A stretch of DNA of 64,000 bases from Lentinula raphanica (taxonomy: Eukaryota; Basidiomycota; Agaricomycetes; Agaricales; Omphalotaceae), in the NCBI GenBank assembly GCA_027919835.1, contig JANVFP010000001.1, positions 496,001 through 560,000 of the forward strand, given 5' to 3'. The notes under the pieces were generated by a model. That model had not been told where the DNA came from and did not search any database. It saw only the letters and a list, made by a program, of their open reading frames with translations. How positions within the stretch are numbered: the first letter of the stretch is position 1; each line of letters begins with the position of its first letter. This document shows positions 1 through 64,000 of this stretch, piece by piece. The position numbers and the translations under genes are program-made.

Positions 1-2174
1 CAAACCTCTTGACTTTCATTCAACCTCTTCTCGATGCGATTCGTGCTCACACCGGCTTGTGGCTGACCCTGTTGGCCGGCGCTCCACCTCAGAATGCTCA
101 GGATCCGAATTCCGATTTTGCCGTGCTAGCGTAAGGGTTTTTTCTCATGATTTGGGTTACGGTACTGACATCTCTCTCAGAATCAGCTCAGGGACCGCTC
201 AGGGCTTGAAATTTCAAGAGTGGAAACCCAAGGAGTTTGAGTCGAAGGTTATGAATTCATTCTTGCTCTTCTTGAACGCCACTCGCTCCCCTGGTATGTA
301 TTGTATATCTTATTCATTGATGCGTATTCTCATGAAAATTAGACACGCCGAAAACCGCTCATGACATCCCGCAATCCAGAAACGACATACTCAACAACTC
401 GTCACTGATGACCATCCCTGAACCTGGTCCGTCTACCGTTACGGAAAGGGCGAAACGAAATGCCATCAGAAATTCCAAGAAGGCCTCCAAAAACGATGAC
501 GAAGACGATGAAGAGGAAGATGATTATGAAGAGGACAAAGATGACAACGACGAAGATGAAGAAGAGGAGGAGGAGGAGGAGGAGGGCGACAATGATCAGG
601 AGGAAGAGGACGAGGAGGAGGAAGAGGACGAAGAGGACAAGGAAGAGGATTACTTTTTCGGTCTTCACCCGAACCGCCGAGCAAAGATTCATCCGGAAGG
701 CCTGAAATACTTGGCCACCCTTTCTCGTGAAGATCGCCGCGATGCCCTTGCGCCCCTAATCAGACGTCTTTCGGCTTACGAGTTCCAACGCGCAAACAAC
801 GTCTTGTGTAACCATTGGTACATGCTGCAAATCACCCAAGGTCGCACAGCGACTGATATCATCTTGAACGGTCCTTCGTCTCCAACTTCTGCTGTTCATA
901 CTTCGCAATCTCCTTCTTGTGCTCGTGCACCTCAAGTACCACCTACCCATAATTCACAGCCTACTTCTTCCGCTTCTTCATCACAAACATCCCCTCACTG
1001 TAATCCGGAATCTCCTCCCCGCGTTGACTCGGAACAATTACCCTCAGCACCCGCTACCGATGGCTGTGATATGGCCCTCACAAATCCTTCAAATTTGGCA
1101 ACCGCAGCTGACAAGATTCCTGCAGAACATTCCTCGCGAGTTTCTTTGACACCTTTGACATCTGCTGACCTTACGGATTTGTCGGCTACTGGTTCCTCAG
1201 CGCCCAATCCTGATTCCCATTCGTTGGCTCCTGGTTCCTCAGCACCCAATACTGATTCATCGATTACTTGTTCTTCCGCCGCGGTCAACCCTGATTCATT
1301 GACTAGTTGTTCTTCAGCGCCCAACACTGATTCGTTGCCCAATACACCTCCGTCGGCTGATACCATTTCGTCAATGCCTGACAACGTCCCCTCTCCGGCT
1401 TCACCACCCGATTCCCCTCCGTCGGCTGATAGCATAACGGTTGATCTAACTGGCTGTCCGAAATGGCTTGCTGATGCATATGAAGCCCTTTCGACAGAAG
1501 GCTGTCCCCAAGACCCATTATGGCACAAAATCCTGTCTGATCTGGTAACGTTTGAATGATATCATTCATTCAAGAACCCGAATGGCAATGTTAGTAACTC
1601 AGTTCATCTCTATCTGCCGCTCCAAATATTGATCATTATACATAGGGATCTACTTTCCCATCCACAGGTCGTCCTCAAGCTTTCGCCTGGTGGTTTCAGA
1701 ATCGAAAGACAGTCACTCGCCTACCACTGGACGAGAAATTCGGTGATCTACATGGCTTCGCAACTCAGTGGTGGAAATGGTATTCAATTATCAACCCTGA
1801 ATGGTGCGAACGCGATGTGACAGGTAGGATTGTGGTCGACGGTTCTGGTGAAGGAGAGTGGGAGGAATTTGACCGATCCAGCCAAAACAGAATGCTCAGC
1901 CTTGTCGTTTCGCTGCACTGGTGGTATCGGCGTTTGGACAGCCCTTCTTCTGACTGGTTAGCAGCCCTGCTCGATATTTCCTGGGTTCTCTCGGAATTGG
2001 TATGGTCAAATCGGTGAGGAATTTCCCTTGTCATTGATTTCGTCCCTTGTTAACGATCTCAACAGCCCTCATCATCGCAGCAAAGCCAGCAAACGTGCAT
2101 TATCAGAAAGCTCCGACGGTGAGGAAAAACAACGCTATTCACGACGCCTTCGCACTCGCCAAGACAATCTGTAA
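1..2174 (+). CDS. Hypothetical Agaricomycete protein, 5' end outside window
   Basis: I see a spliced gene entering from the left edge. Exons that keep one frame are <1-130, 181-293, 343-1544, 1646-2013 and 2066-2174, with GT-AG introns and stop TAA at 2172. The first visible part reads LLTFIQPLLDAIRAHTGLWL, then a middle exon with a run of Asp/Glu (about 490-645), then a long Ser/Pro/Thr-rich segment with repeated SSAPN-type units (about 860-1440). The C-terminal exon is Trp-rich (FAWWFQNRKTVTRLPLDEKF..., then HWWYRRLD) and looks like a folded domain. The last exon is basic. I do not recognise a named domain; this looks like one of the lineage-specific families common in mushroom genomes near KDZ elements. 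No lesion was seen, so it may be functional. The acidic tract and Trp-rich end suggest a nuclear or chromatin role, but that is only a guess. Confidence 0.6.
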
Positions 2175-2330
2175 ATCCCTTTGTATATTTTAAATATATG
2201 CGCAATTTATATATTTCTTACTAGTCATTTTCTCCGTTTACGCGTGAACTGGATTGAACGTATAACAATAGAGAGTCGCCAAATCAACGGACCGTGTCCT
2301 ACCGCAAATTTTCCCATTTTCTTGTTTAGC

Positions 2331-3213
2331 ATGAACTTCTCTGTTATCTCCATTTCAGACGACGAAGATTCTACATCTGAATCATCCCTCACATCAACCA
2401 CTAACTCTCTGTTCTCCAATCAGATGAGCCAAGTCGAACGGGCTGCTTGTTCCCCCCCCGGTGTACGGGTCGTCTGCACCAACCAAGAGGTCTGGACGCA
2501 ACTACAAATTCTACGTCATTTTTGTGGGTGATCAGCCTGGTTGTTATCGAGACTGGTAAGTAAACTACGACTATGTGTGATCCTTTCATCAACTGAATTT
2601 CCTGATTTCTAGGGCTGATGCGAGTGGGCGGGTGACCAATTATCCCGGTAACATGTGACACAAGGGATATGATTCATATGAGCAGGCCCTCGCTGGATGG
2701 CGTCAACATTGCCTTGGGTTCCATAAACACCCCCCCGGCTTTGTCGATGGCACGTTGTTTGTAGCTCCCCATCCTCCTGAAATCCCCAAAACTCCGCCCC
2801 CCACCACTCCTCCCCCTGCTAAAATCAACACCGTCTCTATGACTCCGTCGAGTCCGATCGGGACTTCTAACCGGATTAATCCTAGCGCTTTCCCTCCCCT
2901 TGTTTCTCCAGTTCCCACGTCCCCTTCGCCTTCTCATGTGGATCCATCTCTGAGGGCTGGACAGGCTTCGACGCCACAGCGCCGAAATCGAATCTGGGCT
3001 ATTCATTTCCCTAGATTCAACAGTGTGGTTCCCTCGAGGTATGTATCCCTACAACGTTCTTCAACTCACAATTGATTGTCTTCTGTCATTAGTGCTCAAG
3101 CGGACAAAATCCTTGCACGAGCTGTACAGGAGGGAGATGAGGTTGAGATTCGCGAGGTTGACGGTGTTGCCCAAGCTCAGGAATGGTTCGGTACACTTTC
3201 ACTAGATGAATAG
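2331..3213 (+). pseudogene. RNase H1 N-terminal (viroplasmin-like) domain protein, damaged
   Basis: The ATG at 2331 opens a Ser/Asp-rich leader. After an 8-C run at about 2452-2459 the frame must change by one base to enter the domain: KFYVIFVGDQPGCYRDW, intron 2565-2613, then ADASGRVTNYPGNM and GYDSYEQALAGW. This matches the hybrid-binding domain found at the N-terminus of RNase H1 and in caulimovirus viroplasmin (Y-V-G-x-x-P-G-x-Y-x-x-W ... V...F-P-G...K-x-F-x-S...A-x-x-x-W). A TGA at 2656-2658 falls inside the domain in frame. A Pro/Ser-rich linker and a last exon (DEVEIREVDGVAQAQEWF, stop 3211-3213) follow. The family binds RNA/DNA hybrids; in Agaricomycetes the domain occurs in many stand-alone proteins. 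The homopolymer shift could be a sequencing error, but the separate TGA makes a pseudogene more likely. Confidence 0.6.
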
Positions 3214-3320
3214 TATAGCTCTCTCAGTATATCAATGAAGAATGTTGTTATTGTGCTCCGTATATCGCAACCTAACTTGGTTCTCGCTGCTCGCAACGAC
3301 GCGACATAGTAATATAGACA

Positions 3321-6300
3321 CTAATTTTGTGCTGAGTAGTCCTCAGGACGTTGTAAGCACCCATTCCGACCACAGGATACTGTGAAGCTTTTGTAAAAAG
3401 ACCTGATGAGTTATCCAGGAGCTTTTGAAAATAGTTGTGACGACACAGAGGGGGCTCCGGAAATGGCTCCGGGGGGTGGGCATGCCTGTCACCACCTGTC
3501 ACATCTGACCTATATTTACTGTTTTGGGTAATAAATAATTATCCAGATATTAAATAAGCGGTACATTTGTAAAAAATCCTGATAAACTATAAAAATTCAA
3601 AAAAACCCAAAAAAACCTAATTAGGTCAAATCGGGGTATGTAAACAAAATAGCCTTATATGGTAAAAAATGCTGTAGGATCTATCTAGGTGCTAAAAATA
3701 CCCAAAAAAAATCACTAAAAATGCTAAAAATATGTAGGAATGGTATATAGCCTATTGCAGATCCAGGCATCCAAAAATTACCAAAAAAGGAAATTTATGA
3801 TGATGATGTCATCTTGTAGCAAAAAATCTGAAAAAAATCCTAAAAATAGTCAAAAAATTCAGGGGTGCCTTGTTGGCCCTGAAAATGCAAAATAAAAAAA
3901 AACACGCGACAAGTGTAAAAATTTTTGTCACTCCAAATCATACCAAATCCACTATATAGTCAGTATATATAATGTATATGCTATATTTAGCATCCTAGTA
4001 CCCTCATTGGGCTAAAAATAGAACTTGATCTCATCTGGTAGCAAAAAATCTGAAAAAATCATAAAAAATACTCAAAAAATTCAGGGGTGCCTCATTGGCC
4101 CTGAAAATGCAAAATAAAAAATTTTACACGACACAATTGAAAAACAACATCATTCCAAATCTTATCAAATTTACTATATAGTTAGTATATATCATGTATA
4201 TACTATTTATAGCATCCCTAGTACCCTCAATCACTTATATCACTCAAGAATCCTACCAAACTGACAACATTGAGTAAATGTAATGTACATGGTATTTTTA
4301 GCACACCTAGTACCCTTAAAAACTCAGAACAATTTATATCACTCAATATGTTCAGTATACTTAGTACTCATCACATTTAACACACTAAAACTCAGAACAG
4401 TACTTATATGTATCATACTTAACACAGTTGGCAATGAAAATACTCAAAACAGTGTTATCAGTCACTATACTTAACACACTTAACAGTCAAAAAGTCGGAA
4501 TAATGTTACTTGATATACATAACACACTCATTGTTATACTACAACACACTTATAACAACGAGTTTTGGGCGCTTATGGGCGCTTATTTGGTATTTTTGAG
4601 TCGAAATTCTTTAATAGCACACTCAATAATTTTTGTGTGGGGTTTATACTGTGTAAGGATGTTGTTTATATCATACTACACTTGATACAATTTGGAGAAC
4701 TCAAGATTACAGCCTGTGGGGCTGGCTATATTGTGATCTTTTGTGATATAACAGTGTTTTATGTAAATGTCAATGCATACACCCATGTTATGAAGTCAAA
4801 CTGCTACTGGGTCATGGAAAGAGTCATCCTACAACCTATTCCATGCTAACTCTATGTGATACAGCCAAGAGATCTGTAATGGGGGTCATTGAATATGACA
4901 TCTATTGTTACATGTAGGTGTAGACATCTATAGTGTACATGAAACATGTACATATATATCACAGAGTCCAATAGTCATAGTGAGTATCTGAACCATGTCC
5001 AGACACTTCTAGTAGACTGTAGGAGTGATTCCCTCATGAACCACCATCAGTATACTTGCATTACATGGACATATGCATTGACATTTACATAAAACACTGT
5101 TATATTTCAAAAGATCACAATATAGCTAACCCGACAGGTTGAATTTTCGAGTTCTCTGAATTGTATCTAGAAGAATATGATATAGACAACATCCTGACAC
5201 AGTATAGAGCCCAGACAAACATTATTGAGTGTGCTATTAATGAATTTCGACTCAAAAACACCAAATAAGCGCCCATAAGCGCCCAAAACTCGTTGTTATA
5301 AGTGTGTTATAGTATAACAATGGGTGTGTTATGTATATAAAGTAACATTGTTCCGACTTTTTGACTGTTAAGTGTGTTAAGTATAGTGACTGACAACACT
5401 GTTTTAAGTATTTTCATTGTCAACTGTGTTAAGTATAATACATATAAGTACTGTTATGAGTTTTCATGTGTGAGGTTTGATGAGTGTTAAGTGTACTGAA
5501 TATATTGAGTAATATAAATTGTTCTGAGTCATCAAGGGTACTAGGTGTGTTAAAAATATCATGTACAATATATTTAATACCCCAAATCATTCAGTTTGGT
5601 ACGATTCTTGAGTGATATAAGTGATTGAGGGTACTAGGGGTGCTATAAATAGTATATACATGATATATACTGACTGTGTAGTGGATTTGGTATGATTTGG
5701 AGTGATGTTGTTTTTCAATTGTGTCGTGTAAATTTTTTTATTTTGCATTTTCAGGGCCAATAAGGCACCCCTGAATTTTTTGAGTATTTTTTATAATTTT
5801 TTCAGATTTTTTGCTATCAGATGAGATTAAGTTCTATTTTTAGCCCAATAAAGGTACTAGGATGCTAAATATAGCATATACATCATATATACTGACTGTA
5901 TAGTGGATTTGGAATGATTTGGAGTGATGAAAATTTTTACACTTGCCGCGTATTTTTTTTTATTTTGCATTTTCAGGGCCAACAAGGCACCCCTGAATTT
6001 TTTGACTATTTTTAGGATTTTTTTCATATTTTTTGCTACAAGATGACATCATCATCATAAATTTCCTTTTTTGGTAATTTTTGGATGCCTGGATCTGCAA
6101 TAGGCTATATACCATTCCTACATATTTTTAGCATTTTTAGTGATTTTTTTTTGGGTATTTTTAGCACCTAGATAGATCCTACAGCATTTTTTACCATATA
6201 AGGCTATTTTGTTTACATACCCCGATTTGACCTAATTAGGTTTTTTTGGGTTTTTTTGAATTTTTAAAGTTTATCAGGATTTTTTACAAATGTACTGCTT

Positions 6301-7186
6301 ATTTAATATCTGGATAATTATTAATTACCCAAAACAGTAAATATAGGTCAGATGTGACAGGTGGTGACAGGCATGCCCACCCCCCGGAGCCATTTCCGGA
6401 GCCCCCTCTGTGTCGTCACAACTATTTTCAAAAGCTCCTGGATAACTCATCAGGTCTTTTTACAAAAGCTTTACAGTATCAGCTGTTCCGACGTTGGCAA
6501 TAGTTGGTGAAAGGTCTCGGGCCCCATTTCTCGATATAACGGCTGTAAGAAAGACTTCGAAGACTTGTTTTCAAAAAACGGATGAATGAACTTACAGTGA
6601 TCGACGACGATCTTCACCATATCGACGTTCTTCGCGATGGCTAGGAGATTAGTTTAATATGTATGCATGAATAACGAAGTCAGAACAACTTACATCTTGC
6701 GGTATCGTTCCTCGTATACTTTTTGCTTATGTCGCTCGTCTTGAAGATCGGCAGCCCGTCGTCTAACACTTGTATTCTAGAACGACGATGCTGCTTTCAT
6801 GAATGATAACTCACTTAGCCATGCGTTCTTTGGCTTTGGCTCGCCTAGCCTCCTTATTCCTATCGAATTGAGAGAAATGATATCAAGATCATACTTATCG
6901 ATGACTTTCGGAAAGTTGCCATACCTCTCTTCATATCGTTTTCGAGCCTTCTGTTGCGGTGTGAGATCAGCTGGAGGATCAAGTTTACTGCTTTCAGAAT
7001 CTGCGCCAGAGACAGTAATCTCTGGCTTGTATTTTGCATAGTCTCTAGCAGTGAGACCCTTTCGTAGATATTCTGCTAGAGATATCTCGAATTTCGGGCG
7101 GTCTAATGTGTAACGTGGCCAGTTCGCGATGCATTATGAACACATCTGTAAGAGAAACACATACCATATTTCTTCTTATCCGACAT
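3321..7186 (-). pseudogene. Small basic hypothetical protein split by a giant palindrome
   Basis: Minus-strand gene starting at ATG 7184-7186 (MSDKKKYDRPKFEISLAEYL). Six short exons join through GT-AG introns (for example 7103-7164). They give a basic, Arg/Lys/Glu/Ala-rich, probably helical protein with segments such as KARKRYEER, NKEARRAKAKERMAK and RRRAADLQDERHKQKVYEER. The last exon reads RYIEKWGPRPFTNYCQRRN and is cut by palindrome A1 at 6485/3371. Removing the element and one copy of its TTCCGAC duplication continues the frame to a TAG at 3321-3323 (GCLQRPEDYSAQN). Such Arg-rich repeat proteins are common in mushroom genomes; the function is unknown. Only about 16 C-terminal residues are displaced, so a truncated product might still work. 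Confidence 0.55.
3371..6485. mobile_element. Giant palindromic element A1 (3,115 bp)
   Basis: The two halves are inverted copies of each other over about 1.4 kb: for example the segment around 4565-4600 is repeated in reverse complement around 5255-5290, and the 3600-4140 region reappears at 5700-6250. The left end begins CACAGGATACTG and the right end finishes CAGTATCAGCTG. The element is flanked by perfect 7-bp target duplications, TTCCGAC at 3364-3370 and 6486-6492. The centre (about 4760-5080) is not palindromic and forms a loop. Compared with copies A2 and A3 it lies in the opposite orientation, and its arms have diverged more. Short open frames in the arms are not conserved as protein. 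It is inserted in the last exon of the minus-strand gene 3321-7186. Confidence 0.9.
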
Positions 7187-7445
7187 TCTCTTGTCAATCA
7201 AGGATCGTGTACAGGCGAGATTGTAGATGGATGTAGGTGAAATTGTGGATGGATGTAACGCAGTGAAGAGCTACTTAGCGTGCACAAGTCACTTACCGCT
7301 TATGTGGCCAGTTTCCGATATCTCAGTCGAAGCTTTACTTCAATAAATATTTTTACTGTTCCTACTATTCAGCTGATTATTCATGCAGAGTGAGATATTC
7401 GAGAAGATATTCGAGAGATATTCCATTACAATATGTATATTATAT

Positions 7446-8115
7446 CTACGGCAATTGAGCATGGGCAATAACATGTAAGTCGCGGAGTTCCTCTTTTGCA
7501 AACCTCAAAAAGACGAGGTCGTCCTCTATTTCCTTTGCCTTTCTCTTTTTGTCTGCCAAATTTTGCACCAACACCTCAATTTCACTCGCAAGCTCTTCCT
7601 TCTGTTGAAGGCGGGAACGGATGCTAGCCTGGACCTCCTGGTATCGTCGCTCTACTTGGGGTAGAGTGAAGGATGGAAAGGGAGCGTGGTCTCTCCATCC
7701 CTGCTCACTGCTACGATAGACTGTTAGGCAAATAGCGAGTCAGTTTTGATTCGACATTTCTATTCATCGTGCACTCACGTTGTATACTGGACCATGCACG
7801 ATTGTCCAAATCATCCAACGCCGTGTTTTGGTCATCTGTCCCAGCGGCGGTGAGATTAGCCGAATGAAAATCCGAGCGTACTGTCTGCAGGACAGTCGAG
7901 CAAGTGAGATGGTCAGTACCCCAGTTGGAAGTAAAAGGTGGGCCCCAGCTCGTGGTCTGTCCATCGCTCCATTCGGCACCTAAACTATGAGACGGGAATT
8001 CATCCAGCCTCGAGAAAACTGCATCATGAACGTTCGACGCCAATTCTGATGGATCCGACGCAGCAGGAGAGGGAGAGGGATCACTGGCAGCAGATAGCGA
8101 AATTGGGGACTCCAT
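7446..8115 (-). CDS. Hypothetical coiled-coil protein, two exons
   Basis: The start at 8113-8115 gives MESPISLSAASDPSPSPAAS; an upstream in-frame ATG at 8166 is possible but less protein-like. Exon 1 is Ser/Asp-rich and ends AWSSIQ. The intron runs from about 7784 down to 7724. Exon 2 reads LYRSSEQGWRDHAPFPSF, then a heptad-like charged stretch (LQQKEELASEIEVLVQNLAD, then KKRKAKEIEDDLVFLRFAKE), and stops with TAG at 7446-7448. Length is about 203 residues. The C-terminal half is predicted by eye to be a coiled coil. It lies head-to-head with the KDZ transposase gene (start 8297), so the 180 bp between them may hold a shared promoter. No named family is recognised; no lesion seen. Confidence 0.6.
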
Positions 8116-8543
8116 AACGATGTTAGCAAGAGAGTATCTCACCAAATACAGTGCCACATACCTCAAGAAACTTCAGGCTCCGATGGAATACGCGTGCAGC
8201 GCTGAGGTGGCTCTAGCTCACCTTGTCCCTTGATAAAATATTCTATAGAATATTGTCAGAATATTGTGTGAATAAAATTAGCCAAAGACAAGCAATATGT
8301 CGCTCTCCGACGGATGTGAGTTGGCCAAGCTGCGAGACTCGCTGTTGTATCTGTCTGCTCTCGCCTTTCAGACTGGCATGAAGTTCAAAAAAGTGAAGCT
8401 TCGCGACATTGTCCCCCTAGCCCTCCGTATGCTACTACCAGCGTTCAGCTCGACGAGCTTTCAAACGACGGCCGGCGCGTGAAGAGGAAAACAATGGAGA
8501 CGCAGGTTCCCTCCCCAGTCAAAAGAAGCCGTGTACACTTGGG

Positions 8544-11500
8544 CAGCTGATACTGTAAAACTTTTGTAAAAAGTACCGATAAGTTATCGGGTACCTATTG
8601 CAAATAGTTGTGATAACCCGGAGGGGGTCCCGGAAATGGCCCCAGGGGGTGGTCATGCCTGTCACTATCTGTCACATATGGCTTATATTTACTGTTTTGG
8701 GTAATTAATAATCATCCAGATATTAAATAAGCAGTACATTTTCAAAAAAACTTGAAAATTCATAAAAATTCATAAAAAACCTAAAATGGCCTGATTAGGT
8801 CAGATCAGGATATATAAGCAAATGATGTCATATGATAAAAAATGATGTAGGGCAAATGTGGGTACTAAAAATAGCCCAAAAAATTCCTAAAAATGCAAAA
8901 AATATTTAGGGATGGTATAGAGCCTATTGCAGGTCCAGGCACATCAAAATTACCAAAAAAGGAAAAAATTGATCATGATCTTATCTTGTAGCAAAAACTC
9001 TGAAAAAAATCCTAAAAATAGTCAAAAAATTCAGGGGTGCCTTGTTGGCCCTGAAAATGCAAAATAAAAAAAAATATGCAACAAGTGTAAAAATTTTTAG
9101 AACTCCAAATCATTCCAAATCCACTATACAGTCAGTATATATGATGTATATGCTGTATTTAGCATCCTAGTACCTTTATTGGGCTAAAAATAGAACTTGA
9201 TCTCATCTGATAGTAAAAAATCTGAAAAAATCATAAAAAATACTCAAAAAATTCAGGGATGCCTCATTGGCCCTGAAAATGCAAAATAAAAAATTTACAT
9301 GATACAATTGAAAAACAACATCACTCCAAATCATACCAAATCCACTACACAGTCAGTATATATCATGTATATGCCATTTATAGCACCCCTAGTACCCTCA
9401 ATCACTTATATCACTCAAGAATCAATATATTGTACATGATATTTTAGCACACCTAGTACCTTTGATAACTTAGAACAATTTATATTACTCAATATGTTCA
9501 GTACACTTAGCACTTATCATACCTAACACACTAAAACTCATAACAGTACTTATATGTATTATACTTAACACAGTTGACAATGAAAATACTTAAAACAGTA
9601 TTATCAGTCACTATACTTAATACACTTAACAGTCAAAAAGTCGGAACAATTGTTATACCATAACACACTCATAACAACGAGTTTTGGGCGCTTATGGGCG
9701 CTTATTTGGTGTTTTTGAGTCGAAATTCATTAATAGCACACTCAATAATTTTTGTGTGGGCTCTATATTGTGTAAGGATGTTGTTTATGTCATACTACGC
9801 TTGATACAATTCGGAGAACTCAAGATTACAGCTTTTGGGACTGGCTATATTGTGATCTTTTGTGAGATAACAGTGTTTTATGTAAATGTCAATGCATACA
9901 CCCATGTTATGAAATCAAACTGCTACTGGGTCATGAGAAGAGTCATCCTACAGCCTATTCTATGCTTACTCTATGTGATACAGCCAAGAGATCTGTAATG
10001 AGGGTCATTGAATATGACATCTATTGTTACATGTAAGTGTAGACATCTATAGTGTACATGAAACATGTACATGTATATCACAAAGTCCAATAGTCATAGT
10101 GAGCATCTGAATCATGTCCAGACACTTCTAGTAGACTGTAGGAGTGTTTCCCTCATGAACCAACATCAGTATACTTGCATTACATGGACATATGCATTGA
10201 CATTTACATAAATCACTGTTAGATTTCAAAAGATCACAATATAGCCAGCCCCACAAGTTGAATTTTCAAGTTCTCTGAATTGTATCTAGACGAATATGAT
10301 ATAGACAACATCCTGACACAGTATAGAGCCCACACAAAAATTATTGAGTGTGCTATTAATGAATTTTGACTCAAAAACACCAAATAAGCGCCCATAAGCG
10401 CCCAAAACTCGTTGTTATGAGTGTGTTATGGTATAACAATTGTTCTGGCTTTTTGACTGTTAAGTGTGTTAAGTATAGTGACTGATAACACTGTTTTAAG
10501 TATTCTCTTTGTCAACTGTGTTAAGTATAATACATATAAGTACTGTTATGAGTTTTAGTGTGTTAGGTGTGATAAGTGCTAAGTGTACTGAACATATTGA
10601 GTAATATAAATTGTTCTAAGTTATCAAGGGTACTAGGTGTGCTAAAATATCATGTACAATATATTGATTCTTGAGTGATATAAGTGATTGAGGGTACTAG
10701 GGGTGCTATAAATGGCATATACATGATATATACTGACTGTGTAGTGGATTTGGTATGATTTGGAGTGATGTTGTTTTTCAATTGTATCATGTAGATTTTT
10801 TTATTTTGCATTTTCAGGGCCAATGAGGCATCCCTGAATTTTTTGAGTATTTTTTATGATTTTTTCAGATTTTTTACTATCAGATGAGATCAAGTTCTAT
10901 TTTTAGCCCAATAAAGGTACTAGGATGCTAAATATAGCATATACATCATATATACTGACTGTATAGTGGATTTGGAATGATTTGGAGTTCTAAAAATTTT
11001 TACACTTGTCGCGTATTTTTTTTTATTTTGCATTTTCAGGGCCAACAAGGCACCCCTGAATTTTTTGACTATTTTTAGGATTTTTTTCAGATTTTTTGCT
11101 ACATGATGAGATCATTATCAATTTTTTCCATATTTGGTAATTTTGATGTGCCTGGACCTGCAATAGGCTCTATACCATCCCTAAATATTTTTTGCATTTT
11201 TAGTGATTTTTTGGGCTATTTTTAGTGCCTACATTGGCCCTACATCATTTTTTATCATATGACATCATTTGCTTACATATCCTGATCTGACCTAATCAGG
11301 CCATTTTAGGTTTTTCATGAATTTTTATAAATTTTCGAGTTTTTTTGAAAATGTACTGCTTATTTAATATCTGGATGATTATTAATTACCCAAAACAGTA
11401 AATATAAGCCATACAAGCTCCTTTACCCGTGCCTACGTCACGGTAGTATATATCTTGATTCTTGACTTGCAAGTGTCAAATCACTGCATCTTTGCTGAAG

Positions 11501-13047
11501 ATTCTGTGGCTCAAGAAAGCTCAAGAGTCTACAGTTGGCATGTCCATATTGAATAGAATTCCCTTGCTTGTCAAGGGCTCTACTACCCTGCTAATTCGTT
11601 GTTTTCCGTAAACATTGGATAAACAATCTACGTCACTTCAGCGCTTCCTTCAGTGCTTCCTTCTCAAGCAAGCGCCTACCAGGCCCTACCTATCTCAACA
11701 TTCATCTTTTGGTTTCAGCCTCAACGGTCAACGCGGTCAACGTTAACGTTCAATGTAACATTCAATTTTCAACATTCAAGGAGCCTCAAGCAAGGGTTTT
11801 GCCACCAACAGGCGGCCTTTCTAGTCACCATAGTCATTGGGATTGATATCAGCTGGTGCATTATCTCCAATGTCTACTAACTCTTGCTCCTAAAATATTT
11901 CTTGAAGTATCATATGGATGTCTAAATTGTTGGTATACCCAAGAACCTCCAGCTTTTTCTGGCACTGGACGGTGTTGTACAGCCTTAAATAAACTCAGCT
12001 CATATAATTGTCACTTGTAACATTGTCATAATTTTTCAGTAGGTAGTTTTAGAAATGAAGAAACACAATATATGACATCTACACTTATTTCAAAATTTGA
12101 CAAAAGTTCAGATCCATCAATCAAATTCAGAAACTCAAGTGAATATGAGAAACCACATTCTGCTGCTTAGTTTTAGTATGTTTTACTCTATAAAATTTCT
12201 TAAACAAAGCATTGCTTGCTCAGTAAAAAAATTATTGCTTATAATTGGAGCTTATCAGCAATGTTTCAAAAACTTTTGGACTCAAACTCATACCATTATA
12301 TTTTTGAGCTTGAATTTAGAGCAGGACAATATATGTGTTGAGTTTTTGAATGGAATTTCGAGTCAAATTTGGGCTCAAGTGGCTCCTTGACTTGAAATAT
12401 TTTTGAAACGTGTGGTTAATAAGCCCTATTCTCTACCACATGAATTGTACTTTAGGTTGAACAGATTGCAGATATTTACATCAATAGTATTTCTACACAG
12501 TCTCCTTGCAAGGTCCAATTTAATCAATCTAATGTGACATGTCTAGCTTCATTGATTGAAAACTGGTACAAATCAGCTTTTGCATTGGATACATTGCTAC
12601 ACTATTGGGGTTGTTCTTATGGAGAATATCTACATAACATGTCTTCCTGATCCCCATAAAATTTTTGAATATTTTCTAAACCTTTCCTGATTTTTTCAGT
12701 ATTTTTCAGACATTTTTCAATATTTTTTGGGCCTTTACAGGCTCAAGTTGGCTGAGCTTTTGCTGAGTTGGCGCTTATCCCCATGCAAAAGAAGCGCCGA
12801 GTTGCTGACTAAATCAAAGGGAATTTTGCTGACTAAACCCAAGGAAGCGCCGGAATTGCTGACTAAAAATGACTAATATGCGGACTTTGAAAATAGATGA
12901 TTTATAGTATAGGATGTGACAGGTAGTGACAGGCATGACCACCCCCCGGGGCCATTTCCGGGACCCCCTCCGGGTTATCACAACTATTTGCAATAGGTAC
13001 CCGATAACTTATCAGTGTTTTTTACAAAAGCTTTACTGTATCCTGTG
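8544..13047. mobile_element. Giant palindromic element A2, carrying a 1.5-kb insert
   Basis: Left end CAGCTGATACTGTAAAAC, right end ...TTACTGTATCCTGTG, flanked by 7-bp duplications ACTTGGG at 8537-8543 and 13048-13054. The arms (about 8544-9890 and about 10200-11413 plus 12915-13047) are inverted copies. The loop around 9900-10190 is shared with A1 and A3. The right arm is interrupted at 11413/12915. Without the insert the element would be about 3.0 kb. It sits in exon 2 of the KDZ transposase gene; the reading frame joins cleanly (...KRSRVHLG/AGESGSTF...) when it and one ACTTGGG are removed. Confidence 0.9.
11414..12914. mobile_element. Unclassified 1.5-kb insertion in palindrome A2
   Basis: In A3 the right arm reads ...TAAGCCATATGTGACAGG without a break. 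In A2 this sequence is opened between ATA and TGTGAC, with about 1,501 bp of unrelated DNA inside. The insert starts CAAGCTCCTTTACCCG and ends near ...TTTATAGTATAGGA. No target duplication longer than 2 bp, terminal repeat or convincing ORF was found. Insertion between A and T recalls Helitrons, but the expected 5' TC and 3' CTRR ends are absent. The identity of this insert is unknown. Confidence 0.5.
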
Positions 13048-15670
13048 ACTTGGGAGCTGGAGAATCTGGGTCGACATTTGGAGACTCACCGAGTATTTTT
13101 GCCTCAGCACTCGAAACCTTTGGTAGTGGAGAAAACCCTTTTGTCAATGTCGACGACTCCACCAAGATCCAGAACGCGGAATTGCTAATTGGGACCGCGG
13201 CCGCTCGTGCGTCGAGACGATATCTCACATCTGTAAGTGGGATCATATTCTAGGAAAATTCTAATACTTACCGATTCTTGTTGTAGGACCAGCCCCTTCT
13301 CGAATGGAAGGCGGTCGCGGACGACTACCTTGCGGAGATGATCAGAAACGAAGGACGCGGCGATGGAAATTTGGAGACTTGTTTCCGCTGTCAAAAATCC
13401 TCAAAGGAACGAACTCCACTCTTTCGATGCATGGACTGCTTTCCCGAAGATTTGGTCTGTGAAAGTTGCTGCAGAGAGTTACACGAATTTTGTCCATTGG
13501 ATGTAGTCGAGGTGAGTTCAATTATTTTCTGGAGGGTTTCGCTCAGTCACAAATCGCTCTGTGTGTTCAGAAATGGAACGGAAACTTTTTCGAGCGAATT
13601 TCATTGAAAGCAATTGGAGTATCTGTACAACTTGGTCATAAAGCCCGTTCCATGTGCCCTAATCCAAAGATAGTTGAAAACTTCACTGTCATTCATGTAA
13701 ATGGGATTCATACCGTGCGTCTTCAATATTGCGGGTGCCCCAATCAACTGTTGGCTGGTGATTGGTGGCAGCAACTCCTTCGCCGCCGTTGGTTTCCAGC
13801 GACCCACATCGACCCTCAAACCGCGGCTACATACTGAGTGATGAATATGTTTCATGTCCTCACTCTTCAAGGAAAAGTAACAACGTATGACTTCTATGCT
13901 GGCCTAGAAAAGATGACGGACAATGCGGCTTTGATCAGTTTACCTGTGAGTGAGATGACATACCTGAGGCCATCTAGTCTTAATGAAGGTTTTCACAGGA
14001 TCGATACCGCAGTTTTTCACGGATGATGAAAGAATGGAGACACCTGAAGATGGCCAAACGGTCGGGTCGTGGAAATGATGCCAAACGAACTCTTGCGGAA
14101 ACAAGCAACGGGGAAATGGGGATAAGATGTCCAGCTTGTCCTCGACCAGATGTAAACCTACCAGCAAATTGGAGAGAAGCACCCGTAAAGAAAAGGTATG
14201 TGACCGTGATACTCCATGACGACTGCCAGGATGCTTGTTGAACTTCATGTCTCGAGGTATCTATATTGGATCTTCTTCGCCATTGATGCTTGTTTCCGTT
14301 TGAAACGACGCTTGGTATCTTCAGAGGCCCGGGATCCTGACCTTGATGTTGGAGGGTCATATTTTACTGAGGATGGACTGTTTCGGGAGTATCTTCGAGA
14401 GGTAACAGACCAGCACGAAGTAAGTGATCATGTTCGCGGTGAATATCATGTGACTGACTTAGTCAGATGTCGACATGTACAGGACTTTCGGCATTGGATC
14501 ACGCAAACACCAAGCACTCTCGAGGCTACGCTACCACAGGCATTGGAATTGGAGTATGTGCGCGGCATGAGTTTATACAGCTCAACGGAGCAGTAGATCT
14601 TCAGAAAGGAGAGAGGTATGTGTTGATCTTCACTCATATTTCTCTGGTTGTCTAATTCCGTGTTTCGATAGATACGCCAATATGGATTATGCTTTCGGTT
14701 CACTTCTACGCCATCATCATCCCTCGCTCACTAAAATCGTCTCCTACGACATTGCCTGTCAATGGTATAAAAACGTTGTTCGTCGCGTGAAATCACTACC
14801 CTCGCTGGTCGCGTGTGACCTCGGAATTCAAAAGATCAAGTTTGCAATACCAAAACTTCATATTCATGGTCATCAGTTGTCTTGCCAACTCAATTTTTCC
14901 CTCAATTGGCTTCGAGGAGCAGGAAGAACTGACGGTGAAGGAGTCGAACGGCCATGGGCACACTTGGGTCCAATGGCTAGCAGCACACGCAATATGGGGC
15001 CAGGGTCGCGTCACGGAACGATAAATGATCATTTCGGACATTGGAACTGGGTGAAGCTGATTGGGCTAGGTTCGTAGCTTCTATCGCTATGCTATTGTCC
15101 AATGTTACTCATCAACCTCGATAATCTAGGAGTTCTATTGCGTAAACGACACCAAGTTGCGTTGAAAGAATTCGAAAGCCAGAACGACTCTCTCAAGGAA
15201 TTCACAAGAGGCAAAGGTGTTGAAACCAAGGATTGGAAGAAGAGAATAGAGGATTGGGAAGAAGATCAGGACAGGCCAGAAGCAGAACAAACAGTTGCGA
15301 ACCCATATGAACTACCAAAATCAGGTATGTTATTCTGTCTCGATCCCAAATAGCGTTTGTTTGACAACGAATTTCATAGGCTTGATGGAGCATGACGTTC
15401 GGTTGAGACTTGCAGAGGAGGAGGCACGACAAGCACAGAACGGCTCCTTCTCGTTACACGAAGTCGGCCCAACAGCCTTCATATCCCAGCTCTTGGAATT
15501 GGAGGACCAGCAGTAAGTCTGCCTTGCGCTAATCAGATATCTTGGATTGATTGAGGTTTTTCTCAGACGAAGCCTCCTACTCGATATAGCTGCAAATTCA
15601 TTCGAAACAGCAAGCCAAAAAACATCGTTAATGGAGCGTCGGACAAAGCTTATGCGTCTTATGGGTCGTA

Positions 15671-15894
15671 CATCAGGAAAAATCTATCTAGGCCCAGGTT
15701 GCCTGGAGACACCCCCAAAATTCCAGGCAGTTTCAAGTTCTTGAAATGATTTTAAGTCAACTTTATGTCTTCAGGCTTACCTGAGTTGCTTTGAAAATCT
15801 TTGGAAATCTTTGAGAATCTCTGGGAAGCCTAGGAAGCCTAAGCTTTTGGGGGGTGTCTCTAGGCTCTCTGGACCCAAGGTATTTTTCCTGATG
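15671..15894. mobile_element. MITE with CATCAGGAAAAAT ends (copy 1)
   Basis: A 224-bp insertion with terminal inverted repeats CATCAGGAAAAAT / ATTTTTCCTGATG and a TA duplication on both sides (15669-15670, 15895-15896). The interior has an imperfect inverted repeat of GGTTGCCTGGAGACACCCCC type. It interrupts the KDZ transposase coding exon between Gly-Arg and Ile; excision of the element with one TA restores LMGRIRSIQALYMPVA. The same ends occur at 50440, 54351 and 55083 with different 2-bp duplications. Confidence 0.85.
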
Positions 15895-16975
15895 TATCCG
15901 TTCTATCCAGGCGTTGTACATGCCCGTCGCTATTCAAATTCTTGGACAACGCACGGTCGAAGGCGAGGAACACGTCGAAGCCATACCTATCATTTTCCCT
16001 TCAAATCTTTCCGTCGAGGAACGTTCGAGTGGATGTCACAAAGATCTTGCAAAGATTGAGGAGCAGTTGCGTGATGCGCAAATCCGCGGCGCGCTCGATA
16101 GTCTTCGCAACCACCTCCACATGAAAAGCCGACTCCTTACCTACCGAAAATCAAACATCAAAGCTCAGGCGATGATCACGAAATCACAAGCTCTTCTCAA
16201 GCGAAACCAGAAACATATCGATTCCGATTCGCATAGGTACAAGGCAGCATGGTCATCTCTAGAACGTCTTCGCGGAGCGGGTAATAGCGGTTGGAACAGG
16301 TTGCGGCCTTCGGACGTGAGGATGATGGATGGAGGTGAAGATCGAGCATTAGGCATGGCACGAAAACAGGTTGGTAAGAAGAAACAGGCTGCAGAGGCTG
16401 CTGCAAACGCATCGACATCGGACGAGTTGGACCTACGTACCACAGACACTCAAGACGTAGAAGAAGTCGATGATGGTACGGCGTTGCAACGGGCTCGAAA
16501 CGGCGTTGGGGAAGGCTTTCGGGAAACATCGTGGATCTGGAAGGAGGGCGGGAACGGAAATCTAATCGACGATCAAGCTTTGGAGGAGTTCATCCGTGTC
16601 GAGTGGAGTAAGTCATTCAGTCGAGTGCAGAGATGGAAGGAAGAGTTGGGGCTTCTTGAGGAGGAGAAACGTCGAGTTCTTGTGTCTCTGGAACATGAAG
16701 CGAAGCAATGGGAAGGGCGGCAAGAGTATGCAGGTCCCCTGGCTGCAAAAGTGGATACTATTCATCTGGAAGGAGCTCGAGCATACGCTCTTTCGCAGGC
16801 GCATCTATATCGTCAGATTGCAAACAACTTTTACAGGCTATGGAACTTATTGGAGAGAGAGGAGAACGGCGACGAAGGGGCGGGGGAGATGGATTCGGCT
16901 TCGGAGGAGGAGGAGGAGGACGAGGCGGGTATTCTCGGAGAGGACAATATGGCGGACATTCCGGATGATGAATAA

Positions 16976-17235
16976 ATACAGTTATATTACAAATATATGT
17001 TTTATTTGCTATGTTTTCCGAAATTCTACGCGATCTATGTTTTAATGGGCCCGTATGCACAAGAATGTACGGTAATCTTAGGAAATACAGCTGCCGAGGT
17101 GCCGAAAGGGGAGCTGCCTAATGGTTATGCATAACAGGGATGCCGAAGTGCCGCTAGAAGCGCCCCACTATAGGTTTTGGGTGGGTGGGCGACTGCCCCA
17201 CTGTTATGCAAAACTAGCCTCAGGCAGTTACCCTT
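16976..17235. other. Intergenic gap between KDZ and TET/JBP genes
   Basis: No gene is seen. The stretch holds the probable KDZ 3' untranslated region (AT-rich just after the stop) and the likely promoter of the downstream gene. No repeat or element end was recognised. Confidence 0.4.
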
Positions 17236-19999
17236 ATGTTACGCATAAGAGCTACAGCTACGGGTGCATTTACGCTGAAGACGCCATTGCAACCCCCTCC
17301 CAACGCCGACATGACTCGCTGTCACCCTCAACAGATACTCTATCGAATACGTGCATACTATGTCGTGGTTGTGACACACATAGCTGGTAACGTTGATATC
17401 AAAAGCCCCACTCCCACCCTTGACCATCCCTCAACCCCTTCATCTCCTGAAGAATCCGAGATGACAGAGACGGAGATGACAAAGATGACGAAGGCGAAGA
17501 TGAAGGTGAAGACCACGAAGACGAAGACAACAACGAAGATGACGACGACGAAGACGGACGAAGACAAAGACAAAGAGGAAGATGACGAAGATGACGAAGA
17601 CGGAGACGAGAGAGACGGAGATGACGAAGATGGAGACGATGAAGATGGAGACGACGAGGATGGAGACGACAGAGACGAAGACGGAGTTGACGGAGATGAA
17701 GACGGAGTTGACGGAGACGGAGACGGAGACGACAGAGATGAAGTCGGAGAAGGAGAAGGTAACTGCGCTTCGTTCCAACTTCGGGTCACTTGCTCACTTC
17801 GATTCTCAGGTCTTCGAAACACTACAATGTCGCACTAGCTCAAGAATATGAGGAGATGCTCTATTCACAACCTGTTTCATCTCCTCCATCCGAAGATGCC
17901 TTTTCAAAGTTGTGCCGCATTGCTAAACTTCCCACAAAAATGTATGTGTTGACGCGCTCATAGAAACCAATGCTCACTTTTCCGGCCAGAGCACCATATT
18001 CAATGCCTTGTGCAAGTCAACCAATGGATACCGAGTGCTCTGGGGTCCTCAGGCCTCATCCCTCAGCTCTGACATCCTACTCTGTTCATGCCACTGCACA
18101 AGTCAATGTGCAGGGTGCTACGGGCGTTCATGCCTGTTCTCATTTGTGAGCCTTGTGTGAGTCAACACACAAGTGCTCTGGGGCGCTCAAGCCCCAGTTT
18201 TCAAATCCTCCCTCGTTCGTTAGCATTGTGCGGATCAACGCACAAGTGCTCTGGGGCGCTCAAGCCCCAGTTTTTAAATCCTCCTGTGTCCTGCACAAGT
18301 CAATGTGCAGGTGCTATGGGCACTCATGCCCTTTCTTGTTCATTAGCCTTGTGCGAATCAACGCACAAGTGCTCCGGGGCACTCAAGCCCCGGTTCTCTG
18401 ATCCTCCTGTGTCCTGCACAAGTCAATGTGCAGGTGCTATGGGTGCTCAAGCCCTTTCTCGTTCACTAGCCTTGAATCAACGCACAAGTGCTCTAGGGCG
18501 CTCAAGCCCCAGTTTTCAAACCCTCCTGTGTCCTGCACAAGTCAATGTGCAGGTGCTATGGGCGCTCATGCCCTTTCTCATTTGTTAGCCTTGTGCGATT
18601 CAATCCACAAGTGCTGGAGATTGTGTTGTTCAGAAAATAAGTACTCGATGTATGTAAAGTTGGTGATATGGGTGCGTTGAGGACTACAACTTTAGGGTTC
18701 TAACCCTAACCCCAACCAATACCATTACTCGTTGGACTCAGTTGATATACATCTTCCACAAGGTCACCCATATGTGATTCATTGGACATGTTCAACCAAG
18801 TAATGAACCTCCTTGAGAGGTTTATGTCTGAACATGAGTATGGTTTCAGCTCGAATCTTGTGGAATGACAACAAATCTTGTTTCATCATTATAGCTTGGC
18901 TCATTCAAGATGGAAAGCACTTGACATCCGGAGGATAGGGATGTCAATTTGCGAAGCACTTGAAAACAGAGGTGCTATGCTTTTCATTAACACCCATTAT
19001 CAGAAATTAACCAGTCATAGTGAAACTACATTGCTCAGCTGAAGCAATAGCCTCCCTAGATCACAATAAACGAAGAGCTCTTATCCAAACATCTCTAGGA
19101 AATATTACTGAGGCTTGTGTCGTAACTGATTGCAATGACATTGCTTTGGTGTACTATTTCCCCAAGATTCTGAGCTTCAAAACCCAGGTAACTTTTATTG
19201 AAGAGTAGGTTTCTCGTTCTAACTTCAAGAACTAGCAGGATATATTCAACGCCACCTCATTTGTTGGTACAAAACTCTACAAGAGTCTAGTTCCCGAAAC
19301 AAAAAAACCCTCTTGGCGTGTCAATGAACAAAACTTTCTTTCAGTCAAGCACCAGAAAGTATCACCTGGCTGTGTCAATTTTTCCCCCGGCTGGCTGGCA
19401 CAAGGTCACCATGTGCGATTACTTACCCTTGTATATATACCAGTACTTACCATCTGGGACAGACGTTGAATTACCCCCTCAAACCCTCCGTCAGTCTTCA
19501 TGAAGGAAACCTTCAAGAGATTACAGCAGTAAAATCTTGGCTTGATCAAATCGAGCCCATTCAGCTGCTTTCCAATCTTCTTCTTGCTCTTCTCCATCCA
19601 GAACTTTATACAGCAGGCCGGGAAGTCCTTTCCTACTTGCGGTCTCAAGTCACAGAAACGCAGGAATGGGCCAGAGAATGGCAGTCGGCCTTTACTTGCC
19701 TATGTGTTTTATCTTCTCGCATTTCCCCTCCTCACCGCGACGGTCATGGGGATCCGAAATACTTCGATATTCTTTTCAACCTAGGATTCAGCGAAGGAGC
19801 GGAGCTTCATATTGAAGAACTCGAGGCTACGTTTCAGTATACTCCTGGGACAGCAGTTCTTTTTTCTGGTAAACTCTGGACACATGCAGTCCCTAAATGG
19901 CAAGGAGGGGAGCGAGTTGTGTATGCATATTTCATGAGACCCGAAGTCTTAGGCCGCTTTCTTGGCTCTCCAGTTGGTTGGGCTCACCTTCCTTGGTGA
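17236..19999 (+). pseudogene. TET/JBP-family 2-oxoglutarate/Fe(II) dioxygenase, probably degraded
   Basis: The C-terminal exon (19466-19999) carries the double-stranded beta-helix signature: HRDGHGDPKYFDILFNLG with the H-x-D iron ligands, then GTAVLFSGKLWTHAVPKW with the distal His, then Arg in GGERVVYAYFMRPEVLG for 2-oxoglutarate binding. Upstream exons include DIFNATSFVGTKLYKSLVPE and VSPGCVNFSPGWLAQ, which match the region before the catalytic core in mushroom TET/JBP proteins. The N-terminal part (from about 17236) is a Met/Lys/Thr then Asp/Glu/Gly-rich tract, followed by SSKHYNVALAQEYEEMLYSQ. The family oxidises 5-methylcytosine (TET) or thymine (JBP) and in basidiomycetes is linked to KDZ elements, as here. 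Damage: a tandem-repeat expansion (18094-18620) that breaks the frame and stops near 18936 and 19010. The catalytic exon itself is intact. Start and middle exons are uncertain. Confidence 0.75.
18094..18620. repeat. Tandem repeat, about 120-bp unit, within the TET/JBP gene
   Basis: The phrase CTGCACAAGTCAATGTGCAG recurs at about 18094, 18291, 18414 and 18533, and GCACAAGTGCTCTGGGGCGC-type phrases recur between them. The unit is about 119-123 bp and made of two related halves. Each half holds a short inverted repeat (TGCACAAG...). The unit length is not a multiple of three, so the array breaks the reading frame of the gene it sits in. Confidence 0.85.
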
Positions 20000-20211
20000 T
20001 GGTTTTTCTCGGCAATACAGATTAACAAGAAATGATTTATATACATTGTGCACAACATAGATTGATACATTGGAAAGGTATTCTTTGTCGGTGCCATTAT
20101 TAGTCAGAGAAAAACTAAAGTAAGTCAAAGTAGAAAGATGAAGATGTTTTCGCAATGATAACTGCGAAATTACAAGATAAAGCTAATCTTTCCGTAAACA
20201 CTCGAACATGT

Positions 20212-21390
20212 TCACTTTTTCTGAGACAATAAAAAAGCAAGTTGGGAGCCAAACTTACCCATATCTTCGTCTTCATCACTGCTATCCACAACAAGGACTT
20301 CGCTACGGTCAACTTCTTTGCCTTTTCCTTTTGATACCGGAGCTTTGCCACCTTTGGTCAGGGGAAGCTTTGGCTCTGCGTCAGAGTCCGAGATCAAGAT
20401 AGGGGAGTGAATTCTAGTGCGAGAAACTTCTTTGGCCGTCCCCTTTGAAGCCAAAGCTTGGTAGCTTTTGGTTGGCGAGGGATCAGAATCAGAGTCCAAG
20501 ATCAAGATAGGGGAGTGGATTCTAGTGCGAGAAACTTCTTTGGCCTTCCCCTTTGATCCCAAAGCTTGGTAGCTTTTGGTTGGCGAGGGATCGGAATCAG
20601 AGTCCGGGATCAAAATCGGAGAAGGCGCCTGGCACAAGTCCTTATGAATATCAACATGATGAGGATGAATTGGGTGCAGGTGGTGCATTGCTGGAAGAGT
20701 TGCTGGACCTGAGAGCCAGAGAGGCCATAGACGCGGAGTAGCATCCAAAGAGCAACATGGCTATCGTCGATAGTTGGGGGAGGAGGAAGTTGGGCAATAG
20801 CAGGACAGCTCTCGGTACGATGGGTAGTGACCATGTCTGCGCGAACATATAAAGTGCAACCATTGCAGAGATACAACAATCTCTCGACCACAGTTGTGGT
20901 CATTCCTATACCCTTGAGGCTCTCACCCCAGGATGCGTCAAAGTGAAGTCAAGGAACCTCTTCCTTTTCAACTATATTCTTGAGACGTCGCAGGTCTAGT
21001 CAAAGTAAACTTGTTAGAATGATTATCTTCCAATCAATATCAATGCAACTCACTCAAAGGCTTCAAATTGGGATGCCCACAAGTAATAGCACTACCAGAA
21101 GGAGGACCTCCAGGAGAAGGACCCCCGGAAGTAGATGTGCTGGGCAATGGATTGATTTGTGGCCAACGCCTCACAGGGCGGGTGCTATGTTTTGGTGGTG
21201 GAGGGGATGGCAAAACCAGTTGCTGGCGCCAGCTCTTGAATTGAGGCAACGGCGAAGACAAGGGAACTGGGAATTGGAAGCTGTCAGATAAGAAGAAGAT
21301 ATATTGTAGAAAACATACCCAGCTGCATTTTGCGGGGTTCACTAGCACACCTTTTCTTGATTTCAGTAAAGACATCGAGTTCTCCGACAT
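20212..21390 (-). CDS. Ser/Asp-rich hypothetical protein with tandem 36-residue repeats
   Basis: Minus-strand gene. The probable start at 21390 gives MSENSMSLLKSRKGVLVNPA. A Pro/Ser-rich exon follows (about 21285-21050), then an exon from 20903 (MTTTVVERLLYLCNGCTLYV) with paired Cys motifs (CNGC, then CTTC) that could bind zinc. The last part has three copies of a unit containing SPILIPDSDSDPSPTKSYQA and SKGKAKEVSRTRIH, and ends DSSDEDEDMGKFGSQLAFLL. The Cys-containing and repeat-containing frames differ by one, so an intron or a frameshift lies near 20650-20750. Exon 1/2 splicing is also uncertain. Function unknown; the acidic SDSD motifs resemble SUMO-interacting or casein-kinase-site segments (inference). 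Palindrome B1 starts 48 bp upstream of the ATG, so its promoter has been displaced. Confidence 0.45.
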
Positions 21391-21529
21391 TTTCTAGGTG
21401 GCGTTTGCCAGCACTTCCTCGACTAGAACCAGGCTGGCACTTCAGGCACCCTTAAATCCTGCCGACTTAGGGGGGATTACCCATCAAATACCCGTACCTA
21501 ATGGGGGGGATTACCGGGCAATTACCCAA

Positions 21530-22040
21530 TGGGTATTACCCAGTCTGGGTAATACCCTGCCTCTAGTGCCAGGGGTCCTTGTCAGGTATTACCCAAGTTG
21601 GTAATACCTTACCAGTATATAATCATACTGCAATTGGTCAGTGCATGTAGTATGAGGCTTTTATGCATAGTCATATGCAGTATCTTAGCTCACAATTCTT
21701 TGTAAAATCAAAATACCACTTTCTATGGGTAATACCATCAATGGGTAATACCACTCACTAGGAATTTCATTGATAGGCAGAAGGCTGCCACTGAAAGATA
21801 ATACCAAGGATGGGTAATACCTTAGCTGGGTAATACCTTAGCTGGGTAATACCATTGGGTAATACCACCATTGGGTATTACCTTAGCTGGGTATTACCTT
21901 AGCTGGGTAATACCACCATTGGGTATTACCTTAACTGGGTATTACCATAGTTGGGTAATACCATTAGATGGTAATACCACCATTGGGTATTACCTTAGCT
22001 GGGTATTACCATAGTTGGGTAATACCATTAGGTGGGTAAT
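21530..22040. repeat. Subterminal GGTAATACC array, left arm of B1
   Basis: Around twenty copies of GGGTAATACC or its complement GGTATTACCC, singly or in pairs, spaced roughly 10-40 bp. The 9-mer GGTAATACC is nearly self-complementary. Its density at the element ends suggests transposase binding sites; that is an inference. Confidence 0.8.
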
Positions 22041-24479
22041 AACAGTTGATGCAATGTGCTAGAAACCACAGGTGAATTCAAAAATAGCCATAGTGAGGTA
22101 CTAGCTAGCTCAGGGACATCAAAATTACCTAAAAAGGAAATTGGTCTAAATATAAAACTTGATCTCATCAGGTAGTGAAAAATCTGAAAAAAATCATAAA
22201 AATACTCAAAAAATTCAGGGTTGCTTTGTTGGCCTTGAAAATGCAAAATAAAAAAAACATGCAACACTTTTGAAAAATGACATCACTCCAAATCATACTA
22301 AATTTACTATACATTAGGTATATATAGTGTACATGCTATTTTTAGCACATCTAGTACCCTCAGACACTCAGGAAAGCTTATATCATTCAATATATTCACT
22401 GGCAGCATACTCACTGCTTATTATACTACATGATGAAAAACCTTAGAGCAGTAGTAATGTATATCATACTCAATATACTTAATACACTCAACAATGAAAA
22501 AATATCAGAACAGTATTCATGTGTGCTATACTTGACACACTTAATACACTTTACAATGAAACAACTTGGAACAATATTATAGTAATGTATATTATACTCA
22601 ACACACTTACTACACTTAATAATAATGAAAAACCTCAGAACAGTGTTCATGTGTGTTATACTTAACATACTTCACAATGAAAAGCCTTGGACTCCAGTAT
22701 TCAGGTGTGCTATACTTACCACACTTAATACACTTTCAATAAATAACACTAGTAATATATATCATACTCAACACACTTATCACACTTAACAATGAAAAAC
22801 CTCGGAACAGTGTTCCTGTGTATTATATTTAACACACTTGAAACACTTAACAATGCAAAACCTTGGAACAGTGTTCATGTGTTTTATACTCAACACACTC
22901 AACACACTTATTAATGATAGTGAGTGTGTTGAGTATTCAGTGTGTTAACAATTATTATGCTTATTACACTCAACAGACTTCATCAGTAAGTATAAAACAC
23001 CTTCAATGGAACATTGTTATACTTTAACCCACTTATAACAACGAGTTTTGGGCGCTTATGGGCGCTTATTTGGGGTTTTTGAGTCGAAATTCATTAATAG
23101 CACACTCAACAATTTTTGTGTGGCCTTTATATTGTGTCAAAATGTTGTTCATACCATATTCGTCTAGATACAATTCAGAGAACTTGAAAATTCAACATCT
23201 GGAGGTAGCTATATTGTGATCTTTTGTGATATAACAGTGTTTTATGTAAATGTCAATGCATATGTCCATGTAATGCAAGTATACTGATGCTGGTTCATGA
23301 GGAAATCACTCCTACAGTCTACTGGCAGTGTCTGTACATGATTCAAATAGCTATCATGAAAGGTGGACTCTGTGATATACATGTACATGTTTCATGTACA
23401 CTATGGATGTCTACACTTACATGTAACAATAGATGTCATATTCTATGACCCCCATTACAGATCTCTTAGCTGTATCACATAGAGTTAGTATAGAATAGAT
23501 TGTAGGATGACTCTTTGCACCACCCAGTAACAGTTTGACTTCATAACATGGGTGTATGCATTGTCATTTGCATAAAACACCCTTAAATCATGAAAGATCA
23601 TAATATATTCAGCCCTACAGGCTATGTTTTTGAGTTCTCCAGATTGTATCTAGAGCAATATGATATAGACAACATCCTGACACAATATAGAGCCCACACA
23701 AAAATTATTGAGTGTGCTATTAATCAATTTCGACTCAAAAACACCAAATAAGCGCCCATAAGCGCCCAAAACTCGTTGTTATAAGTGGGTTAAAGTATAA
23801 CAATGTTACATTAAAGGTGTGTTATACTTACTGATGAAGTGTGTTGAGTGTAAAAGTATAATGAGTGATAACACTACTCCGAGGTTTTGATTGTTAAGTG
23901 TGTTATATTCATTGATAAAGTGTGTTGAGTATAACATGATGCAGTAACACTGTTCTGAATTTTTTAAATTGTTAAGTGTGTTAAGTATAATACACATGAG
24001 CACCAATCCGAGTTTTTTTTTCATTATTCAGTATATTGAGTCAAGTGTGTTAAGTATAACACACATGTTACTGTTACAAGGTTTTTTTTTGTTGACTGTG
24101 TTAAGTGTAATAAACATTGAGTATAGTAAATATATTGAATGATATAGGCTATCTGAGTCTTTGAGGGTGCTAGGTGTGCTAAAAGTAGCATATAGATCAT
24201 CTATATATAATGCCTGATAGTTCTGGTATGATTTGAAGTGATAAAATTTTTTACACTTGTCGCGTATTTTTTTTATTTTGAATTTTCAGGGCCAACAAAG
24301 CAACCCTGAATTTTTTGAGTATTTTTATGATTTTTTTTCAGATTTTTCACTACCTGATGAGATCAAGTTTTATTTTTTAGACCAATTTCCTTTTTAGGTA
24401 ATTTTGATGTCCCTGAGCTAGCTAGTACCTCACTATGGCTATTTTTGAATTCACCTGTGGTTTCTAGCACATTGCATGA

Positions 24480-25079
24480 ACTGTTATTACCCACCTAATG
24501 GTATTACCCAACTATGGTAATACCCAGCTAAGGTAATACCCAATGGTGGTATTACCCATCTAATGGTATTACCCAACTATGGTAATACCCAGCTAAGGTA
24601 ATACCCAATGGTGGTATTACCCAGCTAAGGTATTACCCACCTAATGGTATTACCCAACTATGGTAATACCCAGCTAAGGTATTACCCACCTAATGGTATT
24701 ACCCAACTATGGTAATACCCAGCTAAGGTAATACCCAATGGTGGTATTACCCAATGGTATTACCCAGCTAAGGTATTACCCATCCTTGGTATTATCTTTC
24801 AGTGGCAGCCTTCTGCCTATCAATGAAATTCCTAGTGAGTGGTATTACCCATTGATGGTATTACCCATAGAAAGTGGTATTTTGATTTTACAAAGAATTG
24901 TGAGCTAAGATACTGCATATGACTATGCATAAAAGCCTCATACTACATGCACTGACCAATTGCAGTATGATTATATACTGGTAAGGTATTACCAACTTGG
25001 GTAATACCTGACAAGGACCCCTGGCACTAGAGGCAGGGTATTACCCAGACTGGGTAATACCCATTGGGTAATTGCCCGG
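24480..25079. repeat. Subterminal GGTATTACC array, right arm of B1
   Basis: This is the inverted counterpart of the left array, with the same motif at similar density. It includes the same unique interruptions (for example TACTGCATATGACTATGCAT at about 24910) in reverse complement. It ends where the LTR element was inserted at 25079/25080. Confidence 0.8.
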
Positions 25080-25440
25080 TGTTGCGCGGTTTTTCCGCGC
25101 AGGCGTGCAATGATCAAAAAGATCAACTTAGACCGTTGCATAGTATCAATAAGGACTGTAGTGAGCCCGAACTAGCAGTCAAACTTGTATCAGTATAAGC
25201 TAGGATACAGATCCTTTGGCAGGATCAGCCATGAATATCCACTTAGAGCTATTGCTCGCACCCTTGGTCGGGGATCCTTCAAGAATGCTGACTACTGGTA
25301 CGAGCACACCAAGGGAATATCGACTTAGTATCAAGATCTGCCGGACCGGCACAACTGAGTTTGGTACTTGGCTGTGATGACGGAAATTTCACTTGATCTA
25401 GCAGATCAGACACGATTAGAGCCTATCCGGACGAGTTACC

Positions 25441-25625
25441 ACACGGAAACCCTACGCAAAGTAGCGGAAACCGTCGGAAACATGATGATCTAGCATTTCC
25501 GTGGCAGTACGGGTGAAACCCGCCGCGGAAACACGCATATGCTCAAGTTCTAAACTGGGATACAGCGTATGCTATGTACAGCTTTGACCAGCACTCACGG
25601 AAACGCGCGGAAACCTACGGAAAAC
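25441..25625 (+). promoter_or_regulatory. CGGAAAC motif cluster in the 5' LTR (U3)
   Basis: Within 185 bp the motif (C)GGAAAC or GGAAAA occurs about seven times (cacGGAAACcc, gcGGAAACcg, tcGGAAACat, gcGGAAACac, acGGAAACgc, gcGGAAACct, acGGAAAAca), plus one inverted TTTCCG. It lies about 1.1 kb upstream of the TATA box, where a U3 enhancer would be. The binding factor is unknown. The same cluster is in the 3' LTR. Confidence 0.5.
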
Positions 25626-26674
25626 ACTTCTGAAGCATTTACCTTCGTTGTCCGCTCCAGAACACCAGGCTATATGCATACCGTTCGAAAGCTACGGACC
25701 AGACCTACCTGATCCGCGAGATCAACCGCTGTTACGAGTCTATCTCATTAACTTGGGAAGACCACTACCATTCCGCGGAAGCAAATTCGTCGGAAACACT
25801 TGAGCAACACAGGCAGGAGCCACTCTGACGAGTTAGGCACCCTAGCATGTGGATGCCGCACAGACCATGGTCGGAACTTGCTTGGTCTTCTAGATCTGGC
25901 GAAAGTACGACGAAATACGGACAAGTTTCATCTTTTTCTCTGTTTTCCTTACTATTTCCTTGCGTGTTCGTATCGTTTCAGTCATATTTTACTATTTAAG
26001 TGTATATTATCGGACTCCGTCCGTAGAAATAGCTAGATCTACTAGATCAAGGACAAATACAGGTATTGGACTTTTCGTAGTGTACTTAAAGACCGGTATC
26101 CGCACAAATGAAACAAGTTTCGCGCCCAGATCTCTCTGAACTGGTAATCCTTTTCATCCATACGTGGGAGTAAAGGCTTCTAAGCCGTACCGGACCTTGC
26201 AGATTAAGTGTGTTACTTCATCGCGATAAGCCCGACTTTTGAGTGGTTTGACTTGGTGTCTGTCACTTGCTAGTTGAAGGTAGACTCCGTTCCGGAGATA
26301 CAGAGGACTTGGTCTCAGGTTGTGCCGAGTGAACGTGCAGAGTTTTGGTGGCTCTGTTCAAGTTGACACGTAGTGATTGGTGATCTGCGTGATCTTCGAG
26401 GTTTTACTGAGAATAGTGATCAGTACTGCTTCACCCGGGAGCGGAATCGATTGGTCTACCATAACGTCTGGTACCCCGTTGCTTTCCGAGCCTAAAAACC
26501 CTTATCCGAGTGGAAGCCACTCAAAACAAACCCCTTAGTCCAGATCTTACGACTGGTATATCCGTGTCACTTCGTTCTGCTGACCAGTATTGCTGATCTA
26601 AAAGATCTTACAAGACTGCGTTCGACTTGAGATATAAGATAGTGCGGAATCTCTGACAACGCCCCACACCTCGC

Positions 26675-26682
26675 TATAAATA
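26675..26682 (+). promoter_or_regulatory. TATA box of the 5' LTR
   Basis: TATAAATA in the context CACACCTCGCTATAAATACA, about 100 bp before the LTR end. The same sequence is at 45467-45474 in the 3' LTR. The position fits the U3/R boundary of an LTR promoter; it is the only clean TATA box seen in the LTR. Confidence 0.65.
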
Positions 26683-26780
26683 CAATTTGATTGACGAATC
26701 CGTGAAGTCGTACTCTGTGTTCATGCTAAGTGACCTGTCATAAGGCATTATACTAAGAACCGACTTTATACCTCGTTATC

Positions 26781-26797
26781 TGGAGCCCACCGCGAGG
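26781..26797 (+). other. Candidate primer-binding site
   Basis: Two bases after the 5' LTR the sequence reads TGGAGCCCACCGCGAGG. The TGG pairs with a tRNA 3'-CCA, as expected for tRNA-primed reverse transcription. I cannot name the tRNA by eye. Confidence 0.5.
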
Positions 26798-26884
26798 GGT
26801 GGAATCTATATTTTGGTCGAACTCGAGAGATCTTCTTGATTTCTCAAAACTACTGCCTTTGATCGAATTTATTTGATCATTAAA

Positions 26885-28631
26885 AATAGCTCCAAGAGCT
26901 ACTCGGACTTCGAAGAACGCGGGCTCAGCAGATTTCTTTGATCCAGCGATACAAGCTTCAGATCAGCGAAAGCGCACAACAAAGAAACCCTCTGTACCGG
27001 TTTACGATCCGAGAAACCTCGGAAGAGCGAGTACTAGCAATCCAGATAACGGGAGAGCTTCTAGACCATCTTCGGAACAACCAGTAACGAAGAGATCTAA
27101 CGTAGTGCCAGGAAACGGTAGACAGAAGGCAGCTACTGTTGGACCAGATCCGCAATCTAGTTCAGATCCTACATTACAACCCGAACCATTTGATTTGATA
27201 CGACTGTTTTTACCCAACAATATGTCCAAAGTACATAACGGAAATGATCAGGGAGCCGCGGGAGCGAATGCTAACGCACCAGCAAACCCGGCTGCCCAAC
27301 AAAAACGACCGGAGGATCAACTCGACATCATAAGGATGCTTGGTCCTCCTGAACTGACTCCTGCGGAACAAGCAGAGTATAACAATACCAAGTTTCCGCT
27401 TACACACAAAACTGCTATGATCCTGGACTTGGCCAATCCGAGCATGATCCCCGAGTGGGTGAGGTTCTGTTTGAACACGTTCCAGGCTACGGAAGTTACC
27501 TCCGAGAAGGTGAAGATGCAAAAGATCTTTTCTTGGATGACCCTTCAGACCAAGCAGGCTCTCGAGCATCTTCCCGGTGCGCAGGAGGGAAGGGAAGACG
27601 CGGACTGTTTCCTGCGTTCCCTGTGTGAAAGATTCCCGGCATCTCTAGGGAGACCAATGGGTTCGAAGAATACGCTCTTGCAGATCGTACAGAACTATGC
27701 TCCTTTGGGTGTCCGGGACGGAGATAGGTTGCTCGGATATTGTCTGTTGATGGAGGTAGAAGCCAATAAGTTGTTGAAACCGCCTCCGGCGATAGGAAAC
27801 ACGGAATTGGTGTCTCTTTTCCTGTCAGCATTCGATGACGAGTTACGGAAAGCTGTGAATCGTAAGGTCCAACAGCAGGTACCTGCTTTCCACGTAGAGA
27901 AACGTCGGGTCGATGATCCATATCTGTTTGTAGAGTACAAGGAAGCAGCAGAGGCCGTAGCAAGGCACCCACCCTTGGAATCGTTGTACCGGACGGTAAC
28001 AAGTCGGGATGGTGTGGTCTTCAATGCGGAAACCCACTCGAGAGGAGGCGTATACGTTCCGATTGGTGGTCCTCCGGTGATCAAAGAAGAAGTACCGGAT
28101 CTCTCGCATTTCTTCCGGTCTCCAGCTAAGCCCGTAGAAGTGAAACGAGAGGCTTCCGAGGAAACGGAAAGAGCACTGGCTGCAAATAGGGATCAGTACA
28201 GTGTGTTGGTCAAAGATTTGGGAGCACTTAAGGCTACCTACAAAGAGGAACTTGAGACGTTGGCTCAAATGCTGGCTAACATCAAGATCGGAAACGTTCA
28301 ACCTGCGCAACGGGCGCAGCCCCATACTGTCGCTTCTGGTAGTGGTAATCCCAGAAACAGTGGGCCTCCCCGCGGAATCATTAACACGAATCCGAATAAT
28401 GCACAAGGTCAAAGGTCTGAGATGTTGTGTTTCCTTTGTCGGGAACCGAATCATATGATGCAAAGCTGTCCAATGTTCTTGGAACTCTTAGGGAAAGGTT
28501 GGATTATGCGTGATCCGCAAGATCCAAAGCGTCTTAAGTTGAAGGATGGGTCTCCGCTACCAAATAACTTCGGAAGTGAGAGTAGATACCAAAAGATCAT
28601 GAAATATGGTCAGGCCAAAGGATGGCCCTAA
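26885..28631 (+). CDS. Gag polyprotein of the LTR element
   Basis: The open frame ends at TAA 28629-28631. The capsid-like middle reads IPEWVRFCLNTFQATEVTSE and similar helical sequence. Near the C-terminus is a retroviral zinc knuckle CFLCREPNHMMQSC (C-x2-C-x4-H-x4-C), the nucleocapsid signature. The first in-frame ATG is at 27222 (MSKVHNGNDQGAAGANANAP). However, protein-like sequence without stops continues upstream to about 26885 (FFDPAIQASDQRKRTTKKPS) but has no ATG. So either a non-ATG start, an unseen 5' exon, or a lost start codon applies. No internal lesion is seen downstream of 27222. Gag packages the RNA; an intact gag could allow mobilisation in trans. Confidence 0.8.
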
Positions 28632-28801
28632 GTTTCGACGATGATGAACGAGATGATCCCGGACAATGAGGATTACTCGGAACAATTGGCCGGATCCCCA
28701 GCTTGGATGGTCATTGCCAATCTGGCGGAGATGGTGCAAGGGAGATCTAGCAATGGTGTGGCTACGGTGTACACGAACGAGTCGGGAAACTGAGGAATCC
28801 A

Positions 28802-31800
28802 ATGATTGAGTTGACCTCTGGGCCAAGGACACGGTCTCAGCAACAGGCAACAACTCATGAGGGTGCCCCAAAGCCTAACTCACCAAAAGCAATACCTGCC
28901 GTCAAGAATAAACGCTTTGACGGGGTGCATATACCCATAGATCGAAATAACCCTAGTAAAAACAAAACATCCGAAAAACCGAAGTCCAATACGGACAATT
29001 CTACGCCTAATCATGACAGATCTGCTGGATCAGACCCTGATTCTTCTCAATCACTGAGGGAAGCTGCTTTGGAAAGGATACAGTCAGTGACCATTGACGA
29101 TTTAACGGATGAGAGTGCGTTAGGTTCGGAACGCGAGCCTGATCAGACAGATCAACGGAAATCGAAGCAAGTACGATTCCGCGATCCGTCACCTCCTCGT
29201 ACGGAAAATCCGAGAAGACCATTTGATGATGTTCAGCCCAGGGAAGTTACACCTCACCCTCGAAATCAACCAAAGCCGGAAAAGATACCTGAATCTAAGG
29301 GATCTTCGAAGGCACCAAAATACCGGCTGCAGAATGAACTGTTCACGCCTGGTCTAGAGGAAGAGCTTGCTGACCGGATAGTGCGAAAGACGATTGAATT
29401 GACTTCTTCCGAAGCTTTACAGCTTTCGGGGAAGATCAGGCAGATCGTAGCACGAAAGATACGGAATAAGCGAGTACTTCCGCAAGATCGAAAGAAAATG
29501 CTGCTGAACGTGGCTGATCAACAAGATCTAGCTACGGAAACACTTTCAAATGATGATTCCGAAGACGAACCAGTCATTTCCGTGGATGATCTAGCATTAC
29601 CCGAAGCTTGGGCTTTTGAAAGATTATCTGAGGATCGGGATGGGATGAAAGCAGGAGCGTTTGTTCAAGTAGATCCAGTAGAATCATTCTTAAGTGATGT
29701 CGACGAGAATGATGAACGACGAGATATGACCATAGTTGCTACCATAGGCAATGGTCTCCGGGCAGTGTGGCCTGTTGTGAATGATCGGGAAGATCTCGAA
29801 GTAGAGAACCTCCTGGACTCAGGATCACAGATAGTCGCAATCGATATGAGCGTGGCGTTAGGCTTAGGTCTAGGTTGGGATCCCGGAATCACCATACAGA
29901 TGCAAAATGTACATGGCGGGATCGCGCGGACCAAAGGTTTAGCCCGAAATGTGCCCTTTCGATTTGGACCAGTCACAGTGTATTTGCAGTTACATGTTCA
30001 AGAAAAGGCTCCCTTCGAAATACTGTTGGGACGTCCGTTTGATGTGTTAACTGAGAGTGTCATTCAGACTTTTGGATCGGGTGATCAGGAACTTACGATT
30101 ACGGATCCGAATACTGGAAAACGGTATACCATGGGTACATATCCGAAAGGACATGGCCGAGAGCCCAAGAAAGGTGGTGGAACGAAAAGTATCACAGCCA
30201 ACTCAACAGTTGCAACCCGACTCAAGACGGGAAGACACTCACGAGGAGGCAGAGAAAGTTCCGCAACCAAATTTTTGAATAACCTCTGGGATCTGAGTAG
30301 CGACCAGGGAGAGGTAGAAATCGCTCTTAGTGGGTACTGGGATGCTCAAGCGGAGGAAGTGGTTATAGAGTCGAATCAGGTGAAACGAGGTACCTTCTCC
30401 GATGAAGAATTAGCGGACGTGTATGTACAGTGCTGTCTGTCAACGATCGAGAAGTCGCACCCCGGAATTGCCGAAACCATATCACTATACCTGAACAAAG
30501 GTGTAGATCATCAACAAAATCGTGTGATCAACCCATGGAAGGAAGGATTTAGAGCTGATCCGACCGTTGAGGACCTGAAGGAGACCTTTTACCAGTCTAT
30601 GACCAAGGACGTTAGGTGGAAAGACTTACACGGGTTAACTCGTCCATATGATAACACGGAAGATCTAACAGATCTAACAGATCAAGTAGATCAAGCAAAA
30701 GATGCGGAATTGTCTTCAATGACCCAAGATTTGGAGGCTGCGATGCATCGTGTTAAGCTCTGGGAACTCAAGAATGAGACGATTGACCAGCATATATGCG
30801 CATATAATGATGTGTTTTTGCCAGATCAGCCAGTTTCGGTCTTCGGTTCTCGAAAATATAAGCCTGTAGCGGTGAAAGTTCGCCCTGTCAAGGCTGATTT
30901 ACCGGAAGAATTCCGTGTGAGGAGACACATTTACGGGGATCCTTTGGCTGATCTACCAGATCTACCAACTCATCCTCCGGAATTCACGCCGGGTATTCGG
31001 TATACGCAAGAACGGAAAGAGATCATCGAGAAAAACCATGCGGAAGGTTTCCTTACGGACGAGGAAATGAAGCTAGTTCATCATATGATGAAGTTGCAGG
31101 AAATGGGTTTTGCTTGGGAAGCTTCCGAGGGCGGAACATTCAGAGAGGACTTCTTTCCTCCCGTGAAAATTCCGGTCATACCTCATGAGCCCTGGGTCGA
31201 ACGAAATATTCCAATTCCTCCCGGAATCTTCGAAAAGGTTTGTAAGATCATCAAGGATAAGATTGATGCTGGAGTTTATGAACCATCCTGCTCGAGCTAT
31301 CGTTCAAAATGGTTTTGTGTGGTCAAGAAGGATGGAACGAGTCTTCGTTTAGTACATAGTTTGGAACCCTTGAACAAGGTGACCATTCAACACTCCGGGA
31401 TTCCTCCTGCTACCGCGGATATTGCTCGTCATTTTGCGGGTCGTGCCTGTGGTGGTTTGTTGGATATCTATGTGGGTTATGATGAACGACCACTCGATGT
31501 TAGTTCGCAAGATCTGACGACATTCCAAACTCCGTACGGACCACACCGTCTCGTAAAGTTGCCTATGGGTTGGACGAACTCTGTTCCGATATTCCATGAC
31601 AATGTAACTTACATGATGCGAGATGAAATCCCGGAATATACTATTCCTTACGTCGATGATGTTCCTATCAGAGGTCCCGGGACTCGTTATGAATTACCGG
31701 GTGGCGGATACGAAACTATCCCTGAAAATCCTTGATCAGACGATTTGTCTGGGAGCATCTACAAAATGTGAACCGAATTATTCAGCGGATGCGGTATTGC

Positions 31801-34455
31801 GGCGGAACCTTCTCGGGCCTAAAGCATTCCTGTGTTGCGCTGAAACTGTAGTGGTTGGACACCGTTGCACGTACGAAGGACAGAAACCGGAAGATAGAAT
31901 CGCAACTACGGTTCTAACTTGGCCTCCGTGCTCTTCCAAGACACAGGTCCGAGCCTTTCTGGGAACTGTTGGTCAGCTCCGGATGTTCATTCACAATTAC
32001 GCTAAGAAAGCCTCACCTTTGACCAAATTAACGGCGAATATTCCGTTTGAGTGGAAGGATGAGCATGTCATAGCCATGGACCTGTTGAAAGACGGAGTCC
32101 GTAATGCACCAGCCTTAAGAGTCATAGTATATGACTGGGAAACGCACTTAGCAGTGGATAGTTCTTACATGGGTACGGGATTTTACATCTATCAGATTGA
32201 TCCGGTAGATCAGACGAAGATTTACTATAATTACTTCGGATCCATCCCATATAATGAACGTGAAGCTCGGTTTTCTCAATCTAAGCGTGAACTCTATGGT
32301 TTGAAGGTTGCTCTCCGAGCAACACACTATCTTCTTTATGGATGTCGGAAACTCACGGTGGAAACGGACGCTAGCTATATTCAAGGAATGCTTGAAAATC
32401 CGAGTAGTGGTCCAAACGCTACGATCAACCGTTGGATTGAAGATATCCGTAAATTCCATTTCGATTTGATTCATGTCAAAGGAGCAACCTTTGGACCTGA
32501 TGGTTTGTCTCGAAGACCTCCGGGAGGTTGGACTACCCCTCGTCGGGAAACCGAGGAGGATCTAGCAGAAGATGCAGATGACTCCAACAACGTTAGGTTC
32601 TTCAAAGCGGACGAAGCGGATGATCCATTGCCCTTTGAATCATTCAAAGATCATATAGATCCCCGGACAGGATACTTTTGCGAGACCATTGAAGATGAGT
32701 TTGCGGAAGATCTTCAAGTTGCCCGGGAGGAAGAGATCCAGCATGCATTCCTCAAAGAACGTTTAGAGGCCTCGGGAATGCCTTTGACCTCTCAGTTTCT
32801 GCAGTATACTGCGATCCCCGACAATGCTACGTGGGGACCTGATCACAAATATCCGATATCTCATAGATCGGATGGCGGAAATCGTCTAGATCAGCAGTTA
32901 CCGGAAATCCGAGCATGGCTTAAGGACCCGAATGCTGAGCAATTCGCGAAGTTGGACAAGAGACAACGAGCGGAAATGGACCGGAAAACACTGTCCTTTT
33001 CAATAGACTCGGAAGGTCGACTGTTCCATCGGAAACCATCCACAGATCAACTGCGTTTAGTGGTTGAACCGGAAAAACGAATGTATCTATTGCACAGTGC
33101 TCATGATGCCTTAGGACACAAGGGTACATATGCTACAAAAGACTTCTTAGAAAAGAGGTTTTGGTGGCCGGATCTGGAGAAAGACGTGGAGTGGTATGTG
33201 AAAACATGTCAAGCCTGCCAAGACGACTTAGGTCTTTGGTACGGATCCCTCCAACGGTGACCTTCACGCCATCCTTGTTCCAAAAGATACATATCGACAC
33301 GATGGTTATGTCTCCGGCCAGTAATGGTTGCAGATATATCGTTCACGGAAGGGATTCCTTGTCGAGTTGGTCGGAAGCTAGGGCACTGAGAGTGGAAAAC
33401 GCGAGATCACTCGCGGAATGGTTCTTTGAAGACATCATATGTAGATGGGGATGTCCGGAAATCGTGGTCTCGGACAATGCACCACAGATGAAGCTCATGT
33501 TGCGATGGCTCGAACAGAAATACGGGATCCGTGGAATACAGATATCGCCTTACAATTCACAAGCTAACGGAAAGATTGAGCGTGCTCACTTTGATCTGAG
33601 ACAAGCACTTGCGAAAGCGTGTGCGGGAGATCTGTCAAAATGGTACTACTTCTTGAAACCGATACTTTGGGCTGATCGTATTACTGCACGGAGAGGTTTA
33701 GGCTGTTCACCATACTTCGTAGCTACCGGTACGGAACCTCTGCTACCTTTCGATATTGTTGAATCTATATATTTGGTCAATCCACCAAATCGAATACTAT
33801 CACGGGAAGAGTTACTGGGCTTCCGGGCTCAGGCTCTTTCCAAACATCGTTCCTTCATCGAAACATGAAATCACGGATCGACGAGAACAAACGTCGAGAA
33901 GCGAGAGTTTTCGAGGAAAAGTACAAGTACACCATTAAGGACTGGGATTTCAAACCGGGAACCCTAGTACAAGTACGGAACACCGCCATCGAGAAGAATT
34001 TGGATCGGAAAATGTACCTTCGATACCGTGGACCTATGGTTGTCATCCGGAGGACCCGAGGAGGCGCATATATCATTGCGGAAATGGATGGCACTGTACT
34101 TAAAGACAAAGTGGGTGCTTTCCGTGTGATCCCGCATCATGCTCGTTACGAACCGATTGAACTGCCGGAAAACATACATGATCTGATAGATCTGTCGCCT
34201 GAGCAGTTAGAATCTATGGTACAGGATGAGGAAGACGAACCTGAGGAAGTGGAGGACTTTATTTTCAGTACTGTCCCTCGTATAAACATTTCCGGTGATG
34301 ATCAGTCAAATTCCGTTGAACCACCACTGGTTCCGCCTGTTGAACAGCTTGATCCGGAGGATCTGAAGGCTGCTGAGTCCGAAGATCAACAGGAAGAGGC
34401 GAATCCGCCCCTACCAAATGGTCCACGACGAAATGGTCGACGGAAATCTTTCTAA
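28802..34455 (+). pseudogene. Pol polyprotein (PR-RT-RH-IN), four frameshifts
   Basis: Segment 1 (28802-31735) has an acidic, basic and Pro-rich leader, the aspartic protease motif LLDSGSQIVAIDM (about 29815) and the RT with KWFCVVKKDG, LLDIYVGYDE, LPMGWTNS and the catalytic YVDD (about 31650). A short stretch (IRRFVWEHLQNVNRIIQRM) then lies in another frame, 31735-31811, and a third frame runs to about 33222. That frame has RNase H (LAVDSSYMGTG, RELYGLKVAL, LTVETDASYIQG, GPDGLSRR) and the integrase zinc finger (HDALGHKGTY ... TCQACQ). The integrase core follows in a new frame (IHIDTMV, VVSDNAPQ, NGKIERAHFD), and the C-terminal domain in another (33865-34455, WDFKPGTLVQVRNTAIEKN). Each shift looks like a one-base deletion near 31733, 31811, 33222 and 33862. 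Motif order assigns it to Ty3/gypsy; no chromodomain is seen. Confidence 0.88.
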
Positions 34456-34480
34456 ACATGCCTGATCCAACAGATCAGTT

Positions 34481-34492
34481 AGTTTGGGGGAG
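34481..34492 (+). other. Polypurine-tract copy 1 (after pol)
   Basis: AGTTTGGGGGAG, identical to the tract before the 3' LTR, placed 26 bp after the pol stop codon. It could act as an internal plus-strand primer, or it could mark an old 3' end of the element. Confidence 0.5.
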
Positions 34493-34665
34493 TTTCCGCG
34501 ATGTTTCAACTTATTCTATCTCAATAATCACTCGAGGAATTTAGTTGCCACTGGATTACCTCAAAAACTACCAATGATACTTGACTTGACAAAAGTACAG
34601 GTATAAAAATAGGCGACAGGGCAGAATGAACGATGATCTAGATGGTCAGCCTCATAAGCACTTGC

Positions 34666-36681
34666 TTAAGGTGCGGAGCGTGGCCCTTGCATTTCGGGAT
34701 CCTCTAAGTCTGTCTGCGCAATTTTAATTACGGGTGGCAGCGACGGTGGTGCGGAAAACACGTACACCTCTTCAACGTCGGCAGGAGTCATGGTGGTGTC
34801 CTCGTCTTTGGGCAGAGGGTCACCAGCCTTCCGAGCAGCCCTGGCGTTGTCGATGATCCGTTGACTAGCCTCCCCACGGTGTGCATAGAAATGAGCTTTC
34901 ATAACACAGTCGAAGAGTTGGGTCGTATGGAAGTTGATGAAGGCATTGTACTGCTCTTCGGTGTACGATTCAACCTCCGGGTTGTGGGCGAGTCCGATGT
35001 TGTGAAGAAGTTGCACGAGATCTCGATGATCTGTATCGTCGGGGGTACCTGTAACGATAATCAGTAACACGAAGCTTGCGGAAGGTCTCCGGACTATGCA
35101 GAACGAAATTATCTAACGGAAAATGCGTGATCTGGCAGATCAACGAGTTTCCGTAGAAGTCCGTACGAAAAAGCGGAAAGTGGAAGTGCTACTCACTAGT
35201 ATCCGCGAGTTCCAACGAATACTTCACCCTCTTAATCAGATCTTCACCAACCGCACGAGGCTGGGAGATCGCGGTTACAGCATGCACAGTACTATGTGCT
35301 TGAGGAGACAGAGCCCGCTCAGTCTCATTACCGTCCGCGGGACCAACATCGCGTTCGGAACGTTTGCGCTTGCTCTTGGTCTTGGAAGACTTCGGAGTGT
35401 CATCGTCGTCGACGGTGTCGCGCTTTTTGGTTTTGGTCTTAGCCTTCGCAGGAGTAGAATCCTCGACTTCGTCAGCCATCTATGGCACGGGTTAGTCATA
35501 AACTTGTCTGATCTACAAGACCAGCCACGTACGGAGACATCCTGATCTGCCAGAGCAGCTGGTTCGTCGTCAGGGGATTTCTTCTTGCTTTTGGAACGAG
35601 TAGAGGGCCTGGTAGGAGGAGGAGGAGTCGCTTCCGCGGTCTTCTTCCCCTTCTCGCCTTTTTCACGTTCCTCCTTGGCGTGTTTGATCCTTTCGTCCAT
35701 ACCAATGATATGATCAATGACGAGTTCAGCACGACGAGGCTGGATAAACATTTAGCAGCTGATCTAACAGATCAAGGTCCAATACTTACCGGAGGGTCAT
35801 ACCGCGGAACAGGAACACCCATACGCAGTGATTCTTGCATTTCAAATCGTTGCTCGCGTGGACTACGGAAGTGGCCTCGCATGGGAAGTCCGCGGCCTCG
35901 TAAATGGTTAGCAAGTGCGCCTCGAGGACCTTTTGGAGGAGAAGGACCATGTTCTGCAAGATCAGCATCCTGGAACCTTTAGTCAATAAACGAATCTTCG
36001 AAAATAGTTGCGGAAACGCACCACCTCTGCCATGAACTTGGCATCAGCATCGGAAACTGCTGGATCTGCTGGATCAGTCGCAACTTCCTTGCCTTTCGAC
36101 TTGGATTTCGACGGTCCTTCAGGATCAGCAGGTGGAACACTAGGTCCGCGATTACTGACAGCAGGAGAACCCTGTCTGCCTTGGTCCTCACGGAGCTTTT
36201 TGCGACGAAGGTCGTTCAGCTGAATGTAGAAACTGACGATCTCAGCGTTCTTCCCTCCCTCTTCGGAGAGTTTGGGAAACTGCTTAGGGATTTCGTCACG
36301 GATAGTGCGGTACGCATTCACGGCGGAAAGTAATTCCTCCGCGAGATTGTCGTACGCCCGCAGATATTCCTTGTTCATACACGCAGCATCGCGGGACACT
36401 CGAATGAGCTAACGGAAAATGGTTAGTTTTGCTAGATCTAGCAGATCAAACGATTTCCGTACCAGATGAGTGTAAGCGCAACGGACATCGTTCAAAAAGA
36501 TCGTTTTGTTGGACGTGGTGAACTCGACCTTGTCCTTGCTAGAACTGTACTTGGCACCTTGCCACGCCAGGCTTTTGTCATCGCTAACACGAGCAGCCCA
36601 GTACTCCGCGTCGACGCACCAGTTGGCAAAGTCAGCTTCAAGCGAGATAGGGAGATTGTGGTACTCGAAGTTGGGAGCCAT
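34666..36681 (-). CDS. Antisense gene 1 of the LTR element, hypothetical, multi-exon
   Basis: Start at 36681 (MAPNFEYHNLPISLEADFAN). Exons 36681-36463, 36408-36022 and about 35969-35790 are followed by further exons to TAA at 34666. Splicing keeps the frame, for example GCAGAGGTG then GATGCTGAT across the second intron. The N-terminal part is helical and unlike known domains (KDKVEFTTSNKTIFLNDVRC, then LRAYDNLAEELLSAVNAYRT). The middle is Lys/Ser/Pro-rich and nuclear-localisation-like (KSKSKGKEV, RSKSKKKSPDDE, KSKRKRSERD). The end reads GTPDDTDHRDLVQLLHNIGL and is acidic. No lesion was seen. It lies wholly between two identical polypurine motifs (34481, 36771). Several introns contain a TGATCT..AGATCA palindrome. 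Extra antisense genes are known in plant Tat/Grande elements; I infer an analogous cargo here, not homology. Confidence 0.6.
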
Positions 36682-37486
36682 TTTTCGTTGAGTTGGGAGT
36701 CGGATCTCTTAGATCAAGGGCTTTTATACCTTTTCCGAAGCTTCGGGTCAGCAGGGGACTGCTGAGCTTTAGTTTGGGGGAGGGGACACACGGTGTTTCA
36801 AGAATTTTCGAAATTTCAGAAATTTTCATGAAAATTTACGAGATCTGAAAGACCTGTGCTCATTGACAGCTTAAGCATGCGTATAACGCAAAGACTTAGA
36901 TCTAAAACCGACGCAGCTTGCAATTTGTAAAGCCCAATGGATTTAACATGCCATATGAGGCTGCAACCACCAACTTGATAACCGAAGAAATAACAGTGAT
37001 GAGGCTGATCTAGCAGATCAAAATGATCTAGCGGATCAGACATCAATTTGGGTGGAAAAGACAGCGGAAAAGTAATGCAAAAAGACTCAGGAAGGACATA
37101 GAATGTCTAGGGCAGATACTTAGAAGAACAACATAGGTCAATGAGATACTTATAGGGTTCTATCAGGTAACAGCCAAGGAAAACTTGAGGCATTAACTTA
37201 GAGGCTGGCTTAAGGGAAACCTCAGAAGACATCTTAGGAGATATCTCAAGTGTCTTGAAGTTTCAACTTAGGAATCCTGAAAGAAGGTTCAGACAAGGCA
37301 AAAGACAAGATAGGGCCCACATGGGCATTGTCATTCACAGAGGATAATACAATTGCTAGAGACCAAGAAAGGAGAGACTATTGAAGTACAAACTGTAAAG
37401 TAGAATTAGTCTGGCTCAACATGAGAGTCCGATCACTAATCTACGAAGGCAAAATGTACACGGAAAGTGAGAGTCCGATTACTACT
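36682..37486. other. Gap between the two antisense genes
   Basis: No gene is supported. It holds the 5' flank of antisense gene 1 and the 3' flank of antisense gene 2. A second copy of the polypurine motif lies at 36771-36782, and a double GATC palindrome at about 37003-37040. Confidence 0.5.
36771..36782 (+). other. Polypurine-tract copy 2
   Basis: AGTTTGGGGGAG again, extended here as GGGGGAGGGGACA, about 90 bp upstream of the antisense gene 1 start. See copies at 34481 and 43859. Confidence 0.5.
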
Positions 37487-40400
37487 TTACTTGCGGATCT
37501 TGGCAGCGCTAGAACGAACGAGGGGATCTACCTCGACAACATCAGCCTCGTCGTCCTCATCGTCTTCGTCGGTGTCGTCATATTCCGTCAATAATGCACG
37601 CCCTACTGACGCCCGAGAGGTGCCCTCGTCAATTTCCATCTCCTCGTCAACGGTGGTAGAGGCGGGGGGAGTATGAAAGGGAAGGTCTGAAGTGAAATTG
37701 CTAGGGATAGCAGCACTAGGCCGGCGACGGGAGTGAAGTACGGGTTCTTGGAAGACTGAGGTAGAAGCCACCGGAGAAGATGGAGATACGGTTGGAACGG
37801 CGGTAGGATGAGAGGAAGTCGATGGGTCGGCAGCGACCTCGATGGCTGAGGCGTTGTTGCGGAGGAACTCCTCCAGCCGGGCTGTATCGTTAGGATCGAC
37901 CAAGAAGGAGGAGAGGTTGCATGCGGAATCCCATCCAAAGAAAGTTGCGAGCCACGTCAATAAATCGTAGTCCAAGGGATGGTTGGGATTATCATTGACC
38001 CATTGAGAAAGGACCACGTTGAAGTCGAAGCCGTTCGCCCGTATCTCTTGCAGATGGTGAGATAGGCGTCGACGAACGTCGTTAAAAATGGTCTCGAAAG
38101 AAGTTGTGATGTGGCCCATCTCATCGAGCGTAGCGCGGAAACGATCTCAAGACCCGGAATAGCCTGTATAAGGATCAGCCGAGGATTAGCTGGTGATAGG
38201 AAGACTACTTACCGGTTGGATAGCCCTGGATAGTGTTGTGGATGGCTAGGAATCGGTCCTTGTGGTCCTCTAGACCCAGACTATTCGAGCAGCTACGATG
38301 GGTGCGATCGCAGTGACTACAAGCCCCAACCAGCTTGGAACCCCCGTCACAGACCACGCCCCTAGTGAGGCAGGTCAAGCAGTTGTTAGGGGAGTATAGA
38401 GCGTCAGGAGAGGGAAGCGTGGTACTGGTAGCCGACTGTAGGTGACGGGAGGCGAGGTAGTTGTATCGACTTAAACCCTGAAGAGAGAAGGAGGTGTCGG
38501 CGGAGTTGATGAAAGCGCCAAAATTCTTCATTTCGTCGGAAATCTGCCACTTCGGGGCACGGAGGAAAGGGAGTTTCGGAGCCCGGGGATTTTGGGCGAC
38601 GGTCTTGCGAATCAGCTGAGAAAATGGGGCCTTTGGTGTAAAATTTGGGTTGGTCAAAAAGTGCTGGTGACCCGAAGTTCGGGAGTCATCATCATCGAAA
38701 TAGTCTGGCTCCCCCTCTTGAATGCGTACTGGGGCGGGGGATAAGGGACGGTCGGGCTGTGACGCCGGAGTTGTGGTATCGGTCTTCGAAACAGCAGCCT
38801 GAGTGCGTCGCTTCTTAACCGGAGGCTCGGTAGAAGGCTGAAAATGAGGACAAGAAAACGGTAAGAAGGGGCAATGACAAAGACAGGTTGAGAAATAAAG
38901 GTCTGACCTGGTCCTTGCCCACCACGGAAGCAGCGCGTTGGCGTTTGGCGGGAACGGGGGCCTTGAGGAGGACTTCGGGTACCTGTGGTTTAGCCTTCGC
39001 GGCACGAGCTATGCTCCGACGTGGTGCAGGGACTGGGGAATGGGAAACCGGCGGAAAAACCTCGTCTCCGTCATCCTCCTCCTCGTCTACCTCGATAGGA
39101 GAACTGTCTACCGGGAACTTTTGAGGAGACGACCGGGCAGAACGACCATGCAGTGACGAGCCCTCGGAGCCGGTGTCTTCATCCTCGGAAGTCGTCAGGC
39201 GACGAGGGGGCTTGGTAGTTTTGGGGACGGATTTGGAAGGCGGGGGTCTGACTGGTTTTGGAGCAACGACCCGTTTTGTAGGATCGGGACGCAGAGCAAT
39301 GTTGGTGGATGGCTGACGAATCTGATCGGAATCGGTACCACGACTGGCGATGGTGACGAGGATCTGTCCCTCCCGTGTGTTCGGGTCGAAAGGAATGGGG
39401 ATCGCTAGTGTTTTGAGGGAAAAGTTCTCGTCCAAACAGGCCTAAAAGAGGGAGAGTTAGCACCAAGCAACTCTGCGATAACACGAGTGAGCCGTACCTT
39501 GACACGCTGCCGGGTTTTGGTACTCAGGCCATAGCCAGTCCGTGATTTACCGTCATATACGTGCTTCTTGTAATCAGCAGGGGAAAGATGCTCCTCGCAG
39601 AAGTCGCAGACGAGGGTAATCAAGAGAGGTGCGAATAACGGGCAGTCGATGGTGTAGTGCCAATATTCCTGGTAATAACGCTGTGACCGAAAAAGAGGGT
39701 TACACCTCCAAAACAAGCTCGGGGAACGCAGGGATACGTACCAGGCAGTCGGCGAAATTCGCCTGCTTAAGGAACTGAAGCAGACGTCGACTGTTTTCAG
39801 CCTTAGCATGGTGTCCATTGATAATCTTGGTAAAAGCCCGCTGCAGGATGACCAGGGCTTGGTATAAGTGCAGACCCTCACCGGTAGACGGTCGACCTTC
39901 CGAGAACAGGTGACACGTGCGAATGTATCGAGGAGGATAGAAGGTGGAGGGAGCCACGGACGCGACCAGGCTGTCCAAGACTTTCCGAAACTCGAGCTTC
40001 TCCGGGCTGGAATACTTAGGGAGAGAAAAGGCTGGGGAAGCCGAGTTGGGGAAACGACGAAAGTTGTTCACCAATACCGAGCATTCCTCTGCCGAAGCAG
40101 GAAGAAACAAGGCAGTCTTGTCGTCGGGAGTGTCGCCTAGGACGCGTACTGCATTGTACACCATTACCAAAGTGGTTGAATCGAAGATTTCCAGCTGATA
40201 CTGTAAAACTTTTGTAAAAAGTACCGATAAGTTATCGGGTACCTATTGCAAATAGTTGTGATAACCCGGAGGGGGTCCCGGAAATGGCCCCGGGGGGTGG
40301 TCATGCCTGTCACTACCTGTCACATATGGCTTATATTTACTGTTTTGGGTAATTAATAATCATCCAGATATTAAATAAGCAGTACATTTTCAAAAAAACC

Positions 40401-43400
40401 CGAAAATTCATAAAAATTCATAAAAAACCTAAAATGGCCTGATTAGGTCAGATCAGGATATGTAAGCAAATGACCTCATATGATCAAAAATGATGTAGGG
40501 CCAATGTAGGTACTAAAAATAGCCCAAAAAATCACTAAAAATGCAAAAAATATTTAGGGATGGTATAGAGCCTATTGCAGGCCCAGGCACATCAAAATTA
40601 CCAAAAAAGGAAAAAATTGATCATGATGTCATCTTGTAGCAAAAAATCTGAAAGAAATCCTAAAAATAGTCAAAAAATTCAGGGGTGCCTTGTTGGCCCT
40701 GAAAATGCAAAATAAAAAAAATACGCGACAAGTGTAAAAAATTTTATCACTCCAAATCATTCTAAATCCACTATACAGTCAGTATATATGATGTATATGC
40801 TATATTTAGCATCCTAGTACCTTTATTGGGCTAAAAATAGAATTTGATCTCATCTGATAGCAAAAAATCTGAAAAATTCATAAAAAATATTCAAAAAATT
40901 CAGGGGTGCCTCAGTGGCCCTGAAAATGCAAAATAAAAAAATTTACACGACACAATTGAACAACAACATCACTCCAAATCATACCAAATCCACTACCCAG
41001 GCAGTATATATCATGTATATGCCATTTATAGCACCCCTAGTACCCTCAATCACTTATATCACTCAAGAATCATACCAAACTGAATAATTTGGGGAGTAAA
41101 TATAATGTACATGATATTTTTAGCACACCTAGTACCCTTGATAACTCAGAACAATTTATATTACTCAATATGTTCAGTGCACTTAGCACTTATCACACCT
41201 AACACACTAAAACTCATAACAGTACTGATATGTATCATACTTAACACAGTTGACAATGAAAATACTCAAAACAGTGTTATCAGTCACTATACTTAACACA
41301 CTTAACAGTCAAAAAGTCGGAACAATGTTACTTAATATACATAACACACATATTGTTATACTATAACACACTCATAACAACGAGTTTTGGGCACTTATAG
41401 GCGCTTATTTGATGTTTTTAAGTCGAAATTCATTAATAGCATGCTCAATAATTTTTGTGTGGGCTCTATATTGTGTAAGGATGTTGTTTATATCATACTA
41501 CACTTGATACAATTTGGAGAACTTGAAAATACAACCTGTGGGGCTAGCTATACTATGATCTTTTGTGATATAACACTGTTTTATGTAGGTGACAGTGCAT
41601 ACACCCATGTTATGAAGTCAAACTGCTGCTGAGTCATGAAAAGAATCATCCTACAACCTATTCTATGCTAACTCTATGTGATACAGCGAAGAGATCTGTA
41701 ATGGGGGTCATTGAATATGACATCTATTGTTACATGTAAGTGTAGACATCTATAGTGTACATGAAATATGTACATGTATATCACAGAGTCCAATAGTCAT
41801 AGTGAGTATCTGAACCATGTCCAGACACTTCCATTAGACTGTAGGAGTGATCTCCTCATGAACCACCATCAGTATACTTGCATTACATGGACATATGCAT
41901 TGACATTTACATAAAACACTGTTATATCACAAAAGATCACAATATAGCCAGTCCCACAAGCTGTAATCTTGAGTTCTCCGAATTGTATCAAGTGTAGTAT
42001 GATATAAACAACATCCTTACACAATATAGAGCCCACACAAAAATTATTGAGCATGCTATTAATGAATTTCGACTTAAAAACATCAAATAAGCGCCTATAA
42101 GCGCCCAAAACTCGTTGTTATGAGTGTGTTATAGTATAACAATATGTGTGTTATGTATATTAAGTAACATTGTTCCGACTTTTTGACTGTTAAGTGTGTT
42201 AAGTATAGTGACTGATAACACTGTTTTGAGTATTTTCATTGTCAACTGTGTTAAGTATGATACATATCAGTACTGTTATGAGTTTTAGTGTGTTAGGTGT
42301 GATAAGTGCTAAGTGCACTGAACATATTGAGTAATATAAATTGTTCTGAGTTATCAAGGGTACTAGGTGTGCTAAAAATATCATGTACATTATATTTACT
42401 CCCCAAATTATTCAGTTTGGTATGATTCTTGAGTGATATAAGTGATTGAGGGTACTAGGGGTGCTATAAATGGCATATACATGATATATACTGCCTGGGT
42501 AGTGGATTTGGTATGATTTGGAGTGATGTTGTTGTTCAATTGTGTCGTGTAAATTTTTTTATTTTGCATTTTCAGGGCCACTGAGGCACCCCTGAATTTT
42601 TTGAATATTTTTTATGAATTTTTCAGATTTTTTGCTATCAGATGAGATCAAATTCTATTTTTAGCCCAATAAAGGTACTAGGATGCTAAATATAGCATAT
42701 ACATCATATATACTGACTGTATAGTGGATTTAGAATGATTTGGAGTGATAAAATTTTTTACACTTGTCGCGTATTTTTTTTTATTTTGCATTTTCAGGGC
42801 CAACAAGGCACCCCTGAATTTTTTGACTATTTTTAGGATTTCTTTCAGATTTTTTGCTACAAGATGACATCATGATCAATTTTTTCCTTTTTTGGTAATT
42901 TTGATGTGCCTGGGCCTGCAATAGGCTCTATACCATCCCTAAATATTTTTTGCATTTTTAGTGATTTTTTGGGCTATTTTTAGTACCTGCATTGGCCCTA
43001 CATCATTTTTGATCATATGAGGTCATTTGCTTACATATCCTGATCTGACCTAATCAGGCCATTTTAGGTTTTTTATGAATTTTTATGAATTTTCGGGTTT
43101 TTTTTGAAAATGTACTGCTTATTTAATATCTGGATGATTATTAATTACCCAAAACAGTAAATATAAGCCATATGTGACAGGTAGTGACAGGCATGACCAC
43201 CCCCCGGGGCCATTTGCGGAACCCCCTCCGGGTTATCACAACTATTTGCAATAGGTACCCGATAACTTATCAGTGTTTTTTACAAAAGCTTTACTGTATC
43301 CTGTGAGATTTCGAAGTCCTGCGCAACAGAAGGGGGTTCAACGGCACTGACGCCGTAGACTCGATTGCCAGAGGATTTCTTTGAGGACGAAGCCTTCGAG

Positions 43401-43411
43401 GACGACGCCAT
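37487..43411 (-). pseudogene. Antisense gene 2 of the LTR element, Zn2Cys6-like, split by palindrome A3
   Basis: Start at 43409-43411 (MASSSKASSSKKSSGNRVYG). Exon 1 is cut at 43305 and resumes at 40191; removing palindrome A3 and one AGATTTC gives VAQDFEIFDSTTLVMVYNAV. Later exons contain CDFCEEHLSPADYKKHVYDG, a long Ser/Pro/acidic linker with basic patches, and a cysteine cluster CLTCLTRGVVCDGG...CSHCDRTHRSC (about 38290-38385). The spacing C-x2-C-x6-C-x9-C-x2-C-x6-C is that of fungal Zn(II)2Cys6 DNA-binding domains, though it sits in the C-terminal half rather than at the N-terminus. An acceptor at TTGAG gives an open frame into the last exon (DRFRATLDEMGHITTSFETI). The C-terminus is acidic (DDTDEDDEDDEADVVEV), like an activation domain. 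The only lesion seen is A3. A regulator role is inferred, not shown. Confidence 0.6.
40192..43305. mobile_element. Giant palindromic element A3 (3,114 bp)
   Basis: Left end CAGCTGATACTGTAAAAC, right end TTTACTGTATCCTGTG, flanked by 7-bp duplications AGATTTC at 40185-40191 and 43306-43312. The arms (about 40192-41605 and 41890-43305) are almost identical: the short frame at 41105-41296 is repeated without an amino-acid change on the minus strand at 42199-42390. The loop is about 41605-41890. It is the least degraded copy and differs from A1 by one base in length. It is nested in the LTR element, so it moved after that element arrived. Confidence 0.92.
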
Positions 43412-43858
43412 CGTGTCGAGGACGTGGACAACGATGGGAGAGGAAAGGAAGAAACGAACTTAGAAAATTTTCCAAGTCCGTTGAACCTTTGTCAGCACTT
43501 ACTAATCCCAGGCCCAGGCATAGGGATAGTATGTAAAATGTTGAAAAGAAGTTGTTTCGAGGAAGTGTGTATGTGATGTGATAGAATTAGAAGCGTGATT
43601 TACATCATGATATCACACTCGGAAATTAAGCGCCGATAACAAACCGAGGACTTAGCGTCTTCGACAAGAGGACAGCGGAGTTGTCGGTACGGGTGCTAAG
43701 ATCAACGGATCAACTTGATCTGTTAGATCACTGGGTATAATCAAGTCGGAATGTTGCGGAAAAAGTGATTGATCTGTCGGATCAGCTACAGTACCACTCC
43801 TTTCCAGGGATACGAGCCTACACTACCCATAGCGATGACCGGGGACGGTCAGATCTTT
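43412..43858. other. 5' flank of antisense gene 2 and 3' end of the LTR element interior
   Basis: No gene seen. It probably contains the minus-strand promoter of antisense gene 2, and GATC palindromes at about 43694-43727 and 43768-43787. Confidence 0.4.
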
Positions 43859-43871
43859 AGTTTGGGGGAGA
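43859..43871 (+). other. Polypurine tract (copy 3, at the 3' LTR)
   Basis: AGTTTGGGGGAGA immediately before the 3' LTR. The position is that of the plus-strand primer for reverse transcription. Confidence 0.8.
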
Positions 43872-45570
43872 TGTTGCGCGGTTTTTCCGCGCAGGCGTGC
43901 AATGATCAAAAAGATCAACTTAGACCGTTGCATAGTATCAATAAGGACTGTAGTGAGCCCGAACTAGCAGTCAAACTTGTATCAGTATAAGCTAGGATAC
44001 AGATCCTTTGGCAGGATCAGCCATGAATATCCACTTAGAGCTATTGCTCGCACCCTTGGTCGGGGATCCTTCAAGAATGCTGACTACTGGTACGAGCACA
44101 CCAAGGGAATATCGACTTAGTATCAAGATCTGCCGGACCGGCACAACTGAGTTTGGTACTTGGCTGTGATGACGGAAATTTCACTTGATCTAGCAGATCA
44201 GACACGATTAGAGCCTATCCGGACGAGTTACCACACGGAAACCCTACGCAAAGTAGCGGAAACCGTCGGAAACATGATGATCTAGCATTTCCGTGGCAGT
44301 ACGGGTGAAACCCGCCGCGGAAACACGCATATGCTCAAGTTCTAAACTGGGATACAGCGTATGCTATGTACAGCTTTGACCAGCACTCACGGAAACGCGC
44401 GGAAACCTACGGAAAACACTTCTGAAGCATTTACCTTCGTTGTCCGCTCCAGAACACCAGGCTATATGCATACCGTTCGAAAGCTACGGACCAGACCTAC
44501 CTGATCCGCGAGATCAACCGCTGTTACGAGTCTATCTCATTAACTTGGGAAGACCACTACCATTCCGCGGAAGCAAATTCGTCGGAAACACTTGAGCAAC
44601 ACAGGCAGGAGCCACTCTGACGAGTTAGGCACCCTAGCATGTGGATGCCGCACAGACCATGGTCGGAACTTGCTTGGTCTTCTAGATCTGGCGAAAGTAC
44701 GACGAAATACGGACAAGTTTCATCTTTTTCTCTGTTTTCCTTACTATTTCCTTGCGTGTTCGTATCGTTTCAGTCATATTTTACTATTTAAGTGTATATT
44801 ATCGGACTCCATCTGTAGAAATAGCTAGATCTACTAGATCAAGGACAAATACGGGTATTGCACTTTTCGTAGTGTACTTAAAGACCGGTATCCGCACAAA
44901 TGAAACAAGTTTCGCGCCCAGATCTCTCTGAACTGGTAATCCTTTTCATCCATACGTGGGAGTAAAGGCTTCTAAGCCGTACCGGACCTTGCAGATTAAG
45001 TGTGTTACTTCATCGCGATAAGCCCGACTTTTGAGTGGTTTGACTTGGTGTCTGTCACTTGCTAGTTGAAGGTAGACTCCGTTCCGGAGATACAGAGGAC
45101 TTGGTCTCAGGTTGTGCCGAGTGAACGTGCAGAGTTTTGGTGGCTCTGTTCAAGTTGACACGTAGTGATTGGTGATCTGCGTGATCTTCGAGGTTTTACT
45201 GAGAATAGTGATCAGTACTGCTTCACCCGGGAGCGGAATCGATTGGTCTACCATAACGTCTGGTACCCCGTTGCTTTCCGAGCCTAAAAACCCTTATCCG
45301 AGTGGAAGCCACTCAAAACAAACCCCTTAGTCCAGATCTTACGACTGGTATATCCGTGTCACTTCGTTCTGCTGACCAGTATTGCTGATCTAAAAGATCT
45401 TACAAGACTGCGTTCGACTTGAGATATAAGATAGTGCGGAATCTCTGACAATGCCCCACACCTCGCTATAAATACAATTTGATTGACGAATCCGTGAAGT
45501 CGTACTCTGTGTTCGTGCTAAGTGACCTGTCATAAGGCATTATACTAAGAACCGACTTTATACCTCGTTA
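43872..45570 (+). repeat. 3' LTR
   Basis: Same length and nearly identical to the 5' LTR. Right flank CCGGTAATCCCC continues palindrome B1. TATA box copy at 45467-45474. Confidence 0.93.
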
Positions 45571-45859
45571 CCGGTAATCCCCCCCATTAGGTACGGGTAT
45601 TTGGTGGGTAATCCCCCCTAAGTCGGCAGGATTTAAGGGTGCCTGAAGTGAGGCTGGGACCCTGGTGGAGGTGCTAGAGACGACAGAGTCGCTACCTCTT
45701 GTTTAGATCCCTCCACTTCAGGCGTGTTCTGTGAATCCCTGTTTTGCTCTGGAGGGAAAATTGCTCATTCTGGGGTTGAGGGAATGGAAGAAAGAGCCGA
45801 CATTGTGGACAAAGAGCCCAGATAGATTTTGACTGCATCGATAAATGTCAGTAACTCAA

Positions 45860-46441
45860 TTAAATCAAAGAAAAATTAGAAATACCAGGATATTTTTTAT
45901 GAATAACTTGTGAATTCATACCAAGGAGCCTTGCAATGGGGATTGAGATACCGAAGTGTTGAGAGGAGAAGAATCTGACAAGGATACAATCACACTGACC
46001 CCAGAATACGCAGAAATCTCCTTTGACGGAGCATGCAAATGCGAGCACATTTCCCTTTCCATAGCGCAGAACTGTCTCACAATAGAGACCTGTTTTATCG
46101 GTGTATAAACACGAAGGGAAGAGGAATTCATGTGTGCGCCGATACTCGAGAAGAGCATCCATGTCGATTGGAACCAAAGTTCCGTCCTCTTCCATTGGTC
46201 TAAGTAGAGGAATATGATTAAAGAGATCACTCTAACTGTGATGAAAGAACGTACAAAGCATAGTCGCGAAGTCCAATGCCAGGTTCATAGTGGACCAGAC
46301 GTTTCTCGGCATGGGCCTGCTTCAGCTCCAACTTGAGTTGTAAAGACATTTCGTGCACAAAGTTGGGGGATGGTGAAAGAGCCCTTCGTTCAAAGGCAAA
46401 GCTATTTAGGGTTTTGGTTCTAGAACGTAAGATGGGGGGCA
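45860..46441 (-). CDS. Small hypothetical protein with a TRIM at its start codon
   Basis: Start ATG at 46439-46441 (MPPILRSRTKTLNSFAFERR). Exon 1 ends GIGLRDYAL; an intron (about 46260-46204) joins it to PMEEDGTLVPIDMDALLEYR and TYKTG-like sequence rich in Cys (CVFWGQCDCILVRFFSSQHF). The exact 3' end is uncertain; an open frame runs to 45860, but introns near 45930-45990 are possible. Family unknown. A 522-bp TRIM is inserted directly 5' of the ATG, so the gene has been separated from its own promoter. Confidence 0.45.
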
Positions 46442-46963
46442 TGTCAGGAATTGAACCACTTATATAGTGCTGGGAACAATACCAGAGTGACCTGGTATTG
46501 TGGTCTTTTGGCCCAGTTGGATTATTGGCACTCATTCCCAGCATGTCAGTTCTTCACAGAATACCAGGTCCAAGGGTCAATGGTTCAATCCTCTTTGTGG
46601 GCAAAAAAGAGGCTCTTGTTTCCACTTGGCTCACAGGTCATATGTTGACTTGGGGGCCTGCTATATTAGTTGGTTCTGTACATTTCCTTAGCAACCAGTC
46701 GTTGTTGGCGCTTGGTGGTGGCTTTGGGGGTCAGATATCACATGGCTGACGGGGCAAATGATAACGTAGTCCATCTGCCTGACTGCACGGGTGTGTAGCT
46801 CTGTGCCAAGCATCTCGGGGGCTCGATGTTTCAAAGGGGGATGTACTGTCAGGAATTGAACCACTTATATAGTGCTGGGAACAATACCAGAGTGACCTGG
46901 TATTGTGGTCTTTTGGCCCAGTTGGATTATTGGCACTCATTCCCAGCATGTCAGTTCTTCACA
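46442..46963. mobile_element. TRIM (short non-coding LTR element), 522 bp
   Basis: Two 117-bp direct repeats (46442-46558 and 46847-46963) begin TGTCAGGAATTG and end GTTCTTCACA, the TG...CA pattern of LTRs. They flank a 288-bp interior with no gene. A purine run AAAGGGGGA (about 46832-46840) precedes the second repeat as a polypurine tract would. Perfect 5-bp duplications GGGCA lie at 46437-46441 and 46964-46968. Length and lack of coding fit a terminal-repeat retrotransposon in miniature that must use enzymes from another element. Confidence 0.88.
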
Positions 46964-46968
46964 GGGCA

Positions 46969-48060
46969 TACAAAGGTGATGATGGACTTCAGCATTTCTT
47001 GGAGGCGGTTATAAATGAAACGCAAGGGCTGTGTTCGCAACACTTCACATGTAATACAAGAATGGGTTTGAATAATGCAAATTTCTCGATCAGTGAAGTT
47101 GTGGAGCAAAAGTCATCTCTTACTAGTATGAATCTTTGAATCGGTGGTCTAGAAATGATCAAGACTGAGCAATCGTCATGGATATTGCTCTGGACCTTAG
47201 GATTCTCAGAAGATTTCGAGTATTTGACAAATTAATTGCAAAGCAGTCAAGCGATGTTAGTAATGGATGCTTGAAACAGGACAGCACAGCAAGTGAAATT
47301 TAAATTGTCAGTCCTGTGGAGGTGGACAGAGAACAGAAGAGAGTTCAACATGTTGCATATCGAGAAAGAGTTTAATTGCAAAGCAGTCGAGAGATGTTAG
47401 TAATGGATGCTTGAAAGTTGAAACGCCGGGACAGCACACCTCAGAGAGTGCAGCAAGTGCAATTTAGATTGTCAGTCCTGTGGAGGTGGACAGAGAAGAG
47501 AGTTCGATGTGTTGCATATCAAGAAAGAGAAGACGGTTGAATGCCGCAAGTTGTCATTGGAAGTCCGAGGCCATAGATGTTAGGGATGTCACAGAACTGA
47601 TTACAGAAGGCCAAGACCACATGATGTCTGTGACATCCGGATCCGGAGCAGCCGGCCAAAAAGATGATGACTTCCGGCTGCCATCTCAAGCCGCGGAGCG
47701 GCTTAGAGTAAATACGTAATTCCGATCAATTGGAGTTATAACAATCGAACAGTACCTCTTCAAACTTCGAACTTTGGAATGTTGTCATCCACCACAAGAT
47801 TACTCCGCACCTGATGTGACCAATTGATGGATTGTATATAAGCCGCTCATGTACCGATCAAGCGCTAATATATAAGCCAACTTGCCTCGTACCTGGCAAA
47901 TGGATGCTGGCCAGTCCAACTGACCGATAACTTTAAGTCATATCTCTACGTTTCCAAGGCTTTTCCCTACCATACTGGGTGCATTATGAAAGGATCATTG
48001 AGCTCTTCAAACTATGTGAGCTATATGTCAGGAAATGGCTCAGTCATGAAGTGATATACA
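46969..48060. other. Non-coding stretch with a local duplication
   Basis: No gene is supported. A direct duplication lies at 47233-47530; the rest shows no recognised element. Confidence 0.4.
47233..47530. repeat. Direct duplication, about 140-150 bp units
   Basis: AATTGCAAAGCAGTC, GATGTTAGTAATGGATGCTT and TTGTCAGTCCTGTGGAGG occur in the same order from about 47233 and again from about 47374. The second copy has a 17-bp extra piece and ends near 47530. Confidence 0.8.
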
Positions 48061-48089
48061 TAGGCATGTCACACCGGTACAAGGAGGTA

Positions 48090-48920
48090 AACAGAGTCAT
48101 AGCTCAATGGTTCTCTGACTGTTTCCCTTCGTCTAGGATGCGTTAGGTAGCGTCTTATGAGGGCTACTATATGTGTAAGTTACAGAGCAGTGGTAGAGCT
48201 TGCCATCAAATAACAATGTACATACTGTCAATGGTACTAGGAGGCAAAGGTGGTCATAACTCGGTGAGTTTTTGACCGTTTTCCTTCGCCCGTTGCACAT
48301 TCAAAAGCCCTAGGTAAGCACGCTTGACTGTGTAATTTTTGGAGCGGTGAACGGCTCCGTTACCGAGTATCATCAGACAAAGTCTGTTGGGTACAAGGAT
48401 ATAGGTATGGTGATAACTTGATAAGTTCTTGACCATTTCTCTTCGTTTTTCATGCGTTGTAAAGCTCCTTATGAGTGCTCATGAGTGTGTAGCTTTTATA
48501 GTGGTGGATGGTTTTGCTATTGAGCGACAAACATATGTTGTCTGATGGGTACAAGGATATAGACATGGTCATAACTTGGTGAGTCCTGGACCGATATCCT
48601 TCGTCAGCTACGCGTTAGAAAGCCCTTGGTGAGTGCTTATGAGTGTATAGTTTACGGAGCAACAAATAGCTTTGATATCGAGCAACTGGTGGATCTTGTT
48701 TGATTGGTACAAGGAGAGAGGTATGGTCATAATTTGGTTAGTTTTTGACCGTTTCTCTTCGTCGGTAGCGCGTTAGGCAGCGCTCTACGACTGTTCTTGA
48801 GTGTGTAAGTAACGAAGCGGCAAATGGCTTTGTTGTTGAGTAAACAACGGACTTTGCCTGATGGGTACACGGAGAGGTATGGTCATAACTCAATTAGTTC
48901 TTGACCATTTCTATTCATCT
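48090..48920. repeat. Degenerate tandem repeat of about 155 bp
   Basis: The phrase GGTCATAACT..(G/A)TTTTTGACCGTTT..CTTCG recurs at about 48096, 48251, 48409, 48564, 48725 and 48879, giving spacings of 154-161 bp. Other parts recur in step (GGGTACAAGG, GAGTGTGTA). Units are about 65-80% alike by eye. An inverted fragment lies at about 49510-49585. No coding frame is kept. Confidence 0.8.
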
Positions 48921-50195
48921 CTTGCACATCAGAGAGCCTATAGTGAGTACTATTGAGCTTGCAATTTATAAGGTAGCACATAATCCCGTTATCATGCTAC
49001 TAGAATTGCTACAAGTGTGGCGAAATTTGGCTGATTTTAGGTTTTTCTCATTGATGTTCAATGCCATTTGCAGATCACTGGCCGTGGTGCTCTCTCATCA
49101 TACTGAGAAAAGTTCATAGATGTATCTGTATGTGGAGTTTGCTATAGAAGTTTGAAGTAGTGGAAAAAGGACTGAAAGATCGGTAGCTTTCGTATGGGAA
49201 AAATGTTTCAACTACTGAATGATGTTTTCAAGATTATCCTAAGGCAATCTTTTGGAAGTAACTATTGAGGATGGCCTCCCTTGTACTCAGAAATTTATAG
49301 ACATGGAGCTAGTAGATATAACTATGCACCAACAAGGTCTGAAGGAAGCATCATAAGTACATTCCTAGTTATTCATCGGAGAAAAGCTAGATCTTATTTT
49401 CAGAGACCAAGACATAGATGTACCTCTGAATGCTACTCAATGATCAGCTCATCCGCCGCTCTGTAGATTACAGAGTCAGGAGCAGTGGACCTAGGCTCTA
49501 TGATGCGCAAGAAATGAAGAGAAACGGTCAAGAACGAATTGAGTTATGACCATACCTCTCTGTGTACCCATCAGGCAAAGTCCGAATGATTTCTATGAAC
49601 ATTTCTGAACACTTGAATCTGCACATTTCACACGAGTAGAAACTGAGTTCGATAGTCATTGAATCACCAGTGCTGAATCGTAACCTGAAACCGAATAATT
49701 CTACCATCCTTTCACAAAGGACGAAACGTTGATAGAAAGTTCTAGTTTCCATATTCTTGAAATAACGTGGCCGCGTTTGTATCCAGACGCGAGCGCGTCA
49801 GCAAAACCTACAGAGATGGTTTTAGTTAGTACTGCTTCCTGACTCACTCTACGACATGACACACCAAGGCAACCACTTCGACAACCTCAAGTAAAACAAC
49901 CAGGGTTAGAAGGGTCAATGCCCAAATCCGCGTAAAGGCAATCGTCGGCAGAAACGCCTGGGAACATCCTCCCCTTGAAATCCTCGCTCTTGACCATGAG
50001 GAGTGCGACACAAAAACATCACGATGGTCAGAATGCTGCTATTAGTGAAATATTCAGTATAACAAAAAGAGGGTGAAGCAAGGGAAGCGCGAGCAGACAG
50101 AAGACTAACCTTGAGATGTTTTTCTTCGAAGCTTTTTCATTTCGTGTACATTCATCAATGACAATAGTTTAAGGTCATTGCAGACCACGAAGCGG
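48921..50195. other. Non-coding stretch before the Ngaro-like element
   Basis: No gene recognised. It contains the inverted fragment of the 155-bp repeat (about 49510-49585) and short stop-rich frames only. Confidence 0.4.
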
Positions 50196-50313
50196 CCATC
50201 CATCCTCGTCTACCGCTGAGCTACAAGAGTACACAAACAAACTGCAGGTTGGGTAGGGGCCGAGCATTAGCTCGGTAAAGCGCAGGAGAAACGCCGCCGG
50301 GAGGGTGGGCTCC
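50196..50313 (-). repeat. Split direct repeat B2
   Basis: CCATCCTCGTCTACCG(C)TGAG... to ...GAGAAACGCCGC, matching 50858-50955 with few differences. The end of the element lies near 50196. Confidence 0.85.
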
Positions 50314-50439
50314 GCTTGTTTGTTATGTCTCCTTGTAACTAGCTTGCTCAATCCATGTTCAATACATGATGTCAAAGAACTTCATTATTAGTGACCAATC
50401 AAGATAGTTGTGCATATCAAAGGGGAATCGGTGGAGGGA

Positions 50440-50701
50440 CATCAGGAAAAAGTATCTTATCCCTAGAGCATTTAAAGATACCCCCCAAATTTTAGGAACT
50501 TTTAAAGTAATCTATGGAGGCTTAGGTTTTTGAGGTTCTTTGAGGTTGCCTAGGTGTCTTTGGGGATCTTTCAGGATCTTTCAGGATCTTTCAGGAGCTT
50601 TAGGCACTTTGAAGCTGGTTAGGCACTTTGAGGCTGTTCAAAGGGCCTAAGAAATGGGGGGTATCTTTGAATGCCCTAAGCCTAAAACATTTTTCCTGAT
50701 G
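50440..50701. mobile_element. CATCAGG MITE (copy 2)
   Basis: 262 bp, ends CATCAGGAAAAAG / CATTTTTCCTGATG, 2-bp duplication GA (50438-50439, 50702-50703). The interior has mirrored GATACCCCCCAAATT and ATGGGGGGTATC arms. Inserted between A2 and B2 of the Ngaro-like element. Confidence 0.85.
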
Positions 50702-50711
50702 GAGGGTAAAA

Positions 50712-50955
50712 CGAAAGGAAAGACTGAGATATTGGCTGATGTATTTGACGAACTGTTGGTTGAGAACAGAAAGAGGAACCGTGTGAACTAAAACTACCCA
50801 CTCCTCTTACCGCTCGGCTGGACGTTGATGCTTGCTTTGCTAGCATCTTAACTAATTCCATCCTCGTCTACCGATGAGCTACAAGAGTACACAAACAAAC
50901 TGCAGGTTGGGTAGGGGCCGAGCATTAGCTCGGTAAAGCGCAGGAGAAACGCCGC
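50712..50955 (-). repeat. Split direct repeats B1-A2 (adjacent)
   Basis: 50712-50863 matches A1 at 57143-57290 (AGGAAAGACTGAGATATTGG ... TTAACTAATT). 50864-50955 matches B2. Adjacent B1-A2 inside the element, with A1 and B2 outside, is diagnostic for circular-intermediate replication of PAT/Ngaro elements. Confidence 0.88.
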
Positions 50956-51039
50956 TCACCCATCAAGTTACACATTGTGGCATTTCTCTCGCCACTCACC
51001 CAACCCTTGTGGAACTTGACTGACTGATTGTCGCGCATG

Positions 51040-52090
51040 TCGCAGGACCTAAGTGCCTTGATGCTATCTGCTCGAATGCCCAGATGTACGTCCCGTATGC
51101 CGTTGACTTTCACCTTCCAGCTAGCCTCACAATCTCCGGATCTACCTTCTGCGCCAAATAGTGTGACGCTCCACCTATCCTGAATGAATGTCCAAAAGCT
51201 GTGCTCCAACCCCGTGCTGCAAGTATACTGTTGATCCGTTTGAGTGCTCTGCTCTTCACCATCGGTCTGATTTCATTCATTCTATCCCTCCATGAGAACA
51301 AGGGGTCTGTCGGTCCTGCTGGAACAACCTTTGCGAGGTTTCATAAGGCCTTGATCGCGTTAAGATCTTCACCACCTGTGAGGAAAATATTCTGAATTTC
51401 ACCGTTTCTTGCTGACTTCGCCTCTCTCATGTCGAGTCTGATATACTCAACTCCATCTAGATCCTTGCCAAAGATTGCGTCGCACCTTCTCAAATGCCTC
51501 GAAGAGTCAAACACTGATCTTGATTCGAAAGAAACTTCCCCAAACCTCATCATACCCCAGAATGCTGATGTTGCAATAGCCCAGATGCACGCATCGAAAG
51601 GATCATTCATGTTTAGTGAGTGCTTGAGTGCCCATAGCATCCCGGTTGTGATTGGTGGGCGAACTGGTTTCTTTCTGGGTCCGAAGGCATTGAGCAGACC
51701 TCTCAAAGAGAAATTGATCCTCTCGTGGTCACTCTCTGAAAGCGGATCTGACCAGCCCTGAGCAAAATGCCATGCTGGGATTCCTGCCAGGTAAGACCTC
51801 ACAGTTCCTACTGCTACTGGCTCAAATGATATCCCTTGAGCCATACCCTCTGGAAGTGTTTTGGGATTGGTTGCTGCCCAGATCGCAAACGAATGCAGGA
51901 CTGCAAAGGAAGCAGGAAGACGGTCTGCTTCATTGACCGAGAATATATCACAGAAGATATGGAATTTCCTGAGTCCGGCACCATAACTTTTTGTGTCGCG
52001 TAAAGAGTGCTCAGAAGCGAAGTTGGAAAGCAGCCGAATGACAGGGTTGTCTATAACAGATGGGAGAGGGGTGTTGATGCCGGTCCACTA
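51040..52090 (-). pseudogene. Tyrosine recombinase of the Ngaro-like element, nonsense mutation
   Basis: From about 52090 the frame reads SGINTPLPSVIDNPVIRLLS and continues through ATNPKTLPEGMAQGISFEPV and SYLAGIPAWHFAQGW. It has the first catalytic Arg in MMRFGEVSFES and the H-x-x-R box in FGHSFRIGGASHYLAQKVDP. After EIVRLAGR comes TGA (51110-51112), where relatives have Trp, followed by KSTAYGTYIWAFEQIASRHL with the catalytic Tyr. So one W-to-stop change removes the nucleophile. The family inserts the circular cDNA by recombination instead of using an integrase. Confidence 0.88.
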
Positions 52091-52223
52091 GAAAATCCTC
52101 TGCCCTGCAGGGCACCTCGGTCTCAAAGGTGACGGATTCATTTCGAGCTGACCATTGTGATCCTGTTGAATGGAGATTGCTGATGGTAATGAATTTCTCA
52201 TCATCCAGGTACCAATTTGCTTG

Positions 52224-53738
52224 TCAGATGGTCTGGTAATGGCAAGGAGATCTGTGTTTTTGCCATTGGGAAACTACGCAGAAAACCGGGAATATCCCCC
52301 GAGAGAGTGCATCCGAAATGTTTTCCCTTGATGGAACATACTCCGTTACTATCCGAACTCCCTGCTGTCCTTGTAGTAGGTAGAGGTATTTGAGTATCTT
52401 GTTCGTTGCCTTGCTCTTTGACCGTCCTTTGTTGACCACCCTTACTATTCCAGAGTTGTCCGAGCGTACCCTGTATGAGACCCCTTTCTCTAGCAGCTTC
52501 AGATGTACCACTAGCCTCAAGCCCAATTCGACCGCTACAGCTTCGGCCCAACCAATGTTGAGTTCCTTTTTGGGACCTACTTCTTCTCCCGGTGCATAAT
52601 GCCAACATGCATAGAACTCCCCTAAAACTACCCCAACTCCATAGGACGTACTCGCATCCCCCCACCACTGAATGTCCACTGGGTCTGATGGCTTGATTGG
52701 GATACTGTTTGGCGAAGTCTGTACTATGTACCGGATCCACGAGAGGTCCTTGGATACTGAATCTGGAGGGGCACGCCTGACGTGGGCAGAGTAGAAGGAG
52801 TTGGCAAACACGGAAATCGATCTGAGGAAGGGACGGATCAGCTTGTAAATGCTTGACACATGAACAAGCTTCCCATGTAAACTTGACGCTTCCGATGCTA
52901 AGAACGTGGCATTTGGTTTCAACCAATCCATTAACAGAGACAAAGTCTTTTCGACCTTCTCAGGAGGTAGAGAAACAAGTTTGAGATCCAAGTCCCAGTC
53001 GAAGCCAGTATACCTTTGAATCTTCGCAAACCTGCGGGTTTTCGGTATGTTCCATGGCACTCCAACCTCTGATGTTGTCTGTATGAAGTCTTCTTCCGTC
53101 CAGAAATGGTCTGGAAGCCAAACGGCAAAGAAATTGTCGACCCATTTGATCACTGGACCCATGCCTAATGCTAAATATATGTCTATTAGCATGTCGGCAA
53201 CTGATCCAAACACTCCAGCACTGGAACTCAACCCAAACATCACAGCTCTGTCCACATATACCAACCCATCCCAAAGGATGCAAAGGGCTGACTGCTGGTC
53301 TGGTCTGGTTGGGGTTATGCGATAGGCTGCTGAGATATCGAACGTTGCTGCCACGCACCCTGGGGGTAAGGATAGAATCAATTCGCATGTCAAATTGAAT
53401 GTTCTGCGATAGGCTGCTGAGATATCGAACGTTGCTGCCACGCACCCTGGGGGTAAGGATAGAATCAATTCGCATGTCAAATTGAATGTTCCCCAGGCAG
53501 TCAGGAACTCGTCTGAATCTATTCCAGCGTTCACAGATGGGACCCATTCGTGATTGCGCGGGAAGGACATATCTTGTACCATTCGAAGTTTGGATGAATT
53601 CGGTTTGGGGACCAGCCCCAAGGGGGATGTATGGAATGGACCAATTAAAAGTTCGAGTTCTGATGGGGAAAACCCTTTTGAATAGCGTCCAGCGGCTTGT
53701 TCTTCTTCTATATACTTCGAAATGAACAATGAGTCCAA
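52224..53738 (-). CDS. Reverse transcriptase-RNase H of the Ngaro-like element
   Basis: Frame from 53738 (MDSLFISKYIEEEQAAGRYS) to 52224. RT: GLVPKPNSSKLRMVQDMSFP, then ATFDISAAYR with the motif-A Asp, then VIKWVDNFFAVW, where the usual second Asp of xxDD is Asn. RNase H: WWGDAST, AVAVELGL, VRSDNSGIVRVV and ENISDALSRG supply the D-E-D-D residues. A 28-residue segment (TFNLTCELILSLPPGCVAAT plus FDISAAYR) is present twice in tandem, from an 84-bp duplication at about 53320-53491. The frame is open, but the duplication and the D-to-N change make activity doubtful. Confidence 0.85.
   Translation of the reverse strand: MDSLFISKYIEEEQAAGRYSKGFSPSELELLIGPFHTSPLGLVPKPNSSKLRMVQDMSFPRNHEWVPSVNAGIDSDEFLTAWGTFNLTCELILSLPPGCVAATFDISAAYRRTFNLTCELILSLPPGCVAATFDISAAYRITPTRPDQQSALCILWDGLVYVDRAVMFGLSSSAGVFGSVADMLIDIYLALGMGPVIKWVDNFFAVWLPDHFWTEEDFIQTTSEVGVPWNIPKTRRFAKIQRYTGFDWDLDLKLVSLPPEKVEKTLSLLMDWLKPNATFLASEASSLHGKLVHVSSIYKLIRPFLRSISVFANSFYSAHVRRAPPDSVSKDLSWIRYIVQTSPNSIPIKPSDPVDIQWWGDASTSYGVGVVLGEFYACWHYAPGEEVGPKKELNIGWAEAVAVELGLRLVVHLKLLEKGVSYRVRSDNSGIVRVVNKGRSKSKATNKILKYLYLLQGQQGVRIVTEYVPSRENISDALSRGIFPVFCVVSQWQKHRSPCHYQTI
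53320..53491. repeat. 84-bp in-frame tandem duplication in the RT
   Basis: GCGATAGGCTGCTGAGATAT ... TCAAATTGAATGTTC occurs twice head-to-tail with near identity. On the minus strand it doubles the motif-A segment of the RT. Length is a multiple of three. Confidence 0.88.
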
Positions 53739-54350
53739 TGATGAGGAGGTATGATTCTTGAAATAAATATATCTGAGATGGACAATCTCTTATGCCTACG
53801 TCAAAGCCTGATCTTATCCCTTCAACTACATCTACCCAGTTCTCCGCTATGCCTAGAGACTGCAGCAACTGCTCGATCTTGTCTGCTTTGAGCGGTGTTA
53901 CTACTGCCCTGGGGTCAAGCTGCGAAACTACACTTGGCTGCTCCATGGGCGCCTGAGCTGCAGATGCTGCAAGCGTGAGAGTTGATGCAGGACCCTCGGA
54001 ATGGACAATCGGAGCCTTTAGCCCAGTTGAAGCAGTATTGCTTCCCATGACCATCAACGAGGGCATTTTTGCTTTTGGTTCCAGTTGCCAGCGCTGCACA
54101 TGGTCTCTTGGCAATTGTTGAGGTCGCTTCGCAACTGCTTGGTAAGTGTCCTGGGTAGCCGCAGCGAAAGCAGTGCGAATTTTCTTGGTCTCTAGGCCTC
54201 TTCCGAAAGGAGGATGAGGAGTAGCGGTCATTGCGACGGGGAAATGATGACTGCCCCCCATGCAAGGATTGATCTGCGAAAGACTGACTGGACTGTCCGA
54301 GTTGCAGCACCTGGCCTTGTAATCGAAACAACTGGCTGGTTGCATGGCGT

Positions 54351-54631
54351 CATCAGGAAAAATATTCTCATCTCTAGAGTCCCAGAGATACCCCCCAATT
54401 CCTAGGTAGTCTCAGAGAGCCTAGAGTATCTGGGTTCTTTGAGGCTTCTAAAAATTCTCTGGGTGCTTTCTGATGCTTTCTAGTACTTTCTGGTGCTTTC
54501 AGATGCTTTCAGGATCTTTCAGGATCTCTAGGATGTTTTTTGATCTTTCAAAGTTCACAAAAATCTCTGAGTAGCCTAGGAATTGGGGGGTATCTCTGGG
54601 TACTCTAGAGATGAGAATATTCTTCCTGATG
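54351..54631. mobile_element. CATCAGG MITE (copy 3)
   Basis: 281 bp, ends CATCAGGAAAAATATTC / GAATATTCTTCCTGATG, 2-bp duplication GT (54349-54350, 54632-54633). The interior is almost a perfect hairpin: AGAGATACCCCCCAATTCCTAG is mirrored near 54575-54595. It splits the gag frame of the Ngaro-like element. Confidence 0.88.
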
Positions 54632-55082
54632 GTGAAGAGATGAGGGTCACTGCATCCCTGTCCATAACACCAATGTCATGAGCTGGGTTGGACACCCATA
54701 GCTCTCTTTGTGTGACATCATACTCCATGGCAGTCTGCCAATCGATATTGGTTGAGATAGACCAGACGATGTCGTTGTGTTTGTACAGCGCTTCGGCTCT
54801 TCTTGCTCCGTGATAGAATCTAATCCTGTCAGAGACTGCCTTCGCAGCTGCCCACCATTCTGGCGCTGAAATGGCATTCTCATTGCGGCAATCGAGTCCT
54901 TTGATGGTGAGACTTCCATCAGCAGAAATGGAAACTTCCTGATCGCCTCTGGCTGCCTTAAGCCTTGCTGTATGAGAGAGCACGGTGTATGGAATGTACT
55001 CAAATAGCCTACAGGCATCGTCCACTCTTTTCGGAACAGCTAATCATTTCCAGAGTGATAATCAGTACAGTGTTAAAAAGAA

Positions 55083-56237
55083 CATCAGGAAAAATACCCC
55101 TGACCAGAGGTCTTTCAAAGACACCAGAGATTCCCCCAAAAGTCTAAAGTCTTTTAAATAGTTTAAAGTATCTAGACTCTCAGAACTCTTTGGGAAAAGG
55201 GCTCAAAATCTGGTTTCCTTGAAATTCTTTAGAATTGTTGCTGAGTAGTTCAAAGGTAACTCAGAGATCCCCAAAATGCTCCAGGTTTTTAGAAATAACC
55301 TGAGCTCTTCAGATACTCTAGAGAGCTTGGATACTCTGAGCTGCCCAGGTTTTTTCCAATATCCTGAAGATTTCTTGAGATTTTTCATGTTCTTTGAATA
55401 TCTTTGAAAGATCTTTGAATATCTTTGAGCATCTTTGAAAGATCTTTGAATATCTTTGAATATCTTTGAGCATCTTTGAAAGATATTTGAGCATCTCTGA
55501 AGACTTTGAGTGTTTGTAAAAATTCAAAATTTGAGATATTGAATATGAAATAAGATACTATTGCATCTTAAGATCTAGAAGATAGTATAGTGTAGTAATA
55601 CAGTCTAAATATCAGTTAAAATATTACAACTCACAGTTGTCAATAATATAGGTGGTCACATGACCTGCCACCGTGGACTGTGTACAATCAAAAGGAACTT
55701 CACCAGGTCAAAATCTGAATATAGCTATAATAATATATACTATATACATTGTTATCTCTTATATTTGTAAACATTACACATATATAATAGTTGTAATAAT
55801 GTATTATGATACATATAATCAGAATGTGTTCCGAAATTAATAGTTATCAAGTTCAAATACAGTATATCATAATATATGGGTGTTAGTAGATTTAGTCAAT
55901 ATAAGAACAATAGATAGAGTATGATATGATAAAGTAAAAGTGATTGAATAAGTTTTTGAATCATTTGAACTCATTAAAGAGCTTTGGAAAATCTTTGAAA
56001 GATATCTAAATATCTCTGGAAGACTCTCAGAGTTTCTAAAGATATTCAAAGATTTTCAAAGATATCCAAAGAAATTCAGAGATTTTGAAAGACATTCAAG
56101 GAACTCTGAAGGCTTTAGGTTTTGGGGGGTGTCTCAGGAGACACCAAAGACACTGAAGACTCTAGAGACCCCAGGCAACCTGGAATTCTTTGAGATCTAT
56201 GTTGGGTAGCCCTGAGCACAGAACATTTTTGCTGATG
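55083..56237. mobile_element. CATCAGG MITE-like element (copy 4, 1,155 bp)
   Basis: Ends CATCAGGAAAAAT / CATTTTTGCTGATG, duplication AA. The subterminal parts resemble the short copies (CCCCCAAAAG...TTTTGGGGGG), while the centre is AT-rich with runs of CTTTGAATAT / ATCTTTGAAAG units at 55390-55500 and 55980-56110. It may be the longer parent from which the short copies were deleted. No transposase gene is seen. Confidence 0.75.
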
Positions 56238-57142
56238 AAAACAAACAAACTAGCTCAAATGACCGCGCCATTGTCTAATTCAGCCCAGAGACCTTTAGTC
56301 ACATCTGGGAGCCTTTAGCTTATCCATCTCCGGTCTCTAATAGACTCAGACTGAAGCAGTGTGAGGGCTTTACCCTGTAATGGCACAGATTGGGTCTTTA
56401 ACCCTTTGACAGTGGATACAGCAGATTTGGCATCTCTTCTCTATGAAGGCATACAGCTCTTGAGCTAAAACTCTCGCCTTGGCTGACACTACTCAACCTA
56501 TGGCAAATGCACCGCACTCAGAGATACAAACTTATACTCACGCAGTGTGTGCGTTGACGCCGTAAAACCATCAATTATATCTGGAAGGGAAGGAACCCTG
56601 AGTGCCTTCTTCGATGGGCTGAAAGACTGCGGAAGGTCTTGCGAGTCGCCATCATCAGAGGACGAAGGTTCGACAAAAAGTTTGTCGGGATTGCTCGGCG
56701 TTGTCGCCAGCAGACCTTGAATCTCTGCCATCCTACGCTGTAGTGTCCTGAGCTCATCTTCTGCTGCCCTCCTCGCTTGCTCTCCTGCCTGGTCTTGGCT
56801 CTCCATGATATTGTTGCTCCCACTTTGGCTCACCTGCTCGCTTGCATTGCCCTGGTTTAGAGAATTCGACACTTGCATCGGTTGAGGCCTGGCATTGACT
56901 CCAGCAACGGGGTTAACTCCAGCACTAGGTGCTGCTGCTGCCGCATTTGCGCTAGCCTGTCCCACTGGCCCAGAGTCCGGCTGATTGGAATTAGGGATTC
57001 GATTGTTCTGACTGCCTGCTCCGAAGTTGAGACCTGTGTGGGCAAAAGTGCCAGAGAACGGTTGTGACGGAGGGGTGTTATTGCTTCCGGTACCTCTGAA
57101 AGTCATGGTGATAGATTTATAAGAGTTACTTTAGTGAAAAAT

Positions 57143-57290
57143 GACAGGAAAGACTGAGATATTGGCTGATGTATTCGACGAACTGTTGGTTGAGAACAGA
57201 AAGAGGAACCGTGTGAACTAAAACTACCCGCTCCTCTTACCGCTCGGCTGGACGTTGATGCTTGCTTTGCTAGCATCTTAACTAATTTGA
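57143..57290 (-). repeat. Split direct repeat A1
   Basis: AGGAAAGACTGAGATATTGG ... GCTAGCATCTTAACTAATT, matching A2 at 50712-50860 with only a few changes (CGACGAAC versus TGACGAAC; CCCGCTCC versus CCCACTCC). It marks the 5' end of the minus-strand element. Confidence 0.88.
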
Positions 57291-57421
57291 CCTTAGCAGC
57301 TGACTCTAAACAACTATGGACTATAGTGTCATCATGGATAGGGGAAAGACCGTGATATCATTAGCTACGATGTGCAATACAAAAGCCTGCCTTGTACAAA
57401 ACACTCGAAGTTACATTCGAA

Positions 57422-57919
57422 CTATATATCATTATCTGAGTCAAGCTCACTGTCCGAGTCCGGCTGCCCTGCTAAAGCCCATTGCTCGAAACCAGTAATC
57501 TCCTTTGGGTTAATCAAAAGTTGTTCGCAAAGTGCAGGTGGTAATTGTTCAAGATATCATCGATGATAGAGGGAGCGAGGAAGACCTTTTTTGACCATCC
57601 GAGTGCTTCTCTGTTCCGTCTTCACATGAACGTGTTTTGGCCGTGGCAATGCTTTTCTTCCCAAAAGACGCGATTGATTCTTCGACATCTCTTTAGCACA
57701 CTGGTCGAGGTCTACCATCATGGGTGTTATGATCCGGCGTCGATAATGTGGGACAGTGACCAAGAGAGCATCCTCTGGCCCTGACTCCTCCGATGACTGG
57801 CCTTCCGCACCAAGCGCATGGAGTACCTCTCTGGTGTGCTGAAGGTTGCTCCGTTCAAGACCATTGAGAGTTGGAGCTTCCAGCAGGGAGTCTACATCCT
57901 TCTTGCGCCGTTCAAACTT
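57422..57919 (-). pseudogene. Remnant of a hypothetical Agaricomycete protein
   Basis: Minus-strand exon from about 57919 (KFERRKKDVDSLLEAPTLNG), then VPHYRRRIITPMMVDLDQCA, SRLLGRKALPRPKHVHVKTE and RMVKKGLPRSLYHR. A TGA at 57557-57559 interrupts; the frame then continues (YLEQLPPALCEQLLINPKEI ... DSDSELDSDNDI) to TAG at 57422-57424. The stop follows Arg and could be a CGA-to-TGA change. Basic then acidic ends recall a nucleic-acid-binding protein. The 5' exons are not found, so I regard it as a fragment. Confidence 0.55.
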
Positions 57920-58438
57920 CTGGAATTGATATCAGCTTCCACTGGAATATGAAAGGACAAAAAACCTGCCTGGTTCTTCTGGGTGTTCAAGCGAGTATCA
58001 ATCATATGACGTTTGTTATATTCATTAGCGCGGGGGTACGGGCCTCTGTTGCAGTTTCTGCCTTGTCATCTATCGACATGAAGGCGGATTCCAAGGGTAG
58101 GGAGCCTTTCTGCAGGCCTCTGCAAACAACAGATCATCTCCCTGTAATTATAGTGCACTATTCATCACAACAGGTATGTACATGAAGGTCTTCACCTTCA
58201 TTATACCTAATGTGTACATGAATACACTTAATTGCTGGCCACCCTCAAGTGCTCTTGCCACTATACTGTGTACGCATACAGAGCTCTATTGTCCCTACAA
58301 GTTGTCCACTATAACCCTATGATGATACTCACTCTGTGTTGAGTTATTCATATTTTTCAGAATGCTTTAATAAAGTTTTTGAAATATTTTCTATTCTACA
58401 CAAAGCATTCCTGGACCAAACCTATAGGTGTCTTAGAT
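57920..58438. other. Non-coding gap before palindrome B2
   Basis: No gene or element end recognised. Possible upstream exons of the 57422-57919 remnant could not be confirmed. Confidence 0.35.
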
Positions 58439-58525
58439 GAAAATATCACTTCAGGCATCCTCCAAACAGGCCTAGTTAGGATAAAAAATCATGTACCTAA
58501 ATGGGCCTAAGAGGCCCAGTAAATG

Positions 58526-58750
58526 GGTAGCCTACCCAGCCTTTATTTAGGTGGGTAGCTACCTTTGAATGGGTAGCTACCCACTTCTGAATATTTCAAG
58601 GGTAGCTACCCATCCTAAAAAATCTCAAGTGTAGCTACCCACCTTTATTAGGTAGCTACCTTTTTCCAAATATTCTATGGGTAGCTACCTACCTTGAAAT
58701 ATTTCAAGGGTAGCTACCCATATTTACTGGACAATGGGTAGCTACCCTTC
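58526..58750. repeat. GGTAGCTACC array, left arm of B2
   Basis: About ten copies of GGGTAGCTACCC, a perfect palindrome, spaced 10-30 bp; its mirror lies at 60070-60345. Same place in the element as the GGTAATACC array of B1, but a different core sequence. Confidence 0.82.
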
Positions 58751-60069
58751 TGAAATATTTCAGCATATACAGCACATTCAATATATTCAATACACATAGT
58801 AGCATCTAGCATTAAAAACTTACATCAGTAATAATATATGCTATACTAAATACACTTATCACTGTTATTATACTTATTGCACTTAACAAGAAAAGAACTT
58901 GACATTAACATATGTTATCAACATAATTAACACACTCAACTATATATCAAACAATCAAACAGTAATTTGAGAGCAGTATTATCACTTATTTTACTTATTA
59001 CAGTCAACACACTCATCAGTAATTATGATACATGTACAACAGTATTTTGGGCGCTTATGGGCGCTTATTTTGTGTTTTTTAAATCAAACTTCATTTATAT
59101 CTCATCTCATAATTTTTGTATGGACTTGATATTGTATCAGGATGTTGTTTGCACTATATTCACTCAGAAACAAATCCAAGAACAACAAAATATATTTTGT
59201 AGGGCTGGTTATATAGTGATATTCTGTAATGTCACAGTGTTTTAGGGAAATCACACTGCATATATCCATATTGTGCAGTGAGATTGATGCTATAACATGT
59301 GGAGAAATCTCCTATAGTCTACTAACAGCATCCATGTATGATCCTGATATCTATTATGAAGAGTGTACTCTGCAATATGCATCTGTATATTTTATATGCA
59401 CTAGTAATATTCACAGTTGCATGCAACTATGGATGTCATATTCAATGACCTCCAATGCAAATCTATTTGCTGGATCATATAGAGCTATCATAAGATAGAA
59501 TGTAGGATGCTTCTTCTTATTATCCAATAGCAATTTGGCTCCATTACATGAATATATGCATAGTAATTTACACAAAATACTCTTATATCACAGAATATCA
59601 CTATATAATCAGCCCTACAAAATATATTTCATTGTTCTTGGATTTGTTTCTGAGTGAATATAGTGTAAACAACATCCTGATACAATATCAAGTCCATACA
59701 AAAATTATGAGATGAGATATAAATGAAGTTTGATTTAAAAAACACAAAATAAGCGCCCATAAGCGCCCAAAATACTGTTGTACATGTATCATAATTACTG
59801 ATGAGTGTGTTGACTGTAATAAGTAAAATAAGTGATAATACTGCTCTCAAATTACTGTTTGATTGTTTGATATACAGTTGAGTGTGTTAATCATATTGAT
59901 AATATATGTTAATTTCAAGTTCTTTTCTTGTTAAGTGCAATAAGTATAATAACAGTGATAAGTGTATTTAGTATAGCACATATCATTACTGATGTAAGTT
60001 TTTAATGCTAGATGCTACTATGTGTATTGAATATATTGAATGTGTTGTATATGCTGAAATATTTCAGAG

Positions 60070-60345
60070 GGGGTAGCTACTCATTGTCCAGTAAATATGG
60101 GTAACTACCCTTCGAATATTTTAAGGTAGGTAGCTACCTATAGAATATTTGGAAAAAGGTAGCTACCTAATAAAGGTGGGTAGCTACACTTGAGATTTTT
60201 TTAGGATGAGTAGCTACCCTTGAAGTATTCAGAAGTGGGTAGCTACCCTTAAAATATTCCAAGATGGGTAGCTACCCAGTGGGAATGTGGTGATACAAGG
60301 GTAGCTACCCATTTCAAGGTAGCTACCCACCTAAATAAAGGCTGG
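60070..60345. repeat. GGTAGCTACC array, right arm of B2
   Basis: Inverted counterpart of the left array, with slightly more copies (an extra stretch at about 60268-60320 containing GGGAATGTGGTGATACAAGG). Confidence 0.8.
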
Positions 60346-60442
60346 GTAGGCTACCCATTTGCTGGGCCTCTTAGGCCCATTTAGGTACATGATTTTTTAT
60401 CCTAACTAGGCCTGTTTGGAGGGTGCCTGAAGTGGAAAATAT

Positions 60443-61231
60443 ACAGTTTGATGTCCTCTTCAAGATGCAAAAAATTTTGAAGGCATTTGGTCTAGTGGTT
60501 CTCCTGCAATCCTTATTTTAAAATGCACACTCAAAACACTTGTGTGTTATTTCATTCCCAGAGCCTCTATATCACTTAGCACCATGCCTAGACTCATCAC
60601 ATAGATTCCTGGACATATTTCGGACATTTCCAGCGCTTATAGGGTGCCTGGATCATCAGCTGATAGCTGTACATGATCCCATCTTCACATGCATCAGGCA
60701 ATTGATCATGGGGCTGTTTTAAATTGATGTGGCTGTTACAGGTGCCAGAGGTCTGAGCAGAGGCCTGTAAAAGCGAGTTGAAACATCAATTTTTGATCTC
60801 CCATTCTTCCTTTCCTTCCCCCACCATCTCTGACCTGGGTGAGGCTGCCTGCATGTTCCCTAGCTCTTTCTGAGCTCTGATTTCACTGTCCAGCACATTC
60901 CTACATCTGTACAGACTACAGGCCTTCCAGAGGTGTCTCAGATACAGGAATCTGGTATGAAATTTCGCATTTTTCACCATCAAGACACTGAACAGATACC
61001 AAAGTACATCCAGACAGATCTAAGGTGATCAGACACTCTAGGAGTTGATTCCTTTGTTAGATCTTGGGTTTTTGGTGTCTCAGTGCGCTCTGATCATGTC
61101 TGATAAGCCTCTACATAGTACTGACTCTTATCTACATAGATCTAACCTTGATCTGCCTGTTTTTTCTTCACTTTAACTTCCTGTCCCACCTGAGTGCAAA
61201 AGGCAGAGGCGAGACGTGGGTGGTAACGAAC
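60443..61231. other. Non-coding stretch after palindrome B2
   Basis: No gene is supported; only short frames. It may hold the 3' untranslated region of the minus-strand gene that ends at 61232. Confidence 0.4.
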
Positions 61232-63299
61232 TCATGAGACTTGAGCCTGTCTGATGTAGTCCCATAACATGGCGCTTTGTACATTGACATCCAGATCACA
61301 GAGCTGAGAGTGAAGTTCTGACCTCTCAATAGGAACACACTGTAGGATGTTGTTGATAACAGCTTTGTTCCATCTTGATCGACTATACTTGGCGCCGAAG
61401 TAGAGGGTGTAAGCTGCATCGCCATTGGGACCCAGACCAGTTCCATCTTCGAATGCATTTGCAATGACATCCTCGATGGGGGCATAATGTTGGTATGCAT
61501 TGATTCCATCTTGACCAGTAGCGGAACGAAAGCATTGTCGCATAAGCCCCTGCAAGGAGTTGAGAAATTTCTAGGAGGTAGGAAGATGTAGACAATAACA
61601 TACTCTCCATGCTCGCTCATCGTCATTGCTCAGAGCATCTAGTCCGTTCTTCTTGAGTTGCTGCCTGTGAGCAACACTTCCTAATTTGGGCATCTGATTC
61701 TTTCTCTTGCTGCTGCAAGGTGTCGCCGTCAAAAAGGAATTCTGAGTGGTTTGCGCTGCAAAGGCAGCAGAGATAGCAGCGACAGCCTCCCTTATGATGG
61801 CATGGAAATCCACACCATCACTATGAGGAGATGTACCAGAAGAAGTGAAACCAGAAGCAGGAGTGGAACCAGAAGTAGAAGTAGAGCCGGAAGCAGGAGT
61901 AGAACTGGAAGCAGGAGTAGAACTGGAAGCAGGAGTAGAACCGGAAGCAGGAGTGGAACTGGAAGCAGGAGTGGAACTGGAAGCAGGAGCAGAGCCGGAA
62001 GCAGGAGCAGTACCAGATGAAGGCATAGAACTGGATGAAGGACCCGATGAGGCAGGCACGCCGTTATTGGATTGGTCCATGTCCGTGTCCTCATCTTCTT
62101 GAGTGTTCTCGCTTGGAGGAGACAAAGTCGTCACGGGTGGATTTCGAGGTGTCCTTTGATGGCCCTTAGCCTTGTTTCTGAGCTCGACAATCTCACTTTC
62201 ACGTTCCGCCTGTATGAGGATGAGTGCGGAGTAGAAAGTAGATCATGGGAATGTAGTTACCTTTTCCTTCAATGCCTGGTTACACTGGCGCATCTACGAC
62301 TCGTATTAACTTGAATCAGATAGATTGAGCATGAAATCACATACCAAGTCCTGAACTTGTTGCTCAAACCAGTCTTTCTCCCTCTGTGCATGCTCTTGCT
62401 CTCGCACCTGGAAATGTCCGCAGATGAATCAACTAGCTAAGCTTTTGAGAATGTATGACATACCAGTTGTGCAATTTCATCAGCAGTTGGTTGTGGAGTC
62501 TGCTGCTGCTGGGTGGCTCGGTTCTCCTACAATTGATTGTCAAGCAGTCACATTACATGGGCAATAGAAGAACATACGAGGACAGTGATTGACGTATCAT
62601 CACCATCAGGTTTGGAACTCCCTGAAGGCATATCAGGGTCGTTCATGTGGCCTGGAGTTGAAGCCTGCGAAAACACATTAATACGAACAAGCCTCGCCTC
62701 AAACAGGCCACTCACTGAAAGATCAAGGTCCATGCTGGGAGCTGGAATTTGACTGCGTAGTTCCGAAACTTCTTGTTCCTGTTATGAAAAATTCAGCATA
62801 AGCCCCAAGGACTAATGAGTTGTTACCTTTAGCATAAATGATACCTTTGCTTCTTCAAGTAGCGATTCTGATTGATTCTTCGCCTCTGTCAAAAGCATAT
62901 TGGCTCTCTTCAGCTCTTCGAGTTGCTGCACCAGTTGAAGATTTCTTGCACGTTCCTGTCAATCGTTAACTGAGTCAGAAGCAGAATGGAAACAGAAGTG
63001 ATCATGTACTTCATTAAGGATCATTTGTTCAGGACCTACTACCACTCTCCATTTGTCTTTCTTGTCATATGGCGTGGAGCTTGTGGTTGAAGTTGCAGCA
63101 TTGTTGTTGTCCTCCGTGTCATTATCATTGGTTCGTTTCCGTGAGTATGTTTGATAGGCCTGAATCGGCTGAGGAACTGAGGAAAGCCCAGCATCATTGC
63201 TATCCTCCGCGTCAGTATTGTTGATTCATTTCCGAGACTACATTTGATAGGCGCGTATCGGCTGAGGGCCTGAAGAAGACAGGCTTTCGATGTTGTCGC
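61232..63299 (-). pseudogene. Coiled-coil hypothetical protein, 5' end lost to an LTR insertion
   Basis: Multi-exon minus-strand gene. Visible order: QPIQAYQTYSRKRTNDNDTE, STPYDKKDKWRVVVGPEQMI, coiled coil (LQLVQQLEELKRANMLLTEA), SELRSQIPAPSMDLDLS, TPGHMNDPDMPSGSSKPDGD, QQQQTPQPTADEIAQL, coiled coil (REQEHAQREKDWFEQQVQDL), ERESEIVELRNKAKGHQRTP. A Ser/Thr/Pro/Ala repeat follows (STPASS/GSTPAS units, 61850-62010), then DFHAIIREAVAAISAAFAAQ, and a conserved-looking end KFLNSLQGLMRQCFRSATGQ ... AMLWDYIRQAQVS, stop 61232. The N-terminal unit is duplicated; the outer copy holds TAG and TGA stops (about 63180-63240). Upstream sequence is replaced by an LTR at 63300. Function unknown. Confidence 0.55.
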
Positions 63300-64000
63300 T
63301 AACGAGGTTTAAAGTCGGTTCTTAGTATAATGCCTTATGACAGGTCACTTAGCACGAACACAGAGTACGACTTCACGGATTCGTCAATCAAATTGTATTT
63401 ATAGCGAGGTGTGGGGCGTTGTCAGAGATTCCGCACTATCTTATATCTCAAGTCAAACACAGTCTTGTAAGATCTTTTAGATCAGCAATACTGGTCAGCA
63501 GAACGAAGTGACACGGATATACCAGTCGTAAGATCTGGACTAAGGGTTTTGTTTTGAGTGGCTTCCACTTGGATAAGGGGTTTTAGGCTCGGAAAGCAAC
63601 GGGGTACCAGACGTTATGGTAGACCAATCGATTCCGCTCCCGGGTGAAGCAGTACTGATCACTATTCTCAGTAAAACCTCGAAGATCACGCAGATCACCA
63701 ATCACTATTCTCAGTAAAACCTCGAAGATCACGCAGATCACCAATCACTACGTGTCAACTTGAACAGAGCCACCAAAACTCTGCACGTTCACTCGGCACA
63801 ACCTGAGACCAAGTCCTCTGTATCTCTGGAACGGAGTCTACCTTCAACTAGCAAGTGACAGACACCAAGTCAAACCACTCAAAAGTCGGGCTTATCGCGA
63901 TGAAGTAACACACTTAATCTGCAAGGTCCGGTACAGCTTAGAAGCCTTTACTCCCACGTATGGATGAAAAGGGTTACCAGTTCAGAGAGATCTGGGCGCA
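63300..64000 (-). repeat. LTR of the same retrotransposon family, reversed, runs off the window
   Basis: Reverse complement of the LTR 3' part: TAACGAGGTTTAAAGTCGG at the junction, TATTTATAGCGAGG (the TATA box inverted) at about 63396-63409, and so on to the window end. It differs from the two full LTRs by scattered changes and by a 43-bp tandem duplication at about 63662-63747. Whether it is solo or part of a full element cannot be told. Confidence 0.9.

Follow-up and report, generated by a model that had tools for sequence, protein, structure and literature searches.

Kyakuja elements of the KDZ superfamily occur in Agaricomycetes and have 7-bp target duplications (TSDs) and CA..TG termini (Kojima 2025, PMC12730594). 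Two Kyakuja families of Laccaria are described in the accessible part of that report as being without TIRs and as carrying TET/JBP genes (PMC12730594). In Cryptococcus neoformans, the elements KDZ1-KDZ3 encode a KDZ and CxC1 transposase, measure 9-11 kb, and have TIRs of 139-241 bp and TSDs of 8 bp, with a range of 4-8 bp (PMC12810828). As far as the accessible parts of both reports extend, their KDZ elements are elements with transposase genes (PMC12730594, PMC12810828). The palindromic elements discussed here were found in a stretch of 64,000 nt from Lentinula raphanica, which as a whole is referred to as the window. They are real and non-autonomous, and apparently mobile and recent.

Palindromic insertions in the window

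Self-alignment and reading of the flanks place five palindromic insertions in the window (Table 1), with arms 73.7-94.6% identical, and thus bear out the preliminary description of the locus. The four 7-bp TSDs, the single 8-bp TSD and the CA..TG ends reported there are likewise seen in the flank sequences, and the TSDs directly abut these ends in all five elements, C being read across its split. The duplication GAAAATAT of D is truly 8 bp long; a 7-bp reading fails to match. Two end-types, A/B and C/D, are present among the five palindromes, with one core in common.

Table 1. Palindromes, their cores and the nested LTR element in the window
Feature	Position	Strand	Details
Palindrome A	3371..6485	+	3115 bp; left tip CACAGG.., right tip CAGCTG..; TSD TTCCGAC 3364-3370, 6486-6492
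Core of A, 794 bp	4529..5322	+	sequence comparison
Palindrome B1	8544..13047	+	tips CAGCTG.., CACAGG..; TSD ACTTGGG 8537-8543, 13048-13054
Core of B1	9648..10441	+	sequence comparison
Palindrome C, main part	21438..25079	+	CACTTCAGGC end; TSD AGGCTGG 21431-21437
Core of C	23012..23805	-	orientation opposite to core of A; 90% identity with it
LTR element nested in C	25080..45570	.	terminal repeats 25080-26778, 43872-45570
Palindrome B2	40192..43305	+	3114 bp; TSD AGATTTC 40185-40191, 43306-43312
Core of B2	41351..42144	+	sequence comparison
Palindrome C, final 80 bp past LTR element	45571..45650	+	second TSD copy 45651-45657
Palindrome D	58447..60434	+	1988 bp; CACTTCAGGC ends; TSD GAAAATAT (8 bp) 58439-58446, 60435-60442
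Core-like centre of D	59045..59772	-	72% identical to core of A

According to self-alignment, arm-to-arm identity is 90.3% over 3.1 kb in A, 94.6% over 3.1 kb in B2, 92.1% over 2.7 kb (8677-11413) in B1 and 84.5% across all 1988 bp in D. The arms of C (21438-25079) are 83.9% identical in the outer 1.1 kb and 73.7% in the centre. Inverted repeats within elements are 335-952 nt long with 88-99% identity among the best 25 of 118 pairs. An interruption of about 1.5 kb is located in B1 (11414-12914), and an LTR element with 1.7 kb terminal repeats (99.6% identical) and CCGG flanks, inside which B2 sits, separates the two parts of C. The ORF scan agrees with the earlier statement that none of the elements encodes a convincing protein, as no stop-to-stop ORF of at least 120 aa lies wholly inside any window palindrome.

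Across the 49 Mb genome, the A/B end motif (at most 2 mismatches) occurs 525 times, with 0 occurrences of the reversed control, and the C/D end motif occurs 65 times (control 0). About 260 A/B copies would exist if all 525 ends were paired. Adjacent A-type end pairs (n = 76) span 3.0-3.16 kb in 31 cases and 2.6-2.72 kb in 16.

The window also includes a KDZ/Tet_JBP region, whose related copies extend to both flanking palindromes. TIRs were sought for this region, and none was convincing.

KDZ elements with the same ends

A search for an autonomous relative with the same ends had been proposed in the preliminary description, and KDZ-containing elements of about 14.5-17 kb were indeed found. The C/D-like elements measure 14.5-16.7 kb, are flanked by 7-bp TSDs and hold KDZ transposase genes. 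CACTTCAGGC ends bordered by exact 7-bp TSDs are present in E1-E6 and E12, with KDZ matches inside 7/7. The Pfam check of KDZ returned 5e-56 for E1 and 5e-55 for E4. The CxC1 domain scored above the cut-off in E1 and below it in E4, and was not found in the scanned piece of E5. TIR alignments in E1, E2, E4 and E5 cover 199-445 bp. The outer 171 bp of C are about 90% (90-91%) like both ends of E1, and the outer 43 bp of D are 86-88% like E4 and 80-82% like E5. When two genome listings are compared side by side, 10 pairs of C/D-type ends enclose a KDZ match. Judged by their sequence, the C/D palindromes are non-autonomous KDZ elements, as their ends recur in elements that hold a KDZ transposase gene.

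For the A/B type, no partner was found among adjacent end pairs, and one surfaced only under nesting-aware end pairing. This element of 17.4 kb (C20:219214-236600) has tips matching those of A over 40/40 bp at each end, its own 7-bp TSD GGAGGGC and a KDZ match inside. Beyond its nested palindrome, 140 bp of ends and 1.5 kb of interior were read. Towards the right end of the element lies an ORF of 213 aa, relatives of which have a KDZ match at most 12 kb away at 9/12 places. Reading the element instead as an A palindrome that an insertion has interrupted is disfavoured. Via this one, partly read partner, the A/B palindromes are also assignable to KDZ as far as sequence can tell, and the partner would represent a KDZ lineage different from that of the C/D partner.

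TSDs of 7-8 bp, the lengths of the KDZ superfamily, flank the five window palindromes, E1-E6, E9, E10, E12 and E13, and 13/15 unlike-tipped A/B copies. The earlier view that no named superfamily could be assigned does not hold, since ends, TSDs and outer sequence match KDZ-transposase elements of the same genome. The palindromes had also been put forward as possibly an undescribed non-autonomous group. They are non-autonomous, and a literature search at the level of listings, with subscription papers mostly outside its reach, yielded no account of such palindromes, but the group is assignable to KDZ. Membership in hAT (hAT7) was considered as well; that the partners hold KDZ speaks against it.

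Core, arms and tips

A core of 794 bp is common to A, B and C at 87-95% identity, despite the two end kinds. This combination suggests an exchange of ends, and the palindromic body has therefore probably moved between end-types; the exchange and its direction are both presumed here. That the core is instead a separate element, inserted independently into the A/B and C bodies with no end exchange, is unlikely. The identity between A and C does drop sharply at both borders of the core, as this alternative would have it, yet subterminal units of 222 bp (about 80%) are found in A/B and C alike, the core lies near the centre in A, B, C and D, and no core was seen outside a palindrome among the loci examined.

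The core is not protein-coding, with stops in all six frames of 7 cores. In 15 comparisons, it accumulated 242 substitutions and 4 indels, versus 1199 and 134 outside; the A/B comparisons only, with 186 substitutions and 3 indels in the core versus 750 and 36 outside, show little contrast. Three chosen comparisons had shown 90 core substitutions without a single indel, which is too favourable a sample. A length constraint on the core is a weak hint, because the A/B comparisons show little of it and the outer arms of C are inflated by tandem repeats.

The same 59 differences between left and right arms are common to the A-type copies (n = 9). Among these, E3n wholly and L006 nearly wholly carry the left-arm state in both arms, while L002 and L003 do so over part only. 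Gene conversion thus homogenises the arms. Tips are unlike in 71/76 adjacent A-type pairs. A TSD is present in 13/15 unlike-tipped copies versus 0/9 like-tipped ones, 5/9 of which are of unusual length and may be mispaired ends; for like-tipped copies of standard length the count is 0/4 versus 13/15 (P = 0.004). No reciprocal inversion products were recognised by eye among the like-tipped copies. Two palindromes, at C27:38329-41990 and C16:249208-252312, have inverted-duplicated flanks, one pair of flanks being 100% identical over 1600 bp and the other matching at 359/360 bp.

Like tips could also result from gene conversion of the tip in place, without rearrangement, as the conversion between arms might extend to the tip. 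This is quite improbable, because conversion by itself keeps the TSD, which all nine like-tipped copies lack. Inverted duplication appears to occur at two loci. That every palindrome is newly formed in this way from one half of an element, and not inherited as a palindrome, is very improbable, given the 59 left/right differences common to A-type copies and the diverged arms common to C copies, which are mostly 93-97% alike over long alignments.

Proposed explanation and comparison with described systems

The explanation regarded as highly probable as a whole is that of non-autonomous KDZ palindromes moved by KDZ transposase, with arm conversion, asymmetric tips and rearranged like-tipped copies. 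It builds on the observed shared ends, TSDs, KDZ matches between such ends, conversion tracts and the association of tips with TSDs. The KDZ transposase of the same-ended elements of about 14.5-17 kb would mobilise the palindromes, most likely by cutting and pasting them, and would leave a 7-bp TSD, once an 8-bp one. C and D would be served by CxC1-KDZ elements with CACTTCAGGC ends, and A and B by a KDZ element whose tips are CACAGG../CAGCTG.., the palindromic body having probably passed between the two end-types. Inter-arm gene conversion would keep the arms near-identical, and in most copies the outermost bases would remain asymmetric, probably because a left and a right tip are both required by the transposase. 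Fold-back repair, or crossover that joins arms from separate copies, would produce two like tips and no TSD, and sometimes inverted-duplicated flanks. Counted against this explanation are the 8-bp TSD of D, the two TSD-less unlike-tipped copies, both of B type, three other nesting-aware A/B pairs with KDZ matches, which are ambiguous, the partial reading of the A/B partner, the CxC1 results for E4 (below the cut-off) and for the scanned piece of E5 (no match), and the TIRs of E1, E2, E4 and E5, as the Laccaria Kyakuja families are reported without them in the accessible text.

A further-reaching reading is put forward tentatively and may well prove wrong. One palindromic parasite body with the 794-bp core would have switched between two types of KDZ transposon by gaining the ends of each; conversion, which copies changes between arms, would keep this body a palindrome, selection would keep the tips unlike, and the palindromes would nucleate inverted duplications and orientation-swapping rearrangements. 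If true, rearrangement products would be marked by two like tips and an absent TSD.

One alternative makes the palindromes P-superfamily foldback elements resembling Galileo, moved by a P-type transposase that also leaves 7-bp TSDs. As far as the accessible descriptions go, Galileo has the same TSD and long arms with internal repetition; the two arms of a copy are alike, and its chimeric copies lack matching 7-bp flanks (PMC3573991, PMC2775673). Such membership is scarcely credible, as KDZ matches lie inside elements with identical ends and no P-type transposase was found among the ORFs scanned; Galileo is kept as a behavioural analogue. Assembly error from hairpin or chimeric reads, named beforehand as a potential refutation, could apply to the two inverted-flank loci, but is negligible for the family in view of hundreds of ends, repeated fixed lengths (31/76 and 16/76 pairs), arm differences that recur at the same positions from copy to copy, and TSDs in unrelated flanking sequences.

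In eukaryotic chromosomes, long palindromes are generally considered unstable, yet 525 A/B ends are present in this genome of 49 Mb. Because left and right tips are marked and the arms differ at fixed sites, conversion, crossover and transposition can be distinguished from the sequence of each copy, so that what becomes of long palindromes in a fungus can be tested directly. Furthermore, the palindromes add a large non-autonomous class to the KDZ transposons.

MITEs are short non-coding TIR elements, usually below about 0.8 kb. The palindromes resemble them in being non-coding, in their inverted repeats and in their many copies, but are larger (2.0-4.5 kb). With Kyakuja, as described in the accessible part of its report, they share the 7-bp TSD, the CA..TG termini and the KDZ transposase in the partner. 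The partners differ in having TIRs of 199-445 bp and no Tet_JBP match in the ORFs scanned, a part of all their ORFs, and the palindromes are non-coding. KDZ1-KDZ3 are similar in their KDZ and CxC1 transposase, TIRs and TSD range of 4-8 bp, whereas the TSD is mostly 7 bp here, and palindromic non-autonomous relatives are absent from the accessible part of their description. Closest in behaviour is Galileo of Drosophila (P superfamily), for which the accessible descriptions give a 7-bp TSD, very long arms that are near-identical inside one copy, rearrangements, and chimeric copies whose 7-bp flanks do not match (PMC3573991, PMC2775673). Galileo uses another transposase, while the elements described here are fungal, palindromic nearly throughout and marked left and right at their tips.

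Palindromic elements of the window and their copies

The preliminary description listed five palindromic insertions in the window, which spans positions 496001-560000 of contig 1, with target duplications of 7 bp in four and 8 bp in D. Self-alignment and flank inspection reproduced the insertions, their ends and their duplications exactly, and the 8-bp duplication is real.

Palindromes of the window, C/D-ended elements elsewhere in the genome (E) and a candidate partner of A and B
Element	Position	Length and structure	Target duplication	KDZ match
A	3371-6485	3.1 kb inverted repeat, arms 90.3% identical over nearly the whole	7 bp
B1	8544-13047	same type as A and B2, ~1.5 kb insert at 11414-12914	7 bp
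B2	40192-43305	3.1 kb inverted repeat, arms 94.6% identical over nearly the whole	7 bp
C	21438-25079 + 45571-45650	interrupted by LTR element 25080-45570, repeats 1.7 kb	7 bp
D	58447-60434	2.0 kb, arms 84.5% identical	8 bp
E1		14,551 bp	exact 7 bp	inside
E2		14,536 bp	exact 7 bp	inside
E3		17,764 bp, A-type palindrome nested (E3n)	exact 7 bp	inside
E4		15,989 bp	exact 7 bp	inside
E5		16,710 bp	exact 7 bp	inside
E6		8,676 bp, shortened	exact 7 bp	inside
E12		23,538 bp, nested insertions	exact 7 bp	inside
Contig-20 element	C20:219214-236600	one CACAGG and one CAGCTG tip, A palindrome nested	GGAGGGC	split in two, 223139-223967

The genome (49.06 Mb, 75 contigs) contains 525 A/B end motifs when up to two mismatches are allowed, 265 on one strand and 260 on the other, against none for the reversed motif, and 65 C/D end motifs (control 0); a shortened C/D motif with one mismatch occurs at 207 places (control 11). 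With one A arm as query, 42 matches were obtained in the 40 scored of 910 candidates, the full-length or near-full-length ones being 94-100% identical. Neighbouring A-type ends (92 + 95) form 76 pairs and leave 35 ends unpaired; 31 pairs measure 3.0-3.16 kb, 16 measure 2.6-2.72 kb and 29 have other lengths. Because lengths and identity are so uniform, a recent spread is suggested.

The window also holds an inverted partial copy (63297-63999, ~700 bp, 92%) of the LTR end (26122-26778 / 44914-45573), which continues past the window edge, and a 150-bp direct repeat (50708-50857 and 57138-57287, 97% identical). Long ORFs at 51341-54411 on the minus strand resemble, by eye, a reverse transcriptase and a tyrosine recombinase of what is presumably a DIRS-like element; a Pfam scan of two of these ORFs gave no match.

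Proposed KDZ-bearing partners

The preliminary description could assign the palindromes to no named superfamily. Their ends, duplications and partner genes place them in the KDZ superfamily as a putative non-autonomous group, presumably moved by a KDZ protein.

Candidate partners of C and D were sought among widely spaced C/D ends, yielding the seven KDZ-bearing elements of the table. The Pfam KDZ domain (PF18758) scores 5e-56 in E1 and 5e-55 in E4. In E1 it is preceded by a CxC1 cluster (1.3e-7, above the cut-off); in E4, CxC1 scores below the cut-off (5e-4), and none was found in the scanned piece of E5. Both E1 and E4 carry an outward-facing second gene near the opposite end, and these genes are homologous (38% over 143 aa). 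The outer 171 bp of C are 90-91% like both ends of E1, and the outer 43 bp of D are 86-88% like E4 and 80-82% like E5. When the first 100 of the 207 end places were compared with the genome's KDZ list, at least ten pairs of CACTTCAGGC ends enclosed a KDZ match. At E <= 1e-5, 779 of 1102 candidates are related to the E1 KDZ fragment; among the 120 best are Lentinula species (64-83%), Tephrocybe and Arthromyces (57-58%).

The search for a partner of A and B used 307 listed ends, taken as far as C24:675254; nesting-aware pairing gave 131 pairs, among them the contig-20 element, of which the tips and 1.5 kb inside the right end were examined. Its tips equal those of A over 40/40 bp on each side. 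The 1.5 kb have 47% GC, are unlike A and contain a 213-aa ORF whose relatives occur at 12 places, 9 of them no more than 12 kb from a KDZ match; in a single comparison, this ORF weakly resembles E4's second gene (E 0.001). The layout resembles that of E1 and E2: KDZ sits ~4 kb inside one end, with an outward-facing gene close to the opposite one. The alternative, that an insertion has split an A palindrome at this site, is disfavoured, since neither the A-arm nor the A-core search (40 candidates scored in each) revealed a palindrome at the left end. Three more pairs with KDZ matches are ambiguous: C7:1047309-1069729, C17:381639-405749 and C1:623787, where the match overlaps the tip.

At 14210-17268 and 19328-19999, between B1 and C, the window encodes a KDZ transposase (2e-40) and a Tet_JBP dioxygenase domain (2.5e-11). 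This KDZ is only ~30% identical to that of E1, and a search for the ends of the element holding these genes found none. Within the KDZ gene sits a ~224-bp unit (15671-15894) that recurs elsewhere in over 20 copies at 97-100% identity; a copy also breaks the core of E8, and the unit looks like a short MITE. Elsewhere, palindromes at C1:623787-626897, C3:338273-341377 and C7:828881-832039 separate halves of KDZ matches at about position 100-130 of the KDZ profile, and a preference for insertion in the KDZ gene or its intron is possible.

Shared core, tips and arms

A 794-bp core is common to A, B1, B2 and C (87-95%, gap-free among these four). It is 72% identical with 8 gap positions in D, and has gaps or an insertion in five other copies (E8, E11, the E12-nested palindrome E12n, and A-type copies L003 and L006). 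No conserved reading frame was found in it. Outside the core, A and C mostly share less than 62% per 100 columns, except for subterminal units (71-78%). Since the core is common to bodies with different ends, end exchange between A/B and C/D palindromes is suggested; the main rival is independent insertion of the core into such bodies. Over 15 comparisons, indels are rarer in the core (4 per 242 substitutions) than outside (134 per 1199), a contrast driven largely by C copies, whose outer arms contain tandem repeats.

Adjacent A-type pairs are unlike-tipped in 71 of 76 cases, the other five having two CAGCTG tips; the 131 nesting-aware pairs include 114 unlike-tipped ones, and of the 107 pairs shorter than 3.3 kb 97 are of this kind. 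Among hand-picked, non-random copies, an exact 7-bp duplication flanks 13 of 15 unlike-tipped ones (A, B1, B2 and E3n included; exceptions C2:411082 and C2:419054) and none of nine like-tipped ones, E12n included (P = 4e-5). Five of these nine are of unusual length, and one of the nine (C7:995960) has a further end between its tips; standard-length copies alone give 0/4 (P = 0.004). Crossovers or fold-back repair offer the better reading of like tips, because tip conversion alone would keep the duplication. C-type copies vary: E9, E10 and E13 have 7 bp, E7 four matching bases, and E8 and E11 none. The flanks of E11 (C27:38329-41990) are inverted copies of each other, with no mismatch in the 100 + 1500 bp read, despite a 5-28% difference between its own arms. 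Like-tipped C16:249208-252312, also without a duplication, has inverted flanks that match at 60/60 + 299/300 bp in the part read. Such flanks would follow from fold-back priming at a broken palindrome; hairpin reads could produce them as well.

The arms of A differ at 59 positions within a 746-site stretch. Comparison of nine A-type copies (A, which is L001, E3n and L002-L008) revealed the left-arm state in both arms throughout E3n, nearly so in L006 and partly in L002 and L003, while five of the nine keep both haplotypes. Arm differences number 1 in 748 in B2, 5 in 748 in E12n and 13 in 693 in B1, and B2 and E12n differ from each other by ~5.6%. The arms are thus homogenised by inter-arm gene conversion.

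Compared by these features alone, the palindromes and their partners agree with the KDZ lineage Kyakuja in target duplication and termini and disagree with it in terminal inverted repeats. In behaviour, the palindromes are like a foldback family of the type of Galileo, a Drosophila P-superfamily element. PMC2775673 reports inter-arm conversion in Galileo, with identity over 99% within copies and ~7% difference between copies; arms alike within a copy and diverged between copies are likewise seen here.
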